DNA from: Bradyrhizobium sp. sBnM-33
Lineage (GTDB): Bacteria; Pseudomonadota; Alphaproteobacteria; Rhizobiales; Xanthobacteraceae
Direction: 5' to 3'
Assembly (NCBI RefSeq): GCF_032917945.1
Contig: NZ_CP136624.1
Location: 3,596,001-3,660,000, forward strand
Length of the DNA: 64,000 bases
Each line of letters opens with the position of its first letter. Position 1 is the first letter of the stretch. The notes beneath the pieces are model-generated. The model searched no databases. It worked only from the letters and a program-made list of their open reading frames with translations, and was not told where the DNA came from. This document shows, in pieces, positions 1 to 64,000 of the stretch. The translations under genes were made by a program, and so were the position numbers.

Positions 1-207
1 GGCAGTCATAGTTTGATTGGTGGTGAACAGTGGCAATCTTCTCAGCTCGAAATAGCTCCATGACGGGCGCCACCCTCGAGTTAGGATACGGAGCATCGGT
101 TTCGGTAGCTTACGGCGCCGTTGTCTTACGGGAGGGCGGCTCCGGCTCGGACGTTGGGAGTGCGCGTTCCGGAGCCGTCCTCTTGCGCGCCTGCCCGAGC
201 GCAGAAT

Positions 208-504
208 CTACGCTGGGGGAAAATAAGGGCCGGGCCGGCTACTTTGTCCGCAACTCTGGCGGGGTAATCCCTTGGATACGTAAGCTTCGTGGAACTTGAC
301 ACCGATCAAGTGTTCCATTCGCCATATAACCGTGCACCCGCACCTCAAGCGATCAGCAACGATCAGAAGGGTAAATTGCGCCGGGATGCCGAGGGCGCTG
401 GCCACCTCCAGCGCCGCCCCAGTATCGGACTGGTTACGAATGAGACAGGCGATGGTGCCACCGTTGAACTCGATGCTTCCTCGCTTCAAATCGCTTCCCT
501 CCAA
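208..504 (-). CDS. PilZ-domain-like small protein
   Basis: The first 70 or so codons read like the short stand-alone PilZ proteins common in rhizobia: a DLKRGSIEF strand, then IRNQSDTGAALEVAS, which matches the PilZ D/NxSxxG core, and a C-terminal WRMEHLIGVKF segment. PilZ domains bind cyclic di-GMP. The arginine-rich RxxxR loop normally preceding the domain is reduced to KR, and the only usable start is a TTG shortly after an in-frame stop, so the N-terminus may be lost. The last 25 codons do not look like PilZ and are probably run-on past a lost stop. It may be a decaying copy. Confidence 0.5.
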   Translation of the reverse strand: MEGSDLKRGSIEFNGGTIACLIRNQSDTGAALEVASALGIPAQFTLLIVADRLRCGCTVIWRMEHLIGVKFHEAYVSKGLPRQSCGQSSRPGPYFPPA

Positions 505-838
505 CTCGGCATTACCTCGTCACTTTATCGCAATTCGAACGCATCTTCGGTTCGCCAGCGAACAATGAGCTGCCCGATTCTTCAGCAATTCGGCGTGGAG
601 GGTTGGCCGGGCCAGTACCCATTGGCGCGTGTTCGAAGAGCGGCCTGATATCGGCGCCGCGTGGCAATTGGTTTGAAAGTCGGCATGCGGGGCTTGCCCC
701 GCCATTGGCGGGTACGCCGTGAGGGTGGAGTACCTCGCAAGATCCTACCGTCTACGCAAGCTGCAGAATTTCAGTTTACGCCGTTTTCTGGTGGTCTTGG
801 GACGGGACCGCACGGTGACCGAACCAATTGGAGCAGGC
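505..838. other. Stretch without recognisable gene
   Basis: No coding signal is recognised. A short perfect hairpin with 7-bp arms and a 2-base loop lies at 687-702. Confidence 0.4.
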
Positions 839-1066
839 ATGTCAGTCGATCGCACAAATACAATCGAGTGGAACGGAAACGAACTCAGCGGGTGGATCAT
901 GATCAACGGCGCCCCCACCAAAGTATCAGCTGACCGGGATGCCATTCATACCCATGCGCGAGGCTTCAATGATGCTCTGACTTGGGAGATCAATCGTCAT
1001 CGGGTGGAGATTTTCGAGAAGCTGGTCCCGTTCTTTCAAAGGACAGCGACCACTCAGGCACAATAG
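839..1066 (+). CDS. Small hypothetical protein
   Basis: A 75-codon frame starts at an ATG preceded by a GGAG-type ribosome site six bases upstream. It has the balanced composition of a real soluble protein, with an N-terminal EWNGNELSGWIMING segment and a C-terminal amphipathic stretch, EINRHRVEIFEKLVPFF. The layout (short strand region followed by a helix rich in E, R and H) recalls the many unnamed DUF1488-like rhizobial proteins, but the family is not recognised with confidence. No neighbour suggests a role. Confidence 0.4.
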   Translation: MSVDRTNTIEWNGNELSGWIMINGAPTKVSADRDAIHTHARGFNDALTWEINRHRVEIFEKLVPFFQRTATTQAQ

Positions 1067-1940
1067 GTCGCCCGAGACAGGGGGCGTTCGAATGTCTCCA
1101 CGCCCGGCGCGTGTCGTCCGGAACCGTCGTGTGTCGGGCCGCTATTTAGGAACGAAGTTGGCTTGCGAGATTCGATTTCACTGGCTTCCGGTTTGCGTCG
1201 CCAAACAGGCTCCCGCCGGAAGTGGACGGCTCTGGCGCATCTCGCGAGGGCCGTCTTGTTCATCCTGGCGGGCACTTCCAGTCCCGTGACAGCCCGGCAA
1301 CGATGAATAGGGCGGCCAGCGCGATGACCAGAACGGCGAGGCGATTGTGTCAGTGCCGTATCTCCCATGACGCCCCTCGCATGCGTTGGGTGCGCCCGGG
1401 CGATTTGCTACCCGTTTTGCTACCTAACTGGTTGGGACGACGCTGAATGAGCGGGGACCAAAGGAGAGCGGGCGAGGGGGATTCCCCAACATTTCCGCAC
1501 TCAATGGGCCATCTCGGTACTAGCCGAGACTGCCATTCCAGAATTTCAAGACCGGTGCCTCACCACTCACCATCTCGTGAGCTGCCATGCTTTCCCAATC
1601 GAGCGCTGTGCGCTGACCACCGATTGACCACCGAAACCCCCGTGAACAAACCGCGATAAAGGTTTTCAATCGCGCGCAAAATTCATTGTTTTTGTTGAAT
1701 TTTTCGACTGCTACTTACGTTCGGGACGCAGGAATCTCCGCTTTAGACGGCCACCACCGGCGAATGTTGGGATCGATAGTTGCACCTGCCAGCTATGAAC
1801 CCACCCGTGAACCTCGGGATCGCGCGCGGACGCTGGGTCTGCAGACGGTTGGATTTTTCGCTGTAAGCCATTGATCTGTAATGATCGGGTCTTGGCTCAG
1901 TTGGAAAAATTCCCCCGAGAAATCAAGGCAAGCAGCATGT
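1067..1940. other. Intergenic or decayed DNA
   Basis: No complete gene is seen. On the minus strand 1260-1349 reads as a short hydrophobic helix (LAVLVIALAALFIVAGL) followed by RDWKCPPG and a stop, which looks like the tail of a small membrane protein that has lost its start. Nothing else is recognised. Confidence 0.35.
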
Positions 1941-1985
1941 CTCTTAATCAGCGGGTCCCAGGTTCGAGCCCTGGTGCGCCCACCA
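1941..1985 (+). other. tRNA-Lys(CTT) 3' half, attachment-site remnant
   Basis: The segment contains the anticodon loop CTCTTAA, the 3' anticodon strand TCAGC, a complete T-arm (CCAGG-TTCGAGC-CCTGG), the 3' acceptor strand and an encoded CCA at 1983-1985. Upstream, a scrap CTTGGCTCAGTTGG resembles a D-arm, but the 5' acceptor and 5' anticodon strands do not pair, so no functional tRNA can fold. A tRNA 3' half next to an integrase gene is the classic product of site-specific integration of an island. The intact tRNA gene is not in this window. Confidence 0.7.
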
Positions 1986-2042
1986 AGCTTTTCAATAGCT
2001 TGGGGACCTCTCGTGAGAGCCGTTCCGACAGGCGGTCAGCGG

Positions 2043-2789
2043 CTATTCCGACAAACCGGCTGCCTTTGTTCGCTCCTCGCGACGCTTCTTCGTGCCCGGG
2101 ATGAGCTGTTTGCGCGTGCGTTTGGCATATGTCGGGAGCTGCCTCGAGGACCGGTGCCGCCCGGCTGCGCGCAATTCAGCGTCGGTGAGGTCGCTGTCGG
2201 CCCCCTCTGTAAAGCCACCGTGGCGGAACGAGGTGAACGACAGTTCCTCTCGGAGACCGGCGGACCGGATGATTTCCTTCACCACGTCACGCTGATAGCG
2301 AAGATCTTTCTTTTCGGTGATCCAGGGCAGTGGCGTGCGAGATCTACGGTGCGCGTGATCCCGCCGGAAAACGAGGCCTGAGACGGTCGTCTTCTTGATT
2401 TCGTCGAGTTCGGCCATCAGCTCCGGAAAGAGCGCTTCACCGGCCTCATCGAACAACGGCCACCACGCTTCCTCGCCGTTCTTGGGGTGCACGATCCTAA
2501 CGCTGTTCGGGCGCTCCTTCGGTCGATAATGAGCGACCTCGAAGGCGCCGACGAAGTTGTAAATGGCGGCCTTAGACCAGATTGGTTCTCTCGCGCGTCC
2601 AATTCCGTGATGGCCGATCGGTGGGGGCGCCTCACCCCGGCTCACCCCGCGTGCCAACTCACTTGTATCACGATAATCAAGGTATGCGGCGACCATATCG
2701 GCACGCATAACCGCAGGCCATGCGCCGGTCGGAGGATAGCGGGCGGGAAGGGGAGAGCGTGGCGACATCGCGCTTCTCGGGCCCGTCAC
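2043..2789 (-). pseudogene. Tyrosine integrase, internally deleted
   Basis: The C-terminal half is a good match to rhizobial phage-type integrases: FRHGGFTEGADSDLTDAELR carries the H-x-x-R-like catalytic box and LPTYAKRTRKQ supplies the nucleophilic tyrosine. The N-terminal 60 codons look like the start of the same family (AYLDYRDTSELA) but jump straight to HYRPKERPN, so the SAM-like DNA-binding region and the first catalytic arginine are missing. The frame is about 248 codons where about 400 are expected. It lies 58 bp from the tRNA-Lys fragment, consistent with a dead integrase at an old integration site. Confidence 0.75.
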
Positions 2790-3092
2790 GCGTCGATCGA
2801 ACCCGAGTTACATAATTCTGCTCTTGACTGCTTCGCTCCGCAATGCCGCGTCACTTCCCGCCTCCGCGCTCTGTCACTCGATCAATGGGGAACAGATAAC
2901 AGCGTCCGTGAACAGCAACACGGGCGAGCGTGCGGGGATTCGGCTAGCGTGGAGTACTAATCGGATGGCGGCGCGAGCAGTGGCGCGTCATCGCTTGTGC
3001 GATGCGGTTGGCTGCCTGAGTACTGCACTGAACGATAAGCCCGGCGCGGAAACTGGTGCGGCTAGGTAATCTTCGCCACGATGAGCACGGTC

Positions 3093-3225
3093 CTCGAACC
3101 TGCAACCAGACCGTTATGAGCGGCAGAATATCGATCAGCTTCGTTGATTTCGCCGCGTTTTTGTTCGATTTCGATCGCGTTCGTTGCGTTCTGATGAGGT
3201 TATTTCTGGTGCGAAACTGGTGCGG
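3093..3225. repeat. 133-bp direct repeat, copy A (att-like, CAT-anticodon tRNA 3' segment)
   Basis: This copy aligns without gaps to 7882-8014, with about 18 mismatches by eye. Its left 40 bp are the complement of a tRNA 3' half (T-arm and anticodon loop CTCATAA), lacking the acceptor end; the rest is shared flanking DNA ending GCGAAACTGGTGCGG. A further scrap of the same end (AAACTGGTGCGG) occurs near 3050, suggesting more than one insertion at this site. Confidence 0.8.
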
Positions 3226-3309
3226 CGTCATTCTCAGACATTGGCGCACGAACCCGCGACGTCCGCTTACGCTAAACAAATGCGGAGTATTGTTTGGATC
3301 AGACCCAGA

Positions 3310-3837
3310 CTACTTGGCCGCAGCCGCTGCGGTTTCACCCGGTGGCACAATCCGGAACATGAAGGTCGAAACCTTTTCCCCGGGTTTGAACGGACCGGGT
3401 ATCTGGTTGCTGACCGGGTTCAAACTTTGGAGAAAAGCCGCGATCGCCATGGCGTCATCCGCTGTGAGTGTCGCAAAAGCGTGCCAAGGCATGATCGGCG
3501 CCAGGATGCGGCCGTCCGGCCGTTCACCGACCTGTATCGCCTTCACGATCTGCTCTGGGGTCCAACTACCAATGCCGGTCTTTTTGTCGGGTGTGATGTT
3601 TGGGCCCGCAAAGACACCTTGACCCGGAATCTCGAAGCCCACATCCGAGCCGCCGAGAAAGCGTGACATGTCGGGATTCCCGAAGAAGTATCCCGGCGTG
3701 TGGCAGTCGTTGCAGCCGCCGAGCGTGACGAGATATTTGCCGCGCGTGATCTGTGAATCGTCAGCCATGGCCGCGAACGCTGGAAGCGCGATAAATGACG
3801 CGGTCACGAATGCAAGACGAACTGAAATCCGCAACAT
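3310..3837 (-). CDS. Secreted c-type cytochrome, class I
   Basis: A 175-residue protein with a cleavable signal peptide (hydrophobic residues 8-22, likely cut near residue 25) followed by one haem-binding motif, C42-N-D-C45-H46. The sequence APIMPWHAF around M116 is the probable sixth haem ligand. It should be a periplasmic mono-haem electron carrier, of the kind that often serves as the cytochrome subunit of a periplasmic dehydrogenase; no dehydrogenase is next to it. The ATG has a GGGAGG ribosome site. Upstream lies a strong palindromic operator (3887-3937). It is the last gene of the minus-strand block bracketed by the 133-bp repeats. Confidence 0.88.
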   Translation of the reverse strand: MLRISVRLAFVTASFIALPAFAAMADDSQITRGKYLVTLGGCNDCHTPGYFFGNPDMSRFLGGSDVGFEIPGQGVFAGPNITPDKKTGIGSWTPEQIVKAIQVGERPDGRILAPIMPWHAFATLTADDAMAIAAFLQSLNPVSNQIPGPFKPGEKVSTFMFRIVPPGETAAAAAK

Positions 3838-3886
3838 GATTTGCCTCCCTGGCTTCGATTGGTTGGTCCCCCCTCTGCAGTGACCG

Positions 3887-3937
3887 TTATGCCGATATCG
3901 GCATAAGATCCATTATGCCGAAGCTCGGATTATGCCG
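3887..3937. promoter_or_regulatory. Perfect 20-bp palindrome plus two half-sites
   Basis: TTATGCCGATATCGGCATAA at 3887-3906 is a perfect palindrome. The half-site TTATGCCG recurs at 3913-3920 and 3930-3937 in the same orientation. The array sits 50-100 bp upstream of the cytochrome c start and looks like an operator for a dimeric regulator with cooperative sites. The regulator is not identified; the MocR-type gene at 5969-7426 is the only one in the block. Confidence 0.65.
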
Positions 3938-4081
3938 CATGGTTAGAGTTGGCGGCGGAGTCGCGGGCCTCCGACCATGCGGTGTACGGGATAAGCTTGA
4001 TTGCTTATTTTGGAGGTCCTTTGGAGTCGGTTATTCTCGGAATCTGAACTGCGGTGCGCCTATGCCACTCAGCTTTGCGCC

Positions 4082-5205
4082 TTATGGTTTGCGGCCGATC
4101 ACGGCGCCGTTCGCGGCGGGTGCGTCGAACCAGACCGTCTCGATGTGCCGGAAGCCGGCTTCCTCGAGCCACGCCGAATATTCGGTCGGCGTGTAGTTTC
4201 GTCCTTCCGTCTCGATCAGCATGTTGAGGCTCATCAGCGCGGCCGGCGCCGGCCCGGTCTTTTCGTCATTGACGAGAAGCTCGCTGATGACGACTGCGCC
4301 GCCGCTCGGCAAAACCTCGAAGGACCGACGCAGCAGCGCGCGGTTCTTCGCCTCATCCCAATCGTGCAGGATCATCGACAGGAGATGCACGTCGTGATCC
4401 TCGGGAAGCCGTTCGAAGAAGTTTCCGCCGGCGGTCTCGATGCGGTCGGTCAAGCCGGCCTCGGTAATTTTTCCCGCGGCGATCGCGGCCACATGCGGCA
4501 GATCAAATACGGTCGCGCGCAGCTCCCCATACAGTTTGCAAAGCTCGATATCGTACGCGCCCGATCCGCCGCCGATGTCCAGAAGGCGGCGGAAATGATT
4601 GAGATCCACGGCTTCGCCGAGCTTGCGCGCGGTCATCGTGGAGACCGAATGCATCGCCTCCCAGAAGAGTGCCAGCATCGTCGGATCCTCGCCGTCGAAC
4701 ATCGAGGATTGCACTGCCGGGTCCCACGTGGTTGGCCGGTTCGTGCGCAGCGCTTCGGTAAGTTTGCCCCAGCCCGCGTAGAGCCGCTTGTCGGCCATCT
4801 GCACGAAGCCACCGAAATAATACGGCTTCCCTCGCACGAGAAAGGCTTCGCTTAAGGGCGTATTGCGATAACGGCCGTCCGTTTTCTCCAGAAGCCCGAG
4901 TGCAGCGCAGCCGGTCAACAGCATCTCGGCCGGGCGCGGATGCAGACCGAGCGCTTCCGCCAGCTCCGCAACTGTGGTGCCGGCGCCGCCTGCAAGGTGA
5001 CTGAACGGCCCTCCTCGTGTGCTGCAGCCAGGGTCTTGAAAGCCCAGAAGCCGGTCGAAAGTGCCATTAGCGGGACGGCGGAAGGAAGCTCCTGCGTGGT
5101 GACGATCGGTTGATCGGCCGCGCGCAGCCTTGTCTCGCCCGAGATCGAACCGGGCTGGCGGGCAAGCGTTGTCCTGTGCGCAGCAGCGCGCTGATGGTTC
5201 GGCAT
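4082..5205 (-). pseudogene. SAM-dependent O-methyltransferase, frameshifted
   Basis: Two frames together give a complete class of O-methyltransferase with an N-terminal winged-helix dimerisation domain (FWAFKTLAAAHE, then AELAEALGLHPRPAEMLL) and a Rossmann SAM-binding domain (LLDIGGGSGAYDIELCKLYG, then SMILHDWDEAK around the catalytic base). The frames meet near 5006-5012, where GAGGAGGGCCG appears to have lost one C. The start at 5205 has a GAGGAG ribosome site and gives about 374 codons, a normal length. As written, the product stops early; it is either a recent pseudogene or a one-base sequencing error in a short GC run. The substrate is unknown. Confidence 0.8.
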
Positions 5206-5361
5206 AGTGCTCTCCTCAGGTGTTGACGGTTAATTCGCAGATCTTAAGCCGCGCGGTGGTCTTCAGCACAAATCCACGTAGTCCCACTCTCGACGAGTGA
5301 TAGACGCGAATTTCCGCTCGAGGCATGGACATCGCCGGCAGCAAGTGCGCGATGAACGGCG

Positions 5362-5595
5362 TCATTTCCAGAACGGCTTGGCTGCTTCGGCCATGGCCTC
5401 TTGCCGCGTCTTGCCGATGTCCTTGAGAAAGTGGTCATCGAGCTCCGCCAAGGCTTGTCGCTGCCGCGACCGCTCCGAACACTGGATCCACCAGTGTAGG
5501 AACCGTAATCCCCATCCAGGTCGACGATGGCTGGACGCCGCGATTCCGTTCGTGGCTTCCTTCCAACTCATGAGCGAATTGACGATAACGGACAT
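5362..5595 (-). CDS. DUF1127 small basic protein
   Basis: A 77-residue protein starting at an ATG with an AGGAGA ribosome site seven bases upstream. The C-terminal half has the DUF1127 signature: a basic stretch, then LAELDDHFLKDIGKTRQEA. Such small arginine-rich proteins occur in many copies in rhizobia; some members bind RNA and influence phosphate or nitrogen and virulence traits. A tryptophan-rich middle (FLHWWIQC) is typical. It lies between the MocR-type gene and the methyltransferase, all on the minus strand. Confidence 0.85.
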   Translation of the reverse strand: MSVIVNSLMSWKEATNGIAASSHRRPGWGLRFLHWWIQCSERSRQRQALAELDDHFLKDIGKTRQEAMAEAAKPFWK

Positions 5596-5968
5596 GATGA
5601 GTTCTCCTGATATCGCAGAAGTTGCGCGGATAGAACTATCGGCATCCACGTCGTTGGCGTGTGAGCTTGTTCACCTCTCACATAGTCGTGCGATGACGAG
5701 CCATGGTCGGCGGTCAAGATGTGCTTGCGGTCTCAACGCAAGCGGCCGTTGTCGTGGCGGGCGTACCCGCGCACGGTCGCATCGCGTTCCGCGTAGCTCG
5801 CCGTCTGGTCAATATCGGCGCAGCTATCTGACGCCGCGCGCGTCAGCGGTCCAACATTAGAAAGCGAAGCGGTATGACGGAAGGTCCAATTTGCGGATGT
5901 TCAATCAGTCCAATTCAGGCGACGCCTCAGGACTGTATTTGTCGGATTGATTGACCTGAGCGCGTCGC
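5596..5968. other. Intergenic, probable DUF1127 promoter region
   Basis: No gene is recognised between the DUF1127 start and the MocR-type stop. A promoter for the DUF1127 gene must lie here, but no clear motif is seen. Confidence 0.4.
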
Positions 5969-7426
5969 TCACGCCGCTTTCGAGCGTCGAGACACGCGTT
6001 CATCGAAGCATCTGCGCAGCCGCCTCAGCCCTTCGGTAATCCGCGCCGTCTCGATCGCCCCATATCCCAGGATCATGCCGGCCGGAGGCTTTCTGTCTAC
6101 CTGACAGCGCGACATCGGATCAACGGCAACGCCGAGATCAAAGGCTCGTGATACAATCGCATCGATGCGATCAGCCGACGCGCCTCGGACGCAAGCGGTG
6201 ATGTGCAGCCCGGTGCTCGATGGAACGAGGTCGAGGTAATCGCCGAATTCCCTCTTGATCTCCGCGGTCAGCACCTCATGCCGTTCGCTATAGATGCGGC
6301 TCACCTTGCGAATGTGGCGCGCAAACGCGCCCTCGTCGATGAACTGCGCCAGCGCGCTCTGCGCCATTGTCGCTGTATGCCAATCGCTGACGAACTTCGC
6401 CTTGTGCGCCGCCTCTCGCAGTGACGGCGGCACGACCATAAAGGCCAGCCGGAGCGCCGGCAGCAACGTCTTTGAGAACGTGCCGACATACACAACGCGA
6501 CCGGTCGAATCGATGGTCTGAAGCGGCTCGAGCGGACGTCCGCCGAAGCGAAACTCGCTGTCATAGTCATCCTCGACGACAACCGCGTTGCTGCGCTCGG
6601 CCCAGGCAAGCAGCGCACGTCGACGCGACAGGCTCATGGCTACGCCGAGGGGAAACTGATGCGACGGCGTCACGTAGACCACCCTGGCTTCGGCCGGCAG
6701 CGCCTCCACGACCAGACCTTCGCGGTCGACCGGCACACCGATCACGCGCGCGCCCAGCGCCTTGAGCAACTCCTTTAGAGGCCGGTAGCCTGGATCCTCC
6801 ATCGCAACGACATCACCGGGCCCGAGAAGCACGCGAGCGACGATGTCGAGTGCTTGTTGGGTGCCATTGGCCACGATTACGTCGTCGGGCGATGCGGAAA
6901 CGCTGCGTGAGATGCCGATGTGGCGAGCGATCGCCGCGCGCAAGTCCGAAATGCCGGCAGGATTCTCGTAGACGCCTGCCGCCATCTCGCGCGAGCGCAG
7001 CACACGGGCGACGATCCGCCGCCAGGCTCGGTGTGGAAATAACGAAACGTCTGGAAGACCGGTTCTGAAGTCGAAACGCGCCACGCGGTCAAAGCCTATC
7101 GGAAGCGGTATCGTCTCCCAAACTCCGCGAACCCGAATTGCGCGGGCTGTCGATCGCCTTGTTTTCGACGCCGGACGTTTTGCCTCAAGGTGATGGCTGA
7201 CGAACGTTCCGGAGCCCGCATGGGATGTCGCGAATCCTTCCGCAACAAGGCTTTCATAAGCAATCGCCACCGTCGATCGTGCAACCGTCAGCGCGGCGGC
7301 AAGTTCTCGCGTAGGAGACAGTCGCTCTCCAGGCCGAAGGCGCCCGTCCAGAATTGCCTGCCGGATCTGACGGTAGATTTCTCCGCTGAGGTCACTTCGA
7401 CCAACAAGACTGACATGAAAAGCCAC
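5969..7426 (-). CDS. MocR/PdxR-type GntR regulator with aminotransferase domain
   Basis: The N-terminal 70 residues are a GntR winged helix (EIYRQIRQAILDGRLRPGER, then STVAIAYESLVAEGF); the rest is a class I aminotransferase fold that binds PLP, with the Schiff-base lysine in GTFSKTLLPALRL. MocR proteins are transcription factors whose aminotransferase-like domain senses PLP or an amino compound. The GTG at 7426 (AFHVSLVGRSDLSG) is preferred because it matches the family N-terminus; a TTG 12 codons upstream is the alternative. About 485 residues, full length. It heads the minus-strand block with DUF1127, methyltransferase and cytochrome c, which it may control. Confidence 0.85.
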   Translation of the reverse strand: MAFHVSLVGRSDLSGEIYRQIRQAILDGRLRPGERLSPTRELAAALTVARSTVAIAYESLVAEGFATSHAGSGTFVSHHLEAKRPASKTRRSTARAIRVRGVWETIPLPIGFDRVARFDFRTGLPDVSLFPHRAWRRIVARVLRSREMAAGVYENPAGISDLRAAIARHIGISRSVSASPDDVIVANGTQQALDIVARVLLGPGDVVAMEDPGYRPLKELLKALGARVIGVPVDREGLVVEALPAEARVVYVTPSHQFPLGVAMSLSRRRALLAWAERSNAVVVEDDYDSEFRFGGRPLEPLQTIDSTGRVVYVGTFSKTLLPALRLAFMVVPPSLREAAHKAKFVSDWHTATMAQSALAQFIDEGAFARHIRKVSRIYSERHEVLTAEIKREFGDYLDLVPSSTGLHITACVRGASADRIDAIVSRAFDLGVAVDPMSRCQVDRKPPAGMILGYGAIETARITEGLRRLRRCFDERVSRRSKAA

Positions 7427-7864
7427 GGTCCTGAGCCTCTTTCCTTCGCAATGGACCGGCAACCCTGCACAAAGGTGAACGTTCCATCATACCGCTTCAC
7501 AGATGTGGAGATAGCAACTGAAGGTTCCTTGAGCGTGAAGCTTATCAGTCAAGGGCAAGGGCCGGTTGTTCGCGGAATGCGGGGGTCATGGAACGCCCGC
7601 TCCTGGCGCAAGGCGGTCTATCGCGAAACATGGTCGAGACCGTTGACGGGCCGTATGATGAACAAATCGAGCAGGTGCGGTTTCGCCTGTTTGTGCGACA
7701 TTGCCGCCAAGTCTACGATCAAAGAGGAGAGACCGTGGTCCGATCGAACGGGAAACATTAATTTGCGGGGCACCAGACTACGGCAATGGAGCGACGAAGC
7801 GGGGCGTTTCTGGTGCGGTGGCTCAACGGAGCAATGAAGCAACACAACTAAGCCGTTGATTTAC

Positions 7865-8014
7865 TGGTGGGCCCGGCAGGACTCGAACCTGCAACCAGAC
7901 CGTTATGAGCGGCAGAACATCGGTTAGCTTCGTTGATTTTACTGACTTTTCCTTCGATTTCGATCGCGTTCGTTGCGCTTTATCGAGGTCGCTTCTGGTG
8001 CGAAACTGGTGCGG
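7865..8014. repeat. 133-bp direct repeat, copy B, with longer CAT-anticodon tRNA 3' half
   Basis: On the minus strand 7865-7914 reads as a tRNA 3' half: anticodon loop CTCATAA, T-arm GCAGG-TTCGAGT-CCTGC, acceptor CGGGCCCA and CCA. The 5' half is not present, so this is not a working tRNA; the CAT anticodon fits elongator Met or lysidine-modified Ile. The repeat proper, 7882-8014, pairs with 3093-3225. Only this copy retains the acceptor end, so it looks like the outer attachment junction. Confidence 0.8.
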
Positions 8015-8680
8015 TTAGTGAATCTGAGATACCGGGGCCAGCTCCGATCGTTCCGAACACTGCATGTCGGGTGTGTGAGTCTGTCCCATGATGGATTGGA
8101 CCGGGACATCTCAAAAAGCGAAGCGCGATCAGCACTTAAGCACGCACGTTGCAAGTCATGCTGTACCAAATGCTGTACCGCCCGACTGACGATTCTCTTT
8201 AGCGAACAAAATTCTGCGTTAGGCGGCGTACGGCGGCCACAGAGAGCAGTAGTCGTGTCCGCAAAAACTGAGCGGGCATCTTGCCGTGAACTTCACGATA
8301 AAGGTTGGAGAAGATGTTGGCGTGGGTTGGTAGCGCTCCCCGCTGCAATGCGCCACGATTTTGTACGCCGATGTTCCCCGATTGCGTGCGATGGATGGTA
8401 GCTCTGCCGTCGCACCTGCATCGCTTCGATCGGCGGACACATCGCGCGGAGGAAATATTGCCGCTTGGCTCGGGCAGGGACCAAGGACCGGCTCCGGTCC
8501 AGCGTCGCACTTGCAGCAACAAAGAATTCGTCAATTCGGACAGGGTTGCCCGGCGGCTCCCACAAGCCATGTCTTTAACATGATCCTCGAAGGTGCCCGG
8601 AGGCATCGTGCGGCCTGCTCCGGGCTCCCACCCGCGAGGCTGCTTGTTGCCGCAGGCGCTCGCGCAACCTGCGGAAGTCA
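8015..8680. other. No gene recognised
   Basis: Only short unconvincing frames. On the minus strand 8199-8330 has a faint AraC-type look (THANIFSNLYREVHGKMPAQF) but lacks any start or further domain, so it is not called. Confidence 0.35.
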
Positions 8681-9613
8681 TCATTCAGCGTGGTGCGAGG
8701 AGCGTATCAGCGGCGTGGCCGATACCAGCAGAAAGCCCTTGGCATAGGCGACCTTCTCGTAGGCTTCGAACTCGTCAGGAGGCACGAAGCGTACGATGGC
8801 GTGGTGTTTGCGCGTGGGTTGGAGATTTTGGCCGATGGTCAGAAAATCGACGTCGGCGGAGCGCAAGTCGTCCATCAATTGCAGGACCTCGCTTCTGTCT
8901 TCGCCGAGGCAGACCATGATCCCGGACTTGGTGAAGATCTGTGCGTCGGGTTCCTTCACCCGCTGCAGCAGCCGGACCGAATGGAAGTAGCGCGCACCGG
9001 GCCGCACCGTCAGATACTTCGACGGCACCGTCTCCAGATTGTGGTTGAACACGTCGGGTTTTGCCGCAACAACCGTTTCCAGTGCGCCCCCTTTGCGCAG
9101 AAAATCCGGGGTCAGGATTTCGATCGTCGTACCCGGACTTGTCGCGCGGATGGCCGCAATCGTCGCAGCGAAATGTGCAGCACCTCCGTCGGCAAGGTCG
9201 TCGCGATCGACCGAGGTGACGACCACATGCTCCAGCCCTAGCTTGGCCACCGCTTCGGCGACCTTGACCGGCTCATCGGCATCGAGTGGACCGGGCAGGC
9301 CGGTGCGCACGTTGCAGAATGCGCAGGCGCGAGTGCAGGTATCGCCCATGATCATGAAGGTCGCGTGCTTCTTCGCCCAGCATTCGCCAATGTTGGGACA
9401 GCTCGCTTCCTCGCAGACGGTCACGAGTTTGTTCTCGCGGACGATGCGCTTTGTCTCGGCCCATTCGGCGGAGCCGGGTGCCTTCACGCGGATCCACGCA
9501 GGCTTGCGCTGCATGGGCGTGTCGGGGCGGTTGGCCTTTTCAGGGTGGCGGTGCCTCTCGGGCCGCATCTTCTCTCGCGGATCGTTGTTGAGGAGGTCGA
9601 GTAAGACTCTCAT
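8681..9613 (-). CDS. lipA: Lipoyl synthase LipA, C-terminal tail lost
   Basis: Radical SAM enzyme that inserts two sulfurs into octanoylated E2 and GcvH proteins. The auxiliary 4Fe-4S cysteines C67, C72 and C78 ([12 protein letters not shown]) and the radical SAM motif C93-x3-C97-x2-C100 (CTRACAFC) are intact, as is the essential serine in the RSSHHA end. The frame stops two codons after SSHHA. In the next frame the usual tail continues (DFRRLRERLRQQAASR), so a one-base insertion has cut off roughly 15 residues. Activity may survive, since the tail is variable. It lies beside an aceE relic, so this is probably the extra lipA of a pyruvate dehydrogenase operon rather than the housekeeping copy. 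Confidence 0.92.
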
Positions 9614-10153
9614 TCGGTCAACCTCGTGAATGTGCCGTCGCGGACATTCAGCTGTTCAAGCGAACTTCGTCAATTCGATTCTTCGTCTTCTCACCAGCAC
9701 CCTCTCACGACCGGTCGCTGCGTTGCGCGGATGCTCTCGCTTCGAGCGCGCAGGCCGGTTTCCGACTTCGAGCCTTGCATTTGGAACCCGTCGCCGCGCC
9801 TGTCCGACATTTCGGGTGGCTCTTCCGGCTGGTTTTCCGGAGCTTCAGACAGATCCGGACCGATCCCATTGGCGGACCCGACGGCTTGCATCGCGATCTC
9901 AAGCAAAATGAATGGCATGCGCGCGATTGGCCGCGCCTTTCGTCGTCTTGCACGAATGCTGCTTGGGTATCTGCAAAAGAAGCGACAGCTCGAGAATAAA
10001 CAACGCGAGGGGACGTTCAGATGCCAGCCAGTATCCAACTCATCACCTAGAGCGCCAGGCGATATCGCCTGTGTGGCGTTGCGCTTTCGCACGTGCGCGG
10101 AACGCAATGAGCGTTGACGCTTGACGTCGGCTTGGCATGCAAGGGAGAGAGTA
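9614..10153. other. Divergent intergenic region lipA / aceE relic
   Basis: No coding sequence recognised. It separates the divergent lipA and aceE-relic starts and should hold or have held both promoters. Confidence 0.35.
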
Positions 10154-10687
10154 ATGAAGGTCGCGGACGCGCAAGATCTGGATCCGCAGGAAACCCGGGA
10201 GTGGCTGGATGCCTTGTCGGCAGTCCGAGGACATCGCGGCAACGAACGGGCCGAGTTCGTCGTCAATACGATGCTCGACGCCGCACGCCGTGGCGGGCTT
10301 CAGGTAGAGCAGTCGCTGACAACGCCCTACTGCAACACGATCCCGCTGCATCAGCAGCCGGCGCTGCCGGGTGATCGCGCGATCGAGCACAAGCTTCGCT
10401 CGATCGTCCGGTGGAATGCTCTCGCCATCGTTCTGCGCGCCAACAAGGAAAGCTCAGAGCTTGGCGGTCATATCGCGAGCTTTCAATCAGCGGCCACACT
10501 CTACGACATCGGCCTCGGCCATTTCTGGCACGCGCCGACGGACGCGCATGGCGGCGATCTGATTTTTGTTCAGGGTCATTGCTCGCCCGGAATCTACGCG
10601 CGCGCCTTCCTCGAAGGCCGGTTGAGCGAGGAGAATTTCAAGAGCAAGAGCGGCGCCTATATCCGCGAACACTTCTTCGGCAAATGA
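10154..10687 (+). pseudogene. aceE: aceE relic, pyruvate dehydrogenase E1 (homodimeric type), internal deletion
   Basis: The ATG has a GGGAGAGA ribosome site and the first 155 codons follow the AceE N-terminus closely (DPQETREWLDAL, TTPYCNTIPL, ELGGHIASFQSAATLY, FVQGHCSPGIYARAFLEGR). After LSEE near 10635 it jumps to NFKSKSGAYIREHFFGK, a block that in intact AceE lies more than 100 residues further on, and then stops. The deleted part includes the thiamine diphosphate-binding GDGEMDE region, and everything after FFGK is gone. About 177 codons remain of about 890, so it cannot be catalytic. The neighbouring lipA supports a former lipoate-linked PDH operon. Confidence 0.88.
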
Positions 10688-11005
10688 ACAGGTAGCCGTC
10701 GTCGCTTTCATGCGCGGAGTCGGAACCGGCGACTACTCCAACGCTTGCATCATCGACGCCAAACCGAGCCTTTCTGGAACAGCCGCTCGCGCGGCGCTCT
10801 CGGGGTGTGACCGGACATCAGTCAGGTCAACCTGATTGAGCGCACGGCCGTGGCAGCGGCCGTACCGAATGTGGCTGGTAATCCCGTGAGGTTTGCGAGA
10901 TGATCCACGGCGCCTGTTAAAAAGAGCGTCAACGCGTCAAGGAAGCGGCCGGCCTGACAAAACCGCACCAAGGATGCTCGATAGCCGGCGGCGAGGGAGG
11001 AAGCC
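10688..11005. other. Intergenic upstream of tctBAC
   Basis: No gene is seen. It should contain the promoter of the tct operon, but no motif is clear. Confidence 0.4.
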
Positions 11006-11491
11006 ATGCCGACCAGCGGCAGCAAGGCTCTCAAATTGAGCTGGCAGGTCGCCTGCGTGTGCCTCCTTGGCATCTTTGTGCCCGCGCTCGTGACGTCCCT
11101 TGGCTACTCGCTGACCGATGCCTTGGGCCCGGGCCCCGGCTTCTTTCCGTTCTGGCTCAGCCTCATCGGTGCGGCCCTCTCCGCCGCTATCCTGGTGCAG
11201 GTGAAACTGGCCAAGGCGGCCGAGGGCACCGCCATCGGCCTTGCACCGGACCGGCGGACGGCGCTGCAGGCAATCGGCGTACTCATTGCCCTGACGGCGG
11301 CGGCAGCCCTGTTCGAGCCCCTCGGGTACCGGCTGACCGTGCTGCCATTCATCTTGGGAGTGCTGCTCATTCTCGGCGCACGATCCCCGATAGCAATCGC
11401 GCTGACGGCACTCGCGGGGAGCTTCGGCGTCTTCCACGTCTTCTACCACTGGCTCAAGGTGCCGTTGCCGATCGGCGCATTCGGAGTGTGA
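11006..11491 (+). CDS. tctB: Tripartite tricarboxylate transporter, small membrane subunit TctB
   Basis: A 161-residue membrane protein with four predicted hydrophobic helices (about 15-33, 45-63, 88-105, 113-150) and the family landmark GPGPGFFPFWL after the first helix. TctB pairs with the large TctA channel and a periplasmic TctC binding protein to import carboxylates using an ion gradient. The ATG has a strong GAGGGAGG ribosome site. The next gene begins 13 bp downstream. Confidence 0.88.
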   Translation: MPTSGSKALKLSWQVACVCLLGIFVPALVTSLGYSLTDALGPGPGFFPFWLSLIGAALSAAILVQVKLAKAAEGTAIGLAPDRRTALQAIGVLIALTAAAALFEPLGYRLTVLPFILGVLLILGARSPIAIALTALAGSFGVFHVFYHWLKVPLPIGAFGV

Positions 11492-11504
11492 GGCAGAGCA
11501 TGCG

Positions 11505-13001
11505 ATGGACACACTTGCGCACCTGATGGCTGGCCTGACGGCGGCGCTCAGCCTGCAGTACCTCGTTTTCGCGCTCATCGGCTGCGTCCTTGGCACGCTC
11601 ATCGGCGTGCTGCCCGGCCTCGGGCCTGCCGCCGGCACCGCAATCTTGATACCGCTGACTTTCAAGCTCGACCCGACTGGCGCCCTGATCATGCTTTCCG
11701 CCATCTACTATGGCGCGATGTATGGGGGCACGGTGACCTCGGTGCTGATCAATGTGCCGGGCGAAGCCGCGTCAGTGGTCACCTGTATCGACGGATACCA
11801 GATGGCCAAACAGGGCCGCGGCGGCACCGCGCTTGGCATCGCGGCGATCGGCTCATTTGTCGGCGGAATCGTTGCGACCATTGCGCTGGTCATCGTCGCC
11901 CCGCCGCTCGCGCAAGTAGCCTTAAAGTTCGGTCCGCCGGAATTCTTCGCGCTGATGCTGGTCGGCCTTTGCCTCATCACCGGCCTCGGTGGCCGTTCGC
12001 TGCTCGCCGGCCTCACGATGGCAATACTCGGGCTTCTCATTGCCATGATCGGGATCGATCCCGTACGCGGGGCTCCGCGCTTCACGCTCGGCATTCCGAG
12101 CCTCTATGATGGCCTCGGCTTCATTCCCGTCGTGATGGGCCTGTTCGGCGTCGCCGAAATCCTCCTCGCCGTCCAGCAGCCACGTCGCCAGGTCATCAAG
12201 ACCGACCTCGCCTCATTGCTGCCTTCGCGCGAGGAGTGGCGCCGCTCCATCGGCGCCATCGGACGCGGGACCGGCATCGGCTTTTTCCTTGGGCTTATTC
12301 CGGGTGTCGGCGCGATCATTCCGACCTTCGTGGCATATGTCTTCGAGAAGCGTCTCTCGAAGACGCCAGAGCGGTTTGGGCACGGCGCCATCGAAGGCGT
12401 GGCGGCACCCGAGAGCGCCAACAACGCCTACGCCAATGCTGCCATGATTCCGCTGCTGACCCTCGGCATCCCAAGCTCGCCGACGATTGCGGTGCTGATG
12501 GGCGCGTTCATCATCAACGGGCTCACCCCGGGGCCGTTTCTTTTCCAGGAGCGCCCGGATCTTGTCTGGGCCGTGATCGCGAGCTTCTTTCTCGGCAACA
12601 TCCTGCTGCTCGTTCTAAATCTGCCTTTCGTCGGCTTATGGGCGCGAATCCTACATCTGCCCTATGCTTACGTGAGCGTCGGTACGCTCACGTTTTGCGT
12701 CATCGGCGCTTACAGCCTGCAGCAGAACGTGTTCGATATCGGCGTCATGATCGTCTGCGGCATCATCGGCTATGGCATGCGCAAGATCGATATGCCGGTC
12801 GCACCCCTGGTGCTGGGACTGATTCTCGGACCCTTCCTCGAGAAGTCGCTCAGAACGTCGCTCGAGATGTCGGCGGGCGACTTCTCCATTTTCTTTACCC
12901 GCCCGCTCTGCCTCACGCTGCTGGTGCTGGCAGGTATCGTGCTCGTCGCCTCGTCGCTACGGCTGCCGCCGCACGAACTCCGGAAGGCATCTACCAGCTG
13001 A
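11505..13001 (+). CDS. tctA: Tripartite tricarboxylate transporter, large subunit TctA
   Basis: A 498-residue integral membrane protein of about 11-12 helices. Family landmarks are [20 protein letters not shown] near residue 40, [18 protein letters not shown] near residue 70, and the internal repeat [16 protein letters not shown] near residue 265. It forms the translocation pathway of the TTT transporter in the inner membrane. Length is typical. It is read with tctB and tctC as an operon, 48 bp before tctC. Confidence 0.92.
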
Positions 13002-13049
13002 CAGGAATCGAAAGTGTGAGACTTCGAAACATAAGAGGAGGATGAGGAA

Positions 13050-14033
13050 ATGCCCAAGCTCACGAAATGCCTCTCCGTCGCGGCCGTTGTGCTCGCCGCG
13101 GTGACCGGAGCTGCGAGAGCGCAGCAGGATTTTCCCACCAAGCCGATCCAGCTGATGGTTGCCTTCCCGGCGGGAGGATCGACCGATATTGCGGCGCGCA
13201 TCGTCGCATCCATCGCCGAGAAGGCGCTGGGACAGCCGATCGTGATCGTCAACCGCGGCGGCGCCGGTGGCCAGATCGGGTGGACCGAATTGGTGCGCCA
13301 GAAGCCCGACGGCTACTACATCGGCTTCATCAACCTGCCCGCTACCAATACGGTGATCCTCGATCCGGAGCGCCGGGCGACCTTCACGGAGAAGGACTTC
13401 ACGCCGATCATCAACCAGGTGCTGGATCCTGGCGTGATCTGGGTCAGGGCGGACAGCGCCTACAAGACCGTGCAGGACCTCATCGACGCGGCCAAGAAAT
13501 CGCCGGGAACGATCCGCGCTGCCACGACCGGCATCCTGTCGGACGACCACCTGGCGATCCTGATGACCGAGGAAGCAGCGCCGGGCGCAAAATTCCGACT
13601 CGTGCATCTTGAAGGTGGCGCTGCGCAGTTCAAGGAGATCATGGCCGGCAACATCGATGTCGCGTTCGATAATGTCGGCAGCATCGTCAAGCGCGTACAG
13701 TCGGGCGAGGTGCGGGCGTTGGCCGTGATGGATGATGCGCGGTCCAAGTTCTTGCCCGACGTGCCGACCATGAAAGAGCTCGGCTTTCCGGCGGTGATCT
13801 CGAGCTCGACGCGCGGTGTCGCGGGTCCGAAGGGGATGCCGGGGCCGCTCGTGGCCAAGCTGCGCGACATTCTCAAGAAGGCGATGGAAGACCCCGAGCA
13901 TGTGAAGAAGCTCGAGGAGCAGGGCCTCGCCATCAAGATCATGATTGGCGATGAGTACGAAAAGTACTTCGCCGAAACGCATGCCAAGGCGAAGAAGTAT
14001 ACGGAGTGGGCCAAGAACCGACCGCCCATGTGA
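13050..14033 (+). CDS. tctC: Tripartite tricarboxylate transporter binding protein TctC (Bug family)
   Basis: Periplasmic solute receptor of the Bug family, 327 residues, with a signal peptide ending AARA before QQDFPTKPI. The ligand-loop motif FPAGGSTDIAARI and the later GPKGMPGPLVAKL are standard for the family. Bug proteins bind carboxylates, aromatic acids, nicotinate and similar compounds, so the ligand cannot be read from sequence. A ribosome site GAGGAGGATGAGG precedes the ATG. It completes the tctBAC operon; no linked regulator or catabolic gene indicates a substrate. Confidence 0.9.
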   Translation: MPKLTKCLSVAAVVLAAVTGAARAQQDFPTKPIQLMVAFPAGGSTDIAARIVASIAEKALGQPIVIVNRGGAGGQIGWTELVRQKPDGYYIGFINLPATNTVILDPERRATFTEKDFTPIINQVLDPGVIWVRADSAYKTVQDLIDAAKKSPGTIRAATTGILSDDHLAILMTEEAAPGAKFRLVHLEGGAAQFKEIMAGNIDVAFDNVGSIVKRVQSGEVRALAVMDDARSKFLPDVPTMKELGFPAVISSSTRGVAGPKGMPGPLVAKLRDILKKAMEDPEHVKKLEEQGLAIKIMIGDEYEKYFAETHAKAKKYTEWAKNRPPM

Positions 14034-14156
14034 TGCTGGCGGCTGATCCTCGCGGTGCGTCGTCCGTGGCTTTCCGCGGACACCGCTTCGAGTCGGGCGT
14101 GGCGCCGGTATGCGGCGCGCCAGTGCCGCGCCGCATCTCCAACTCATTCGAAAGGC

Positions 14157-14251
14157 CCGCTTCTGGCACAAACTACTCTTGGAGGTCGGGCAGAGCAGGT
14201 CCGCTCTGCCCAGGTATTTCAGACATCAACTTGCTCCACTATTGCCAAGGC
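14157..14251. repeat. 95-bp direct repeat, copy A (integrase 3' end plus hairpin)
   Basis: Matches 21313-21407 in the same orientation without gaps. It covers the last ten codons of the integrase below, its stop, a GC-rich hairpin and about 30 bp beyond (CTGGCACAA). The opp operon lies between the two copies. Confidence 0.8.
14188..14211 (-). terminator. GC-rich hairpin after integrase
   Basis: GGGCAGAGC and GCTCTGCCC form a perfect 9-bp stem with a 6-base loop just past the integrase stop. There is no T-run, so termination is plausible but not certain. The same hairpin recurs at 21344-21367. Confidence 0.5.
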
Positions 14252-14845
14252 ATCATCTACGTCGATGCCCAGATATCTAGCCGTGCTTTCGATCTTGGTG
14301 TGACCAAGCAGGAGCTGGACAGCCCTAAGATTGCCCGCACGCCGGTAGATCAAAGTTGCTTTCGTGCGTCGAAGCGAACGCGTTCCGAAGAGCCATGGAT
14401 CTAGCCCAACGCTGCCAATCCACTCGGAGACGAGGCGCGCATATTGCCGCGTCGTCATGCTGCGTTCGGGACCAGGGCGACCTGTGAACAAGAACTCGCC
14501 AGGCTTTTTGTTCGCAGCCTTCAAATAATCATCGACTGCTTGCCCGGTCTGTTCGCTCAACTCAAATCTCACCGGTCGTCCGGTTTTCTTCTGTCGTACC
14601 GTTGCGTGATCCGCAGTGTATCCGCTTGCAGCGACATCCTCGACCTTCATCGCTACGACGTCGCAGCCACGAAGCTTACTGTCGATTGCCAGATTGAACA
14701 TCGCAAGGTCGCGAGCGCGGCCTTCGATCTGAAGCTTCGTCCGGATCGACTAGACGTGCTTGGGTCGCAGCGGCGGCTTCGCCCCGGTTACCTTGCCCCT
14801 ATTCCAAGGTACCCGTCTCGGTGTCGAGTTTGGTTGATCTTTCAT
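14219..14845 (-). pseudogene. Tyrosine integrase with in-frame amber codon
   Basis: A short rhizobial integrase of about 208 codons, starting at 14845 (KDQPNSTPRRVPWNRGK). The catalytic set is present: LAIDSKLRGCDVV (first Arg), GTRSLRRTKATLIYRR (second box), LLLGHTKIESTARYLG (His/Trp region and Tyr). At 14750-14752 a TAG interrupts the frame inside PKHV-stop-SIRTKLQ, where related proteins usually have tryptophan, so a TGG to TAG change is likely. The 160 codons after the stop remain open from an internal ATG at 14701. It may still make a fragment lacking the N-terminal arm. Confidence 0.85.
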
Positions 14846-14991
14846 GGGCATACTCCTCGGCTAGAGAGAACGAGGAGCATGCGCCCAGAGCATCGGAAAC
14901 AGGTCAGCTTTGGGGCCACAGCGGACGTCGCAATCGCCTCGGCGGCGAGCGACCGGTAGCGATTGATCCCATAGCAGACGTGCCCTCCGTC

Positions 14992-16029
14992 CTAGGAATA
15001 TCCGCCTTCGGTCGAGGCCAACGCCGTCTGACCGGCAATCTCGTCAGCTCGCCAGCACCGAACCGAGTGTCCATCGGGACGCGTTTCAAGCGATGGGCCA
15101 GGCTCGCGATGACACACGGCGTCGGCGTAAAGACAGCGCGGACTGAACGCACATCCGTCCGGCGGACTTAGCGGATTGGGAAGCTCGCCCTTTGCCGTCG
15201 CGAGCGGTGCGCGACGTAGTGGATCGGGAATGGCGGCGATAAGGGTTCGCGTATACGGGTGCGCCGGCCGTTCGAAGATTTCGCGCCAGTCGCCGGTCTC
15301 CACAATGCGGCCGAGATACATCACGGCGACCCTGTCGCTCATGTGCTCGACTACGCCGAGGTCGTGGCTGATCATGATGTAGGAGAGGCCGAGCGTTTCC
15401 TTCAATTCCAGCAGCAGATTGATGATTTGGGCGCGGATCGAGACATCCAGCGCCGATACAGGTTCGTCACAGATGACAATCCTGGGATTGAGGATCAGCG
15501 CGCGAGCGATGCCGATCCGCTGACGCTGGCCGCCCGAGAATTCATGCGGGTAGCGGCCGGCTTGTTCGGGCCGCAGGCCGACATGCCTGAGCATCGCCGC
15601 GATGCGTCCGTCGATCTCGCTTTTGGCCGTCACGCCATGCAGGCGCAGCGGGGCTTCAAGCGTGCGGCGCACGGTCTGGCGTGGATTGAGCGAGGCGTAG
15701 GGATCCTGAAACACGATTTGCACTATACGGGCCAACGCCTTTCGATCGCCGGATTGCCGGTCCGTCACGACCTGCCCGTCCAGCACGATGCGGCCGCGCG
15801 TCGGCTTCTGCAGGCCAAGTATCGAAAGTGCGACAGTCGACTTGCCGCAACCGGATTCGCCGACGAGACCGAGGCATTCACCGCGCTTCAGTTCGAGATC
15901 GATGCCGTCGACCGCACGCAGCCGCCGCCGGCCGCCGCCCAGCAAGCCGCCACCAACCGGAAAATGCACCGCGAGATCCTCCACGCGGAGAATGACATCG
16001 TCGCCAGGTCTCGCCGCAGGTTCATGCAT
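14992..16029 (-). CDS. Oligopeptide ABC importer ATPase (OppF-like)
   Basis: Cytoplasmic ABC ATPase of the peptide/nickel family. Walker A is GESGCGKST, signature [13 protein letters not shown], Walker [12 protein letters not shown], followed by the switch histidine in MISHDLGVV. The C-terminal cysteine-containing CAFSPRC region is the oligopeptide-transport extension (oligo_HPY). The ATG at 16029 overlaps the upstream stop as ATGCATGA, which indicates translational coupling; an ATG ten codons earlier is possible. It is the last gene of the five-gene opp-type operon read from 20471 to 14992. Confidence 0.88.
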
Positions 16030-17002
16030 GGTGATGGCACCGGACCAGCCCGCCCGCATCGAGCAATGTCAGCTCCGGCGCGGTGGTCCGGCAAATCTCG
16101 GTCGCCTGCGCGCAACGCGGATTGAATCGGCAACCGTCCGGAAAATCAGCGATCGCCGGGACGACGCCCGCGATCTCCCGGAGTCGGGTCCGGCCAAGTG
16201 CTGCGCGACTGCCCAGCCGCGGCAGCGAGTCGACCAGGCCTTGCGTATAGGGATGCGAGCATGCGCGGAAGATATCGGCCGAGCCGCGCTCCTCGACAAT
16301 GCGGCCGGCATACATCACGGCGACGCGGCGGCAGACGTTGGCGACCAGGCCGAGATCGTGGCTGATCATCAAGATAGCCGTACCTCGCTCGGCGCATAAA
16401 TTTCGCATCAGCTCGATGATCTCCGCCTGCACCGTGACGTCGAGTGCGGTGGTCGGCTCGTCGGCGATCAGCAGATCCGGCCCGCATGCCAGCGCGATGG
16501 CGATCATCACGCGTTGACGCATGCCGCCCGAAAGCTGGTGCGGGTAATCCTTCACCCGTCGCTCGGGTGCTGGGACGCGGACGCTCGCCAGCGCCTCGAC
16601 AGCCAGCTGGTTTGCTTCCCGCCAGTTCTTGCCCTTGTGCAGCACGAACATCTCCGCGATCTGCTGGCCAACAGGCGAGACCGGATTGAGCGCCGTCATC
16701 GGCTCCTGGAAGATCATGGCGATGCGATTGCCGCGTAGCGCGCGTTGCTCGGCCGCCGGAAGGTTCTGGATCTCCCGGCCGTCAAACCGTATCGCGCCGG
16801 CGCCGATCGAAAGCGGCTGGCGCAACAGGCCGATCAGGGCGAGAGCCGTAATGCTCTTGCCGCAGCCGGACTCGCCGACAAGGCCGAACGTCTCGCCACG
16901 ATCGATACGGAATGAAACGCCCTCGACCGCCGCAACATGGCTGGACCGGTCGTTGAGATCGATGCGCAAGTCCTCGACTTCGATCAGGGGAGGGCCCGTC
17001 AT
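16022..17002 (-). CDS. Oligopeptide ABC importer ATPase (OppD-like)
   Basis: Partner ATPase, 326 residues: Walker [10 protein letters not shown]-loop [11 protein letters not shown], signature LSGGMRQRV, Walker [13 protein letters not shown], switch SHDLGLV, and the cysteine-bearing C-terminal extension CRFNPRC. The [14 protein letters not shown] stretch is typical of OppD/DppD. Start overlaps the permease stop by four bases (ATGA), so the two are coupled. Together with the OppF-like protein it forms the heterodimeric motor. Confidence 0.9.
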
Positions 17003-17820
17003 GCGCGCTGGCTCCGCGACTGTGGATCGAGAATGTCACGCAAGCCATCGCCGAGCAGATTCAGGCCAAGCACCGTCAGGAATATGGCGAGCCCGGGGAA
17101 AATCGAGAGCCACGGCGCCGTTGTGATCTGCTCGCGGGCCTCTGACAGCATGCTGCCCCAGCTTGGATAGGGCGGGCGGATTCCGAGGCCAAGGAACGAA
17201 AGCGCGGCTTCGGCCAATACCGCGCTGCCCATGCCCAGCGTGCCGATGACGATGATGGGTCCGAGCATGTTCGGCAGCAGCTGCGTGATCATGATGCGCA
17301 GATCTCCGTAGCCGAGCACTCGTGCAGCCTGCACATAGCCTTGGCTCTTGAGCGACAACGTCGACGCCCGTGCGATCCGGCAAGTGAACGACCAGTTGGT
17401 CAACCCGAGCGCGATCAGCAGGCTGGTCAGGCCGGATCCAAGCACCGCCATGATGGCAAGCGCGAAGATCAGCGAGGGGATCGCGAGCATGAGATTGGTC
17501 AGCCCGTTGACGAAGTCGTCCCACCAGCCGCCCCAATAGCCCGCGGTCAGGCCCAGCGTCACGCCGATGACGCTGTTGACCAGTTGCGAGACGATGCCGA
17601 CCGTCAGCGAAATGCGCGCGCCGTGCACGACGCGGGAGTAAATGTCGCGGCCCTGCGCGTCGGTGCCGAACCACCACGTCCAGCTCGGTGGCTCTTCCGC
17701 ATTCATCAGGTTGGCATCCATCACAGGATCCGTATGCGCCAGCCAGGGCGCGAGCAGGCCGACGAAGATCGCAAGCGCGAACAACGCCCCGCCGATGATG
17801 AGACTGGTTCCGAACTTCAT
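16999..17820 (-). CDS. Oligopeptide ABC importer permease (OppC-like)
   Basis: Inner-membrane permease, 273 residues, with an N-terminal helix, the OppC N-domain (HTDPV, FGTDAQGRDIYSRVVHGAR), and five further helices. The coupling EAA motif is EAALSFLGLGIRPPYPSWG near residue 210. It should pair with the OppB-like protein to form the pore. It starts 67 bp after the OppB stop and overlaps the OppD-like gene by 4 bp. Confidence 0.9.
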   Translation of the reverse strand: MKFGTSLIIGGALFALAIFVGLLAPWLAHTDPVMDANLMNAEEPPSWTWWFGTDAQGRDIYSRVVHGARISLTVGIVSQLVNSVIGVTLGLTAGYWGGWWDDFVNGLTNLMLAIPSLIFALAIMAVLGSGLTSLLIALGLTNWSFTCRIARASTLSLKSQGYVQAARVLGYGDLRIMITQLLPNMLGPIIVIGTLGMGSAVLAEAALSFLGLGIRPPYPSWGSMLSEAREQITTAPWLSIFPGLAIFLTVLGLNLLGDGLRDILDPQSRSQRA

Positions 17821-17887
17821 CGCGGCCGCCCCGACGCGACAGGCGGTACAGTCAATCGCGCGCTGGTGTGATGGAGTCGACCTGCGC

Positions 17888-18820
17888 TCATGCGTATCTG
17901 ATCCTGGGGTCGATCACGGCATAGAGCACGTCAATCACCGTATTGATCGTCAGAAAGAACAGCACCACCACGAGAATCGAGCCCTGCACGGCGGGAATGT
18001 CGCGCTGCAGCACACTGTCGACGAGCAGCGAGCCGATGCCCGGCCAGGAGAACAATTTCTCGACCACGACCGCCTGCCCCATCAACGCGCCGAATTGCAG
18101 GCCGATGGTCGTGAGAATTAGGACGAGAGCATTGCGCATCACATGCCACTTCACGACCAGGGTCTCGCTCATGCCCTTCGACCGCGCCGTCCGGACGAAA
18201 TCCGCGGTCATTATCTCAAGAACCGCGGCGCGCGTCGTCCGTGCCAGCAGTGCCATCGGCGAGACACCGAGCGTCGCCGCAGGCAGGATCAGATATCTGA
18301 GCCCGCCATCGCCATAGCCAAAACTCGGCAACCAGCCGAGTTTCAACGCGAACAGATACATCAGCAGCAGCCCGAGCCAGAATTTGGCCATTGAAAGGCC
18401 GGACACCGCCACGACCATCGAGATCGTGTCGATGATGCCGCCCGGCCGTAGCGCTGCGATGAAACCGAGCGGTACGCCGATCACAATCGCGAACGTCATG
18501 GCTGCGAGTATCAATTGCAGGGTTGGCCACGCTCGTTTGGCGATCATGCTGGTGACCGGCTCGCGGGTCCGGAACGAGGTCCCGAAATCACCTGTCGCGA
18601 GGCTGGCAATGTAGGAGCCGAAGCGTATGTAGACGGGATCGTCGAGGCCGAGCTGCTTCTTCATGCGCTCGACGATCTGCGGGTCCGTCGTTCTGCCGTC
18701 ATCGCTCATGCTCGACATGATGCTGCCTGGAACGACGCTGAACAGCACAAAAATCACCAGCACGACAGCCAGCACGGTCGGGATGGTTTGCAGGATTCGA
18801 CGGATCACGAACGAGAGCAT
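17888..18820 (-). CDS. Oligopeptide ABC importer permease (OppB-like)
   Basis: 310 residues, six helices, starting with the typical OppB N-terminus (IRRILQTIPTVLAVVLVIF) and containing the EAA loop DFVRTARSKGMSETLVVKWH and the closing VVVEKLFSWPGIGSLLVDSV. The periplasmic loop SMSDDGRTTDPQIVERMKKQ is standard. It follows the binding-protein gene across a strong hairpin (18835-18867), as expected where the receptor is made in excess over the membrane parts. Confidence 0.9.
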   Translation of the reverse strand: MLSFVIRRILQTIPTVLAVVLVIFVLFSVVPGSIMSSMSDDGRTTDPQIVERMKKQLGLDDPVYIRFGSYIASLATGDFGTSFRTREPVTSMIAKRAWPTLQLILAAMTFAIVIGVPLGFIAALRPGGIIDTISMVVAVSGLSMAKFWLGLLLMYLFALKLGWLPSFGYGDGGLRYLILPAATLGVSPMALLARTTRAAVLEIMTADFVRTARSKGMSETLVVKWHVMRNALVLILTTIGLQFGALMGQAVVVEKLFSWPGIGSLLVDSVLQRDIPAVQGSILVVVLFFLTINTVIDVLYAVIDPRIRYA

Positions 18821-18834
18821 TGCAACTGTTCCTC

Positions 18835-18867
18835 CCTCCCTCCATCATTTTCTGCGATGGAGGGAGG
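18835..18867 (-). terminator. Intercistronic hairpin between receptor and permease genes
   Basis: CCTCCCTCCATC and GATGGAGGGAGG form a perfect 12-bp stem around a 9-base loop, placed between the binding-protein stop (18882) and the OppB-like start (18820). No T-run follows. It fits a partial terminator or mRNA-stabilising hairpin that uncouples receptor level from permease level. Confidence 0.7.
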
Positions 18868-18881
18868 CGCGAGAGCGCGTG

Positions 18882-20471
18882 TCACTTCGCGGGCGAGGTC
18901 TCATCGACCCAGAGGTCTTCGGCGTTTTGATGGGTCAGTTCCGTCGCGTTCAACTGGATCCCCTTGAGCCACGGCTGCACCGCCATGACCGCCTTGTTGT
19001 AGTTGAAGAACCAGACCGGCGCTTCTTCATAGAGCAAAGCATTGGCCTTTTGCAGCAGTTGGCCGCGCTTTGCGGCGTCGTCGGTCTGCCCGGCCTCATC
19101 GATCATCTTGTCGAAGTCCGCGTTCTTGAAGCTCGTGTAGTTGCAAGCTGATGGCGGCGTCGACGAGTGGAAGCATTTGAGCGCCGCCGAGGGATCGGGG
19201 CCGGTCGCCATGGAATAAACATAGGCTTGGAACTCGCCCTTGCGAATGACGTCCGCCAGCACCGCGGTCTCGACCTGCTTGACCTTCACTTTGATGCCCA
19301 CCCGATCCAGCATCGGAATAATGGCCTCGACGATCGGCAAACCCCAGCTTTCATTTGGACTCGTCGTCCATTCGAATTCAAAGCCGGTCGGATAGCCCGC
19401 GTCCGCGAGCAACGCCTTCGCCTTGGCGGGATCGAAGGCGTAGGGCTTCATGGTCTTGTCGTAAAGCGGTGAAGTCAGAGGCAGCCAACTGGTGGCCCGA
19501 TAGGCCTTGCCCTTGACCAGTTTGGCGATGATCAGATCGGTATCGATCGCATGGTTGATAGCCTGCCGAACCCGCTTGTCGGCGAACGGTTTGAATCCGG
19601 GATTCATCCCCATGTGACGCGTGAAGACCTCGGCGACCTCGACGATGGTGCCCTTGAGGCCGGGGTCGGCCTGATAGGCGACATACTGCGCCGGCCCGAG
19701 CACCGAGGTGTCGATTTCCTTGTTACGGAAGGCGACATCGCGCGCCGCGGCTTCGCTCATGAGCGACACAATGAGCTTGCCAGCGTACGGCTTGCCGGAC
19801 TGGTAGAACCTGTCCCACCGCTCCAGAACGACGCGCGATCCCGGCACGTGCTCGAGAAATTTGAATGGCCCAAGACCGATCGGCTTCTGGATGAAGCTCT
19901 CCTTGGCGCCCTCGTCGGCGGGATAGATCGAAGTTATCGCGTTGAAGAAGTAGAAACCCGGATCGACCTTTTCGGTCAGCTTCATTTCGAGCGTGAAGTC
20001 GTCGATTTTTTTTAGACCGGAGATTTCCTTGGCTTTGCCCTTCTCGACCTCGGACGCGCCCTCGATCACGCGGACAAAACGCGCGCCGGGATAGGCTTTG
20101 GTGCCGTCCATGATCCGATTGTAGCTCCAGATGATGTCGTCGGCCGTCATCTTGCGACCATGGTGGAAATAAGCGTCGTCGCGCAGCTTGAAGGTATGAA
20201 CAAGACCTCCGCCGGAGACGGTGACCTCCCTGGCAAGCTCCAGAACCGGCTTGCCATCAGCGGAGTTCCAATTGTAGAGCGATCGATGCAGAGCCTTGGC
20301 GTATATCTCGTCCTGGGCGCGCTGTGTCGTATGAATGTCCATGCTGGTGAAACTTGAGCCATAGGGCGCCGTCATACGAATGGTGCCGCCCTTGCGCGGC
20401 GTCTGGGCCTCCACCGTGGCGGAGAGTGCCAGTCCCAAACCGGCCACGATCGCAATCTTCTTGAGCATCAT
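18882..20471 (-). CDS. Oligopeptide ABC importer binding protein (OppA/DppA-like)
   Basis: Periplasmic cluster C receptor of 529 residues with a signal peptide ending TVEA before QTPRKGG. Family landmarks are GGTIRMTAPYG, FKLRDDAYFHHGRKMTADDI (the typical F-x-DG-x-P-hTA-DV region) and FNPG-like VRQAINHAIDTD. Such proteins bind peptides, glutathione, opines or sugars. The first codon of two ATGs (MMLKK) could be either. It is the first gene of the operon, so transcription starts upstream of 20471. The ligand is unknown; no linked peptidase is present. Confidence 0.9.
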   Translation of the reverse strand: MMLKKIAIVAGLGLALSATVEAQTPRKGGTIRMTAPYGSSFTSMDIHTTQRAQDEIYAKALHRSLYNWNSADGKPVLELAREVTVSGGGLVHTFKLRDDAYFHHGRKMTADDIIWSYNRIMDGTKAYPGARFVRVIEGASEVEKGKAKEISGLKKIDDFTLEMKLTEKVDPGFYFFNAITSIYPADEGAKESFIQKPIGLGPFKFLEHVPGSRVVLERWDRFYQSGKPYAGKLIVSLMSEAAARDVAFRNKEIDTSVLGPAQYVAYQADPGLKGTIVEVAEVFTRHMGMNPGFKPFADKRVRQAINHAIDTDLIIAKLVKGKAYRATSWLPLTSPLYDKTMKPYAFDPAKAKALLADAGYPTGFEFEWTTSPNESWGLPIVEAIIPMLDRVGIKVKVKQVETAVLADVIRKGEFQAYVYSMATGPDPSAALKCFHSSTPPSACNYTSFKNADFDKMIDEAGQTDDAAKRGQLLQKANALLYEEAPVWFFNYNKAVMAVQPWLKGIQLNATELTHQNAEDLWVDETSPAK

Positions 20472-20952
20472 GTTTTCTCCAACAGTGTAGGAGTATTCCG
20501 ATCAGCAAGTTGACCACTCGCAGCGTATCAAGCGCAAGGGGTGCCGTCCTGAATTCGTGAAGCCAGGGCTCCGGAGACAAATGACCGTCGTAAGCCTTGG
20601 TGCCGGGACCCGGGCCTGTGCCGTCAACCTCGCAGACGCTCGCCGACGGTCTCATTGCTGCGGTGCATGAGTCTGCCTTTGGCACTTTTCGGACCTGACA
20701 GGTCTGGCTGACGATGCCCGTTGTTGAGGGCAAAGCGGACTTCCCAGTTGCGCACTCAGACTTCTAAGTTTGACCCACACCGGAAGTCCCCCTTCCGATG
20801 AACCTCGGCTGTCATGTCGCAAAATATTGGGGTCGCAAAACATATATTGCACTAAACCGCTGTCGCGGTGGAGCACGACGGCTCAATGCCCGCGAGTAGG
20901 GAAGTGGCTCCGCTGCCCGGCGACAGATCGGCCCGGGCGGGTCTGCCAGCCC
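20472..20952. other. Intergenic with decayed dispersed repeat
   Basis: No gene. Around 20726-20790 (GAGGGCAAAGCGGACTT, then AGTTTGACCCACACCGG) the sequence resembles a dispersed repeat common in Bradyrhizobium intergenic DNA. That recognition is from memory. Confidence 0.35.
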
Positions 20953-21147
20953 TTAGCTGCGCATGGCGGCGCGGAAGCCGACGAAGCTCACCGCGCCCGC
21001 CACGGTGACGGCAATCCAGCTCGCCCAGAACGGCACATCGACGCCATTCAAGGTGACGGACCACCCCATCACAATCCGGATCAACTGCAGAAGCGCGATC
21101 AGGGCAAAGATGGCGGCGGCAAGCGTGCAAAAGGTTCTTATGGTCAC
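20953..21147 (-). CDS. Small two-helix membrane protein
   Basis: 64 residues from a GTG start. Residues 5-27 and 38-58 form two hydrophobic helices separated by a short NGVDVPFW loop, and the end is basic (FRAAMRS). This layout is common in rhizobial inner-membrane proteins of unknown function. Composition and the regular helix spacing support coding; the start is not backed by a strong ribosome site. Confidence 0.7.
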   Translation of the reverse strand: MTIRTFCTLAAAIFALIALLQLIRIVMGWSVTLNGVDVPFWASWIAVTVAGAVSFVGFRAAMRS

Positions 21148-21312
21148 TGCGGGTCTCCGATGGCACGCGAGGACTCGCTCGTTCCCCCGCAGCCAAAATG
21201 GGGAGGGGCCAGCGCGGCGGCCACTCCCCTTAAGCAGGGAAGTGGCTTAACAGAGCCATTCTCGATGCGTCGCACAATCGCCGTTTCGCGACGCCGCGAG
21301 TCGGGATCACTT

Positions 21313-21407
21313 CCGCCTTTGGCACAACCGGCGATTAGAGATCGGGCAGAGCATGTCCGCTCTGCCCGGGTATTTCAGACATCAACTTGTTCCGCTATTG
21401 CCAAGGC
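21313..21407. repeat. 95-bp direct repeat, copy B (remnant integrase 3' end)
   Basis: Second copy of 14157-14251. On the minus strand it encodes the end ALAIAEQVDV and stop, against ALAIVEQVDV at the other integrase, and then the same hairpin (21344-21367). Upstream coding sequence is absent, so only the tail of a second integrase copy survives here. Confidence 0.8.
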
Positions 21408-21743
21408 GAATGTGCCCACCCCGAAGGTCATCAAAGGATAGTTCGTCAGGTTCGTGTTGGCTTCCGGGGATGGAATAGCTCTTCGGTGGACTGTTTCGGG
21501 TCCTTGATCCGAGAGCGGTCCTTGCGATCGTTCTTCTGTGCTTCGAGCTTCTGCAGGAAACGGAAACGCGGCGATCGGGTCGCGTGCCCCGCTCGGCCGT
21601 GCTTGGTCATGCCGAAACCCTTTTGGCCGCCATGCGTCACTTGATCACCAACGAAAGCGGTGCGGCTCATTTCTTGCGTGCTGGCGCCGCCACCGGGCCA
21701 AGCTTGATGCGGTTCGCCGAAAGCACAAGTCGGAACAGGATTT
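21408..21743. other. Region downstream of phaC, one doubtful frame
   Basis: A 74-codon minus-strand frame (21446-21670, GDQVTHGGQKGFGMTKHGRAG) lies downstream of phaC in the same direction. It is rich in K and R with no family resemblance and no good ribosome site, so it is noted rather than called. Confidence 0.25.
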
Positions 21744-23528
21744 CTACGCTGCGGATCTCACCCGCACGTAAGAGCCCGGCGCGTTTTCGATAATCGTGAG
21801 CTTGCCGCCGCCGGGTTCTCGCGCAGGAACGCGGTCGGAATCAAGTCGCGTTACCCATTCGTCCCAGACCGGCCACCAAGAGCCTTGATGAGGCGTAGCG
21901 CCAGCAAACCATTCGTCAGGGCGCGGCGGCAAATTATCGTTCGTCCAGTGACCATATTTGCTGCCCGGTGCGCTGATCACGCCAGCAATATGGCCAGACG
22001 CCGACAAAACGAACTTGACCGGACCGGAATAGAAGCGGGTCGCTGCATAGGTCGATTTCCATGGCGCAATGTGGTCCTCGCGCGCAGATAGAATGAATGT
22101 CGGCGTCGAAATTTTCGACAAGTCGATCGGGGTATCGGCGAGGTTAATACCGCCGGGTTTTGCAAGGAGATTGTGCTGATACATCGTACGCAAATAGAAC
22201 GAATGCATCGCTGCTGGCATGCGCGTCGAATCGGAATTCCAAAACAGAAGATCAAAGGGCATTTGCTCTTTGCCGAGCAGGTAATTATTGACGACGAAAG
22301 ACCAAATCAGGTCATTCGCCCGCAACATATGGAACGCCGTCGCCATATCTTGCGCTTCCAGATACCCGCGCTCGCGCATCCGTCTTTCGAGAGAAGCCAA
22401 TTGCGCTTCGTCGATGAAGACGGCCATCTCACCCACGTCGGTAAAATCGACGAGTGTCACGAAATACGTGGCACTTGCAATACGGCCGTCGCCCTTCGCG
22501 GCCAAGTAGGCGGCCGTCGAGGCGAGGAGAGTTCCGCCGAGGCAATAGCCGATCGTGTTGACGCTCCGCTCTCCGGTTGCGGACTCGATGACGTCCAGTG
22601 CCGCCAAAGGTCCCTCGATCATGTAATTTTCAAAGGTCTTTTCCGCGAGCTTCTCGTCGGGATTTACCCAGGAGATGACGAAGACCGTATGGCCTTGATC
22701 GACAGCCCATTTGATGAAGGAATTCTTCGGCTGTAGATCGAGAACATAATACTTGTTGATCCACGGCGGCACGATGAGCAGTGGAGGCCTTCGGACTTCC
22801 GGCGTCGATGGCCTGTATTGGATCAATTGCATGAGGTCGGTCTGGTAGACGATTTTTCCTAGAGTCGTGGCGATATTTTCGCCGAGGCGGAAAGCACTCA
22901 TGTCGGTCATCGTAATCGAAAGCCGGCCGTTGCCGCGTTCCAGATCGACGAGAAGATTCTCCAAGCCACGTAGCAAGTTCTGTCCGCCAGAATTCAGCGT
23001 TTCGGCGAGGACCTCCGGATTTGTTGCGACGAAATTGGAGGGCGACAAAGCGTCGACGAATTGGCGAGTGTAGAAATCCACCTTGCGAGCGGTGGCGTCG
23101 TCCATGCCCTGGACTTCGCGGATTGCCGTAAGAATCGATTTGGCAGCAACGAGATAGCCGTCTTTCACGAAACCGAAGATGGCATTCTCGCTCCATTCCG
23201 GATGCTTGAAGCGCTTATCTTGCGGAGCATTGGCTTCTTGCGCGCGGGGCATGAGCATGCGTTCGGCGGTCTTTTGCCAAACATTCAAACCGCCGTAAAA
23301 TAGATCGATCTGAGCGCTCGCGACCGCCGCGGGGTTGGTCATCATCTTCGTCATGAGTTTGAAAAAATCGAACCCGAGGCTCGACGTGTCGCCAATGCCA
23401 AGCTTGACCGCGTCCGGCTGATTCGACACGAAACGTTGCATCAGTATCTGGCTTTGTTTGGCGATTCTCTGCAATTGCGCCGCAAGGACGAGCGGGTCCC
23501 ATCCGGGCTGCACTAGTTTGTCGGCCAT
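21744..23528 (-). CDS. phaC: Class I poly(3-hydroxyalkanoate) synthase
   Basis: Polymerises (R)-3-hydroxyacyl-CoA into storage polyester on granules. The protein has 594 residues, the usual class I length, with the N-terminal PhaC domain and an alpha/beta-hydrolase core. The lipase-like box is G-Y-C329-L-G-G with the nucleophilic cysteine; the catalytic aspartate lies in SAREDHIAPW and the histidine in LSASGHIAG. Tryptophans in NKYYVLDLQP and SWVNPDE regions are conserved. No phaA, phaB or phasin gene adjoins it, so it is probably an additional synthase. The start at 23528 is the only sensible ATG. Confidence 0.95.
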   Translation of the reverse strand: MADKLVQPGWDPLVLAAQLQRIAKQSQILMQRFVSNQPDAVKLGIGDTSSLGFDFFKLMTKMMTNPAAVASAQIDLFYGGLNVWQKTAERMLMPRAQEANAPQDKRFKHPEWSENAIFGFVKDGYLVAAKSILTAIREVQGMDDATARKVDFYTRQFVDALSPSNFVATNPEVLAETLNSGGQNLLRGLENLLVDLERGNGRLSITMTDMSAFRLGENIATTLGKIVYQTDLMQLIQYRPSTPEVRRPPLLIVPPWINKYYVLDLQPKNSFIKWAVDQGHTVFVISWVNPDEKLAEKTFENYMIEGPLAALDVIESATGERSVNTIGYCLGGTLLASTAAYLAAKGDGRIASATYFVTLVDFTDVGEMAVFIDEAQLASLERRMRERGYLEAQDMATAFHMLRANDLIWSFVVNNYLLGKEQMPFDLLFWNSDSTRMPAAMHSFYLRTMYQHNLLAKPGGINLADTPIDLSKISTPTFILSAREDHIAPWKSTYAATRFYSGPVKFVLSASGHIAGVISAPGSKYGHWTNDNLPPRPDEWFAGATPHQGSWWPVWDEWVTRLDSDRVPAREPGGGKLTIIENAPGSYVRVRSAA

Positions 23529-23547
23529 ATCTTTCCCCTAGTGGTTA

Positions 23548-23805
23548 TCAGACCTGTACCAGGAGCTTTGGCTGGTTCTGAAAGACTACCACCTTGCGAT
23601 CAGGTGGGATCAAGAAATGAACGGCTCGGTTTCCCAGCCAAGGTCGCCATTTTGCAATGCAATCAGAATTGTGCGTTGCGAGACTCCCTCCCGGCACGAT
23701 CGCCGTAACTTCGCCTGAATGGACATAGAGGGCGAGTGGAGCGTCTGTCTCCGCAACGCTCCAAGGAGGGGCCAGGCGCGCATTCGTCGCACCGGGCTTC
23801 TCCAT
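23548..23805 (-). CDS. Doubtful ORF upstream of phaC
   Basis: About 85 codons from an ATG at 23805, ending 19 bp before phaC and in the same direction. It has some protein-like segments (LYVHSGEVTAIVPGG, HFLIPPDRKVVVFQ). Third-position GC is only moderate, the family is not recognised, and a start further upstream (23898) is possible. The position suggests co-transcription if real. Confidence 0.3.
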   Translation of the reverse strand: MEKPGATNARLAPPWSVAETDAPLALYVHSGEVTAIVPGGSLATHNSDCIAKWRPWLGNRAVHFLIPPDRKVVVFQNQPKLLVQV

Positions 23806-23898
23806 GAGCGCTGTTGTTCTATCGACCCTAAAGGAGCGCCAGCAAGGGGCCATCAGGGACCCTTGCAACCTATTGCTTGTTGCCGTAAGCGTCGACAC

Positions 23899-24483
23899 GC
23901 TATTAGCGGCGATCCAACAAGGGCAGTGGTGTTGCGTTTGGCCCTGCGCTGACGAAGCGGAGGCGCGCGAGAGCTATTGTTTGCTCCGAGGCTTGCTTGA
24001 TTTCCGTAATGGCACCTTTGAGACATGCCACCTGGTTCTGAACTTGTCTGCTTTCGGGGCAAACCGGAAGCGCTCGGCGTACCGTCGGAATGACGCGATT
24101 GACCCCTTTCGGACGTGTGGGTCACTGGGAGCGAATTGCTTCTGCCGCGCCCCGGCCATGTGAGGCCTCTTTTGGATGAACGTGGGATCGGGTAGTCTTC
24201 TTTAGAGCTGCTCATCGAGGCGGGACGTGCCGACGTCTCCGTTGGAGGTGAATGGGCAGCGGGGGATCCGTCAGCGGGCATCGCACTCTCAATACAGCCC
24301 GACAGTCTTCTTGGCCGGTCTCTCCACTGAGCACTCGCTGCGCGCGCGGCACACGGCGATGATTACGCAAAATGCTTACTTTGAGCCTGCTAGCTCACCT
24401 CGGGCGCAGGCCGTGCCCTCATGCGATGTGATCGTTTGGGGTCCGCTTCAGTTGGCGCTTCACAACAAAAGGGAGGACGCACA
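23899..24483. other. Intergenic with decayed repeat
   Basis: No gene. Near 24027-24080 the sequence (CTTTGAGACATGCC, then GGGCAAACCGGAAGCGC) shares its beginning and spacing with 27126-27185, suggesting two worn copies of one dispersed repeat. Confidence 0.35.
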
Positions 24484-24711
24484 ATGGTTAGAAAAATAAA
24501 TCCCGAGCCAGGCGATCCGACGGCCGGTAACGGAGTTCTAAGCCGCCGAGAGCGCGACTCGTTTGCAAAGCTCAGTCCTGCGTTTCAGCGGCAAGAATGC
24601 CCAGTGACCCCAATTAACGGCGGGAGGCAAAATCATGACCATCTCCCAGTTTCGGCAACTTGCGGCCTACAATCGCTGGGCCAATGCACGCCTGTATGCC
24701 GCTGCACTTGA
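24484..24711 (+). CDS. Possible small ORF before the DinB-like gene
   Basis: An ATG follows an excellent ribosome site (AAGGGAGGACG). The first 45 codons (VRKINPEPGDPTAGNGVLSR) look protein-like. The frame then runs 77 bp into the DinB-like gene in a different phase, so the original end may have been lost. No family recognised. Confidence 0.35.
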   Translation: MVRKINPEPGDPTAGNGVLSRRERDSFAKLSPAFQRQECPVTPINGGRQNHDHLPVSATCGLQSLGQCTPVCRCT

Positions 24712-25174
24712 TCTATCGGATCAGGCATATCGGCTTCACATCGGCGTCGTCTTCGGCAGTCTGCACGGCACATTAAACTACTTGCTGCTGACCGACCGCC
24801 TCTGGCTGAAACGGCTGACCGGTGAAGGCGACCATCCGAATCGCCTTGACGCTATTCTGTATGAAGACCGTGCCGAATTAACCTGGGCGCGTATCGATGA
24901 AGACAATCGGTTGATGGCGGTTGTCGATCAGTACGACGAAGTGACACTTGCCAGTCTCCACGGCTACAAGACATCCTCCGGGATGCCGCAGTCTCAGGTC
25001 CTCGCGGATATTCTGTTGCACCTGTTCAATCACCAGACCCATCATCGCGGACAAGCACATGCGTGCTTATCGATCTTGACGGGTGGCGAACCACCTTCGC
25101 TCGACTTGCTGGCGTTTCAGCGCGGCGGCACAGCGCCCGATCTCAAAACGCTGATCCGACACGGACGGGTGTAG
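24635..25174 (+). CDS. DinB-family putative metal-dependent protein
   Basis: 179 residues, four-helix-bundle DinB/YfiT type. The metal triad histidines are spread as usual: one in VFGSLHGTLNYL near residue 50 and two in LFNHQTHHRGQAH near residue 130, followed by the conserved arginine. The N-terminal AAYNRWANARLY is characteristic. Members include mycothiol- and bacillithiol-dependent transferases and hydrolases; the activity here is unknown. A GGGAGG ribosome site precedes the ATG. Confidence 0.85.
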   Translation: MTISQFRQLAAYNRWANARLYAAALDLSDQAYRLHIGVVFGSLHGTLNYLLLTDRLWLKRLTGEGDHPNRLDAILYEDRAELTWARIDEDNRLMAVVDQYDEVTLASLHGYKTSSGMPQSQVLADILLHLFNHQTHHRGQAHACLSILTGGEPPSLDLLAFQRGGTAPDLKTLIRHGRV

Positions 25175-25620
25175 CGAGTTTGCCGAAGTGTGTGCCGCAA
25201 GGAAACGACGGATCGGAGTGGACGTTTTTGGGCGTCGCCGACGCGCGCGCGGCGCTTCGGCCAGCTTGGGCGAAGCGATGAGGTGCACCCTCTGCGAACC
25301 CTGGCGGCTTTCTCAAGCGCGTGGAGGAGTGCGGTAACAGTACGGTGCCGTTGTTTCCACTGTCACGGGGGATCTTCCCGCTGCGGCTGAGACGTTTCAA
25401 AACCGCGGTATTAGCTGTGCTCGGTGTAGGCTTAAAGGTTGCGCAATAACACGGAATTATGACAGAGCCCCTAAGCAGAAGCAAAGCCCCCAAGTGAAAA
25501 TGCGAGAAGACAAACCGTGGTGCTCTTGGTAACGCGCGACACCAACCGGATTTCGGTCCAGGCCGCGTGCTCTCCTTAAATCCGAAATGATCATAATCAC
25601 CGAAGGAATTACCAGCCACA
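25175..25620. other. Intergenic upstream of the Crp-like gene
   Basis: No convincing gene on either strand. It should carry the promoter of the Crp-like regulator; a ribosome site GAAGGAA precedes that ATG. Confidence 0.4.
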
Positions 25621-26385
25621 ATGAAGCTTCCTACGAGCGTTGGTAATCGACTGTTAGCTGGGCTGCCGTCCGCGGACCTTGGTTTACTCGCCCCTCACTT
25701 CGAGCAAATATCGCTCAAACGAGACGCGGTGCTCGTGCGATCGGGAGATCGGAACGAAAAGGTTTATTTTCCGCACAGCGGGACGATTTCGTTCATGCTC
25801 GACATGCCGAACGGACAAACAGTAGCAACCTCGGTAATCGGGCCTGAGGGAGCGGTGGGCATGCTGTCAGTGCTCGGGCCCTCGCATTCTCCTACCACGG
25901 CTGTCGTGCGCGTGGCGGGGATCGCATCGCAGATCTCCGCATTAAGGTTTCATGCAGCCTTCGGTCAGAGTAGCGTCATCAAACAGGCGGTCCAGACCCA
26001 CACAAGGGCAGTGTTGATGCAGCTTCAACATGTAGCCGCCTGCAACGCGCTGCATCCTGTCGAAGCCCGCATGGCCCGGTGGTTGCTCCACATGCACGAT
26101 AGAATCGACGCTGACGCTATATTGCTAACGCAGGAGGCGCTTTCAGAATTGCTTGGAGTCCGACGAACGACAGTGACGCTGGTTATGCGCAAACTACGGG
26201 GATCGGGTGCTGTACGATCTGGCCGGCGCGGCTTGGTCGAGATTGACAGACAGAGGCTCGAAGAAGCGGCATGCGAGTGCTACAAGGTCATGAGCTGCCG
26301 ATATCACCAGATTTTTCCCGGTGGACACAACGAAGCCTCGCAGTCAGGCCGCACCGGCAGCCAAAACTCCGTTTTGGCCGAATAG
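25621..26385 (+). CDS. Crp/Fnr-family transcriptional regulator
   Basis: 254 residues. Residues 10-125 form a cyclic-nucleotide-binding-type beta barrel (RDAVLVRSGDRNEKVYFPHSG, then SVIGPEGAVGM) and residues 150-225 a winged helix (LTQEALSELLGVRRTTVTLV). Iron-sulfur cysteines of FNR are absent from the N-terminus. The barrel lacks an obvious cAMP phosphate-binding RSAA-type motif, as in the large Bradyrhizobium set of such regulators whose ligands are unknown. Cysteines appear only near the C-terminus (ACECYKVMSC). Confidence 0.88.
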   Translation: MKLPTSVGNRLLAGLPSADLGLLAPHFEQISLKRDAVLVRSGDRNEKVYFPHSGTISFMLDMPNGQTVATSVIGPEGAVGMLSVLGPSHSPTTAVVRVAGIASQISALRFHAAFGQSSVIKQAVQTHTRAVLMQLQHVAACNALHPVEARMARWLLHMHDRIDADAILLTQEALSELLGVRRTTVTLVMRKLRGSGAVRSGRRGLVEIDRQRLEEAACECYKVMSCRYHQIFPGGHNEASQSGRTGSQNSVLAE

Positions 26386-26587
26386 GACCCAAATCATTCT
26401 TTGTAAAAGCATGCATAGCCTTCCGAGTAGTCCCACATGCCGCGATCCTCGGAAGAACGAGTGCCGCCTTGCTTCGCGTTGCTTCATTCAGCGGAAGCCG
26501 GATGATTTGGCAATTTCCATTGGCGAACGACGGAAACGCATCGATTGTTCGGCGTTCGTGTTCTGCCTTATGTTCCGACTTGCGCGA

Positions 26588-26766
26588 TCACCGAATCCAG
26601 CGCGTAGACAACAGATGAAACAGCGCCCGATTACCCCGGTACTTGGCCGCTGGTCGGCTGCTCTCAAACCCGCCGATAATCGTGGCCCCGTAGCGGTCAC
26701 AGACCGCCATTCCCACTTGGTCGAGCTTCGCTTAGTAATGAACACTTCCAACACGCGTCCCGCCAT
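26588..26766 (-). pseudogene. Short rhizobial hypothetical gene, frameshifted
   Basis: Two frames joined near 26705 give a compact protein: VLEVFITKRSSTKWEWR, then VCDRYGATIIGGFESSRPA and KYRGNRALFHLLSTRW to a stop at 26588. This resembles small rhizobial proteins that I recognise only as a type, with the pattern strand, strand, ESSR, helix. A single-base change separates the halves. Function unknown. Confidence 0.55.
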
Positions 26767-27343
26767 CCCCAGATGCGTACCATCAAGGTACCAACGGACC
26801 TTAAGATGTCGGTTCGCTTCTAGACTCTCAGATGTAGTTTGATGAAAGTGAGTGTTTGAAACAGTGTTTGAAACGCAGCGTCTAGCGATGTATTAGTTTG
26901 GCTGGTTTGTCACCTAGTAGCAGGTGCCCCTCAAATGCAAAATCTCGTCGCCAGCTTCGAGTAGCGAAAGAAGTTCGATCCTTGCCCTGCGTAGAATTAC
27001 GGATTTTTTCCCAAATTCACGGTAGGAACAGATCGGCGCCGTTTCACGAACATCTGTCGGTTAATTTAGCGACGAGCCAACAGAGGTAGGATCAATCGAA
27101 CGTGCAACGTCGGCTGTTGGCAGCTTTGAGACATGCCCCGTCTATTCTGAGAATGTCCGTTCACCGGTCGCACCGGAAGTCGCCGTGTTCCGGAAAAACC
27201 GACGCCAATGACCCTGAGCAGACCGCCGGGCCAACGCAAGCCAATGCCGAAATCGACGAAATGATGAACTCAAGGCGCGGGTCCGACCGCCAATTCGTTT
27301 TTTGACCGCAAGCCAATGGCGCAACAGCTTCAGGCCAGTTTGC
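26767..27343. other. Intergenic, short tandem repeat and worn repeat copy
   Basis: AGTGTTTGAAAC occurs twice head to tail at 26851-26874. Near 27126-27185 there is a second worn copy of the element at 24027. No gene is recognised. Confidence 0.4.
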
Positions 27344-27790
27344 TCACTGCCGTTGAGCAGCGCGTGGCGACGAGTGATGATGCGCGATCACCCATTTACC
27401 GTCGCGCTTCACAACCACAAACGTAAAACGCGATGGTCGGGGTTCGTAATCTTGTTCCTTTCGGGCAAAGTCATAAAATCCTGCGACAACGACAGCGTTT
27501 TCACCGAGCACGATTACATTCTTCTCTTGCATCGTGTTCCTACGGCCACCCTTATCGAGCGCCGCGAAATACTCCCGAATCGCCTCGGTGCCTCGGGTCG
27601 CGACCGGGTCGGTCGTTCCGAGAAGAAGGGCATCCGGAGCATAGAGTTTTACCAGTGCATTACGATCGTTGGCGCTGTATGTTGCCGACCACTGATCGAC
27701 TACAGCGCTGGCCTCTTCTGCAGGGCTAGCGAGAGTCGGCGTTGCCACCAACACGAGCGCCACGCCTAGAGCTTTCGTCAGTATCCTCAT
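27344..27790 (-). CDS. Secreted SnoaL/SgcJ-like protein
   Basis: 148 residues with a signal peptide (RILTKALGVALVLVATPTLA) and a DUF4440/SnoaL-like alpha+beta barrel: VVDQWSATYSANDRNALVKL, then YAPDALLLGTTDPVATRG and the closing GKWVIAHHHSSPR. Members range from small hydrolases and isomerases to binding proteins, so activity is open; the double histidine near the end is usual. The ATG is preceded by a GGGAGGG ribosome site. Exported, so probably periplasmic. Confidence 0.85.
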   Translation of the reverse strand: MRILTKALGVALVLVATPTLASPAEEASAVVDQWSATYSANDRNALVKLYAPDALLLGTTDPVATRGTEAIREYFAALDKGGRRNTMQEKNVIVLGENAVVVAGFYDFARKEQDYEPRPSRFTFVVVKRDGKWVIAHHHSSPRAAQRQ

Positions 27791-27840
27791 GTAACCCTCC
27801 CATGAACGGAGGCGCCATCATAACACTCAAAGTCGCCTAT

Positions 27841-29159
27841 TGACCCTGGCTGTGTGAAAATGCCTCGCTTGGACTGATTCCCGAGATATGATTCTGACGC
27901 GATTTCGGGGGATCGGATGAGGCGCTTCGTTGAGGGGCTGGATCGCGGACAGAGCACGCTGTTTCCCGAATGCTTGGAAGGCTGGATTGGCGGGGATAAT
28001 CCGGTTCGGGTGATCGACGTCTTTCTCGATCGACTCGATCTTGCCGAGCTAGGATTCAGTGGGGTCGATCCTGAGCGAACCGGTCGGCCTTCGTATCATC
28101 CCTCGGCGCTGTTGAAGCTCTATATATGGCTATCTCAACCGGGTTCAGTCAAGCCGCCGGCTTGAGCATGACGCCGGGCGCAATGTTGAGGTGATCTGGC
28201 TTACGGGCCGGCTTGTTCCCGATCACAAGACGATTGCGGATTTCCGCAAGGACAATGGGCCCCGCGATCCGCAAAGTGTGCACACGCTTCGTCGAGCTCT
28301 GCCGCGAGATGGGCTACTGACGAAAGCCAGCGTTGCCATCGACGGCAGCAAATTTAAAGCCGTGAACAACCGCGATCGGAACTTCACACGCGCCAAGGTG
28401 GAGCGGCGCCGGGCCCAGCTTGAAGAGAGCGTTGCGCGGTATCTCAGCCAGCTCGACACGGTCGATCGGCAGGAGCCTTCTGAGACGCTCGCGCTCAATA
28501 CGACGCGGCTCAAGGAGAAACTCGCGAAACTCGAAAGTCAGATGCAGCGCCTCGCTGCGATCGAGAAGCAGATGCTCGCTTCGCCCGACCAGCAGATCTC
28601 GCTCACCGATCCTGACTCCCGCTCGATGGCGACGAGCGAGCGCGGTTCCGGCGTCGTCGGGTACAACGTGCAGGTCGCAGTCGATACCGAGAACCATTTG
28701 ATTGTGACGCATAAGGTGACGAATGTGGGCTCGGACCGCTCACAGCTTGCAACCGTCGCAAAGGAGGCGAAGGCAACTCTGCAAACGGAGGAGCTCGAAG
28801 CGGTCGCCGATCGAGGCTACTTCAACAGCGAGGAGATCCTGGCGTGCGAGGAGGCCAGCATAACAGTTACGCTGCCAAAGCCAATGACCTCGAACTCAAA
28901 GGCGGAAGGGCGCTTCGGCAAGCAAGACTTTCGCTACATGGCTGGACATTTACATTTGTCCTGCCGGCGAAAGGCTCACCTATCACTACACGGACGAAGA
29001 AAATGGATTGGTCCTGCGCCGCTACTGGACCAACGCCTGCCAGAGCTGCGGCCTCAAGCACAGCTGCACCACCGCCAAGGAGCGACGGATCACCCGATGG
29101 GAGCATGAACAAATTCTCGAGGCGGTCCAGCGCCGGCTGAGGATCCGCTGGTCGCATTG
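27841..29159 (+). mobile_element. IS1182-family transposase, multiply frameshifted and truncated
   Basis: Coding starts at 27917 (RRFVEGLDRGQSTLFPECLE) and follows the IS1182 DDE transposase through SVAIDGSKFKAVNNRD, GVVGYNVQVAVDTENHLI, EAVADRGYFNSEEI and FGKQDFRY to the zinc-binding C-rich end (NACQSCGLKHSC). Frameshifts lie near 28125, 28265, 28315 and 28945. After RWEHEQILEAVQRRL the reading ends at 29159, losing about 80 C-terminal codons with the last acidic region. A left end resembling IS1182 termini (GGCTGTGTGAAAA) is at 27848-27860; no right end is seen. Dead element. Confidence 0.85.
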
Positions 29160-29200
29160 ATACGAGGTGTTCAATCGGCGGCAGATGGGCGGCAATCTGA

Positions 29201-29585
29201 ATGGTGGAGCACGCAAGAATTAACCTCATTGTCGAGGTCGTAAACGGCTCAATTGTTGTCCTGCTCTGCGCTGTCGCGCTTCACCTTGCGATCTACTCTG
29301 CCAGCAAAAGGACTGCCGTGGCGCATTGCGCTGTTCGATCCGCCGCTCGGCGTGCTGCTTGCGATGCCGATGCTGACAATCAAGATCGGGGCAATCATCT
29401 CGCTTGGTGCGGCGTTGGCGTTTCGTCTCTTCGTGGGCGGGCACCGCATGCCGCTGGCGCTTGTCGCGCTGCTATTGGCCGTGATCGTGATCTTGCTCAT
29501 TGGTGCGTTGTGGCTGATCCGCGTGCTGACGTGCTCACGATGGTGCGAGCGCGCATGGGTCGGCAGCGCCGCGCTGTCGTGGTGA
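29201..29585 (+). pseudogene. Small membrane protein, frameshifted in an A-run
   Basis: One frame gives VVNGSIVVLLCAVALHLAIYSAS; the next gives GLPWRIALFDPPLGVLLAM followed by two more hydrophobic helices (GAIISLGAALAFRLFV, LVALLLAVIVILLIGALW). Removing one A from AAAA at 29306-29309 joins them into a protein of about 128 residues with three or four membrane helices. Family unknown. It lies just beyond the broken transposase. Confidence 0.45.
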
Positions 29586-29689
29586 GCTTGTTGGGACACC
29601 AATTTCTGAACGCTCGCGGAGAGTTCCCTCATCCGATTTGCTTCGCAAATCGACCTCTCCCTGCAGGCTGCGCGAAGTGACTCGCGAGG

Positions 29690-29722
29690 CAAAAACAAAT
29701 CGGCGGCCCGAGGGCCGCCGAT
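29690..29722 (-). terminator. Rho-independent terminator for the LivJ-type gene
   Basis: ATCGGCGGCC, CGAG loop, GGCCGCCGAT give a perfect 10-bp GC-rich stem at 29699-29722. Reading the minus strand, it is followed by TTTGTTTTTGCC. It lies 23 bp beyond the stop at 29745. Confidence 0.85.
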
Positions 29723-29744
29723 CGCATTTCGTCTTTCTCTGAGG

Positions 29745-30974
29745 CTAGCCCGCCGGACCTGCGTCCTCGAGGATAGGGCCGAACAATTCCCAGCGCTCGC
29801 CGTTGAACCGCATCATCTGCAACTGCTTGTTGACGCGATAGTCGTTGGGGCTGGTGTTGATCTTCATGCCGGGCAGGCCGAGATCGAGCACGACGTCCTT
29901 CAGGTTGGCGGCCTGCTTCATCACGTTCTCACGCGTCAGGTTGTCGCCGCACTGCTTGAGCACCTGCACCAGCAGCTGAGCGGTCGAATAGCCGTAGGTA
30001 TTGACCGTGTTCATCTTGTCGCCTTCCGGGAAGTATTTTGCCATGAAGTCAAGATACTTCTTCAGGCCCGGATCGTCCCTCCAGGTCGGATCGGCCGGAT
30101 CCTTGCCGTAGTTGACGCTGATCACGCCCTTCGACGCTTCAAGACCGGCCGGCTGCAGCGTGGCGCTCACCGGGCTCGCGTTGATGTCGAGAATGTGCAC
30201 GGGCTTCCAGTTCAGCTCGTGGATTTTTCGGATCGCCTGCGCCGCCTGCTTCGGCGTCGAGGCGCTGTAGAACAGATCCGCGCCGGCGTCCTTGATCTTC
30301 AGCACCTGCGAGTCGATGGTGGGGTCGGAGACTTCGTAGGAAGCCTCCGCCACGATCATCTTGGAAGCCTTGTCGCCAAGGCCGGCCTTCAGCCCGTTGA
30401 CATAGTCCTTACCCAGATCATCGTTCTGATAGAGAATGCCGATCTTGGCGTTCGGGTGCTCCTTCAGAATGTACTGGCCGTAGATTTTGCCCTCGACGAA
30501 ATAGTTCGGGTTGTAACCCATGGTCCAGGGGAAGTTCTTGGGATCGGTGAACTTCGAGGCGCCGGTGGCGGCGAACAACTGCGGCACCTTCTTGCCGTTG
30601 AGATATTTCTGCACGGCGGCATTGGCGGCGGTGCCGATAATCTGGAAGGTGAGGAGGACCTCATCGCCTTCCACCAGCTTGCGGATCTGCTCGACCGTCT
30701 TCGGCGGTGAATAGGCGTCGTCATACTGGATCAGGTTGATCTTGCGGCCGTTGATGCCGCCCTGATCGTTGATCATCTTCATATAGGCGGCCTGGGTCTT
30801 GCCGATATTGGCGTAGACGGAATAGGCGCCGGAGAACGGCACGGTCTGGCCGATCTTGATCTCGGTATCGGATGCGCCGGTATCGTATTTCTTCTGCGCG
30901 TAGGCCGACGAAGCCGACAGGTCGACGGCGACCGCCGCTGCCGTGACCAGTTGAAAAATTCCATTCCTCGTCAT
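29745..30974 (-). CDS. Branched-chain-amino-acid-type ABC binding protein (LivJ/Peripla_BP_6)
   Basis: 409 residues, signal peptide ending SAYA before QKKYDTG. The type I periplasmic fold shows EIKIGQTVPFSGAYSVYANI at the start, then GGINGRKINLIQYDD and VIGT-like LTFQIIGTAANAAVQ. Members bind amino acids, amides, or aromatic and fatty acids. No permease or ATPase genes are near, so it must borrow a transporter or is left from a larger operon. It lies 141 bp downstream of the acyl-CoA ligase and is followed by a strong terminator, so the two are probably one transcript. Confidence 0.9.
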   Translation of the reverse strand: MTRNGIFQLVTAAAVAVDLSASSAYAQKKYDTGASDTEIKIGQTVPFSGAYSVYANIGKTQAAYMKMINDQGGINGRKINLIQYDDAYSPPKTVEQIRKLVEGDEVLLTFQIIGTAANAAVQKYLNGKKVPQLFAATGASKFTDPKNFPWTMGYNPNYFVEGKIYGQYILKEHPNAKIGILYQNDDLGKDYVNGLKAGLGDKASKMIVAEASYEVSDPTIDSQVLKIKDAGADLFYSASTPKQAAQAIRKIHELNWKPVHILDINASPVSATLQPAGLEASKGVISVNYGKDPADPTWRDDPGLKKYLDFMAKYFPEGDKMNTVNTYGYSTAQLLVQVLKQCGDNLTRENVMKQAANLKDVVLDLGLPGMKINTSPNDYRVNKQLQMMRFNGERWELFGPILEDAGPAG

Positions 30975-31115
30975 GCGGGTTTCCTCAAGTTGTTATGACT
31001 GAGCCTATGGTCTTGTCGCAATCGCTTGCCGCGAGTGTGGCGGAAGAGTGACATCCCGAGAACCGAAAGTAACTGCCTTCTCGATGCGCTTGCGGGCCGT
31101 GATGGTGGAGTGGCA

Positions 31116-32726
31116 TCAAGGCAGCTCTTTCAGCAGCCGCCGTAGCACCTTGCCGGTTCCGGTAGCGGGCAACTGGTCGACGAAGCGCACCTGGCGCGGC
31201 GCTTTGTAGCTCGACATGTTATCACGTGCCCAGGCGATGAGCGCTGCCTCGTCCACTTCCTGGCCCGGTTTGCGCACGACAAACGCGCGGATCACTTCAC
31301 CCTTGGCTGGGTCCGGGACACCGATCACCGCGGCCTGCGCAACGGCCAGATGCTTAACGAGGATGCTTTCCACTTGCTCGGGGAACACTGCATAGCCTGA
31401 GACTTTGATCATCTCCTTGAAGCGGCCTGTGAATGTGAGGTAACCCTCCGCGTCCAGAAAGCCCATGTCGCCGGTATGCACCCAACCATCGCGCAGTGTC
31501 CTTGCCGTACTGTCCGGCGCGTTCCAGTAGCCCTTGAAGACACCTGGACTGCGTAGCACGATCTCGCCATGCTCACCCACGGGCATGTGCTCATCTGTTT
31601 CCGGATGCAAGATGCGGATCTCGTTGCCGGGGATCGGCTTGCCATGCGTGCCCCAGCGCACCGCGTCGGCCGGCATGTAGGTGTCCACGGAGTGCGTCTC
31701 GCTCAAACCGTAGGACGCTTCGAATGACCTGCAGTTGACCGCGTATTTCCGCCACTGTGCGGCGAGCGGCTCTGTAAAGGTGATGCCGAAGCTGGTGACC
31801 GGATTCATCACGAGGCTGGACAGATCGTAGCCTTCCGCGCCCGGCGCCTGCATCATCGCCACGTTCATTGGCGCAATGCTGTACCACCAAGTGACGCGGT
31901 AGCGTTCAATCGCATGCAGCGCGCCCACGGGGTCGAAACGGTACAACAGCACGCTGGTGGCACCCGCATAAATAGTGACGTCGATGCCCATTACCTTGCC
32001 AGCGATGTGGTACAGCGGCGCAATGGCCAGCAACACGTCGTCGCCGCGCAGTCCGTTGCAATGGGCCGCCGCCGCGCTCTTGAAGAGCGCGTTGCGGTAG
32101 CTCAGCATCGCGCCCTTGGGCATGCCGGTGGTGCCGGAGGTGTAGGTCATGAGCGCGACGTCATCCATGGACAGGGAAACCTTGGGTGCCGACGCGCCAG
32201 ACCGCGCAACGGCCAGGAAGTCCTCGCAGGCTGCGGGCACCTCACGCCGGCCGCGCATCGCTAGCAGCTCGGCGGGTACCTCGATGTCGGGCTGATCGGG
32301 CAGCAAGTCCGCATAATGCACCACGAAGATATGCTCCAGAGCCGATCTCGCGCGAACCTCGTTCACTACTTGCAGCAGTGGCCCGGCGGCCACGACCACG
32401 CGCGCTTTCAAGTCGGCAAGCTGGTATTGCAGCTCATGCTCCTTGAACAACGGACTGCAGGGGCACACGATGGCGCCCAGTTTCTGGATGCCGTAGTGCG
32501 CCGAGGCGTATTGCGGGCAATTGTTCATGAACAGGACAACGGGCTCGCCCTTTTTCACACCCAGCTCAGCCAGCCGGGCAGCGAACGCATCGCTGGCGCT
32601 GTCCAGCTCAGCGTAGCTGATCTCGCGGCCGTACCAGACGTATGCGGGTTTGGCGGGCTGCTCGCTCGCGTGCCGGCGCAGGTGCTCGTGCAGGGGCTCT
32701 TCGATCCGGGGGCAGACTGGCTCCAT
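31116..32726 (-). CDS. AMP-forming acyl-CoA ligase
   Basis: 536 residues, ANL superfamily. The phosphate-binding A3 motif is MTYTSGTTGMPKGAM, A5 is SYGLSETHS, the A7 aspartate is in HTGDMGFLDAEGY, A8 is GRFKEMIKVSGY, and the catalytic lysine is in PATGTGKVLRR. It activates a carboxylic acid to acyl-AMP and then acyl-CoA in the cytoplasm. Substrate not predictable; a fatty or aromatic acid is likely given the divergently placed TetR gene and the co-directional LivJ-type receptor. Confidence 0.92.
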   Translation of the reverse strand: MEPVCPRIEEPLHEHLRRHASEQPAKPAYVWYGREISYAELDSASDAFAARLAELGVKKGEPVVLFMNNCPQYASAHYGIQKLGAIVCPCSPLFKEHELQYQLADLKARVVVAAGPLLQVVNEVRARSALEHIFVVHYADLLPDQPDIEVPAELLAMRGRREVPAACEDFLAVARSGASAPKVSLSMDDVALMTYTSGTTGMPKGAMLSYRNALFKSAAAAHCNGLRGDDVLLAIAPLYHIAGKVMGIDVTIYAGATSVLLYRFDPVGALHAIERYRVTWWYSIAPMNVAMMQAPGAEGYDLSSLVMNPVTSFGITFTEPLAAQWRKYAVNCRSFEASYGLSETHSVDTYMPADAVRWGTHGKPIPGNEIRILHPETDEHMPVGEHGEIVLRSPGVFKGYWNAPDSTARTLRDGWVHTGDMGFLDAEGYLTFTGRFKEMIKVSGYAVFPEQVESILVKHLAVAQAAVIGVPDPAKGEVIRAFVVRKPGQEVDEAALIAWARDNMSSYKAPRQVRFVDQLPATGTGKVLRRLLKELP

Positions 32727-32785
32727 GGCGTCGCTTTCGAGGTCGTCTACTGAAGGGGCGCGGCCGGCGGGCGCTTGCCAGCATA

Positions 32786-32848
32786 TACCGACGAGTAGAT
32801 TATGATATACCTATCAGTAGAATAATTATACTAGCTGGTAGAATAGTG
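32786..32848. promoter_or_regulatory. AT-rich divergent control region with palindromic site
   Basis: Between the divergent ligase and TetR starts there is an AT-rich core. TACTAGCTGGTA at 32829-32840 is palindromic except for one pair, and GTAGAATA occurs on both sides (32817 and 32838). This is the expected place for the TetR operator and both promoters. Confidence 0.55.
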
Positions 32849-32916
32849 CAATATCCACCCCCTCCGGCTCCAACGAGCAATATTCTCATCAGATATCGCT
32901 GCTGACGGGTATACCG

Positions 32917-33585
32917 ATGCAAGACTTCCCTCGTTCCGCTGCCAAAACACGCTCGCCGCGTCGCCAGCGCGCACCCACGCCGGGTAACGATGTCAAGCGC
33001 GAGCGCATCTTGCGCGTGGCCGAGCGCCTGTTCCACGAGCGCGGCTATGCTGACACAACGATGGACCAGATCGTCAGCGAGCTCGGGGTCACCAAGCCGT
33101 TCGTCTACTACTACTTCCGCAACAAACTGGAGATCTTCGAATTGCTCTCTTGGGAGCCGACTGTCGCCGTTTTCACTGTGCTGGACGATCCCGACGACGT
33201 GCGGCCCGCGCACGAGAAGGTGGCCAGCGCGCTCGAAGAAATCATCCGCATCACCGTCGAGTACTACCCCTCTGCCTTCTTCGCCTTCCGTGAGCCGCAG
33301 GTATTCCGCCCCGAATTCGCCGCCGCGACCAAGAAATTGGCCAACGGCTTCTACGACAAGCTGTGCGCGCAGATGGAGCAGGCGCGTGCCGAGGGAACGC
33401 TTGAGTTCGGCAACACCAAGGTCACGGCGCTCGCCGCCTGCAGTATTTCCGGGTACATGTACACTTGGTACAGGCCCGACGGAAACTTGCCGCCCGAGCG
33501 GATAGTGCGCGAACTTGCGCAGCTCGCATGGCGCGTGATCGGGCTAAAGCGAAAGCGAATCCCATCGAACAAGAAGCGCGCATGA
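32917..33585 (+). CDS. TetR-family regulator
   Basis: 222 residues. Residues 26-75 are the TetR helix-turn-helix (RERILRVAERLFHERGYADT, then GVTKPFVYYYFRNKLEIFEL); the rest is a helical ligand domain with FAFREPQVFRPEFAAA and a C-terminal segment like the TetR_C_7/KstR2-type domains of lipid regulators. It is divergent from the acyl-CoA ligase, so it most likely represses the ligase-LivJ unit until an acyl-CoA or acid is present. The exact start could also be a methionine-free position further in; the ATG used gives a basic arm. Confidence 0.9.
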   Translation: MQDFPRSAAKTRSPRRQRAPTPGNDVKRERILRVAERLFHERGYADTTMDQIVSELGVTKPFVYYYFRNKLEIFELLSWEPTVAVFTVLDDPDDVRPAHEKVASALEEIIRITVEYYPSAFFAFREPQVFRPEFAAATKKLANGFYDKLCAQMEQARAEGTLEFGNTKVTALAACSISGYMYTWYRPDGNLPPERIVRELAQLAWRVIGLKRKRIPSNKKRA

Positions 33586-33718
33586 AACTAGCTCGTCGCC
33601 GCGTCGGTTGCGGCAGCGCACATGCTCAGGACAAGACCTTCCACTTCCCCGCGTGAAGGCGGGCCGCCATCGCTGACATGACTGTGTGAAAGCCCAGGCG
33701 AGCCCTTGCGCAGCTAAC

Positions 33719-34029
33719 TCAGGCGAGCCAGAGCATGATCAAGGCAAGGGCAGCCGGCGCGGCCTGCACAAAAAGAATTCTCCGGCTGACGGAATAAGCG
33801 CCGTACGCGCTCGCGATGACGACGCAGAGCACTAGAACACCTTGATCTGGAATGCGAAGGCGGGAGCCGAATGAAAGTGTCCCTGGTTGACGGCGAGCAC
33901 CGGCATGGCATCGGCTGTTGCCGAAGGTCTTCAAGCCCCACCGGCTTGGTCCAGAGGAACACCGAGCGCGAGAAAATAGATGTGCATCACGGCAACCAGT
34001 GCCACCAGAAGATTGGCGATCCAGATCAT
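33719..34029 (-). pseudogene. DUF1304 membrane protein, several frameshifts
   Basis: From the ATG at 34029 one reads IWIANLLVALVAVMHIYFLALG, then in the next frame VFLWTKPVGLKTFG, then VLAVNQG and AFAFQIK in a third, then LVLCVVIASAYGAYSVSRRI and FVQAAPAALALIMLW to a stop at 33719. This is the DUF1304 order (four-helix inner-membrane protein) with at least three frame changes and a small internal loss after NQG. No product can be made. Confidence 0.75.
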
Positions 34030-34189
34030 GTTGCCCCCCAGCCGGAATTCGGGTGGACGCTAGCACGGCGCGCGTGAAAAGTGCGGAAGCCTGCGCGGAT
34101 TCTCATTGAAATGATGATGTCCGGAAACCGCGAGACAGGCACGCTGCAATGAACGATGCTTCGATCACTAGGGCGTTGTGCTCCCGCCG

Positions 34190-34474
34190 TTACGGCGTGC
34201 CTTCCATTTTCTTGCACTTGGTTAGAACGTTCTCTGGAAGCCAGCCGTGATCGGTTCTTCCATCGGTGGCATGCATCACGAACCACCAACCTTGGTGCTT
34301 GTCACGAAAGGCGACTTTGTCGCCCTTGGCGACCGGCATATAGCGTGGCTCCGTGGGGCCGCCTAGCCGATTGGAAAGTTCGATATCCTTCGCGACTGTG
34401 CACACGGTATAGAACGCGCTGGCCGGCGCCGTAAGAGCGACGACAGCGACCGTGGTTAAAAGAAACTTCGTCAT
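34190..34474 (-). CDS. Small secreted SH3-like protein
   Basis: About 94 residues with a signal peptide (KFLLTTVAVVALTAPASA before FYTVCTVA) and a compact beta-rich body ending KHQGWWFVMHATDGRTDHGW and LPENVLTKC, which has the look of a bacterial SH3 domain. Two cysteines (CTVAKD and TKCKK) may form a disulfide. The ATG at 34474 has a GAAGG ribosome site; an ATG at 34486 directly follows the stop of the HTH pseudogene. Probably periplasmic; role unknown. Confidence 0.75.
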   Translation of the reverse strand: MTKFLLTTVAVVALTAPASAFYTVCTVAKDIELSNRLGGPTEPRYMPVAKGDKVAFRDKHQGWWFVMHATDGRTDHGWLPENVLTKCKKMEGTP

Positions 34475-34486
34475 TGTTGCCTTCAT

Positions 34487-34742
34487 TCATTGTTCTTTCA
34501 CTAGCTGGTCTCTGAAGCTCGCCGGGGCGTTTGTCGCCCATGAGAGCTTCAGCACCTCAGCCAAGCTGATGTTGCGCTTGATCATGATCGTGATCAGGAT
34601 CGCGATCAACTACGTCGCGATCGTTGGCGGCCTTGCGCCGCACGGAGCGTTCGTCGAGGTCAACCAGGCGAGCAAAGCCGGCCTAGGTGACGCCGATCTT
34701 CTCCAGCGCGTCGCGGAATTCTTCGGCGCTCATTTTGCGCAT
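34487..34742 (-). pseudogene. Small HTH protein with amber codon and frameshift
   Basis: The ATG at 34742 starts RKMSAEEFRDALEKIGVT, then TAG at 34683-34685, then AGFARLVDLDERSVRR, a helix-turn-helix of the type seen in small rhizobial XRE-like proteins (usually SQAGFARLV, so CAG to TAG). A further shift near 34625 is needed to reach AILITIMIKRNISLAEVLK and the stop at 34487. Both lesions make it non-functional. Its stop abuts an ATG of the SH3-like gene (TGAATG). Confidence 0.65.
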
Positions 34743-35077
34743 TGTCTTAAGTTCGCTTTCTCGGCTTCAGGCCGTGGTGGATGTCGTGGCACTCGAGACT
34801 GCAGAACACGCCTTCGTGCTTGTGCGGGCGCAAGCCATGCAGGCTGTAGAACACAAACAGCCTTGCTGCCCGGCGCGGTGTCACCGCACTCCGGGCAGCG
34901 CTGGCGCCCGGCCTCGATCGTTTCGCTAACCAGCCTGTATAGGTGGTCGGTTCGCTCGGTTGAGACCAAGGTGGTACACCGACTATCGGAGTACCGGATT
35001 TGCAAAGGCACCAGGATTAACGAAGTCTTAGCGTTCGCCGTGCCGATCATGCGGGCGCTGGTGACGGGATTCCTCCG
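34743..35077. other. Debris with a zinc-ribbon-like scrap
   Basis: On the minus strand about 34747-34920 reads RCPECGDTAPGS in one frame and FCSLECHDIHHGLKPRKRT in another, suggesting a degraded small zinc-ribbon protein (CxxC plus CxxxC). Nothing else is recognised. Confidence 0.3.
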
Positions 35078-35635
35078 ATGCTCAAAGACGGCACTTACGC
35101 GGCATGGTTCAAAACTCCGCTCGGCCAAGGCGCCGGCAGCGCCCATGTCGCTGATGGCAAAATTTCGGGCCGCGACACCATCATGAGCTACAGCGGCACT
35201 TGCGAAGTCAACGGCGAACGGTTCGCCGCCATCCTGACACTAAAACGGCACACCGAAGGACATGCAACCGTCTTCGGTGCCGATGACCTTACGCTGAAGC
35301 TTGAGGGAACGTGCTCCGGCAAGATAGCTAGGTACGTTGGCACGGCAGAACAGGTCCCGGGAGTGCTGCTCGAAGGAACGCAGCGAAGAGCAGCCAGTCG
35401 CACCAGTGCCGAGCACGCCGCCGCCTACGTTCAACCCCGACAGGCTCCCGAAACTGCCGACGCGCCCCCGCTGAATGCTGGCTGCGAAACTCCCAACGAG
35501 TGCCTGATTTGCCGCAGCATCGATATGGCAGCGTCGGTAGTACGCAGTTGGCTTCGGCGTGAACGTCTTGTCGACCACGAATGCAAGAGCTTCGTCGCCA
35601 GCCGCGCCAGCTTTGCAAAGCGTAATCTCGTTTAG
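35078..35635 (+). CDS. GrlR-like protein with run-on C-terminus
   Basis: The first 105 codons are a lipocalin-like GrlR-family protein: MLKDGTYAAWFKTPLGQGAG, then SAHVADGKISGRD, SYSGTCEVNGERFAAILT and DLTLKLEGTCSG. GrlR was named as a negative regulator in enteropathogens; rhizobial relatives are common and of unknown role. The start is fixed by the family pattern though no good ribosome site is seen. Beyond about 35395 the frame continues for 80 codons that lie antisense to a phage protease remnant, so the true stop has probably been lost at a junction. Confidence 0.6.
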   Translation: MLKDGTYAAWFKTPLGQGAGSAHVADGKISGRDTIMSYSGTCEVNGERFAAILTLKRHTEGHATVFGADDLTLKLEGTCSGKIARYVGTAEQVPGVLLEGTQRRAASRTSAEHAAAYVQPRQAPETADAPPLNAGCETPNECLICRSIDMAASVVRSWLRRERLVDHECKSFVASRASFAKRNLV

Positions 35636-35878
35636 CTTTGCACGGGTCACGACACGGACCGATTCACCAGCGATTTCCTCACTATGTTCTGCGTAAATGT
35701 CAGAACCGACCGACATTGAGGGCCGATGGTCAGAAGCAGCCATTCGTGCGATCACGGGGCCAAGCCTGCATTGCCCAAGATCAAGCCGGAACTGTAGCCC
35801 ATCGTCGTAGATAACCAGTTCAAAAGCATCATCAGTGCTTGCCACTTCTAGCGAACCCTCATGGTCAATCCAAAAGCC
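35411..35878 (-). pseudogene. HK97-type prohead protease-like remnant
   Basis: A minus-strand frame contains DAFELVIYDDGLQFRLDL, then MSVGSDIYAEHSEEIAGE and VVTRAKLNEITLCKAGAAGD, the S78-type prohead protease core, where IxLVxxGA-like segments normally occur. Sequences upstream of 35878 and downstream of 35411 in the same frame do not belong to the family. It is a piece of a phage-related structural gene. Confidence 0.6.
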
Positions 35879-35923
35879 AACACGGCTATCATCGGTATCA
35901 CCGAAGCATCCTGCCTGGAGCAT

Positions 35924-36088
35924 GATCCATCCGCCCTTGAGGGAATCTCGGCCGAGCATGGCATCGGCTTCGATAAGAAGCCGCGGCTGCAGCTCTGCCG
36001 CAGTAGGGCCGAGATCGCGACGATGCGCCGGCTGAAGGCTGCGCTGGACCCAAAGGCCATCCTCAATCGCGGCCGCATCTTTGATTGA
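35924..36088 (+). pseudogene. C-terminal fragment of a GlcD/D-2-hydroxyglutarate dehydrogenase-type FAD oxidase
   Basis: About 54 codons: [36 protein letters not shown] and LNRGRIFD before the stop. The EHGIG and DPKxILNPGK-like motifs mark the C-terminus of FAD-linked oxidases (glycolate oxidase GlcD, D-lactate or D-2-hydroxyglutarate dehydrogenases). The 400 or more preceding residues are absent. Confidence 0.75.
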
Positions 36089-36474
36089 TGCGAGGCCTTC
36101 GGCTGATCTCCCGGACCACGGCAGCATCCAACCCGCTGGGGGTATTGCGTAGCCAGGGCAAATAGCGGCATGCCCAACAACGAGCTGAGTCCAACTCGTC
36201 GCACGTCGCTGGTTCACGGTAGCCCAAACTTGCCCTGATGGATTGGACGGAGAATTCAACGCTTTCAACGAATTAGAGTGCGACGTGTGCACCGGGAAAT
36301 CCAAAAACATCTATCGATGGCGCAGCAGTCGAGGCTCGACGCCATCGAATGGAGGAGTGTAGTCACCTGAGACCGAGAAGCTGATTTCGTTTGTCGGCAT
36401 GGGCAAGCGGACAAGCGTGGGTATCGTTGGCGGCGTCGTGGCTGCTTTTCAGCGCAACGGTGAAAACCGACAAA

Positions 36475-36665
36475 ATGCGTCAGATGGCGCAGACCACGCT
36501 CGATAAGGCAAAGCTTGCCCTGTCAATTGCCCATGAGATCAACCAGTCTCGTATCGTCAGCCGAAGCGCTCCAAGACAGTTGGGTAGTGCGATCCAGGCG
36601 TGGGAGAGGGCGAGCTGGTATTTAAATGGGGTTGCGCCGAATGATCTCGACGGGCTCGCAGCTCT
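36475..36665 (+). pseudogene. Possible histidine kinase H-box remnant
   Basis: ALSIAHEINQ is the typical H-box of a HisKA sensor kinase. Shortly after, in other frames, IVSSAEALQ and AWERASWYLNGVAPNDLDG fit the helix that follows in rhizobial kinases. The match is short and crosses frames. The rest of 36089-36678 holds nothing recognisable. Confidence 0.4.
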
Positions 36666-36678
36666 TCCTGGCGCAGGG

Positions 36679-38004
36679 TTAGAAATCCGCGACTTTGCCC
36701 CATGCCGATGCCGAGAACCGCCCCGGGCGATACGGCTCTGGATCAAACATAGGCTTCGCCCCGGTGACGAGGTCGGCGACCAGGTGACCGGCTCCCGGAC
36801 CGATGCCGAAGCCGTGCCCGGAAAAGCCGGCGGCCAGAATGAGGCCGGGCACCTTCTCCAACTCTCCTATGCCGGGCACACCGTCCGGGGTGCTGTCGAT
36901 ATAGCCAGCCCAGGCTGCTGCGATCTTTGTCTTGCGCAGTTCGGGTATGAGTTCGATTGCCCGGCGGTGGGTCAGTTTCACCGCAGCCGGATCGGGCGTT
37001 GGATCGAGAATGCGCATGTGTTCCATCGGGGTCGGCCCATCGATCCTCCAGCGCTTCAACGTCTCGTGGCCGGAACGAATTCCTTCGAGGCCGCCCGGGA
37101 GGAGGCTGTGCCAACGTTTCAAGAACATCGGCAGAAATTGCGGAGCGAAACGCAACTGCTGCGGGGTGACGTCCACGCGCCCACGTCCGCTGATCGCCAG
37201 AGTGTAGCCGCCATCGCTCCGGCGGGTGAGGGAGATGCTGGCGGTATGCAGGGCATCCGGCAGATCTTTGGCACCGGGAGAGACGGCCAGGATCGAAGAA
37301 CGGATCGAGGCTTGGGGGAAACGGATGCCGACCTGACGGCAGAAGGACGACGCCCATGCGCCCCCGGCAAGCACAGCGACCTTCGTCTTGATCGTTCCGC
37401 GCTCCGTGACAACGGCGCTCAATCGCCCGGCTTCCAATTCGATGCCCCGCGCGGCACAATTCTGATGAACCGTTCCGCCCAGCTTCAGGATCGCGGAAGC
37501 CACGGCCGGCGCGGCTTTGCCCGGATCGGCTGTCCCATCGGTGGGCGAAAAGACGCCACCCTTCCAGGCGCGTCCGGTTGCACGACCGCGCCCCGTCGCT
37601 CCGGCACTGTCCAGCACATGGGTCGTCACGCCGACCGTTCTGGCAAAATCGCACCAGCGCGCCCAGCGGACAAGCTCGGCCTCGTCATTGCTCAGGTACA
37701 AGAGACCGCAGCGGCGAAAGCCAGTATCTTCACCGCTCTCGGCGGCAAACTGCTCCCAGAGGTCGAGGCTCTTCATCGCCATCGGCAGTTCGCGGGCATC
37801 CCGGTTCTGCTGCCGGCACCAGCCCCAGTTGCGGCTCGACTGCTCCGCGCCGACCCTTCCCTTCTCTACCAGGGCGATCCGGAGGCCCCGCTTCGCAAGG
37901 TAATAGGCGGCAAACACGCCGACGATGCCGCCGCCAATCACCACCGCGTCGGCGGACGCGGGCAATTCGGGGGAGCTTTCGATGTGATGCAGCGGCGCGG
38001 GCAT
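36679..38004 (-). CDS. FAD-dependent D-amino-acid dehydrogenase/oxidase-type enzyme (DAO family)
   Basis: 441 residues. The dinucleotide motif is VVIGGGIVGVFAAYYLAKRG (G24-x-G26-x-x-G29), followed by QSSRNWGWCRQQ, the FAD-contacting segment in DadA-like proteins, and the closing GIGELEKVPGLILAAGFSGH. It should oxidise an amine or D-amino acid to an imine. No signal peptide, so cytoplasmic or inner-face bound. It is divergent from the Lrp-type regulator at 38221 with about 215 bp between, so it is a likely Lrp target and the left boundary of the catabolic cluster. Confidence 0.88.
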   Translation of the reverse strand: MPAPLHHIESSPELPASADAVVIGGGIVGVFAAYYLAKRGLRIALVEKGRVGAEQSSRNWGWCRQQNRDARELPMAMKSLDLWEQFAAESGEDTGFRRCGLLYLSNDEAELVRWARWCDFARTVGVTTHVLDSAGATGRGRATGRAWKGGVFSPTDGTADPGKAAPAVASAILKLGGTVHQNCAARGIELEAGRLSAVVTERGTIKTKVAVLAGGAWASSFCRQVGIRFPQASIRSSILAVSPGAKDLPDALHTASISLTRRSDGGYTLAISGRGRVDVTPQQLRFAPQFLPMFLKRWHSLLPGGLEGIRSGHETLKRWRIDGPTPMEHMRILDPTPDPAAVKLTHRRAIELIPELRKTKIAAAWAGYIDSTPDGVPGIGELEKVPGLILAAGFSGHGFGIGPGAGHLVADLVTGAKPMFDPEPYRPGRFSASAWGKVADF

Positions 38005-38220
38005 GGGTGTCTCCGACTGCCCTCAGTCTAGCGGCTTACTGAACACAAGCGCTGCCGGAAATCGCCACGTAACCGAACAATATTCTGCGGAGGACGGCAG
38101 GTGCAATGTATCCTGCTTTGCAGCGAGTTCTGCCGGCAATAGGCATTGCCGGGGAATGTGGTAAGATCGAGCGCAGCATATAATGCCGTAGCAGCGGCCA
38201 GCTTGAGAATCGACACAGCC

Positions 38221-38700
38221 GTGACGAAACTGGATCGGATCGACATCAAGATCCTGAACGAACTCCAGAAGAATGGACGCATCTCCAATGTGGAGCTTGC
38301 GGAATTGGTCAATCTGTCTCCGAGTCCATGTCTCATGCGTGTGAAGAAGTTGCAGGCAGAAGGCTATATTCAAGGCTACTCGGCTCAGATCGACGTCGGC
38401 AAGCTTGGGCAAACCTTAACCGTCTTCACCGAGATCACCTTGAGAAATCATCGCCAGACGGATTTTGCACGCTTCCTCTCGGTGGTCGAGAAGACCGACC
38501 AGATCATAGAATGTCATCTCGTCTCCGGTGGGTACGACTATCTCCTGAAGTTCGTGACTGCCGGTATCGAGGAATATCAGACCATCATGGAGCGGTTGAC
38601 TGACATGGATATCGGTATCGACAAGTATTTCAGCTTTGTCGTGCTGAAGTCGCCAATCGTAAAGGCTCACATGCCGCTGACCAGCCTGTTTCGCGTTTAG
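38221..38700 (+). CDS. Lrp/AsnC-family regulator
   Basis: About 159 residues from the GTG at 38221 (TKLDRIDIKILNELQKNGRI); earlier in-frame starts at 38146 or the TTG at 38203 would add a non-family extension. The N-terminal helix-turn-helix (NVELAELVNLSPSPCLMRVK) is followed by the RAM ligand domain (FARFLSVVEKTDQIIECHLV, then GGYDYLLKFVT). Lrp proteins sense amino acids. It is the only regulator in the catabolic cluster. Its stop overlaps the stop of the convergent ABC ATPase gene. Confidence 0.9.
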   Translation: MTKLDRIDIKILNELQKNGRISNVELAELVNLSPSPCLMRVKKLQAEGYIQGYSAQIDVGKLGQTLTVFTEITLRNHRQTDFARFLSVVEKTDQIIECHLVSGGYDYLLKFVTAGIEEYQTIMERLTDMDIGIDKYFSFVVLKSPIVKAHMPLTSLFRV

Positions 38701-40385
38701 TTGGCGAACGCTTGCCGCCGTTCAAAGGAAGCAATACGAGCGGACGAGGGATCCTGCTCGAGGCTGTCGAGCCAGTCCGGATCCAGCTTCGGTACCGACG
38801 AGAACAGCAGTTGCGAGTACGGATGCTTTGCCGCCTTGATTTCCGACGGCAATAGCTGCTCGACCTTCATTCCGCCGTACATCACGATGATCTCGTCGCA
38901 GATGGCCTTCACCACGGACAGGTCATGGCTGATGAAAATGTAGGAGATCCCGAGTTCGCGCTGCAGCTCTTTCAACAAATCGATGACCGCTGCCGCGACC
39001 ACGGTGTCGAGTGCCGAGGTGATCTCGTCGCACAGGATCAGCTTTGGATCGGCGGCGAGCGCTCGAGCGAAATTCACGCGCTGTTTCTGTCCGCCGGACA
39101 ACTCCGACGGTCGACGGCTGCGAACGGTGCGAGGCAGCTTCACCATGTCGAGCAACTCATCGATGCGAGTACTGCGCGCCCGGCCGTCCATGCGATGGTA
39201 GAACGCCATCGGGCGGCCCAGTATGTCTTCGACCAGCTTTGCCGGATTGAGCGCCGTATCGGCGTGCTGGAAGACGATCTGAATTTCCCGCAACTGATCG
39301 TGGCTGCGATCTCGCACTGAGCGACCGAGTTCCCGGCCATCGAAGGTCATGTGGCCTGCGGCTGCGGGCAGGACGCCGGCAATCGTGCGCGCCAGAGTGG
39401 ATTTGCCAGAGCCGGATTCGCCGATGATGCCGAGATTGCGGCCCTTCTCCAATATGAGGCTGATACCCTCGACAGCTCGCACAAGTGGCAGCCCATCTGA
39501 CTGAATCGGACCGTACCCGGCACTGATGTCCTTGAACTCGAGGAGCGGCTTCATCTCGTCAGGCTGCTCTTCCAGCACTTCCCGCGGGCGCGGCTCGAAC
39601 GCGGCGAGAAGCTCGCGGGTATAGGGATGTTTGGCTGCGGAGAGAATTTCAGCGGTCGAGCCGGTCTCCTGCACCTCGCCGCCCTTCAGGACTACAATTC
39701 GGTCGGCGATCTGCGAGACGACGGCAAGATCGTGCGAGACGTAGACGCCCGCAATGCCGGTCGCGCGCATGACCGATTTGAAAGCGCGCAGGACTTCAAT
39801 CTGGGTGGTTACGTCCAGGGCCGTGGTCGGCTCATCGAAGATGACGAGCTTGGGATCGCTTATCAGCGCCATCGCGGCTGCAAGCCGCTGCAACTGACCG
39901 CCGGAGACCTGATGCGGGTAGTGTTGGCCAATGGTCTCGGGGTTCGGCAAAGACAGCGCTTTGAACAGTTCGATGGCGCGTCGGCGCGCTTTTTCGGCCG
40001 GCATGAGACTATGGATGCGGGTAACCTCGATGACTTGATCGATGATTTTTGCCGATGGATTGAAGGCGGCGGCCGCACTTTGCGGAATATAGGCGATATC
40101 GGCGCCGCGCATTCCGGCCCGTTCCTTCTCGGAAAGTGACGCCATGTCTTTGCCGTTCACGAGAACCTGCCCACGGGAGATGCGGCATCCCGGGCGGCAA
40201 TAGCCCATCAGCGTGAGGGCAATCGTCGTTTTTCCCGAGCCGCTCTCGCCGATCAGGGCGACGATTTCGCCTTCGCCCACCTCCAGGGTAACGCGCTTGA
40301 TGATTTCCACCTTGCGGCCTGAATCGGTCGTCGCCTCAACCTCAAGGTCACGAATTTCGACCAGGTTGGACAATTTGGCCATCAT
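38697..40385 (-). CDS. Fused double ABC ATPase of a dipeptide-type importer (DppD-DppF fusion)
   Basis: 562 residues with two complete ATPase halves in one chain. The first has Walker A GESGSGKTT, signature VSGGQLQRL, Walker [12 protein letters not shown]; the second has GESGSGKST, LSGGQKQRV and LILCDEITSALD. Note the second Walker B ends DEI rather than DEP. Such fusions occur in glutathione (GsiA), peptide and opine importers. It overlaps the permease gene by four bases. Read last in the four-gene importer operon 43875 to 38697. Confidence 0.9.
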   Translation of the reverse strand: MMAKLSNLVEIRDLEVEATTDSGRKVEIIKRVTLEVGEGEIVALIGESGSGKTTIALTLMGYCRPGCRISRGQVLVNGKDMASLSEKERAGMRGADIAYIPQSAAAAFNPSAKIIDQVIEVTRIHSLMPAEKARRRAIELFKALSLPNPETIGQHYPHQVSGGQLQRLAAAMALISDPKLVIFDEPTTALDVTTQIEVLRAFKSVMRATGIAGVYVSHDLAVVSQIADRIVVLKGGEVQETGSTAEILSAAKHPYTRELLAAFEPRPREVLEEQPDEMKPLLEFKDISAGYGPIQSDGLPLVRAVEGISLILEKGRNLGIIGESGSGKSTLARTIAGVLPAAAGHMTFDGRELGRSVRDRSHDQLREIQIVFQHADTALNPAKLVEDILGRPMAFYHRMDGRARSTRIDELLDMVKLPRTVRSRRPSELSGGQKQRVNFARALAADPKLILCDEITSALDTVVAAAVIDLLKELQRELGISYIFISHDLSVVKAICDEIIVMYGGMKVEQLLPSEIKAAKHPYSQLLFSSVPKLDPDWLDSLEQDPSSARIASFERRQAFAN

Positions 40386-41233
40386 ACGCTCCTGTCTCTG
40401 ATCTTCTTCGGCAGGTTGTCGATCAGTAGATTGACGCTGATCGTAAGGCTGGCGATGGCCAGTGAGGGAACGATCACGGCAGGAGCACCGAACGGCAGTC
40501 CACCGATATTCTCACGCACCAGCGCCCCCCAGTCGGCTTGGGGCGGCTGCAATCCCAGTCCCAAGAAGGAGAGACCCGACAGAAGCAGCACTATGAACAC
40601 GAACCGCAAGCCCAGATCGGCCAGTATCGGCCGAATGATATTAGGCAGGATTTCCGAGCCGATCAGATAGAGGGTGCCTTCACCTCGAATGCGAGCGACC
40701 GTCATGAAATCCATCGTATTGATGTTGACGGCGAGCGCGCGCGAGAAACGGTACGCTCCCGGGATATAGATGACGGCAAGCGTGACGATCAGGACGGGCA
40801 CGGACGAGCCGACCGCGGCGACAACCAGCAGACCGAATAGCTTGCTCGGTATCGAACTCAAGGCATCCAGAAAGCGACTCAAGGCAGCGTCCAACCAGCC
40901 GCCGGAAACGGCGGCGGTCATTCCAAGAACCACGCCCGTGAAGCAGGAGATGGATACGGCTGCAAGGGAAATGCCGATGGTATAGCGCGCGCCCATGAGA
41001 ATGCGCGAAAGCATATCGCGCCCCAGGTAGTCGGACCCAAGCCACATGGTGTCGCTGATCGGACCGAAATATTCGACGTCGATGATTTCTCCCACCGGGT
41101 GGGGTATGATGTTCGGCGCAAGGATCGCTACCAGGGCCCAAGCCAGAATGACGGCAGACGACGCGATGCCGACGAGATTGAACCTGTAGCCGAAATGCGT
41201 TCTGACTTGCTCATGTACGGTATGTGCCGTCAT
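40382..41233 (-). CDS. Dipeptide-type ABC permease (DppC-like)
   Basis: 283 residues with an N-terminal helix and a DppC domain: PISDTMWLGSDYLGRDMLSR, then helices, and the EAA-like loop DFMTVARIRGEGTLYLIGSE, closing SGLSFLGLGLQPPQADWG. Partner of the DppB-like permease; the four-base overlaps on both sides show coupled translation. Confidence 0.9.
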   Translation of the reverse strand: MTAHTVHEQVRTHFGYRFNLVGIASSAVILAWALVAILAPNIIPHPVGEIIDVEYFGPISDTMWLGSDYLGRDMLSRILMGARYTIGISLAAVSISCFTGVVLGMTAAVSGGWLDAALSRFLDALSSIPSKLFGLLVVAAVGSSVPVLIVTLAVIYIPGAYRFSRALAVNINTMDFMTVARIRGEGTLYLIGSEILPNIIRPILADLGLRFVFIVLLLSGLSFLGLGLQPPQADWGALVRENIGGLPFGAPAVIVPSLAIASLTISVNLLIDNLPKKIRDRSV

Positions 41234-42180
41234 CGGATCCTCGGATTTGACAGGATCGCGACAATGTCCGCCGCCGTGGTCAACAGCAGATAGCCAAGGC
41301 AGAAGATCATTGCGCAGGTCTGGATCAGCGGAAGGTCGCGGGTCGCGACCGCGTCAACCATCAGTTTTGCGATGCCCGGATAGTTGAAGATCGTCTCAAC
41401 GATTATCACGCCGCCGATGAGGTATGACAGCGACAGCGCCACCGCATTGGCGATTGGGCCAAGCGCGTTCGGAAGGGCATGCTTGAGCACCATGCGCCCA
41501 CGCGACGCGCCCTTGAGAAGCGCCATCTCGACATAGGGCGTGTCGAGAGTCTCAATAACGGCAGCGCGCGTCATCCGGATCATTTGCGCCGACACCCCGA
41601 AAGTAAGTGTGATGACCGGCATGGAATAGATTTTCAGAGTATCGGCGAACGAATGCGCGTCGTTTGCGAAGGAGAGGGCGGGAAGCCATTTCAGGTACAC
41701 GGCGAAGAAGAGCACGGCGCAAGTCGCCACCATGAACTCCGGGACGGAAATGATCCCGATCAGGAGCACCGTTACAACGCGGTCGTATAGCGAACCGCGC
41801 AACACGGCGCTGGTGATGCCAAGTGTCAAAGAAATGGGCACAGCGAGCAGCGCCGTGATGCCGGCAAGTTTCATCGTGTTGACGAAACGATCACCGATCA
41901 GCGCCACAACCGGCATGCTGTTGGCATAGGACGTGCCGAATTCACCGCGGAGAAAGTCAAGCAACCAATGGATAAAACGAAGGACCGCCGGCTCATCCAG
42001 ATGCATGGCCCGCCGCAGCCCCTCGGCCGCTTCCGGTGTGGCGGCTTGTCCGAGCAGGATTGACGCGGTGTCGCCGGGCAGCAGGTTGGTTGCAAAGAAC
42101 ACCGCAAAGGAGACAATCAGCAATGTGATCATCGCCACGAAGAGCCTGCTCAGGATGAGATCGAGAACCCTGATATTCAT
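41230..42180 (-). CDS. Dipeptide-type ABC permease (DppB-like)
   Basis: 316 residues, starting with the typical LSRLFVAMITLLIVSFAVFF helix and FATNLLPGDTASILLG. The coupling loop is TPYVEMALLKGASRGRMVLK and the closing motif VIIVETIFNYPGIAKLMVDA. It is separated from the receptor gene by 84 bp that contain a hairpin. Confidence 0.9.
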   Translation of the reverse strand: MNIRVLDLILSRLFVAMITLLIVSFAVFFATNLLPGDTASILLGQAATPEAAEGLRRAMHLDEPAVLRFIHWLLDFLRGEFGTSYANSMPVVALIGDRFVNTMKLAGITALLAVPISLTLGITSAVLRGSLYDRVVTVLLIGIISVPEFMVATCAVLFFAVYLKWLPALSFANDAHSFADTLKIYSMPVITLTFGVSAQMIRMTRAAVIETLDTPYVEMALLKGASRGRMVLKHALPNALGPIANAVALSLSYLIGGVIIVETIFNYPGIAKLMVDAVATRDLPLIQTCAMIFCLGYLLLTTAADIVAILSNPRIR

Positions 42181-42229
42181 GCAAGCGCTCCCTAGAGCCC
42201 TTTGATAGATGGATATGCTACAACGACAA

Positions 42230-42252
42230 CCGGGAGCGGATTTCGCTCCGGG
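42230..42252 (-). terminator. Intercistronic hairpin between receptor and permease
   Basis: CCGGGAGCG and CGCTCCGGG pair over nine positions with one mismatch around a 5-base loop. It stands in the same place as the hairpin in the other peptide importer (18835-18867), between receptor stop and permease start, and has no T-run. Confidence 0.55.
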
Positions 42253-42264
42253 CTGCCGATGCTG

Positions 42265-43875
42265 TCATGCCGCGAACCAGACGTGCTCGGCCATTGAATA
42301 GCCCATCATGCCGCCGAGTGGATTTATGTCCATGCCCTTGAGTTTGGCGGTCACGGCGTCGACGCCCGAGATGTAAGCAGGAATGATCGTTCCCGCCTCC
42401 TCGGCAATCATGGCCTGCAACTGGCCGTAGATGTCCTTGCGCTTGGTCTGGTAAAGCATTCCACGGGCTTCGACCAGCATGGCATCGAACTTTTCCGACC
42501 TGTAGCGGCTTTCATTCCACGGCGCCTGCGAGGCGTACAACAACGAGAACAAGATGTCCGGCGTCGGTCGATAGTTGATGTTGCCGAAGTGAATTGGCGC
42601 CTTGAGCCAGTAGTTGTTCCAATAGCCGTCCGAGGGGACACGCTGGACGTCCAATTTCAAGCCGATCGCGGCGGCGTTGGCCTGAAGCAGCATAGCCATA
42701 TCGATCGACGAGCCCGCCGCCTCGGAGGCGACCACCGGAATGGACTGCCCAAGAACGTCGGCCTTCTTGAAGTAAAACTTCGCCTGGTCGGGATCAAACG
42801 GCTTCGGCCGCAGATCGTTGTTGCGATATATGTTGCCGGGAAAGACCGGTTGGTCATTGCCGATGTCGCCGTAGCCCCGCAACGCCGATTTGAGAATCTG
42901 GTCGCGATTGACAAGATGCTTCATGCCGGTCACGAAGTCCTTGTTCTGCCCGGGCGCCATATCGAGGCGCATATTGAGATTTGTGTAGTGGTTCGAGCTC
43001 GATTTGGAGAGCACGAAGCCGGGCCGGCTTTCGACAAGCCGGACGGACCGGGGATTGATCGCGCCGGCGACATGGATGTCCCCCGAAAGCAGGGCATTGA
43101 CGCGGGCATTGTCTTCGTTGATGGCGAAGAATTCGAAAGTGTCCACGTGCGGGCCGCCGGCCTTCCAGTAGTTGCGGTTCTTGCGCATGACGGAGCGGAC
43201 GCCGGGCTTGAAGCTTTCGAGAACGAAGGCGCCGGTGCCATTGCCCTTCGAGAAGTCGGTCGTGCCGTCAACGACGATCATGAAATGGTGCAGCGCCAGG
43301 ATCGTCGGCAGGTCGGCGTTGGGGGCGGCGAGTGTGATTTCGACGGTGAGATCGTCGATGGCCTTGAGATCGGATATCTGCTTGGCGATGGCGTTGACCT
43401 TTGATCCGATATTGGGGTCGAGATGGCGTTTCAGCGAAAAGATCACGTCCGCGGACGTGAGCGACTTTCCGTCGTGAAAGACAACGCCCTTTCGGAGCTT
43501 GACGGTCCAGGTTTTGGCGTCGGCGCTATCAATGCGCTCCGCCAATTCCATTTGCGTCTGACCGGATTTGTCGAGGACGGAGAGGCGGTTATAAAGGGCG
43601 CAGCAGCGCGAATAATCCGTCGAGTTCGACGCTTTGGCCGGATCGAGGGTGTCCGCCGTCGACGAAGTAAAGCCCGCTACCTTCAGATGCCCTCCGGCCA
43701 CCGGCGTTGCCGCGACCGCATCCGAGGCGCGCCCGAGCATGACGGTGCCGGCCGACATTGCCATGCCACCCGCCAACAACATGTGAAGGAGTTCGCGACG
43801 TGTCGCGCCGCGACGAACAGCATTTTCCAGCATCGCGTCATCGGAATTGGCCCAATTGGTGATCTTGCTGTTCAT
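42265..43875 (-). CDS. Dipeptide-type ABC binding protein, probable Tat substrate
   Basis: 536 residues. The long N-terminal segment has twin arginines before a hydrophobic stretch (GATRRELLHMLLAGGMAMSA) and ends AVAATPVAGG, so export by Tat is likely. The receptor body follows cluster C proteins: TLDPAKASNSTDYSRCCALY, then KGVVFHDGKSLTSADVIFSL. The ligand may be a peptide, amine conjugate or opine. First gene of the importer operon; the aminotransferase gene upstream on the same strand ends 325 bp earlier. Confidence 0.9.
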   Translation of the reverse strand: MNSKITNWANSDDAMLENAVRRGATRRELLHMLLAGGMAMSAGTVMLGRASDAVAATPVAGGHLKVAGFTSSTADTLDPAKASNSTDYSRCCALYNRLSVLDKSGQTQMELAERIDSADAKTWTVKLRKGVVFHDGKSLTSADVIFSLKRHLDPNIGSKVNAIAKQISDLKAIDDLTVEITLAAPNADLPTILALHHFMIVVDGTTDFSKGNGTGAFVLESFKPGVRSVMRKNRNYWKAGGPHVDTFEFFAINEDNARVNALLSGDIHVAGAINPRSVRLVESRPGFVLSKSSSNHYTNLNMRLDMAPGQNKDFVTGMKHLVNRDQILKSALRGYGDIGNDQPVFPGNIYRNNDLRPKPFDPDQAKFYFKKADVLGQSIPVVASEAAGSSIDMAMLLQANAAAIGLKLDVQRVPSDGYWNNYWLKAPIHFGNINYRPTPDILFSLLYASQAPWNESRYRSEKFDAMLVEARGMLYQTKRKDIYGQLQAMIAEEAGTIIPAYISGVDAVTAKLKGMDINPLGGMMGYSMAEHVWFAA

Positions 43876-44200
43876 GTGTCATTCCCCTGTTGGTCGGTGC
43901 GGGCGGTTGTGCGTCTTCAGTGCGCACTTAGGCTCGGGTGTTGGTTCAGGTTGAGGTTCAGAAAGCGTCTCCACGGCTCGTGGGTATGCAGGCTAGCGGC
44001 CGAACAATATCTGCTTCGATCGTCACAGCGGATCGTGAGAAGTCCGAACTTCGTGCAAGTTTGGGCCTCGCTTATGATCCAGTTTCCCATCTCCGCGGCT
44101 CCTATTTCTCTCAAATGTTATCGGCGCGCCCGCACAAAATTCTGAATTTCACGCTTGCACGGCATTTCGAGAATTGCCGTGCCGCTCCTGCGGGTGGCCC
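43876..44200 (-). other. Intergenic with a hairpin after the aminotransferase
   Basis: GCACGGCA at 44157-44164 pairs with TGCCGTGC at 44175-44182 and lies 19 bp past the aminotransferase stop. Minus-strand sequence after it is only moderately T-rich, so it is a possible terminator. The remainder should hold the importer promoter. Confidence 0.45.
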
Positions 44201-45574
44201 TCACGGCAGCGCCCGCCGCACATCCGGATCGTCCAAGGTCTGATCGAGGGTCTTGCGCGTGCGCTCGATCATCGCGTCGATTTCGCTTTCGGTGCAGCAA
44301 AGCGGCGGGGCATAGCCGATGACGCCCTGGGCGAAGGCGCGTACGACGAGGCCGTTCTCCCAGGCGCGGTCAAATATCCGCCTCGACGGATCGGCGGCTG
44401 CCGGCAGAGGGATTTTTTTCTCCTTGTCTACCACGAGTTCGATGGCCGCGAGCATGCCGCGGCCACGCACGTCGCCGACCAAAGGATGATCGCGCAGGCT
44501 TTTGAGGCCGGCCATCAGACGCCGGCCGGCCCTGACGCCGTTGTCAAGAAGCCCGTCTTCATAGAGTTTCAGGACCGCAAGCCCGACCGCCGCGCTGACC
44601 GGATGGCCGGAATAGGTCTGGCCGTGACCGACGGCAGCGTTTCCGGCGCCGTCGGCGATGACATCGTACACTTTGTCGGACATAAACACCGCACCCATGG
44701 GGGCGTAGCCCGACGTAAGGCCCTTTGCGGTCGTCATGAAATCCGGAACGATGTCGTCCTCCGAGCAGGCGAACAGCGGACCGGTTCGACCGAAGCCGGT
44801 GATGACCTCATCCGCAATAAAGAGGATGCCATGGCGACTACAGAGATCGCGCAGCGCCTTGATCCAGCCTCGCGGCGGCACGATGACGCCACCGGAGCCT
44901 TGAATCGGCTCGGCATAGAAAGCCGCGATCCGATCCGCGCCGATGGCCTCGATCTTCGCCTCGAGTGCCGCAAGCGATGACGCGATGATGGCCGTCGCAT
45001 CCTCCCCGACAGGATTGCGATAGGGATGGGGGGAGGGGATCTTGTGCTGCCAGTCGTAGGGCACGCCGAAACCGGCGTGGAAGGCGGGCAGCGCGGTCAG
45101 GCCCGCGCCGACCGTCGAGGATCCGTGGTAACCTTGTTCGATCGAAATGAACTGGTCCCGCCGCGGCTCGCCCTTGGCATGCCAGTAATACCTGATGAAG
45201 CGCACCGTGCTGTCCACGGCATCCGATCCTCCAAGCGAGAAATAGACGTGGTTGAGGTCTCCCGGCGCGCGTTGGGCGAGTTCGGCGGCCAAGCGGATCG
45301 CGGGTTCCGACCCCAGACCGAAATAGCCTGTCGCATAGGCCAGCTCCCGCATCTGCCGGGCGGCGGCCTGGACGATGCTCTCGTGACCGTAGCCGGCGTT
45401 GACACACCATAGCCCTGCGAAACCGTCGAGAAGCTGGCGGCCCGTCGCATCGGTGACGGTAGCGCCGCTTGCGGACTTCAGCACGCGGACGCCGTGCTTC
45501 TCGTGGCCGCGATATGAGGCGACCGGATGGATCAGATGGGCGCGATCGAGTTCGATCAGGGAATTGGCGAGCAT
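44201..45574 (-). CDS. Class III omega-aminotransferase
   Basis: 457 residues, PLP fold type I. Landmarks are GLWCVNAGYGHESIV (substrate pocket), SLGGSDAVDS, QGYHGSST, IADEVITGFGRTG (PLP-pyridine aspartate) and the Schiff-base lysine in TTAKGLTSGYAPMGAV. It transfers the distal amino group of omega-amino acids or amines such as GABA, beta-alanine or putrescine-type compounds to pyruvate or 2-oxoglutarate. It is 15 bp downstream of the first GNAT gene and in the same direction, so they form one unit. Confidence 0.92.
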   Translation of the reverse strand: MLANSLIELDRAHLIHPVASYRGHEKHGVRVLKSASGATVTDATGRQLLDGFAGLWCVNAGYGHESIVQAAARQMRELAYATGYFGLGSEPAIRLAAELAQRAPGDLNHVYFSLGGSDAVDSTVRFIRYYWHAKGEPRRDQFISIEQGYHGSSTVGAGLTALPAFHAGFGVPYDWQHKIPSPHPYRNPVGEDATAIIASSLAALEAKIEAIGADRIAAFYAEPIQGSGGVIVPPRGWIKALRDLCSRHGILFIADEVITGFGRTGPLFACSEDDIVPDFMTTAKGLTSGYAPMGAVFMSDKVYDVIADGAGNAAVGHGQTYSGHPVSAAVGLAVLKLYEDGLLDNGVRAGRRLMAGLKSLRDHPLVGDVRGRGMLAAIELVVDKEKKIPLPAAADPSRRIFDRAWENGLVVRAFAQGVIGYAPPLCCTESEIDAMIERTRKTLDQTLDDPDVRRALP

Positions 45575-45588
45575 GTTCTTTCTCCGGA

Positions 45589-46428
45589 TCAGCCGAGGGC
45601 CTGGCTGGCGAGGGCGAAGGTCCGCACCCGCGGATGGTCGGGCTTCTTTGACGCGTGGTTGCTCATGGCTATGCCGCCGCCGACGTGCTGGAGGCCGATC
45701 GTTTCCAGCCAGTCAGCCAAGCCGCTGTCGCTATCCGTATCGATGCGAAGGAAGGCTCCCGTGCGGGATGCCGCGAAGAATGCAATGAGTGCCTTGGCTT
45801 CATCTGCGTTGGTGGCGACGATCGGTCCGATGACCTCTCCGCGACCGAAGGCGCGTAGCGCGGCATAACCGGTGACCACGCCGTCGCGGCGGATCATCGC
45901 GAATTTCCCGGCACTGGCCAGGTGATCGATGAGCGCACTGCGATCGGCGCCGAATGCTTCGCGGTCTAGTCTCTTTATAGCTGCGATCTCATCGCCGGTG
46001 GCGAGCACGACACCTCGCGATGGAGCCACAAGTCGCGCCTCGCCCTGGTGTTGCCGGATCGTGCCGCACTCGGCAAAGCCGAGCTTTTTGTAGAGGGGCA
46101 GTCCCTCCGCAGTCGCAACCAGCCTCAACGGCCGGCCGCCGGCGAACGCAAAAGCACGCTCCATGAGCTTGCGCCCCAGGCCGTGGCCACGCATCGCCTC
46201 ATCGACGATCACCATGTTTATCGCCGCGCAGTCCTGCCCATAGCGCGTCAGCAGTATGGTGCCGACTACACGGCCGTTGACGTCGAGCACGACCGTACCG
46301 TCGCTGAGCTCAAGCATCATCTGCCAGTCTTCGCGCCGGTGCGGCCAACTGGCTTGCTGCGACAGGCTCACTGCGCCGTCTATGTGTTCCGGGCCGAACA
46401 TCACCAGATCGATTTCGTCCGTCCTCAT
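45589..46428 (-). CDS. Two-domain GNAT acetyltransferase, paralogue 1
   Basis: 279 residues. The N-terminal GNAT domain shows the acetyl-CoA loop R-G-H-G-L-G in VDEAMRGHGLGRKLM and the ATAEGLPLYKKLGF segment; the C-terminal domain (from about residue 150) resembles Acetyltransf_18 with REAFGADRSALIDHL, GRGEVIGPIVATNADEA and a RTFALASQALG end. Two relatives with the same order lie at 53899 and 57164. It is upstream of the aminotransferase. N-acetylation of an amine or amino acid is the likely reaction. Confidence 0.88.
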   Translation of the reverse strand: MRTDEIDLVMFGPEHIDGAVSLSQQASWPHRREDWQMMLELSDGTVVLDVNGRVVGTILLTRYGQDCAAINMVIVDEAMRGHGLGRKLMERAFAFAGGRPLRLVATAEGLPLYKKLGFAECGTIRQHQGEARLVAPSRGVVLATGDEIAAIKRLDREAFGADRSALIDHLASAGKFAMIRRDGVVTGYAALRAFGRGEVIGPIVATNADEAKALIAFFAASRTGAFLRIDTDSDSGLADWLETIGLQHVGGGIAMSNHASKKPDHPRVRTFALASQALG

Positions 46429-46730
46429 GGAATCTCCCGTCTTCCTCCCGTTAATTTTAGGGCGCGGACGTCGGCATATTGTCTGAAGGCGGCCTGCCTC
46501 GCGGTATCTTCCGCTGTAGTGCCAGGCGCTTTCCGCACCTTGTGCCGGCGCGGCGGGTCAAGGAGGCGTCGCAGGTTGGCTCCCGCCGCGGCAGACGGCC
46601 ATGCCGTGCCGAACTGTCCTGCAAATACGGAACATTCTGCTTCGCGCGTGGCGCAATTCGATCAGGTCGCCTGGCGCGGGGCTCTTATGATTGTGGCACC
46701 TGAAACGCAACGGCCGAGGATGGACGAACG
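46429..46730. other. Divergent promoter region
   Basis: 302 bp between the divergent GNAT and HAD starts; no gene. Both promoters should be here. Confidence 0.5.
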
Positions 46731-47399
46731 ATGGCTGCTTTCCGCCCCAAATACATTACCTTCGACTGCTACGGTACGCTCACCTATTTCGCGATGGCGG
46801 AAGCCGCGCGTGACCTTTACGGCAACCAGCTCGATGGAACGCACATGCAGGAGTTCATCGAGAACTTCTCAGACTACCGGCGGGACGAGATCCTCGGGGA
46901 TTGGAAGCCGTATCACGAGGTGGTCCACAATGCGCTCGAGCGTACGTGTAAGCGCAACGGCGTGGCGTTTCGCGACGAGGACGCGCAGATGATCTACGAG
47001 CGCGTGCCAACTTGGGGACCGCATCCGGACGTCCCCGCCGGCCTCGCCAAGGTGGCGAAGGAAATACCGCTCGTGATCTTGTCGAATGCTATGAATTCGC
47101 AGATCATGTCCAATGTCGAAAAGCTCGGTGCTCCCTTCCACGCGGTGTTCACGGCCCAGCAAGCCCAAGCCTACAAGCCGCGTTTCAAGGCCTTCGAATA
47201 CATGCTCGATAGACTGAGCTGCGGTCCGGAAGATATTCTGCATTGCTCGTCCTCCTTCCGCTATGACCTGATGTCGGCCCATGATCTCGGCATCAAAAAC
47301 AAGGTCTGGGTAAACCGCGGCCATGAGCCGGCGAACCCCTATTATGGATACGTCGAAATCGCCGATATTTCGGGTCTGCCCGGAGTCGTCGGTTTGTGA
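46731..47399 (+). CDS. Type II HAD hydrolase (haloacid dehalogenase-like)
   Basis: 222 residues. Nucleophile D12 in FDCYGTLTYF, motif II LSNAMNSQI, the motif III lysine in QAYKPRFKAFEYML, and the closing SSSFRYDLMSAHDLG with GIKNKVWVNRG. Type II members include L-2-haloacid dehalogenases, but many in catabolic clusters act on other substrates. It is followed 14 bp later by a flavoenzyme gene with an AGGAGGG ribosome site, so the two are an operon; the pairing suggests the HAD acts on the same pathway. Confidence 0.9.
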   Translation: MAAFRPKYITFDCYGTLTYFAMAEAARDLYGNQLDGTHMQEFIENFSDYRRDEILGDWKPYHEVVHNALERTCKRNGVAFRDEDAQMIYERVPTWGPHPDVPAGLAKVAKEIPLVILSNAMNSQIMSNVEKLGAPFHAVFTAQQAQAYKPRFKAFEYMLDRLSCGPEDILHCSSSFRYDLMSAHDLGIKNKVWVNRGHEPANPYYGYVEIADISGLPGVVGL

Positions 47400-47413
47400 C
47401 CTAGGAGGGCGGG

Positions 47414-48688
47414 ATGAAATTCGTCTCGTACTGGCACGACACAGCTCCCGTCTTCGGCGCTGCCGTGACGGGGCCGGTCGAAAATCACTACGATGTCGCC
47501 GTGATCGGCGGCGGCTTTACCGGCCTTTCGGCGGCGCGCCAGCTTGCGAAAGCGGGCGCCAAGGTTGCCGTGCTGGAGGCGGAGCGGGTGGGCTCGGGCG
47601 GCTCGGGCCGCAACGGCGGACATCTCAACAACGGTCTAGCCCACAGCTATCTCGCGGCGAAAACCCAGCTCGGCAAGGAACGCGCCATCGCCCTTTACAA
47701 GGCGTATGACGATGCCGTCGATACGATCGAGACCATCGTCTCCGAAGAAGGCATAGACTGCGATTTTCGGCGCTCGGGCAAGCTCAAGCTCGCTTCCAAG
47801 CCGAAGCATTTCGACACGCTTGCGCGCAACTTCGAAGCGCTTCATGCCGAGGTCGACAAGGACACCGCAATGTTGTCGGCCGACGATCTCAAATCGGAGG
47901 TCGGCTCGCCCTTCCACGGCGCGATGCTGTCGAAGAAGAGCGCCATGATGCACATGGGCCGATATGCGGCTGGTCTCGCTGAGGCAGTGGTCCGTCATGG
48001 CGGTAAAATCTTCGAAAATGCCGCCGTGACAGCTCACAGGCAGATCAACGGCGGGCACACTGTGACGACGGCGCGCGGCACGCTGACGGCCGACAGCGTC
48101 CTCGTCGCCACCGGGGCCTACACGACACCCAATTTTGGCTATTTCCGCCGGCGTATCGTGACCGTCGGCAGCTTCATCATCGCGACGCGCCCGCTGACCG
48201 CGGCGGAGATTGCCGAGACGATGCCGGGTAACCGGAACTGCGTTACCTCAATGCATATCGGAAACTATTTCCGACTGTCGCCGGATAATCGGCTGCTTTT
48301 TGGCGGCCGGGCCCGCTTCTCGGCGGTTTCTGATCATACTTCCGATGCCAAGAGCGGCGCGATCCTTCGCAACGCCCTCGCTGAAATGTTCCCGCAGCTC
48401 GCCAATGTCGAGATCGATTATTGCTGGGGCGGACTCCTCGACATGACGCAGGACCGTTACCCACGCGCCGGCTATCAGGACGGCGTGTGGTACGCCATGG
48501 GGCTGTCAGGACATGGAGCACAGCTGTCCACCCACCTCGGTATCATGATGGCCGACGCCATTCTCGGCCGGGAGGACCGAAATCCGATGAAGGGACTCGC
48601 CTGGCCATCCGTCCCGGGTCATTTCGGCAAGCCGTGGTTCCTGCCGCTTGTCGGCCTCTACTACAAGGCTCTCGACAAGATCCAATAG
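47414..48688 (+). CDS. PuuB-type FAD amine oxidase, paralogue 1
   Basis: 424 residues, DAO fold, closest in layout to gamma-glutamylputrescine oxidase. FAD motif VIGGGFTGLSAARQLAKAG (G32-x-G34-x-x-G37), then SGRNGGHLNN after the second strand, FGGRARFS in the substrate domain and the C-terminal PGHFGKPWFLPLVGLYYK. It should oxidise an N-substituted or N-acylated amine to an aldehyde plus amine. A second full copy is at 59313 and a C-terminal scrap of a third at 56806. Confidence 0.9.
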   Translation: MKFVSYWHDTAPVFGAAVTGPVENHYDVAVIGGGFTGLSAARQLAKAGAKVAVLEAERVGSGGSGRNGGHLNNGLAHSYLAAKTQLGKERAIALYKAYDDAVDTIETIVSEEGIDCDFRRSGKLKLASKPKHFDTLARNFEALHAEVDKDTAMLSADDLKSEVGSPFHGAMLSKKSAMMHMGRYAAGLAEAVVRHGGKIFENAAVTAHRQINGGHTVTTARGTLTADSVLVATGAYTTPNFGYFRRRIVTVGSFIIATRPLTAAEIAETMPGNRNCVTSMHIGNYFRLSPDNRLLFGGRARFSAVSDHTSDAKSGAILRNALAEMFPQLANVEIDYCWGGLLDMTQDRYPRAGYQDGVWYAMGLSGHGAQLSTHLGIMMADAILGREDRNPMKGLAWPSVPGHFGKPWFLPLVGLYYKALDKIQ

Positions 48689-48710
48689 ATCACTGGTCCT
48701 CCTGGACGAT

Positions 48711-48750
48711 AAAAAAGGGCGAGCCGAATCGGTGCGCCCTTCTTTGTTGT
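48711..48750. terminator. Bidirectional terminator between convergent genes
   Basis: AAGGGCG and CGCCCTT form a 7-bp stem with a short inner CCG/CGG pairing. A run of A precedes it and TTCTTTGTT follows, so it can terminate both the flavoenzyme transcript and the convergent aldehyde dehydrogenase transcript. Confidence 0.8.
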
Positions 48751-48755
48751 GTTCC

Positions 48756-50213
48756 TCAGAGAAGACCCCCGATATGGAAGCTCTTCGTCTCCAGATATTC
48801 CTCGATACCCGCCTGGGCGCCTTCGCGACCGACGCCGGACAGCTTGACGCCGCCGAAGGGCGCGACTTCAGTGGAGATCGCGCCGGTATTTAGGCCGACC
48901 ATACCGAACTCGAGCGCTTCGCCGACGCGCCAGGCCCGATTGAGGCTTTGCGTGTAGAAATAAGCCGCGAGACCGAAAGGCGTGCCGTTGGCGATCTCGA
49001 CGGCTTGCTGCTCGCTCTCGAAGCGGAAGAGCGGGGCAACGGGACCGAAGGTTTCCTCGCTGGCAAGCATCATCTCGGTCGTCGCGCCCGTGAGCACCAC
49101 GGGCGCGACATACTGACTGCCGTCGGACAGGGCGAAGGGTTTCGTCGCGATCTGGGCGCCCTTGGCCAGTGCATCCTCAAGATGCCGGTTGATCTTCTCG
49201 ACTGCGGCCATGTTGATCATGGGCCCGATCGCGACACCCGGCTTGGTACCCGGGCCGACCTTCATCTGGTTGACGCGCGCTGCGAGCTTTGTGGCAAAGG
49301 CGTCATGGATGCCGGCCTGCACCAATATCCGGTTGGCGCAAACGCAGGTCTGGCCGCCATTGCGGAATTTCGATGCGATCGCGCCCTCCACGGCCAGGTC
49401 GAGGTCGGCGTCGTCGAAGACGATGAAGGGGGCGTTTCCGCCAAGCTCCAGGCTCACGCGCTTTACGCTGTCGGCTGCGCCGCGCATCAGCAGCGATCCG
49501 ACGCGGGTCGATCCGGTGAAGGAGATCTTCCGGACCTTTTCGTTGGCCGTGATCTCGGCGCCGATCTCTGCCGGCATGCCGGTGACAATGTTGATCACGC
49601 CATCGGGGATTCCGGCGCGTTCGGCCAGCACCGCGAGGGCGAGCGCCGAAAAGGGCGTGAATTCCGACGGTTTGATCACCACGGTGCAGCCTGTCGCGAG
49701 CGCCGGGGCGACCTTGCGGGTGATCATGGCGTTGGGAAAATTCCACGGCGTGACGATGCCGCAGACGCCGACAGGTTCCTTCAGGACGACGATGCGCCGG
49801 TCGGGAGTAGGAGAGGGGATCGTATGGCCGTTGATGCGGCGCGCCTCTTCGGCGAACCATTTGACGAATGAAGCGCCGTAGCGGATTTCGCCTTTCGCCT
49901 CCTCGAGCGGCTTGCCCTGCTCTGCGGTGAGAAGCAAAGCGAGGTCGTCCAGATTTTCCAGCATCAGCCGGTGCCATGCCTCGAGAAGGGTGGCGCGTTC
50001 GGCGTTGGTCTTTTTCCTCCAGGGCGCAAAGGCTGCATTGGCCGCCTCGATCGCCGCGCGGGTCTCGGAGCCAGCCATATCCGGGACCGTCCCGATGACG
50101 GCCTGTGTCGCCGGATCGACGACCTCTACGGTCTTGCCGGAAGCAGCCGTTACCCAGCGACCGCCGATGAGACACTTCTCCCGGAAGAGAGTGTCGTCCT
50201 TCAAATCATCCAT
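48756..50213 (-). CDS. Aldehyde dehydrogenase, succinate-semialdehyde type (GabD-like)
   Basis: 485 residues from the ATG at 50213; the longer open frame upstream is antisense-free run-on and not family-like. The catalytic glutamate is in LELGGNAPFIVF and cysteine in FRNGGQTCVCANR, a pair characteristic of succinate-semialdehyde and related semialdehyde dehydrogenases. It oxidises an omega-carboxy aldehyde with NAD(P). It is the last of a minus-strand unit starting with the M20 deacylase at 53642, and would take the product of the omega-aminotransferase. Confidence 0.9.
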   Translation of the reverse strand: MDDLKDDTLFREKCLIGGRWVTAASGKTVEVVDPATQAVIGTVPDMAGSETRAAIEAANAAFAPWRKKTNAERATLLEAWHRLMLENLDDLALLLTAEQGKPLEEAKGEIRYGASFVKWFAEEARRINGHTIPSPTPDRRIVVLKEPVGVCGIVTPWNFPNAMITRKVAPALATGCTVVIKPSEFTPFSALALAVLAERAGIPDGVINIVTGMPAEIGAEITANEKVRKISFTGSTRVGSLLMRGAADSVKRVSLELGGNAPFIVFDDADLDLAVEGAIASKFRNGGQTCVCANRILVQAGIHDAFATKLAARVNQMKVGPGTKPGVAIGPMINMAAVEKINRHLEDALAKGAQIATKPFALSDGSQYVAPVVLTGATTEMMLASEETFGPVAPLFRFESEQQAVEIANGTPFGLAAYFYTQSLNRAWRVGEALEFGMVGLNTGAISTEVAPFGGVKLSGVGREGAQAGIEEYLETKSFHIGGLL

Positions 50214-50227
50214 CTCATGTCCTCTTT

Positions 50228-51271
50228 TCAAGATAGTGCCGAGAGGACGGCGGCCGTGATCGCCTCCGTCCTGTCTCTTCCAGGGACCGCGCCTATGCCG
50301 CGGGCAGTAGTCTCCTCTATCGCCCGCATGATGCGGCCGGCAGCTTCCTTCTCGCCGAGATGATCGAGCATCATGGCGCTGGACCATATGGCGGCGATCG
50401 GATTGGCGATGCCGAGGTGCGCGATGTCTGGAGCGGAGCCGTGCACCGGCTCGAACATCGAGGGCAACGTGCGATCGGAATTGATGTTGGCGGAAGCGGC
50501 GAAACCCAGCCCGCCTTGAATGGCTGCCCCGAGGTCGGTGAGTATGTCGCCGAAGAGGTTGGAAGCGACGACGACGTCGAGGCTCTCGGGCGACATCACC
50601 ATGCGCGCTGCCATGGCGTCGATGTGATAGCTCGTGACCTCCACATCGGGATACTCGGCGGCGAGTTCCTGGGTGATTTCGTCCCAAAAGACCATCGAGT
50701 ACTTCTGCGCATTGGACTTGGTGACCGACGCCAGCTTGCGACGGCGTGTGCGCGCTTGTTCGAAGCCGAAGCGCAGGATGCGTTCGACGCCAGAACGGGT
50801 GAATATCGAGGTCTCGACCGCTACCTCGTCTTCGGTACCTTGATGAACGCGGCCGCCGGCGCCGGAATATTCGCCCTCGGTGTTTTCCCGGATGCAGAGG
50901 ATATCGAACGTCTCGGTCTTGAGCGGGCCTTGGACGCCCGACAGCAACCGATGCGGCCGGATGTTGGCATATTGCACGAAGGCCTTTCGGATCGGAAGTA
51001 GCAGGCCGTGCAGCGAGACCGAGTCCGGAACCTCCGCCGGCCAGCCGACCGCGCCGAATAGAATGGCATCGAAGCCTTTCAGGGTGGCGATTCCGTCCGC
51101 CGGCATCATCGCGCCGGTTTCCTTGTAGAACCTGCAGGACCAGGGGAATTCGGTGCCCTTAAGGGTAAGGCCCGCGCCCTTGACCGCGGCTTCTAATACG
51201 GTCCAGGCGGCAGCGGTCACGTCTTTGCCGATGCCGTCACCGGGGATCAATGCAATGGAATAGGTTTTCAT
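50228..51271 (-). CDS. Tartrate/D-malate-type decarboxylating dehydrogenase
   Basis: 347 residues of the isocitrate/isopropylmalate dehydrogenase family: ALIPGDGIGKDV, RENTEGEYSGAGGR, the metal-site aspartates in NLFGDILTDLGAAIQGGLGF, and EPVHGSAPDIAHLGIANP. The arginine/serine pattern and length are those of TtuC/DmlA, which act on D-malate and tartrate, rather than LeuB. It begins 14 residues after a short remnant and ends 14 bp before the aldehyde dehydrogenase start, so it is part of the same operon. It would decarboxylate a 2-hydroxy dicarboxylate. Confidence 0.88.
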   Translation of the reverse strand: MKTYSIALIPGDGIGKDVTAAAWTVLEAAVKGAGLTLKGTEFPWSCRFYKETGAMMPADGIATLKGFDAILFGAVGWPAEVPDSVSLHGLLLPIRKAFVQYANIRPHRLLSGVQGPLKTETFDILCIRENTEGEYSGAGGRVHQGTEDEVAVETSIFTRSGVERILRFGFEQARTRRRKLASVTKSNAQKYSMVFWDEITQELAAEYPDVEVTSYHIDAMAARMVMSPESLDVVVASNLFGDILTDLGAAIQGGLGFAASANINSDRTLPSMFEPVHGSAPDIAHLGIANPIAAIWSSAMMLDHLGEKEAAGRIMRAIEETTARGIGAVPGRDRTEAITAAVLSALS

Positions 51272-51284
51272 GGGTGCCGTCGCT

Positions 51285-51485
51285 TCACAGACCGATCAAA
51301 ACGCTTTGCTGTTGCGGTTGGCGAGATAGACCTCGCGTCCGAGAGATCACGCCCTCAGCCGGGATCAGCCGACCGCCGATGAAGTGACCGACCGGCAGGG
51401 AAAGCGTATCGGGATCGAAACTGAGGCCCACGAGATATCCTTTCACGGCTTCCGCCAAGGGATAATCCGGGTGCCCGAGAAGCAT
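51285..51485 (-). pseudogene. Short remnant with aldehyde-dehydrogenase-like HFIGGR motif
   Basis: A 66-codon frame in the operon gap between the GhrA-type and tartrate-type genes. LPVGHFIGGRLIPAEG resembles the very start of an aldehyde dehydrogenase, but the preceding residues (AVKGYLVGLSFDPDTLS) and the end do not. It may be the scar of a deleted gene. Confidence 0.3.
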
Positions 51486-51577
51486 TGGTTGAGTTCTGGC
51501 GGGAGCGCCAACGATTCTCCTGTTTCGAGCGCGGGTAGCAGTCGATTCTTCGGCGCGCCTGAGGAAAACGCGAACCT

Positions 51578-52501
51578 TCAGTACCCGCGCTCTCGGTCGA
51601 CGAGACCGATCGGGTCAAGGCCCGTGCGGTGACGCCTGATACCCTCGATGACGGCCCGCACCGCCGTCGCCGGCTGGGTGACGCTCGCTACATGCGGCGT
51701 CAGCACGATCGATGGATGCGACCAGAAGGGATGGCCCTCCGTCAGTGGTTCGGGATCCGTCACGTCGACGACGGCGCCGGAGAGATGACCGCTATCGAGC
51801 GCGGAAAGCAGAGCTTCATGATCGAGCTGGGGTCCTCGTCCGGTGTGAACGAGCGCGGCGCCGACGGGAAGGATCGAGAAGAGTTCAGCGTTGAGAAAAC
51901 CCCGCGTCTCCCGGGTGAGCGGCAGCAGGCAAACGAGGATGTCAGTTTTCGATGCCAACGTCTTCAGGCCAGTGTCGCCATGATGGCATGCCACTCCCTC
52001 GATCTCTCGCGGGCTACGGCTCCATCCGGCGAGCGGAAAACCGAACGGCCTCAGGCGTTCCAGAACGGCCTGTCCCAGCAAGCCGAGGCCGAGGACGCCG
52101 ACCCGTCGCTCCGCCGCCTGCACCTGGGGAATGGCGCTCCAGGTCCCGGCGCGCTGCTGAGCAAGATAGGACGGAAGGTTACGATGCAACGCGAGAACGG
52201 CGAGCGCGACATATTCCTGCATCATCCGCACGATGCCTTCCTCGACCATCCGCACGACCTTCACATGCGCCGGAATGGTTTCGAGGTTTAGCTGGTCGAC
52301 GCCCGCGCCGATCGAGAAGAGAATTTCAAGATTCCGGTAGCGGCCCAGGTCCTTGGGCACGGTCCAGGTGATCAGATAGCGCACGGCGTCGGCATCCACG
52401 GAGGACGCGTCCATCGAGAAAGGGACGTCCGGCAGATCCCTGGCGAAGGCCTCCGCGAAGATCGCACCGCGCCTGGCGTCGGAGTTGAACAAAAACGTCA
52501 T
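51578..52501 (-). CDS. GhrA-type glyoxylate/hydroxypyruvate reductase
   Basis: About 307 residues from the ATG at 52501, which has a GAAGGGAC ribosome site; an ATG eight codons earlier overlaps the upstream stop. NAD(P)-binding loop [16 protein letters not shown], catalytic arginine in [17 protein letters not shown], glutamate in [15 protein letters not shown] and histidine in [10 protein letters not shown]. It reduces 2-oxo acids such as glyoxylate or hydroxypyruvate. A C-terminal remnant of a second copy is at 56215. Second gene of the minus-strand operon. Confidence 0.88.
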
Positions 52502-52517
52502 CGGCACTTGTCCCTTC

Positions 52518-53642
52518 TCAGCCAATGCATCGCTCGCCGAGCGTTTCGATCATCCGCCGGCAGGCGACGAGGTCGCTGGCGAGAATGAATTCGTCGGGCT
52601 TGTGGGCATGCCCGATGTCGCCCGGACCACAAATGATCGCGTCGATGCCGGCGCCCTGGTAGAGCCCGGCCTCCGTGCCATAGCTGACGGCCGGAAGCGG
52701 CTCCTTGCCTGTCAGATCCCGCACGAGACTCGCAAGGGATGCATCCTCAGGCAGCAGTAGAGCCGGATATGCGCTCATCTGCGCCCACTCTGCCTCGATC
52801 CCCTTCGCGCGGAGCCGGTCGACTGCGGCCTTGACCGGTGCAAGAAGGTCGGCCGGATCGACCCCGTAGACGGCCCGCGCCTCGACTTCGATCACACACC
52901 GATCCGGAATGATGTTGATCGCCTGGCCGCCGGAAACCACTCCTGCCTGCAGGGAGGAATAGGGAGGTTCGAACGCCGGGTTTAACGGACCTTCGGTCAA
53001 CCTTTCCGCCTGCCGGATCACCGCGTTCAGCACCTCGGCCATGGCATGGATTGCATTGATACCTAAGTCGGGGCGCGAGGAATGGCCGGCCATGCCCTTA
53101 ACGGTGATCCGCGCGGCGACCTTGCCCTTGTGGCCGCGAATGCCCTGCATGTTACTCGGCTCGCCGACAATCGCGGCGGACGGTTTCGCACAAAGGTGGG
53201 GGAGGCGGGCGATCAGGTGCGGCACGCCGCGAGCGCCGGCTTCTTCGTCATAGGAGAACGCAAGGTGGATCGGACGCGACAGCCTCAGCTTGGCGAGAGC
53301 CGGAACAGCGGCCAGTGCGGCGGCGAGAAAGCCCTTCATGTCGGCTGTACCACGGCCGTAGAGACGCTCGCCTTGGACACGCAGCTTAAATGGATTGGAG
53401 GTCCAGCCGGGTTCTCCGGCGGGGACCACGTCCATGTGGCCGGAAAGGATAAAGCCGGCCTTGTCGGCGGGGCCGACAGTCGCAAAGAGATTTGCCCGGT
53501 CGCCCTCCGGGCCCGGCACGAGAGAGACCTTCGCTCCATGACTTCTGAGATAGTCGCTGATCCAGCCTACGATCTCCCCGTTCGGCGTCCCGACGACGGA
53601 GTACAAGCTGACCAGTCGGTCCAGAATTTCGACGATTGTCAT
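52518..53642 (-). CDS. M20 metallo-deacylase (ArgE/acetylornithine deacetylase-like)
   Basis: About 374 residues from the ATG at 53642; a GTG 19 codons upstream is the alternative. Zinc ligands follow the M20 pattern: [37 protein letters not shown] (catalytic Glu and metal ligand), IVGEPS and the C-terminal IGHAHKPDE. The dimerisation domain is present ([20 protein letters not shown]). It removes an N-acyl, often N-acetyl, group from an amino compound. First gene of the operon ending at 48756, and divergent from the second GNAT gene. Confidence 0.9.
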
Positions 53643-53898
53643 CCGAGTCCCTGCTGCTTCCGACCGGGAATCGACTACTGCAGGATTGCCGTGGGTCACG
53701 GTCGTCTTGCTTCAAGTCTAGGCACAAGAGGCGCCATTGCATGCTGAAAGCGGGAATGGTTCAGCAGATTGTTGCGCGACGGCGCGGCTTTCGAGAGCAT
53801 TCTGTTAGAAACAGCGGATAATATGCCCCGATGGTTCACCCTACGGGAAAAACCACGTGCGACAATCGCAACTACGAGAGACTTCTGAGGAGGTGCAA

Positions 53899-54795
53899 TT
53901 GAAGCCATCCGATAGCGTGCAGATCGATGCATTCGTTGCAAGCATCCGCAACATAAATGATGTTGGCTTGAGTCACCTTCACGCCCTGTCGATCGCCGTT
54001 GGCTGGCCTCACCGGGCCGAAGACTGGCAGTTTCTGCGTCAAGTGGGGCTGGGGATCGTTGCGCTCGACGAGATCGAAAGGCCGATTGGTTCGGCGATGT
54101 GGTTTCCCTATGGCGAGGACGTCGCTACCATTGGCATGGTGATCACGTCGCCACGCCTTCAGACCAATGGGACCGCGCAATGGTTGATGCAACATGTCCT
54201 TGGCGAAACCAGAGGCCGCAATCTTCGTTTGAACGCCACGCGCGCAGCCCAGCGGCTCTATCTGTCGCTTGATTTCCAGCCGGAGAAAACGGTTTATCAG
54301 CGCCAAGGCACCGTACGGCTGTCTGTGGCCACAAGGGAACGGGAAGTAAACGGGGTCGTCAGGCAACTGCAAGATCAAGACGTACCGGCAGTCATCGCCT
54401 GTGACGCGCTTGCGTTCGGCGTCAGCAGGCACGCCGTTATCAGTGCGCTGTTTGCGCATTCTTCAGCCTACGGCCTTTTCCGCGAAGACAAGCTTTGCGC
54501 CTTTGCCCTGTGTCGACCCTTCGGACGCGGCCATGTTGTTGGCCCTGTGGTCGCAGCGAACGACGAGGATGCAATCGCCGTCGTCAGGCCGCACGTTCTG
54601 GAGCATGACGGCATGTTTCTGCGTCTGGACACTCACCGCGAGAGCGGCGATTTTGTTGCCTTTCTCATGGAGAATGGACTGTCCGTGTTCGACACCATGT
54701 TGACCATGTCATTTGGCAAACGCCTCGCCGATTTCGTACCGGACGAGGCGAACCCGCCGGTCACCTACGCCCTAGCTAGCCATACCTTGGGTTGA
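53899..54795 (+). CDS. Two-domain GNAT acetyltransferase, paralogue 2
   Basis: About 298 residues from a TTG at 53899, chosen because GAGGAGGT sits directly upstream; an in-frame start at 53857 would lack a ribosome site. The N-terminal domain matches paralogue 1 (GWPHRAEDWQF, SAMWFPYGEDVATIGMVI) with the acetyl-CoA loop Q-T-N-G-T-A. The C-terminal domain shows ALAFGVSRHAVISALF, GRGHVVGPVVAANDEDA and TYALASHTLG at the end. It is 46 bp upstream of alanine dehydrogenase, in the same direction. Confidence 0.85.
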   Translation: MKPSDSVQIDAFVASIRNINDVGLSHLHALSIAVGWPHRAEDWQFLRQVGLGIVALDEIERPIGSAMWFPYGEDVATIGMVITSPRLQTNGTAQWLMQHVLGETRGRNLRLNATRAAQRLYLSLDFQPEKTVYQRQGTVRLSVATREREVNGVVRQLQDQDVPAVIACDALAFGVSRHAVISALFAHSSAYGLFREDKLCAFALCRPFGRGHVVGPVVAANDEDAIAVVRPHVLEHDGMFLRLDTHRESGDFVAFLMENGLSVFDTMLTMSFGKRLADFVPDEANPPVTYALASHTLG

Positions 54796-54841
54796 GAGCT
54801 TGAATTCAAGTTGGCGAGGCTTGCATACAAGGGAGATTGCA

Positions 54842-55954
54842 ATGAAGGTTGGTGTACCCAGAGAGATCAAGACGCACGAATACCGCGTTGGTCTTACGCC
54901 GGGAGCCGTTCGCGAATACGTGGCAGCCGGGCACAGCGTCGTGGTCGAGACCAATGCCGGCGCCGGCATCGGCGCGGCGGACGACAGCTACCGCAAGGCC
55001 GGTGCGGTTATTCTGGACTCTGCTCGCGAGGTGTTTGCGTCCAGCCAGATGATCGTAAAGGTCAAGGAGCCCCAAGCCTCCGAATGGTCGCAACTGCGGG
55101 AAGACCAGATCCTCTTCACATATCTGCATTTGGCGCCAGATCCCGACCAGGCCAAAGGCCTCCTGGATGCCGGATGTGCGGCGATCGCCTACGAGACCGT
55201 GACGGACGCGAATGGCGGCCTGCCATTGCTTGCGCCGATGAGCGAGGTGGCGGGCAGGCTTGCGATCGAAGCGGCTGGCGCGGCACTGCGACGGCATGCG
55301 GGAGGCCGGGGCCTGTTGATAGGAGGCGTGCCGGGTGTCCAACCGGCGCGTATCGTGGTGATCGGAGGCGGAGTCGTCGGGACGCATGCTGCGCGCATGG
55401 CGGTTGGCCTGGGCGCCGAGGTCACCATTCTAGACCGATCGATAGGTCGTCTCCGCGAGCTGGATGAACTGTTTGAGGGGCGTGTTCGCACCAGGTTCTC
55501 GACGATCGACACTGTTGAGGAGGAGGCATTTGCCGCAGACGTCGTGATTGGCGCCGTGCTTGTGCCGGGAGCGAGCGCGCCGAAACTGATCTGCCGAAGT
55601 ATGTTGAGTTCGATGCGCAAGGGGTGCGTGATCGTGGACGTCGCGATCGACCAAGGGGGTTGCTTTGAGACGTCGCACCCGACCACGCACGCTGATCCCA
55701 CCTACGAGGTGGGGGGCGTCATCCACTACTGCGTCGCCAACATGCCGGGTGCCGTTCCACTCACCTCCAGCCAGGCACTGAACAATGCCACGCTGCCTTT
55801 TGGCTTGGCACTCGCCAACAAGGGATTTTCGGCCGCACTCGAAAATCTGCATTTGCGCGCAGGTCTGAATGTCTACCGAGGCCGGCTAACTTGCGAACCG
55901 GTGGCCCGGAGCCTCGACATGCCATTCTCGCCAATCGAAAGGGCGGCGGCATGA
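54842..55954 (+). CDS. ald: Alanine dehydrogenase
   Basis: 370 residues. All four catalytic residues fall at the positions known from Bacillus and Mycobacterium enzymes: R15 in THEYRVGLTP, K75 in VKVKEP, H96 in TYLHLAPD and D270 in VDVAIDQGG. NAD loop IGGGVVGTHAARMAVGLGA. It interconverts L-alanine and pyruvate plus ammonia with NAD. In this cluster it would recycle the alanine made when an omega-aminotransferase uses pyruvate as acceptor. Ribosome site AGGGAGA before the ATG at 54842. Confidence 0.93.
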   Translation: MKVGVPREIKTHEYRVGLTPGAVREYVAAGHSVVVETNAGAGIGAADDSYRKAGAVILDSAREVFASSQMIVKVKEPQASEWSQLREDQILFTYLHLAPDPDQAKGLLDAGCAAIAYETVTDANGGLPLLAPMSEVAGRLAIEAAGAALRRHAGGRGLLIGGVPGVQPARIVVIGGGVVGTHAARMAVGLGAEVTILDRSIGRLRELDELFEGRVRTRFSTIDTVEEEAFAADVVIGAVLVPGASAPKLICRSMLSSMRKGCVIVDVAIDQGGCFETSHPTTHADPTYEVGGVIHYCVANMPGAVPLTSSQALNNATLPFGLALANKGFSAALENLHLRAGLNVYRGRLTCEPVARSLDMPFSPIERAAA

Positions 55955-56214
55955 TGCCTTCCTAGACGTTTCACGAACCGGCGCACCAGAGAATTAGTCT
56001 CCTCGGGCGTCCGATTCGATCCGCCGCGCTGGCTCAAGCAGACGGTGTCGGCGTCCTGCGCCATGTCGTTGTCGTGGAACATAGGCCGAAACCCACAATG
56101 ACAACGCCTTGCGCAACGGTCCGACGCGAGTGAGCGACGCCACAATAGGTGAGCCGTTCAGCGCGCGATCAGGACCGCGTCGTCAGCGTCACATCCGAAG
56201 GAGATGATAACGCG

Positions 56215-56332
56215 CGTATCGCGTCCGTGACGCAACCGCATACGGCAGCACAAGCCGTCATAGAAAACATCCGGCGCTACCGCGCTGGAAAAAAATCCGA
56301 TCGGCCTTGTCGATCGAACACTCGGCTACTAA
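56215..56332 (+). pseudogene. C-terminal remnant of a second GhrA-type reductase
   Basis: Reads RIASVTQPHTAAQAVIEN and IRRYRAG, then after a run of seven A (56289-56295) continues in the next frame as PIGLVDRTLGY and a stop. This parallels the end of the intact gene ([30 protein letters not shown]). The rest of the gene is missing, so it is the scar of a deleted paralogue just before the cupin gene. Confidence 0.8.
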
Positions 56333-56346
56333 CCAGGATTAATGCC

Positions 56347-56703
56347 ATGTCACTTCTGATTACTATCGACACCAATCCGGACTTCGCACCAAAGAACGCC
56401 TTGCCTGCTCCGGAACGACTCATTTCGGGCAATCCATCCTTCAAGACCTGGGCGCAGGACGTTTCGAAAGGCGAGAAGGTGCTAACCGGCGTCTGGGAAG
56501 CAACGCCCGGCGAGACCCATTCGATCAAGGGCACTACCTACGAGTTTTGCCACATCATCTCGGGTCTTATCGAAATTGAGGAAAAGGATGGTGAGACGAA
56601 GACTTACCGCGCCGGCGACAGCTTTGTGATGAAACCGGGCTTTGTCGGCGTCTGGCGCACGATCCAGACCGTGCGAAAGATCTACGTCTGCGCTTATGAC
56701 TGA
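56347..56703 (+). CDS. Small cupin (DUF861-type)
   Basis: 118 residues. It contains a single cupin barrel: GVWEATPGETHSIKGTTYEF, CHIISGLIEIEEKDGE and RAGDSFVMKPGFVGVWRT. The metal-binding histidine positions are only partly kept. Relatives often accompany PuuB-like oxidases and aminotransferases in rhizobial amine-catabolism clusters; roles proposed are sensing or small-molecule binding. The ATG at 56347 lies 14 bp after the GhrA remnant, which keeps the order reductase then cupin. Confidence 0.85.
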   Translation: MSLLITIDTNPDFAPKNALPAPERLISGNPSFKTWAQDVSKGEKVLTGVWEATPGETHSIKGTTYEFCHIISGLIEIEEKDGETKTYRAGDSFVMKPGFVGVWRTIQTVRKIYVCAYD

Positions 56704-56805
56704 GCGCAATCCTCAGCCGCACCCCAAATATAGGCGCGCCACCGGGACAATCGACTTTCCGAGTCGCGCCTGACGCGATTCATAGCCGTCTGGCGGTTCA
56801 TCTCG

Positions 56806-56985
56806 ATGAAAAATGCGACGTTTGGTCCGGCCCGCAAGCTCATGGGACACGACGAGGGGGCGCACTCTGCCTTTGACTTCCGTCCGCCGGCCTCCATCCC
56901 GCTCTATCGGGGCAATCCGTGGTTCGCCATCATTCAGGGCTATCGGATGCCGGACCGGATCGCGCTGTGGCGCGCGAGCCGCTGA
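56806..56985 (+). pseudogene. C-terminal remnant of a third PuuB-type oxidase
   Basis: Sixty codons ending FDFRPPASIPLYRGNPWF, AIIQGYRMPDRIA and a stop. The IPxxxGxPWFxxxxxxYxxxDR pattern is the C-terminus of the flavoenzymes at 47414 (PGHFGKPWFLPLVGLYY) and 59313. Nothing of the FAD domain is present. Confidence 0.7.
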
Positions 56986-57163
56986 CAGCACATCGTCTCT
57001 TCGACCGTATCATCAATGCAATACCCTGCCGACCTTTGCTTCAGTCTGATTGCGTAATGCTGTCGGAGCCAAGATACGCTGCAGCTCGCGCGAGCGTCAG
57101 ATGGATATCGCCGCGTCAGGCACTGGCGATTAGTCCGGCAACCCAAAGAGACATCGACCCATC

Positions 57164-58035
57164 ATGGCAACCGCAGCTCACCAGGCCGGAGATCGCCAGA
57201 ATGAAGACGTGGTCCTGGTTCCTTTCGCGAGAGCGCATCTGGAAGGCGCCGTGAAGCTCTCGCAGGAGATGTCTTGGCCCTATCGGGTCGAGGATTGGGA
57301 TTTCGCGCTGCAGTTGGGCCATGGCTTTGTTCTGCAGTGCGCCGGTGTGGTGATCGGGACCGCGGTCTGGTGGCCGTACGGCGAGACCCATGCTTCCGCC
57401 GGGATGATCATCGTCGCGAAAGCCGCTCAAGGCCGCGGCTACGGGGCGCAGCTCATGGATGCGTTGCTGGCGTCGGCGCATCCACGGACCATTGTGCTCA
57501 ATTCGACGGCCGAAGGCTTGGCGCTTTACCAGCGCCGCGCTTCGTCCCCATCGGGGTCATCCACCAGCATCAAGGAATTCCCAGGAAACGCTATGAGGCG
57601 CCGCGGCCGTGCCTCGTCAGGGCAATGGCTCCATCCGATTTCGAGGCGATCACACGCCTCGATCGGCAGGCCACAGGTTGGGCGAGGCGACCGCTGCTGG
57701 ATCGGCTCGTCCAGAGCGGTGACGGCTATGTCCTGCTGCGTGACGGCATACCCCGCGGCTACGCCATCTCCCGCCGTTTCGGCCGCGGGTATGTCATCGG
57801 TCCTGTGGTCGCCGAAAGCCCGACCGATGCGCGCGCATTGATCGAGGCCGCGCTCGCGCGCCTCGGGAGTGTTTTCGTCCGGATCGATACCTCTACCACC
57901 CCGCAGCTCGGGGAGTGGCTCGAAGGCATCGGCCTGCAGCCGGTCGGCGACGCCACCACCATGGTCTTCGGGACGCAGGTGCCATCGACCGGGCTGGCGC
58001 GCATGTTCGCGATCGCCAACCAGTCATTCGGCTAG
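57164..58035 (+). pseudogene. Two-domain GNAT acetyltransferase, paralogue 3, frameshifted
   Basis: The N-terminal domain (SWPYRVEDWDFALQLG, acetyl-CoA loop Q-G-R-G-Y-G) runs in one frame to GLALYQR near 57540. The rest (FVPIGVIHQHQG, then RQATGWARRPLLDRL, GRGYVIGPVVAES and MFAIANQSFG) is in the next. One missing base near 57540, in CGCCGCGCTTC, explains it; paralogue 1 has GLPLYKKLGF at the same place. Total length would be about 290 residues. The following PLP-enzyme gene uses a ribosome site that overlaps this stop. Otherwise intact, so a sequencing error is possible. Confidence 0.85.
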
Positions 58036-58046
58036 GAGACATCGAG

Positions 58047-59240
58047 ATGCTGCGTTTAGAGATGCACGGAACGGATATCCCGAACGCCGGACCCGTCGAG
58101 GCGGCCACGACGGTCGGCGCGTTGGCGACGCCGGCCCTCCTGCTCGACAAGGACCGGCTGGATCGCAATCTCGCCCGTCTGTCCTCTCGTATGGCCGCGC
58201 GAGGCATCGTCCTGCGTCCCCATATGAAAACCGCGAAATCCATCGAGGTCGCCCGACGCGCCTATCTGTCCGGGCCCGGGCCGATCACCGTCTCCACGTT
58301 GGCGGAGGCGGAGTACTTCGCGCGGCATGGTTTTCGGGACATGACTTATGCCGTGGGCGTGGCACCACACACCGCTGAGAGGGCGATGCGTCTCCGGAAA
58401 GTCGGCGTTGACCTTAAGATGCTGCTCGATTCGCCCGAACAGGCGACGATGCTGGGTGAGGCTGGCCGCGCCGCTGCTGTGACGCCATCCGCCTTCATCG
58501 AGATCGACTGCGACAGCCACCGCGGCGGTCTGACCGCCACCGATCCCAAGCTCATCGCCGTCGCGGTCGCCTTGGCCGAGGCCGGCGTCAAGCTCGCCGG
58601 CATTCTCACCCATGCCGGCGAATCCTACAGCCTTTGCACGTCCGATGCCCTCATCGCGGCTGCGGAGAACGAAAGGGCCGTGGCTGTGGCCGCCGCGGAG
58701 ACGTTGCGGGCGGCGGGGCATGAATGCCTGGTCGTAAGTGTCGGTTCGACGCCGACCGCCCATTTCGCCGAAGACCTGACCGGCGTCACGGAGATGCGGG
58801 CCGGTGTGTACATGTTCTTCGATCTGGTGATGCACGGTATCGGTGTCTGCACCGCCGACGACATCGCGATCTCGGTTCTCACCACCGTCATCGGAACGAA
58901 GCCGGAGAAGGGCTGGATTTTGGTCGATGCGGGCTGGATGGCCCTGTCGCGTGATCGCGGCACCGCGGCGCAGCGGGTTGACCAGGGTTACGGTCTCGTC
59001 TGCGATATGTCCGGCAAACTCTACCCAGACCTGATCGTCGCGCAGGCAAGCCAGGAGCACGGCATCCTCGCCATCAGATCCAGATCGGCTGCAACCCTGC
59101 CGGATCTGCCGATCGGCACGAAGGTCAGGATCCTGCCCAATCACGCCTGCGCGACGGCGTCACAGCACGAGCTGTACAATGTCGTCTCCGCGGGAAGCGA
59201 CGCAATCGAAGCTCAGTGGCCGCGAATGCGCGGCTGGTAG
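58047..59240 (+). CDS. D-serine dehydratase/D-threonine aldolase-type PLP enzyme
   Basis: 397 residues, fold type III (alanine racemase-like N-terminal barrel). PLP lysine K61 in RPHMKTAKS; the C-terminal metal pair is H366-x-C368 in PNHACATAS. The His/Cys pair is the zinc site of chicken D-serine dehydratase and D-threo-3-hydroxyaspartate dehydratase, whereas D-threonine aldolases have His/Asp, so dehydratase activity on a D-3-hydroxy amino acid is more likely. ATG with a TAGGAGAC ribosome site. It would give a 2-oxo acid plus ammonia. Followed 72 bp later by the flavoenzyme gene. Confidence 0.87.
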   Translation: MLRLEMHGTDIPNAGPVEAATTVGALATPALLLDKDRLDRNLARLSSRMAARGIVLRPHMKTAKSIEVARRAYLSGPGPITVSTLAEAEYFARHGFRDMTYAVGVAPHTAERAMRLRKVGVDLKMLLDSPEQATMLGEAGRAAAVTPSAFIEIDCDSHRGGLTATDPKLIAVAVALAEAGVKLAGILTHAGESYSLCTSDALIAAAENERAVAVAAAETLRAAGHECLVVSVGSTPTAHFAEDLTGVTEMRAGVYMFFDLVMHGIGVCTADDIAISVLTTVIGTKPEKGWILVDAGWMALSRDRGTAAQRVDQGYGLVCDMSGKLYPDLIVAQASQEHGILAIRSRSAATLPDLPIGTKVRILPNHACATASQHELYNVVSAGSDAIEAQWPRMRGW

Positions 59241-59312
59241 GTTCTCAAACAGAGTTGCGCCGTTGCGATTTGTGCATGCCCAGCATTCAGATAGCGAGAT
59301 TCCGAGGTCGAT

Positions 59313-60590
59313 ATGAAGCTCACATCCTATTGGTTGAACACGTCGGAGCCATTCAGGAGCGCCACCGCAGGACCGGTGCAAGGCACCTGCGACGTTGCGG
59401 TGATCGGCGGCGGCTTGACCGGTTCTTCGGCCGCCCTGGCTCTCGCCAAGAAGGGCGCGCGCGTCGTGCTCCTCGAAGCCGAGACGATCGGGCACGCGGC
59501 GTCCGGCCGGAACGGCGGCATGTGCAACAACGGGTTCGCCCAGGACTACGGCACGCTCTCGACCAGGCTCGGTAAGGAAGTCGCCGACCGGCTCTACCGG
59601 GCCTTCGACGCCGGGGTCGATACGGTCGAGCGCCTGGTGGCGGAAGAGCAGATCGATTGCAGCTTCGCCCGCAACGGCAAGATCAAGCTTGCGGCCAAAC
59701 CTGAGCACTATGACAAGCTGGCGCGCAGCCAGGAATTGCTCGCCGCCAATGTCGATCCCGACACGACGATGGTGAGCCGTGCCGATCTGGCCAACGAAGT
59801 GGGATCGGAGCGCTATTACGGCGGGCTGATCTACCGCAAGAGCGCCGGCATGCATGTCGGACGCTTCGTCCGCCGTCTTGGGGAAGCGGCGGCGCGGCGC
59901 GGCGTCGAGATCCACGAGCATACGCCGATGATGGGCCTGCTACCCGCCGCCGGCGGAGGTCACGAGATCGAAACACCCAAGGGCCGGCTTCGGGCCTCGC
60001 AGGTTCTGTTGGCGAGCGGCATCTCGCATGCGGGGCCGCTGGGTTGGATTCGCCGCCGGATCGTGCCGGTCGGCGCCTTCCTGATCGTCACCGAGCCCTT
60101 GCCGATCGCGACTCTCGATCGGCTTCTGCCGCGCCGCCGAATGGCCGTCGATACAAAGAACCTGGTCAACTACTTCCGAACCACGCCAGACAATCGGCTA
60201 CTCTTCGGGGGACGCGCCCGCTTCGCTATCTCCAACCCGAGCTCAGACGAGAAGAGCGGTGCGATCCTGCAGGCTGCGCTGCACGACGTCTTTCCGGAGC
60301 TTCGCGCCGTGCGTATCGACTATTGTTGGGGCGGGATGGTCGACATGACGCGCGACCGGCTGCCACGCGCCGGCGAACGCAACGGCATCTACTATTCCAT
60401 GGGCTACAGCGGCCACGGCACCCAGATGTCGACCCTGATGGGGACGATCATGGCGGAAGTCATGGACGGGCGCACCGAGCTCAATCCCTGGAAGGACTTC
60501 GCCTGGCCAGCCATTCCGGGTCATCTCGGTCCTCCCTGGTTCCTTCCCCTGGTCGGCGCCTATTACCGGATCAAGGATCGCTTCCAATGA
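59313..60590 (+). CDS. PuuB-type FAD amine oxidase, paralogue 2
   Basis: 425 residues, alignable end to end with the protein at 47414: both begin with KxxSYW, keep VIGGGLTGSSAALALAKKG (G32-x-G34-x-x-G37), SGRNGGMCNNG, FGGRARFAI and end PGHLGPPWFLPLVGAYYR. It should oxidise an amine or N-acyl amine. Its stop overlaps the start of an aldehyde dehydrogenase by ATGA, so the amine oxidase and aldehyde dehydrogenase are made together and probably act in sequence. Confidence 0.9.
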   Translation: MKLTSYWLNTSEPFRSATAGPVQGTCDVAVIGGGLTGSSAALALAKKGARVVLLEAETIGHAASGRNGGMCNNGFAQDYGTLSTRLGKEVADRLYRAFDAGVDTVERLVAEEQIDCSFARNGKIKLAAKPEHYDKLARSQELLAANVDPDTTMVSRADLANEVGSERYYGGLIYRKSAGMHVGRFVRRLGEAAARRGVEIHEHTPMMGLLPAAGGGHEIETPKGRLRASQVLLASGISHAGPLGWIRRRIVPVGAFLIVTEPLPIATLDRLLPRRRMAVDTKNLVNYFRTTPDNRLLFGGRARFAISNPSSDEKSGAILQAALHDVFPELRAVRIDYCWGGMVDMTRDRLPRAGERNGIYYSMGYSGHGTQMSTLMGTIMAEVMDGRTELNPWKDFAWPAIPGHLGPPWFLPLVGAYYRIKDRFQ

Positions 60591-62044
60591 CCTCGGCCGT
60601 TCGACACCTGACGGAAGCCGGCTTCCTCGGCAAATTCTACATCGACGGAGAATGGCGGAAGCCGACCGGATCGGCGACGGCGGTCGTCGTCAACCCGGCG
60701 ACCGAGCAGCCAATCGCCGAAGTCGCGCTCGGCAATGACGAGGATGTGGAATACGCGGTCGCCGCGGCCAGACGAGCCTTCGCGGGCTGGTCTTGCAAGC
60801 CGGCTGCGGAGCGGGCAGCGCTGCTCGACCGGATCCATGGTTTGATCCTCAAGCGGCTGGAACTTTTCGCGCTGGCACTCACGAGCGAGATGGGGGCCGC
60901 TATCACCTATGCGCGCCGCGCCCAGGTGCCGCTGGCCGCCGAACATATCCGCGTCGCGCGTGACAATCTCGCGACCTATTCTTTCATCAGCCCGCGCGGC
61001 AGCACCGCCATCATGCGCGAGGCAATCGGCGTCTGTGGTCTCATCACCCCCTGGAACTGGCCTCTCTATCAAATCACAGCCAAGGTCGGTCCGGCGCTCG
61101 CGGCGGGCTGCACGGTGGTGCTGAAGCCGAGCGAATTGTCGCTCTTGAGCGCCTTGCTGTTCGCCGAGGTGATGGACGATGCCGGTTGTCCGCCCGGCGT
61201 ATTCAATCTCGTCAACGGGACAGGTCCCGTAGTGGGGACCGGTCTGGCGTCGCATCCGCAGATCGACATGATCTCGATCACGGGCTCGACCCGTGCGGGG
61301 GTTCTCGTTGCGCAAGCGGCGGCGCCCACCGTCAAACGCGTCGCCCAGGAACTCGGCGGCAAGTCGCCGAATATCATTCTGCCGGATGCCGAGCTGAGCC
61401 GGGCCGTTCCACTCGGCGTCGGCGCTGCCTTCCGCAATCTCGGCCAATCCTGCAGCGCACCGACGCGTATGCTTGTTTCTCGCTCACAGATGGCGAAGGT
61501 CGAAGTTCTGGCCGCGGCGACCGCTTCCGAACTGGTGGTCGGCGATCCGCTTGCGGAAAGCACGACCCATGGTCCGATCGCCAACCGGCCGCAGTTCGAG
61601 CGTATCCAGGCCATGATCGGCGTCGGTCTGGAGGAAGGCGCCAAGCTTGTCATTGGCGGGCCGGGGCGGCCCGACAACCTTCAGGTCGGCCTCTACGCGC
61701 GGCCGACGATCTTCTCGAACGTCCGTCGCGACATGAGAATTGCGCACGAGGAGATCTTCGGCCCGGTGCTGTCGATCATTCCCTACGATACGGTCGACGA
61801 GGCGGTCGAGATCGCCAACGACACGGTCTACGGCCTCGGCGCCCATGTGCAGGGCGCGGATGTGGAGACACTTCGGGGGGTGGCAGGGCAGATCCGGTCC
61901 GGTCAGGTCCATCTCAACTATCCCGACTGGGACCCGAACGCACCCTTTGGCGGATACAAGCATTCCGGCAACGGCCGGGAATATGGCCTCGAGGGCATGG
62001 AGGAATATCTCGAGACCAAGGCCGTTCTCGGATTTTACCGATGA
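60587..62044 (+). CDS. Aldehyde dehydrogenase coupled to the amine oxidase
   Basis: 485 residues from the ATG at 60587 (the frame is open further upstream but that is antisense to no gene and inside the oxidase in another phase). Catalytic glutamate in QELGGKSPNIIL and cysteine in NLGQSCSAPTR; coenzyme segment ITPWNWPLYQITAKVGPALA. The NWPLYQ and SCSAPTR variants differ from the GabD-like enzyme at 48756, so the two dehydrogenases probably act on different aldehydes. Ends with the expected GxEYGLEGMEEYLETKAV. Confidence 0.92.
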   Translation: MTSAVRHLTEAGFLGKFYIDGEWRKPTGSATAVVVNPATEQPIAEVALGNDEDVEYAVAAARRAFAGWSCKPAAERAALLDRIHGLILKRLELFALALTSEMGAAITYARRAQVPLAAEHIRVARDNLATYSFISPRGSTAIMREAIGVCGLITPWNWPLYQITAKVGPALAAGCTVVLKPSELSLLSALLFAEVMDDAGCPPGVFNLVNGTGPVVGTGLASHPQIDMISITGSTRAGVLVAQAAAPTVKRVAQELGGKSPNIILPDAELSRAVPLGVGAAFRNLGQSCSAPTRMLVSRSQMAKVEVLAAATASELVVGDPLAESTTHGPIANRPQFERIQAMIGVGLEEGAKLVIGGPGRPDNLQVGLYARPTIFSNVRRDMRIAHEEIFGPVLSIIPYDTVDEAVEIANDTVYGLGAHVQGADVETLRGVAGQIRSGQVHLNYPDWDPNAPFGGYKHSGNGREYGLEGMEEYLETKAVLGFYR

Positions 62045-62131
62045 AGTTCATCTCTAGGACGAACCGTTCGAAATCAGGCTGCCGCATGTTGGCGGCCTGT
62101 TCGCGCAACTTGCATAGGATTGGATAAGGCC

Positions 62132-62338
62132 GTGGTGACATTCATCTCGGAAAGCGACTCGACCCGCCTCATCTCGCATGAGTCGGCCTTCGGGGCCGTG
62201 CGACAGGCGCTCGTCGCCGGCGGCTTCCGCCGACGCGAACGTGTTTCCGGCCGTGATCGCACACGCGTCGGCTCCGCGGAACACCTTCTCGCTCAAGTCG
62301 GGTTCGACGCCTGAGTTGGTGGGCCTTAAGGTCGGCTC
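62132..62338 (+). pseudogene. Ornithine cyclodeaminase/mu-crystallin-family N-terminal remnant
   Basis: Starting at a GTG near 62132, VTFISESDSTRLISHESA and FGAVRQALVA read in one frame; after a shift near 62220 the next frame gives ANVFPAVIAHASAPRNTF, SLKSGSTPELVGLKVGS. This is the N-terminal third of the family that includes iminosuccinate and ketimine reductases. It then runs into unrelated sequence and the glutamate dehydrogenase fragment. Confidence 0.78.
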
Positions 62339-62372
62339 ATCTGGCCCGACAACCCTGCCAAACAGGCAATCG

Positions 62373-62515
62373 ATGACTCGCCAGACAATCTATCGGGGAC
62401 CAGTGTTCGAAATGGCGCGCCGCCAGTTCGACGGCGTCGCCGACCTGCTGAACCTTTCATTCGACGAGCGCGACAGGCTGCTCTATCCGAAGCGCGCGAT
62501 GGCCGTCACATCGGG
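62373..62515 (+). pseudogene. Glu/Leu-type dehydrogenase N-terminal remnant
   Basis: About 47 codons (GPVFEMARRQFDGVADLL, RDRLLYPKRAMAVT) match the start of NAD(P)-dependent glutamate/leucine dehydrogenases. The substrate lysine and nucleotide domain are absent. It directly follows the ornithine-cyclodeaminase remnant, so a deletion has joined or removed two amino-acid-dehydrogenase genes at the end of the cluster. Confidence 0.7.
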
Positions 62516-62555
62516 ACGAGGGCAGCGTCGCCCGCGTGACGATGCTCGCATGGAC

Positions 62556-62801
62556 CTATGCGGCGCGGGTTTTGCTTTTTCCCGATCGGGCGACCTTTGC
62601 CATTTTAGCGGATTTCGTCGCAACCAATCCCGGGTCGGCGGGCGCTGCGGCGGCAGCGTTACTGCCTGAGCTTTCAACTGATGTCGTAAGAATTTCGCGT
62701 TGAGCATTGAGCCAATGGATGTCCGCCTGGCCCTCGGGTTGACCGTCGGCGATCCAGAGGTGGTAGGCACGTTCGCGAATGGCCTCTTCCAGATTTGGCA
62801 T
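62556..62801 (-). CDS. DUF2934 small protein
   Basis: 81 residues. The N-terminal half is the DUF2934 motif EEAIRERAYHLWIADGQPEG followed by HWLNAQREI; the C-terminal half is an alanine-, serine- and lysine-rich disordered tail. A clear AAAGGAGAA ribosome site precedes the ATG at 62801. Function unknown; such genes are numerous in Bradyrhizobium and relatives. Confidence 0.85.
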   Translation of the reverse strand: MPNLEEAIRERAYHLWIADGQPEGQADIHWLNAQREILTTSVESSGSNAAAAAPADPGLVATKSAKMAKVARSGKSKTRAA

Positions 62802-63035
62802 GGGATTCTCCTTTCATGATGCGCCCAGCCCCGGCAGGCAAAGTCTTGCTCCCGTAAGGTTAACGAAATCATAACCGCTCGTGTGGGCTGGATTGCCTGG
62901 CCGGACTGCGATCAGCAGGTCTCCTTGAAGCGCGTCAAGATCGCGGCGGCGGGTGAGGGACGCGCTTGCCGCCGCCCGGCGGCGCGATCGGCTCTTCGAA
63001 CTTACGACCGCGGCTGGGCTACGCCAGATCCGAAG
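62802..63035. other. Intergenic
   Basis: Nothing recognised. Confidence 0.4.
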
Positions 63036-63128
63036 CTATCTGATCAGGTGCTCCAGCACGGCCTCACAGGCCTTCTCCGCTTCGGCGAACGTCTCAAAGA
63101 GTGATCCGCCTATCAAGTGCCATCGCAT
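63036..63128 (-). CDS. Possible 30-residue peptide or gene end
   Basis: ATG at 63128, reading RWHLIGGSLFETFAEAEKAC and EAVLEHLIR to a TAG. The helical segment looks like real protein, perhaps the C-terminus of a decayed small gene. No ribosome site is clear. Confidence 0.3.
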   Translation of the reverse strand: MRWHLIGGSLFETFAEAEKACEAVLEHLIR

Positions 63129-63149
63129 TCAACGAACCGCGGTACGGTA

Positions 63150-63368
63150 TCAACAAGGTTGTATCACTGCATTGACCAGCAGAATCGCGTCAAGATATTC
63201 GCAATGAAGGGAGATTGGTGACTTGTTTCCGTCGAGAAGGACGCGGGCGCAATTAACGTAGTTGCTCCGCCCGACAATAGTGCCGGCCCTGTCTGCGTGT
63301 CGAGGGCAGCGTGCTGCGCCGAGGGCGCTCGTTTGAACACGATCGCCAATCGAAAAATCGGACTTCAT
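63150..63368 (-). CDS. Small hypothetical protein, KOW/SH3-like
   Basis: 72 residues: KSDFSIGDRVQTSALGAARC, then RAGTIVGRSNYVNCARVLLD and GNKSPISLHCEYLDAI. The pattern IGDRV, GTIVG, VLLDG, KSPxSLH is that of short rhizobial proteins with an SH3-like barrel (five strands). Function unknown. No good ribosome site, but the start matches the family pattern. Confidence 0.6.
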   Translation of the reverse strand: MKSDFSIGDRVQTSALGAARCPRHADRAGTIVGRSNYVNCARVLLDGNKSPISLHCEYLDAILLVNAVIQPC

Positions 63369-63514
63369 GGAGTGAGTCCAGAATGCGATGGGTCGAGCGA
63401 TAGAGCTCGATCCATGAGGTGGCTACCAGAAATCGCGGATCAGTCCAACAATCTGAACCTGATTGTCCAAAGTTTCGGTTAAAGCGAGCCGCTACGGCAC
63501 ATCAAAACGGCCCG

Positions 63515-64000
63515 ATGGGCCGCCAAACCGCCCGTGCGCGCTTCGGATACCCTCCAGCGCAAGGAGTGCCGTCGTCCTCCGCTTTTGTCGGGCGCGAGAC
63601 GGAGCGGGCGCTGATCGACCAGATCGTGGCGATGCGGGCTGATAGGCCGGATGTGGTGCTGGTAACCGGCGAGCCGGGTATCGGCAAGAGCCGTATCCTT
63701 GCCCACATTGGCGAGCGCTTCACCTCCGCAGGAGGGCGCGCTTTTGTGGCGCGCGCCTATGAAGCCGAAGCGGCCCGACCCTATGGCGTATGGATCGATG
63801 TCATTCGTGAGATTCTGCGCGAAAGCCGACATGACGGGCTGCCGGCTGATCTGGGCTTACTGCTCCCTGAAACGGGTACGGTGGCCGAAGCTGGAAATCG
63901 AACCCGGCTGCTGGATGCTGTCGTCGGCCTGCTGCGGGACGTTGTGTCGGGCACGACCGGCGGCCATCTTACTCGTCACTTACAATAGACCGACGATGGC
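63515..64000 (+). pseudogene. AAA_16-type ATPase gene, broken at Walker B, runs off the window
   Basis: From the ATG at 63515: SAFVGRETERALIDQIVA, then Walker A VTGEPGIGKSRILAHIG, RAYEAEAARPYGVWIDVIRE and NRTRLLDAVVGLLRDVV. This is the N-terminus of large signalling ATPases (adenylate-cyclase or LuxR-type). Near 63945 the frame shifts: AAILLV is in another phase, and LQ-TAG-TDDG at 63980-63997 replaces the usual LQWxDD Walker B, so TGG has become TAG at 63986. Both lesions predict no full product. Confidence 0.75.

Follow-up and report, generated by a model that had tools for sequence, protein, structure and literature searches.

Gene content and layout of the locus

The window analysed here is a 64,000-nucleotide stretch of the Bradyrhizobium sp. 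sBnM-33 genome (3.60-3.66 Mb of contig NZ_CP136624.1). In comparison with loci of other genomes, its 36.7-62.0 kb part splits into two modules, each conserved on its own, with the junction at about 54.8-57.2 kb. Module A (36.7-54.8 kb), a degraded version of a conserved 18-gene cluster, comprises the following features (unless stated otherwise, identities are to S. meliloti):

36679..38004, minus strand: DAO0, FAD amine/amino-acid oxidase (PF01266, 246 bits; 78% to the orthologue)
38146..38700, plus strand: Lrp/AsnC regulator (HTH_AsnC-type and AsnC_trans_reg; 91%)
38697..40385, minus strand: OppDF-type fused ABC ATPase (NCBIfam oligopeptide/nickel ATPases; 77%)
40382..41233, minus strand: OppC-type permease (NCBIfam; 80%)
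41230..42180, minus strand: OppB-type permease (NCBIfam; 80%)
42265..43875, minus strand: SBP, family-5 substrate-binding protein (SBP_bac_5; 73%)
44201..45574, minus strand: AT, class III aminotransferase, PRK05965 subfamily (NF004625, 861.6 bits against a cut-off of 729; 81%)
45589..46428, minus strand: GNAT1, two-domain acetyltransferase (PF18014 and PF00583; 61%; 14 bp from AT)
46731..47399, plus strand: HAD1, HAD-family hydrolase (HAD_2/Hydrolase; 87%)
47414..48688, plus strand: DAO1, PuuB/pipecolate-oxidase-like flavoenzyme (PF01266; 14 bp after HAD1)
48756..50213, minus strand: SSADH-family aldehyde dehydrogenase (TIGR01780, 667.7 bits against 646.35)
50228..51271, minus strand: TTC, tartrate/D-malate dehydrogenase family (TIGR02089, 576.7 bits against 470.4; 14 bp from SSADH)
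51302..51425, minus strand: ALDH3 remnant, with pieces left of its start and its end; the gene is intact in relatives
51578..52525, minus strand: GhrA-type D-2-hydroxyacid dehydrogenase (2-Hacid_dh_C; 75%; 8 bp overlap with M20)
52518..53699, minus strand: M20 deacylase, acetylornithine-deacetylase type (TIGR01892, 451.6 bits against 297.7; 65%)
53857..54795, plus strand: GNAT2, two-domain acetyltransferase at the edge of module A (PF18014; 59% to GNAT2)

The first three features below lie in the junction; the other four, from GNAT3 on, form module B (57.2-62.0 kb), a separate GNAT-DSD1-oxidase-ALDH unit:

54842..55954, plus strand: alanine dehydrogenase, outside the conserved cluster (TIGR00518, 482.4 bits against 391.85)
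56218..56329, plus strand: remnant of the tail of another GhrA (two short C-terminal pieces at 79% and 82%, E 4e-7)
56344..56703, plus strand: displaced cupin of module A (Cupin_3; 68%)
57164..58035, plus strand: GNAT3, frameshifted, with its N- and C-terminal halves in two frames
58047..59240, plus strand: DSD1-type PLP enzyme (D-ser_dehydrat and Ala_racemase_N)
59313..60590, plus strand: DAO2, PuuB-like flavoenzyme (PF01266; 53% to DAO1, 32% to PuuB)
60587..62044, plus strand: ALDH2 (PF00171; 37% to PuuC)

A first-pass annotation had read the region as one amine-catabolic super-cluster. Family models largely bear out its gene inventory, including the Opp-type importer (38697-43875, with SBP_bac_5), the class III aminotransferase, the M20 deacylase, alanine dehydrogenase, two different aldehyde dehydrogenases and an Lrp/AsnC-family regulator, but the single cluster resolves into two modules. 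Two of the three two-domain GNATs then listed are intact (an N-terminal GNAT domain plus Acetyltransf_18), and the third is the broken GNAT3, an intact relative of which is present in another genome (G009, locus L044; 79-82% identical). All three flavoenzymes listed as DAO/PuuB-type belong to the DAO family, but only DAO1 and DAO2 resemble PuuB of E. coli (31-32% identical, DAO1 at 32%), DAO0 being at 23%. The further DAO remnant reduces to a weak match (25 residues at 40% identity, E 0.55 and 2.1). The open reading frame at 46869-47324, considered as an Lrp regulator, was rejected, being without any family hit. Absent from that inventory were HAD1, TTC, GhrA, the DSD1-type enzyme, the cupin, the ALDH3 remnant and the GhrA tail; these overlooked genes, above all HAD1 and TTC, constrain the chemistry.

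Several products can be placed further by their nearest structures and models. The PDB entry closest in sequence to DAO0 is an L-amino acid deaminase (E 5.6e-54), and the DSD1-type enzyme matches D-threo-3-hydroxyaspartate dehydratase (E 2e-117). Relatives of SBP in the PDB are 5u4o (the best), YliB, AgaA, and dipeptide- and nickel-binding proteins, and polyamine:pyruvate transaminase ranks third among the matches of AT. DAO1 (NF050086, 188 bits) and GhrA (NF012013, 207 bits) score under the respective cut-offs of 600 and 403. A genome scan with one GNAT sequence returned 13 loci, each of them a short or a distant match (best segment at 28-48%).

Conservation of module A and absence of a ligase

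A complete 18-gene cluster is present on S. meliloti pSymA (L007), with non-GNAT genes 65-91% identical to those of the window. Gene set and order are the same, except that in the window HAD2, a second HAD-family gene of the relatives, is lost, ALDH3 is reduced to scraps and the cupin is displaced. Identity is 73-91% from DAO0 to GhrA without GNAT1, 65% for M20, 68% for the cupin and 59-61% for the GNATs. The ALDH3 scraps correspond to residues 3-39 (68%, E 2e-10) and 469-482 (71%, E 0.84) of the S. meliloti enzyme. Judged by gene names and order, not by sequence, the pSymA cluster, complete unlike the window copy, is apparently SMa1850-SMa1869; four SMa loci with fitting names are grouped in a single class in a table of PMC12542648. 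The literature searched yielded no report of such a cluster and no function for the pSymA copy. A palindrome search gave no match.

Gene content and order are also kept on the plasmid stretches of S. meliloti, Mesorhizobium and Rhizobium that were examined, and at loci in further genomes of the order. HAD1 is present in 36 of 397 genomes, its own included. Among 38 fetched loci, matches at E <= 1e-12 were found for OppDF and GNAT1 in 31, SBP, AT and DAO1 in 30, ALDH3 in 26, HAD2 in 24, TTC, M20 and GhrA in 22, and SSADH in 21. At an identity of at least 50%, the counts were 28 for AT and DAO1, 25 for SBP, 22 for TTC, GhrA and HAD2, 21 for M20, 20 for SSADH and 19 for GNAT1. HAD1, DAO1/2, GNAT, AT, SSADH, SBP, TTC, GhrA and M20 all occur together in 15 of the 38 loci. 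The pairs separated by 14 bp in the window are often neighbours elsewhere (GNAT1-AT and HAD1-DAO1 in 26 loci each, SSADH-TTC in 18), as are the overlapping M20 and GhrA (12 loci). Since other genomes carry the same genes, for the most part in the same order, module A is more than a chance assembly. Alanine dehydrogenase, by contrast with its earlier listing as a cluster member, was matched in 0 of the 38 loci. A compact version on a Klebsiella plasmid holds HAD1, DAO, Opp, DAO0, GNAT, GhrA, M20, a GabT-type AT, Lrp, SSADH and ALDH. TTC was unmatched in the Klebsiella and B. cepacia stretches examined, and M20 and ALDH3 were unmatched in that of B. cepacia.

The first-pass annotation had proposed that amines may be acetylated where the Puu route glutamylates them, no gamma-glutamyl ligase or PuuD-type hydrolase being seen. 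That absence holds. The four PF00120 (glutamine synthetase-family) genes of the genome lie at 0.72, 5.09, 5.19 and 5.88 Mb, more than 1.4 Mb from the window. With E. coli PuuA and PuuD as queries, tblastn gave no match at E <= 1e-5, either in the window or in 46 further loci, which include the 15 kb past the right end of the window; nor was a gamma-glutamyl ligase matched in the 38 homologous loci. A ligase just outside the window, named beforehand as the case against the proposal, was thus not found. In relatives, GNAT, a PuuB-like oxidase, ALDH, M20, AT and SSADH do co-occur, the synteny by which the proposal was to be checked. The recurrence of GNAT1 (31/38), M20 (22/38) and AT (30/38) supports acetylation and deacetylation as a property of the cluster, at the level of predicted chemistry. 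The Puu-like chain as first drawn fares less well: it omits the conserved HAD, TTC, GhrA and DAO0.

HAD hydrolases and azetidine-2-carboxylate hydrolase

HAD2 of the relatives is 38% identical to L-azetidine-2-carboxylate hydrolase (Pseudomonas A2C; PDB 3smv/8ywo/9v14; AzhA) with an E value of 7e-41, and HAD1 28-30%. In a tree rooted on one long outgroup branch, HAD2 is the sister of this hydrolase (support 99/93 for the joint clade, 98/95 for the hydrolase clade, 100/96 for the HAD2 clade), and the window HAD1 falls outside that clade. In an alignment of 41 HAD1 and 24 HAD2 rows, both retain Asp, Thr, Asn, Lys and Asp as catalytic residues. Arg41 and Asn177 of L-DEX YL occur in 0 of 41 and 0 of 24 rows, and the Asn177 column holds Ser, as in azetidine-2-carboxylate hydrolase. 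At the columns checked, the active-site pattern is thus common to HAD1, HAD2 and the azetidine enzyme; the differences are that HAD1 lies outside its clade and that HAD2 is missing from the window. The structure model of HAD1 is poor (mean pLDDT 65.7).

The product of azetidine-2-carboxylate hydrolase is given as 2-hydroxy-4-aminobutyrate in PMC8016842. The sister position of HAD2 suggests that the substrate may be a compound of the azetidine or diaminobutyrate kind, nicotianamine for example. Gene neighbourhoods that speak for the downstream route proposed below include AT-hydrolase-Lrp-SSADH-TTC in Leisingera, and hydrolase-HAD-Lrp with SSADH-AT in B. ambifaria. A general association of azetidine-hydrolase genes with AT, SSADH and TTC, first seen in 2 of 5 hand-picked annotated plasmid loci, failed on a larger sample of 40 of 56 matches (49-61% identity to 3smv; 13 of these loci span less than 20 kb): neither AT nor TTC was near these genes in any of the 40, and SSADH was nearby in 7, compared with 1 of 20 control loci. 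The tie of this HAD family to the downstream route is therefore not general. Around HAD2-like genes at 20 other loci, a DAO was nearby in 15, SSADH in only 4 and TTC in 2. The present genome itself has a HAD2-like gene with a DAO at 6.74 Mb.

Candidate pathway and alternative readings

The probable task of the cluster is the uptake and catabolism of an amino compound from plants by way of acetylated intermediates. As a possible but tentative reading of the sequences, module A would be a widely spread set of genes that break down an imported amino compound containing C4 amino-acid units, with an exit through D-malate. Each reaction below, like the order of reactions, is a prediction. Under the Lrp/AsnC regulator, the Opp-family ABC importer would bring the compound in; the flavin oxidases DAO0 and DAO1 would cleave or deaminate C-N bonds; and the HAD-family hydrolase would open or hydrolyse a C-N centre. 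The GNAT would acetylate a terminal amine, blocking cyclisation of a keto or aldehyde intermediate, GhrA would reduce a 2-oxo acid to a D-2-hydroxy acid, and M20 would take the acetyl group off. AT may then transaminate the resulting 4-amino-2-hydroxybutyrate (or equivalent) to malic semialdehyde, which the SSADH-family enzyme would oxidise to D-malate; decarboxylation of the latter by the tartrate/D-malate dehydrogenase would yield pyruvate.

This exit is favoured because SSADH and TTC adjoin, and such a pair is proven in carnitine catabolism of Acinetobacter. As outlined in PMC11353897, two enzymes of one operon there take malic semialdehyde to D-malate and on to pyruvate, the second being a DmlA orthologue; the first is PDB 8s33, titled SSADH in the PDB. 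SSADH-family and DmlA/tartrate-dehydrogenase-family enzymes are thus encoded together in both systems. Unlike the Acinetobacter operon, the window has no recognised carnitine monooxygenase among the genes examined, and amine entry would be by oxidase and transaminase, both predicted activities.

A serious rival, though a rather unlikely one, is an acetyl version of the Puu route, in which GNAT would acetylate a diamine, DAO1 oxidise the other end, a PuuC-like ALDH form an N-acetyl amino acid, M20 deacetylate it, and AT and SSADH convert GABA or a homologue to succinate. The cluster shares with E. coli Puu a PuuB-like oxidase (DAO1, 31-32%), a PuuC-like ALDH (ALDH3 in relatives, at 40%; ALDH2 in the window), a PuuE-like aminotransferase (31-32%) and SSADH, and has GNATs and M20, which recur together with AT and SSADH, in place of PuuA and PuuD. 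Additionally, SSADH scores higher with E. coli GabD (3jz4, 613 bits) than with malic semialdehyde dehydrogenase (8s33, 576 bits), although its sequence does not separate malic from succinic semialdehyde. However, this route has no role for the conserved HAD1/HAD2, TTC, GhrA and DAO0, which Puu lacks, and ALDH3 is deleted in the window. The importer, of the peptide/nickel Opp family and not of the PotABCD type, is a further weak point, but a small one, since the Opp family also includes Sap proteins that carry the annotation of putrescine transporters.

Independently of the cluster's role in other genomes, the loss of HAD2 and ALDH3 here, with module B adjoining, suggests either that the module B ALDH substitutes or that the window copy is decaying. 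A functionless remnant would fit the ALDH3 scraps, the lost HAD2, the displaced cupin, the duplicated GhrA tail and the frameshifted GNAT3. We consider it unlikely, as all 14 genes of module A between DAO0 and M20, these two included, have full-length reading frames (13 at 65-91% and GNAT1 at 61% to S. meliloti), ALDH2 is intact, and the HAD2-like gene at 6.74 Mb remains.

The GNATs could also be detoxifiers that acetylate a toxic proline analogue, for instance azetidine-2-carboxylate, with M20 later freeing it for the hydrolase. Yeast Mpr1 acetylates azetidine-2-carboxylate. In Aspergillus, its orthologue NgnA is described as aiding the HAD hydrolase AzhA against this compound (PMC8016842), and GNATs and HADs co-occur in the cluster loci; this leaves two oxidases and the Opp importer unexplained and is quite improbable. 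Haloacid (xenobiotic) degradation by true 2-haloacid dehalogenases, as the database names 'haloacid dehalogenase type II' and '2-haloacid dehalogenase' would have it, is very improbable given that Arg41 and Asn177 of L-DEX YL are missing from every row.

Within the D-malate reading, a doubtful but specific version would make module A the route by which nicotianamine and its relatives among the plant metal chelators, the mugineic acids, are broken down. In these compounds, an azetidine-2-carboxylate ring and units of amino- or hydroxy-butyrate are linked into a chain by C-N bonds. The Opp importer, the two C-N-cleaving flavin oxidases and an azetidine-opening HAD would act on the chelator, acetylation would protect the diaminobutyrate unit, and GhrA, AT, SSADH and TTC would take each C4 unit through D-malate to pyruvate.

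The 18-gene cluster on pSymA, also carried by other rhizobial plasmids and in compact form by a Klebsiella plasmid, is assigned no substrate in the literature searched, in which genes for bacterial use of a nicotianamine-type chelator were likewise not found. If the D-malate exit is right, the cluster would represent a ligase-free catabolic logic, in which acetylation takes the place that glutamylation has in Puu. Should the substrate be nicotianamine or an azetidine amino acid, the cluster would supply genes by which bacteria use a metal chelator that is widespread in plants, and, were the nicotianamine reading true, rhizobia would feed on their host's own metal carrier.

Gene content and comparison with S. 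meliloti pSymA

Family models bear out most of the gene list that the first-pass annotation gave for 36679..62515, although it lacked HAD1 and TTC, the two additions that matter most:

46731-47399: HAD1, HAD-family hydrolase, 14 bp upstream of the PuuB-like oxidase DAO1, same strand
50228-51271: TTC, tartrate/D-malate dehydrogenase that scores 576.7 bits on TIGR02089 (cut-off 470.4); the SSADH-family gene lies 14 bp away

A single 26-kb super-cluster was not borne out: there are two distinct modules, and the second, module B (57164-62044: GNAT3, DSD1, DAO2, ALDH2), is found intact elsewhere. A pSymA stretch of S. meliloti ml45 (L007) carries 18 module A genes in the order GNAT2, M20 (argE), GhrA, cupin, ALDH3, tartrate dehydrogenase, SSADH, DAO1, HAD1, GNAT1, aminotransferase (AT), HAD2, SBP, OppB, OppC, OppDF, Lrp and DAO0 (GNAT, two-domain acetyltransferase; M20, deacylase; ALDH and SSADH, aldehyde dehydrogenases; DAO, flavoenzyme; SBP and Opp, ABC importer). 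The window keeps this order from DAO0 to M20 (Lrp 91% identity, HAD1 87%, TTC 84%, AT and SSADH 81%, OppB and OppC 80%, DAO0 and DAO1 78%, OppDF 77%, GhrA 75%, SBP 73%, M20 65%, GNAT1 61%), with GNAT2 (59%) next after M20. The cupin (68%) is displaced, ALDH3 is reduced to scraps of both gene ends (51302-51425), and no trace of HAD2 was found in the window.

Module B is intact in another genome (G009, L044; 82-94% identity), and a Bosea plasmid (L028) has the arrangement GNAT-DSD1-oxidase-ALDH. Between the modules lie the displaced cupin, a GhrA tail and an alanine dehydrogenase that was matched in 0 of 38 related loci. The window GNAT3 (57164-58035) is split by a frameshift; L044 carries an intact relative. 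In L027 and L030, module B relatives stand beside threonine synthase, homoserine kinase, phosphotransferase and class III aminotransferase genes, as if a homoserine-like product were fed to threonine. Other features are:

14992-20471 (-): SBP_bac_5, two oligo_HPY ATPases and, between them, two permease-sized candidate ORFs, apparently another ABC importer of the peptide type
21744-23528 (-): PhaC-type polyhydroxybutyrate polymerase gene
28191-29108 (+): DDE transposase-like ORF
L042:17863-18783 (+), beyond the window's right end: IS110 transposase

The two transposase genes are signs of a mobile neighbourhood.

Conservation of module A

A search of 397 genomes of the order found HAD1 (E <= 1e-30) in 36, the source genome among them, and in 18 of 141 genera. 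Of the 40 matches outside the source genome, 39 fall in the 38 loci sampled (36 of ~20 kb and two of 13 kb); the other, a 36% match in G160, was left out.

Module A genes in the 38 loci by tblastn (E <= 1e-12), with loci at >= 50% identity in brackets; counts are non-independent and miss members past the ends, because loci share descent and end at ~20 kb
HAD1 (38); OppDF 31 (24); GNAT1 31 (19); SBP 30 (25); AT 30 (28); DAO1 30 (28)
OppB 28 (24); OppC 27 (24); ALDH3 26 (26); HAD2 24 (22); Lrp 22 (21); TTC 22 (22)
cupin 22 (21); GhrA 22 (22); M20 22 (21); SSADH 21 (20); DAO0 20 (11); GNAT2 17 (10)

Adjacency (same strand, gap < 250 bp) was seen in 26 of the 38 loci for both AT-GNAT1 and DAO1-HAD1, in 19 for ALDH3-TTC, in 18 for SSADH-TTC and in 12 for GhrA-M20; GhrA and M20 co-occur in 19, and each lacks the other in three. 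GNAT1 relatives occur in 363 plasmid records, including Rhizobium (139) and Sinorhizobium (77). Among five rhizobial plasmid neighbourhoods inspected (L005-L008, L031), L008 lacks the HAD2-to-DAO0 half and the L005 stretch lacks GNAT2, M20, GhrA and cupin. Outside the order, a single run on a Klebsiella plasmid (L086) holds SSADH, ALDH, HAD1 (54%), DAO1 (52%), Opp importer genes with an SBP, DAO0 (45%), a GNAT (36%), GhrA (48%), an M20 peptidase, Lrp and an aminotransferase of class III with 30% identity to the window AT. In Burkholderia cepacia, the plasmid stretch examined combines HAD1 with oxidases, Opp genes, a GNAT, GhrA, AT (62%), Lrp and SSADH but lacks M20, ALDH3 and TTC.

L086 is a conjugative plasmid of K. 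pneumoniae, and its form of the cluster is compact and lies on one strand; 16 Klebsiella plasmid records match GNAT1 and 16 match HAD2. In another setting, HAD1 copies (L053, L055; L073 is a weaker case) accompany ornithine-cyclodeaminase-like and threonine-dehydratase-like genes that are 88-91% identical to S. meliloti ones.

A published S. meliloti data table places SMa1850 (oxidoreductase; listed value 1.10), SMa1855 (aminotransferase; 1.96), SMa1864 (ABC ATPase; 1.87) and SMa1869 (amino acid oxidase; 3.12) in one class (PMC12542648). Gene names and order suggest that these loci are module A.

HAD hydrolases and a candidate route to D-malate

By sequence, the PDB entries closest to HAD1 are 8hp5 (E 4e-21) and 3smv/8ywo/9v14 (E 6.4e-18), the latter recorded under two names, (S)-2-haloacid dehalogenase and L-azetidine-2-carboxylate hydrolase; S. 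meliloti HAD2 matches 3smv at E 7e-41. In a 69-row alignment, the catalytic residues of L-DEX YL (Asp, Thr, Asn, Lys, Asp) are kept in all 41 HAD1 and 24 HAD2 rows; its Arg41 and Asn177 occur in none of either set, and all have Ser at the Asn177 column, like 3smv. A 50-row tree, built from alternate rows of the fetched HAD1 and HAD2 sets plus named ones and rooted on the one long branch of L-DEX, unites the azetidine-hydrolase and HAD2 groups (99/93) and separates HAD1 (87/93). Therefore, judged by sequence, the window HAD1 is a relative of azetidine hydrolases outside their group.

Far from the window, the genome has a HAD2-like hydrolase (G000:C1:6739684-6740379; L041:9685-10380) with 45% identity to S. 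meliloti HAD2 and 35% to 3smv; its neighbours are an oxidase of the DAO family and an ABC ATPase. Across 20 other loci of HAD2-like genes, DAO is nearby in 15, SSADH in four and TTC in two.

By inverting the configuration, HAD-type hydrolysis would yield a D-configured acid, which would suit a D-malate dehydrogenase. The azetidine hydrolase product is described as 2-hydroxy-4-aminobutyrate, with transamination next (PMC8016842). In Acinetobacter, D-malate is described as the product of a malic semialdehyde dehydrogenase that is 62% identical to GabD, and as the substrate that a DmlA orthologue decarboxylates to pyruvate (PMC11353897); both enzyme families, SSADH-type and DmlA-type, are adjacent in the window. 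As a match to the window SSADH, E. coli GabD reaches 613 bits and the Acinetobacter enzyme 576, so sequence cannot tell the two activities apart.

Among five hand-picked annotated loci, the downstream set occurs beside a close azetidine-hydrolase relative in two: a Leisingera plasmid (AT 59%, hydrolase 55% to 3smv, Lrp 57%, SSADH 64%, TTC 53%) and a B. ambifaria plasmid (hydrolase relative with Lrp 59%, SSADH 55% and AT 61%, lacking TTC). The Thioclava locus has the hydrolase, Lrp and an Opp importer, the Roseomonas locus Lrp and an annotated FAD oxidoreductase, and the Caballeronia locus no downstream-set gene near the hydrolase. A broader sample comprised 40 loci of hydrolase relatives (49-61%), taken from 56 matches; 13 of the 40 loci were < 20 kb. 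At 45% identity over 60% of the query, SSADH was present in 7/40, Lrp in 2/40, and AT and TTC in 0/40 each; a control set of 20 loci, each 20 kb long and drawn from those genomes too, gave 1/20 for SSADH and 0/20 for the other genes. These counts speak against a general association of azetidine-hydrolase genes with AT, SSADH and TTC. The module A chemistry most favoured, which can be proposed tentatively, ends in D-malate.

Ligase genes and acetylation

The first-pass annotation named a glutamine-synthetase-like ligase just outside the window as one refuting case. The genome's four PF00120 genes lie at 0.72, 5.09, 5.19 and 5.88 Mb (window, 3.60-3.66 Mb), no glutamine-synthetase match was found in the 38 loci (tblastn E <= 1e-12), and E. 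coli PuuA and PuuD had no match (E <= 1e-5) in the window or 46 loci (the 38, L042 and seven others). Therefore, such a ligase is absent. Ligase-free, acetylation-linked catabolism stands as a hypothesis. In one form of it, a diamine would be acetylated, oxidised and deacetylated in place of Puu-type gamma-glutamylation; this shares its module A genes with the route to D-malate, differs in substrates, and is a serious though less probable rival.

On the favoured route to D-malate, the acetyl group could guard a 4-amino-2-oxo acid or amino-aldehyde by blocking its cyclisation, and M20 would then strip it. GNAT1 adjoins AT and M20 adjoins GhrA; GNAT1 and M20 are themselves adjacent in 4/38 loci.

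Among the titles and abstract openings examined, mostly from outside subscription journals, none on the SMa loci, nicotianamine/mugineic acid catabolism, acetylated polyamines, 4-amino-2-hydroxybutyrate or malic semialdehyde describes module A; a term search of the rhizoSMASH main text returned neither azetidine nor nicotianamine (PMC12462448). Overall, module A, to which the literature covered assigns no substrate, is a real, conserved catabolic cluster, and its copy in this genome is worn and adjoins the small second module B.
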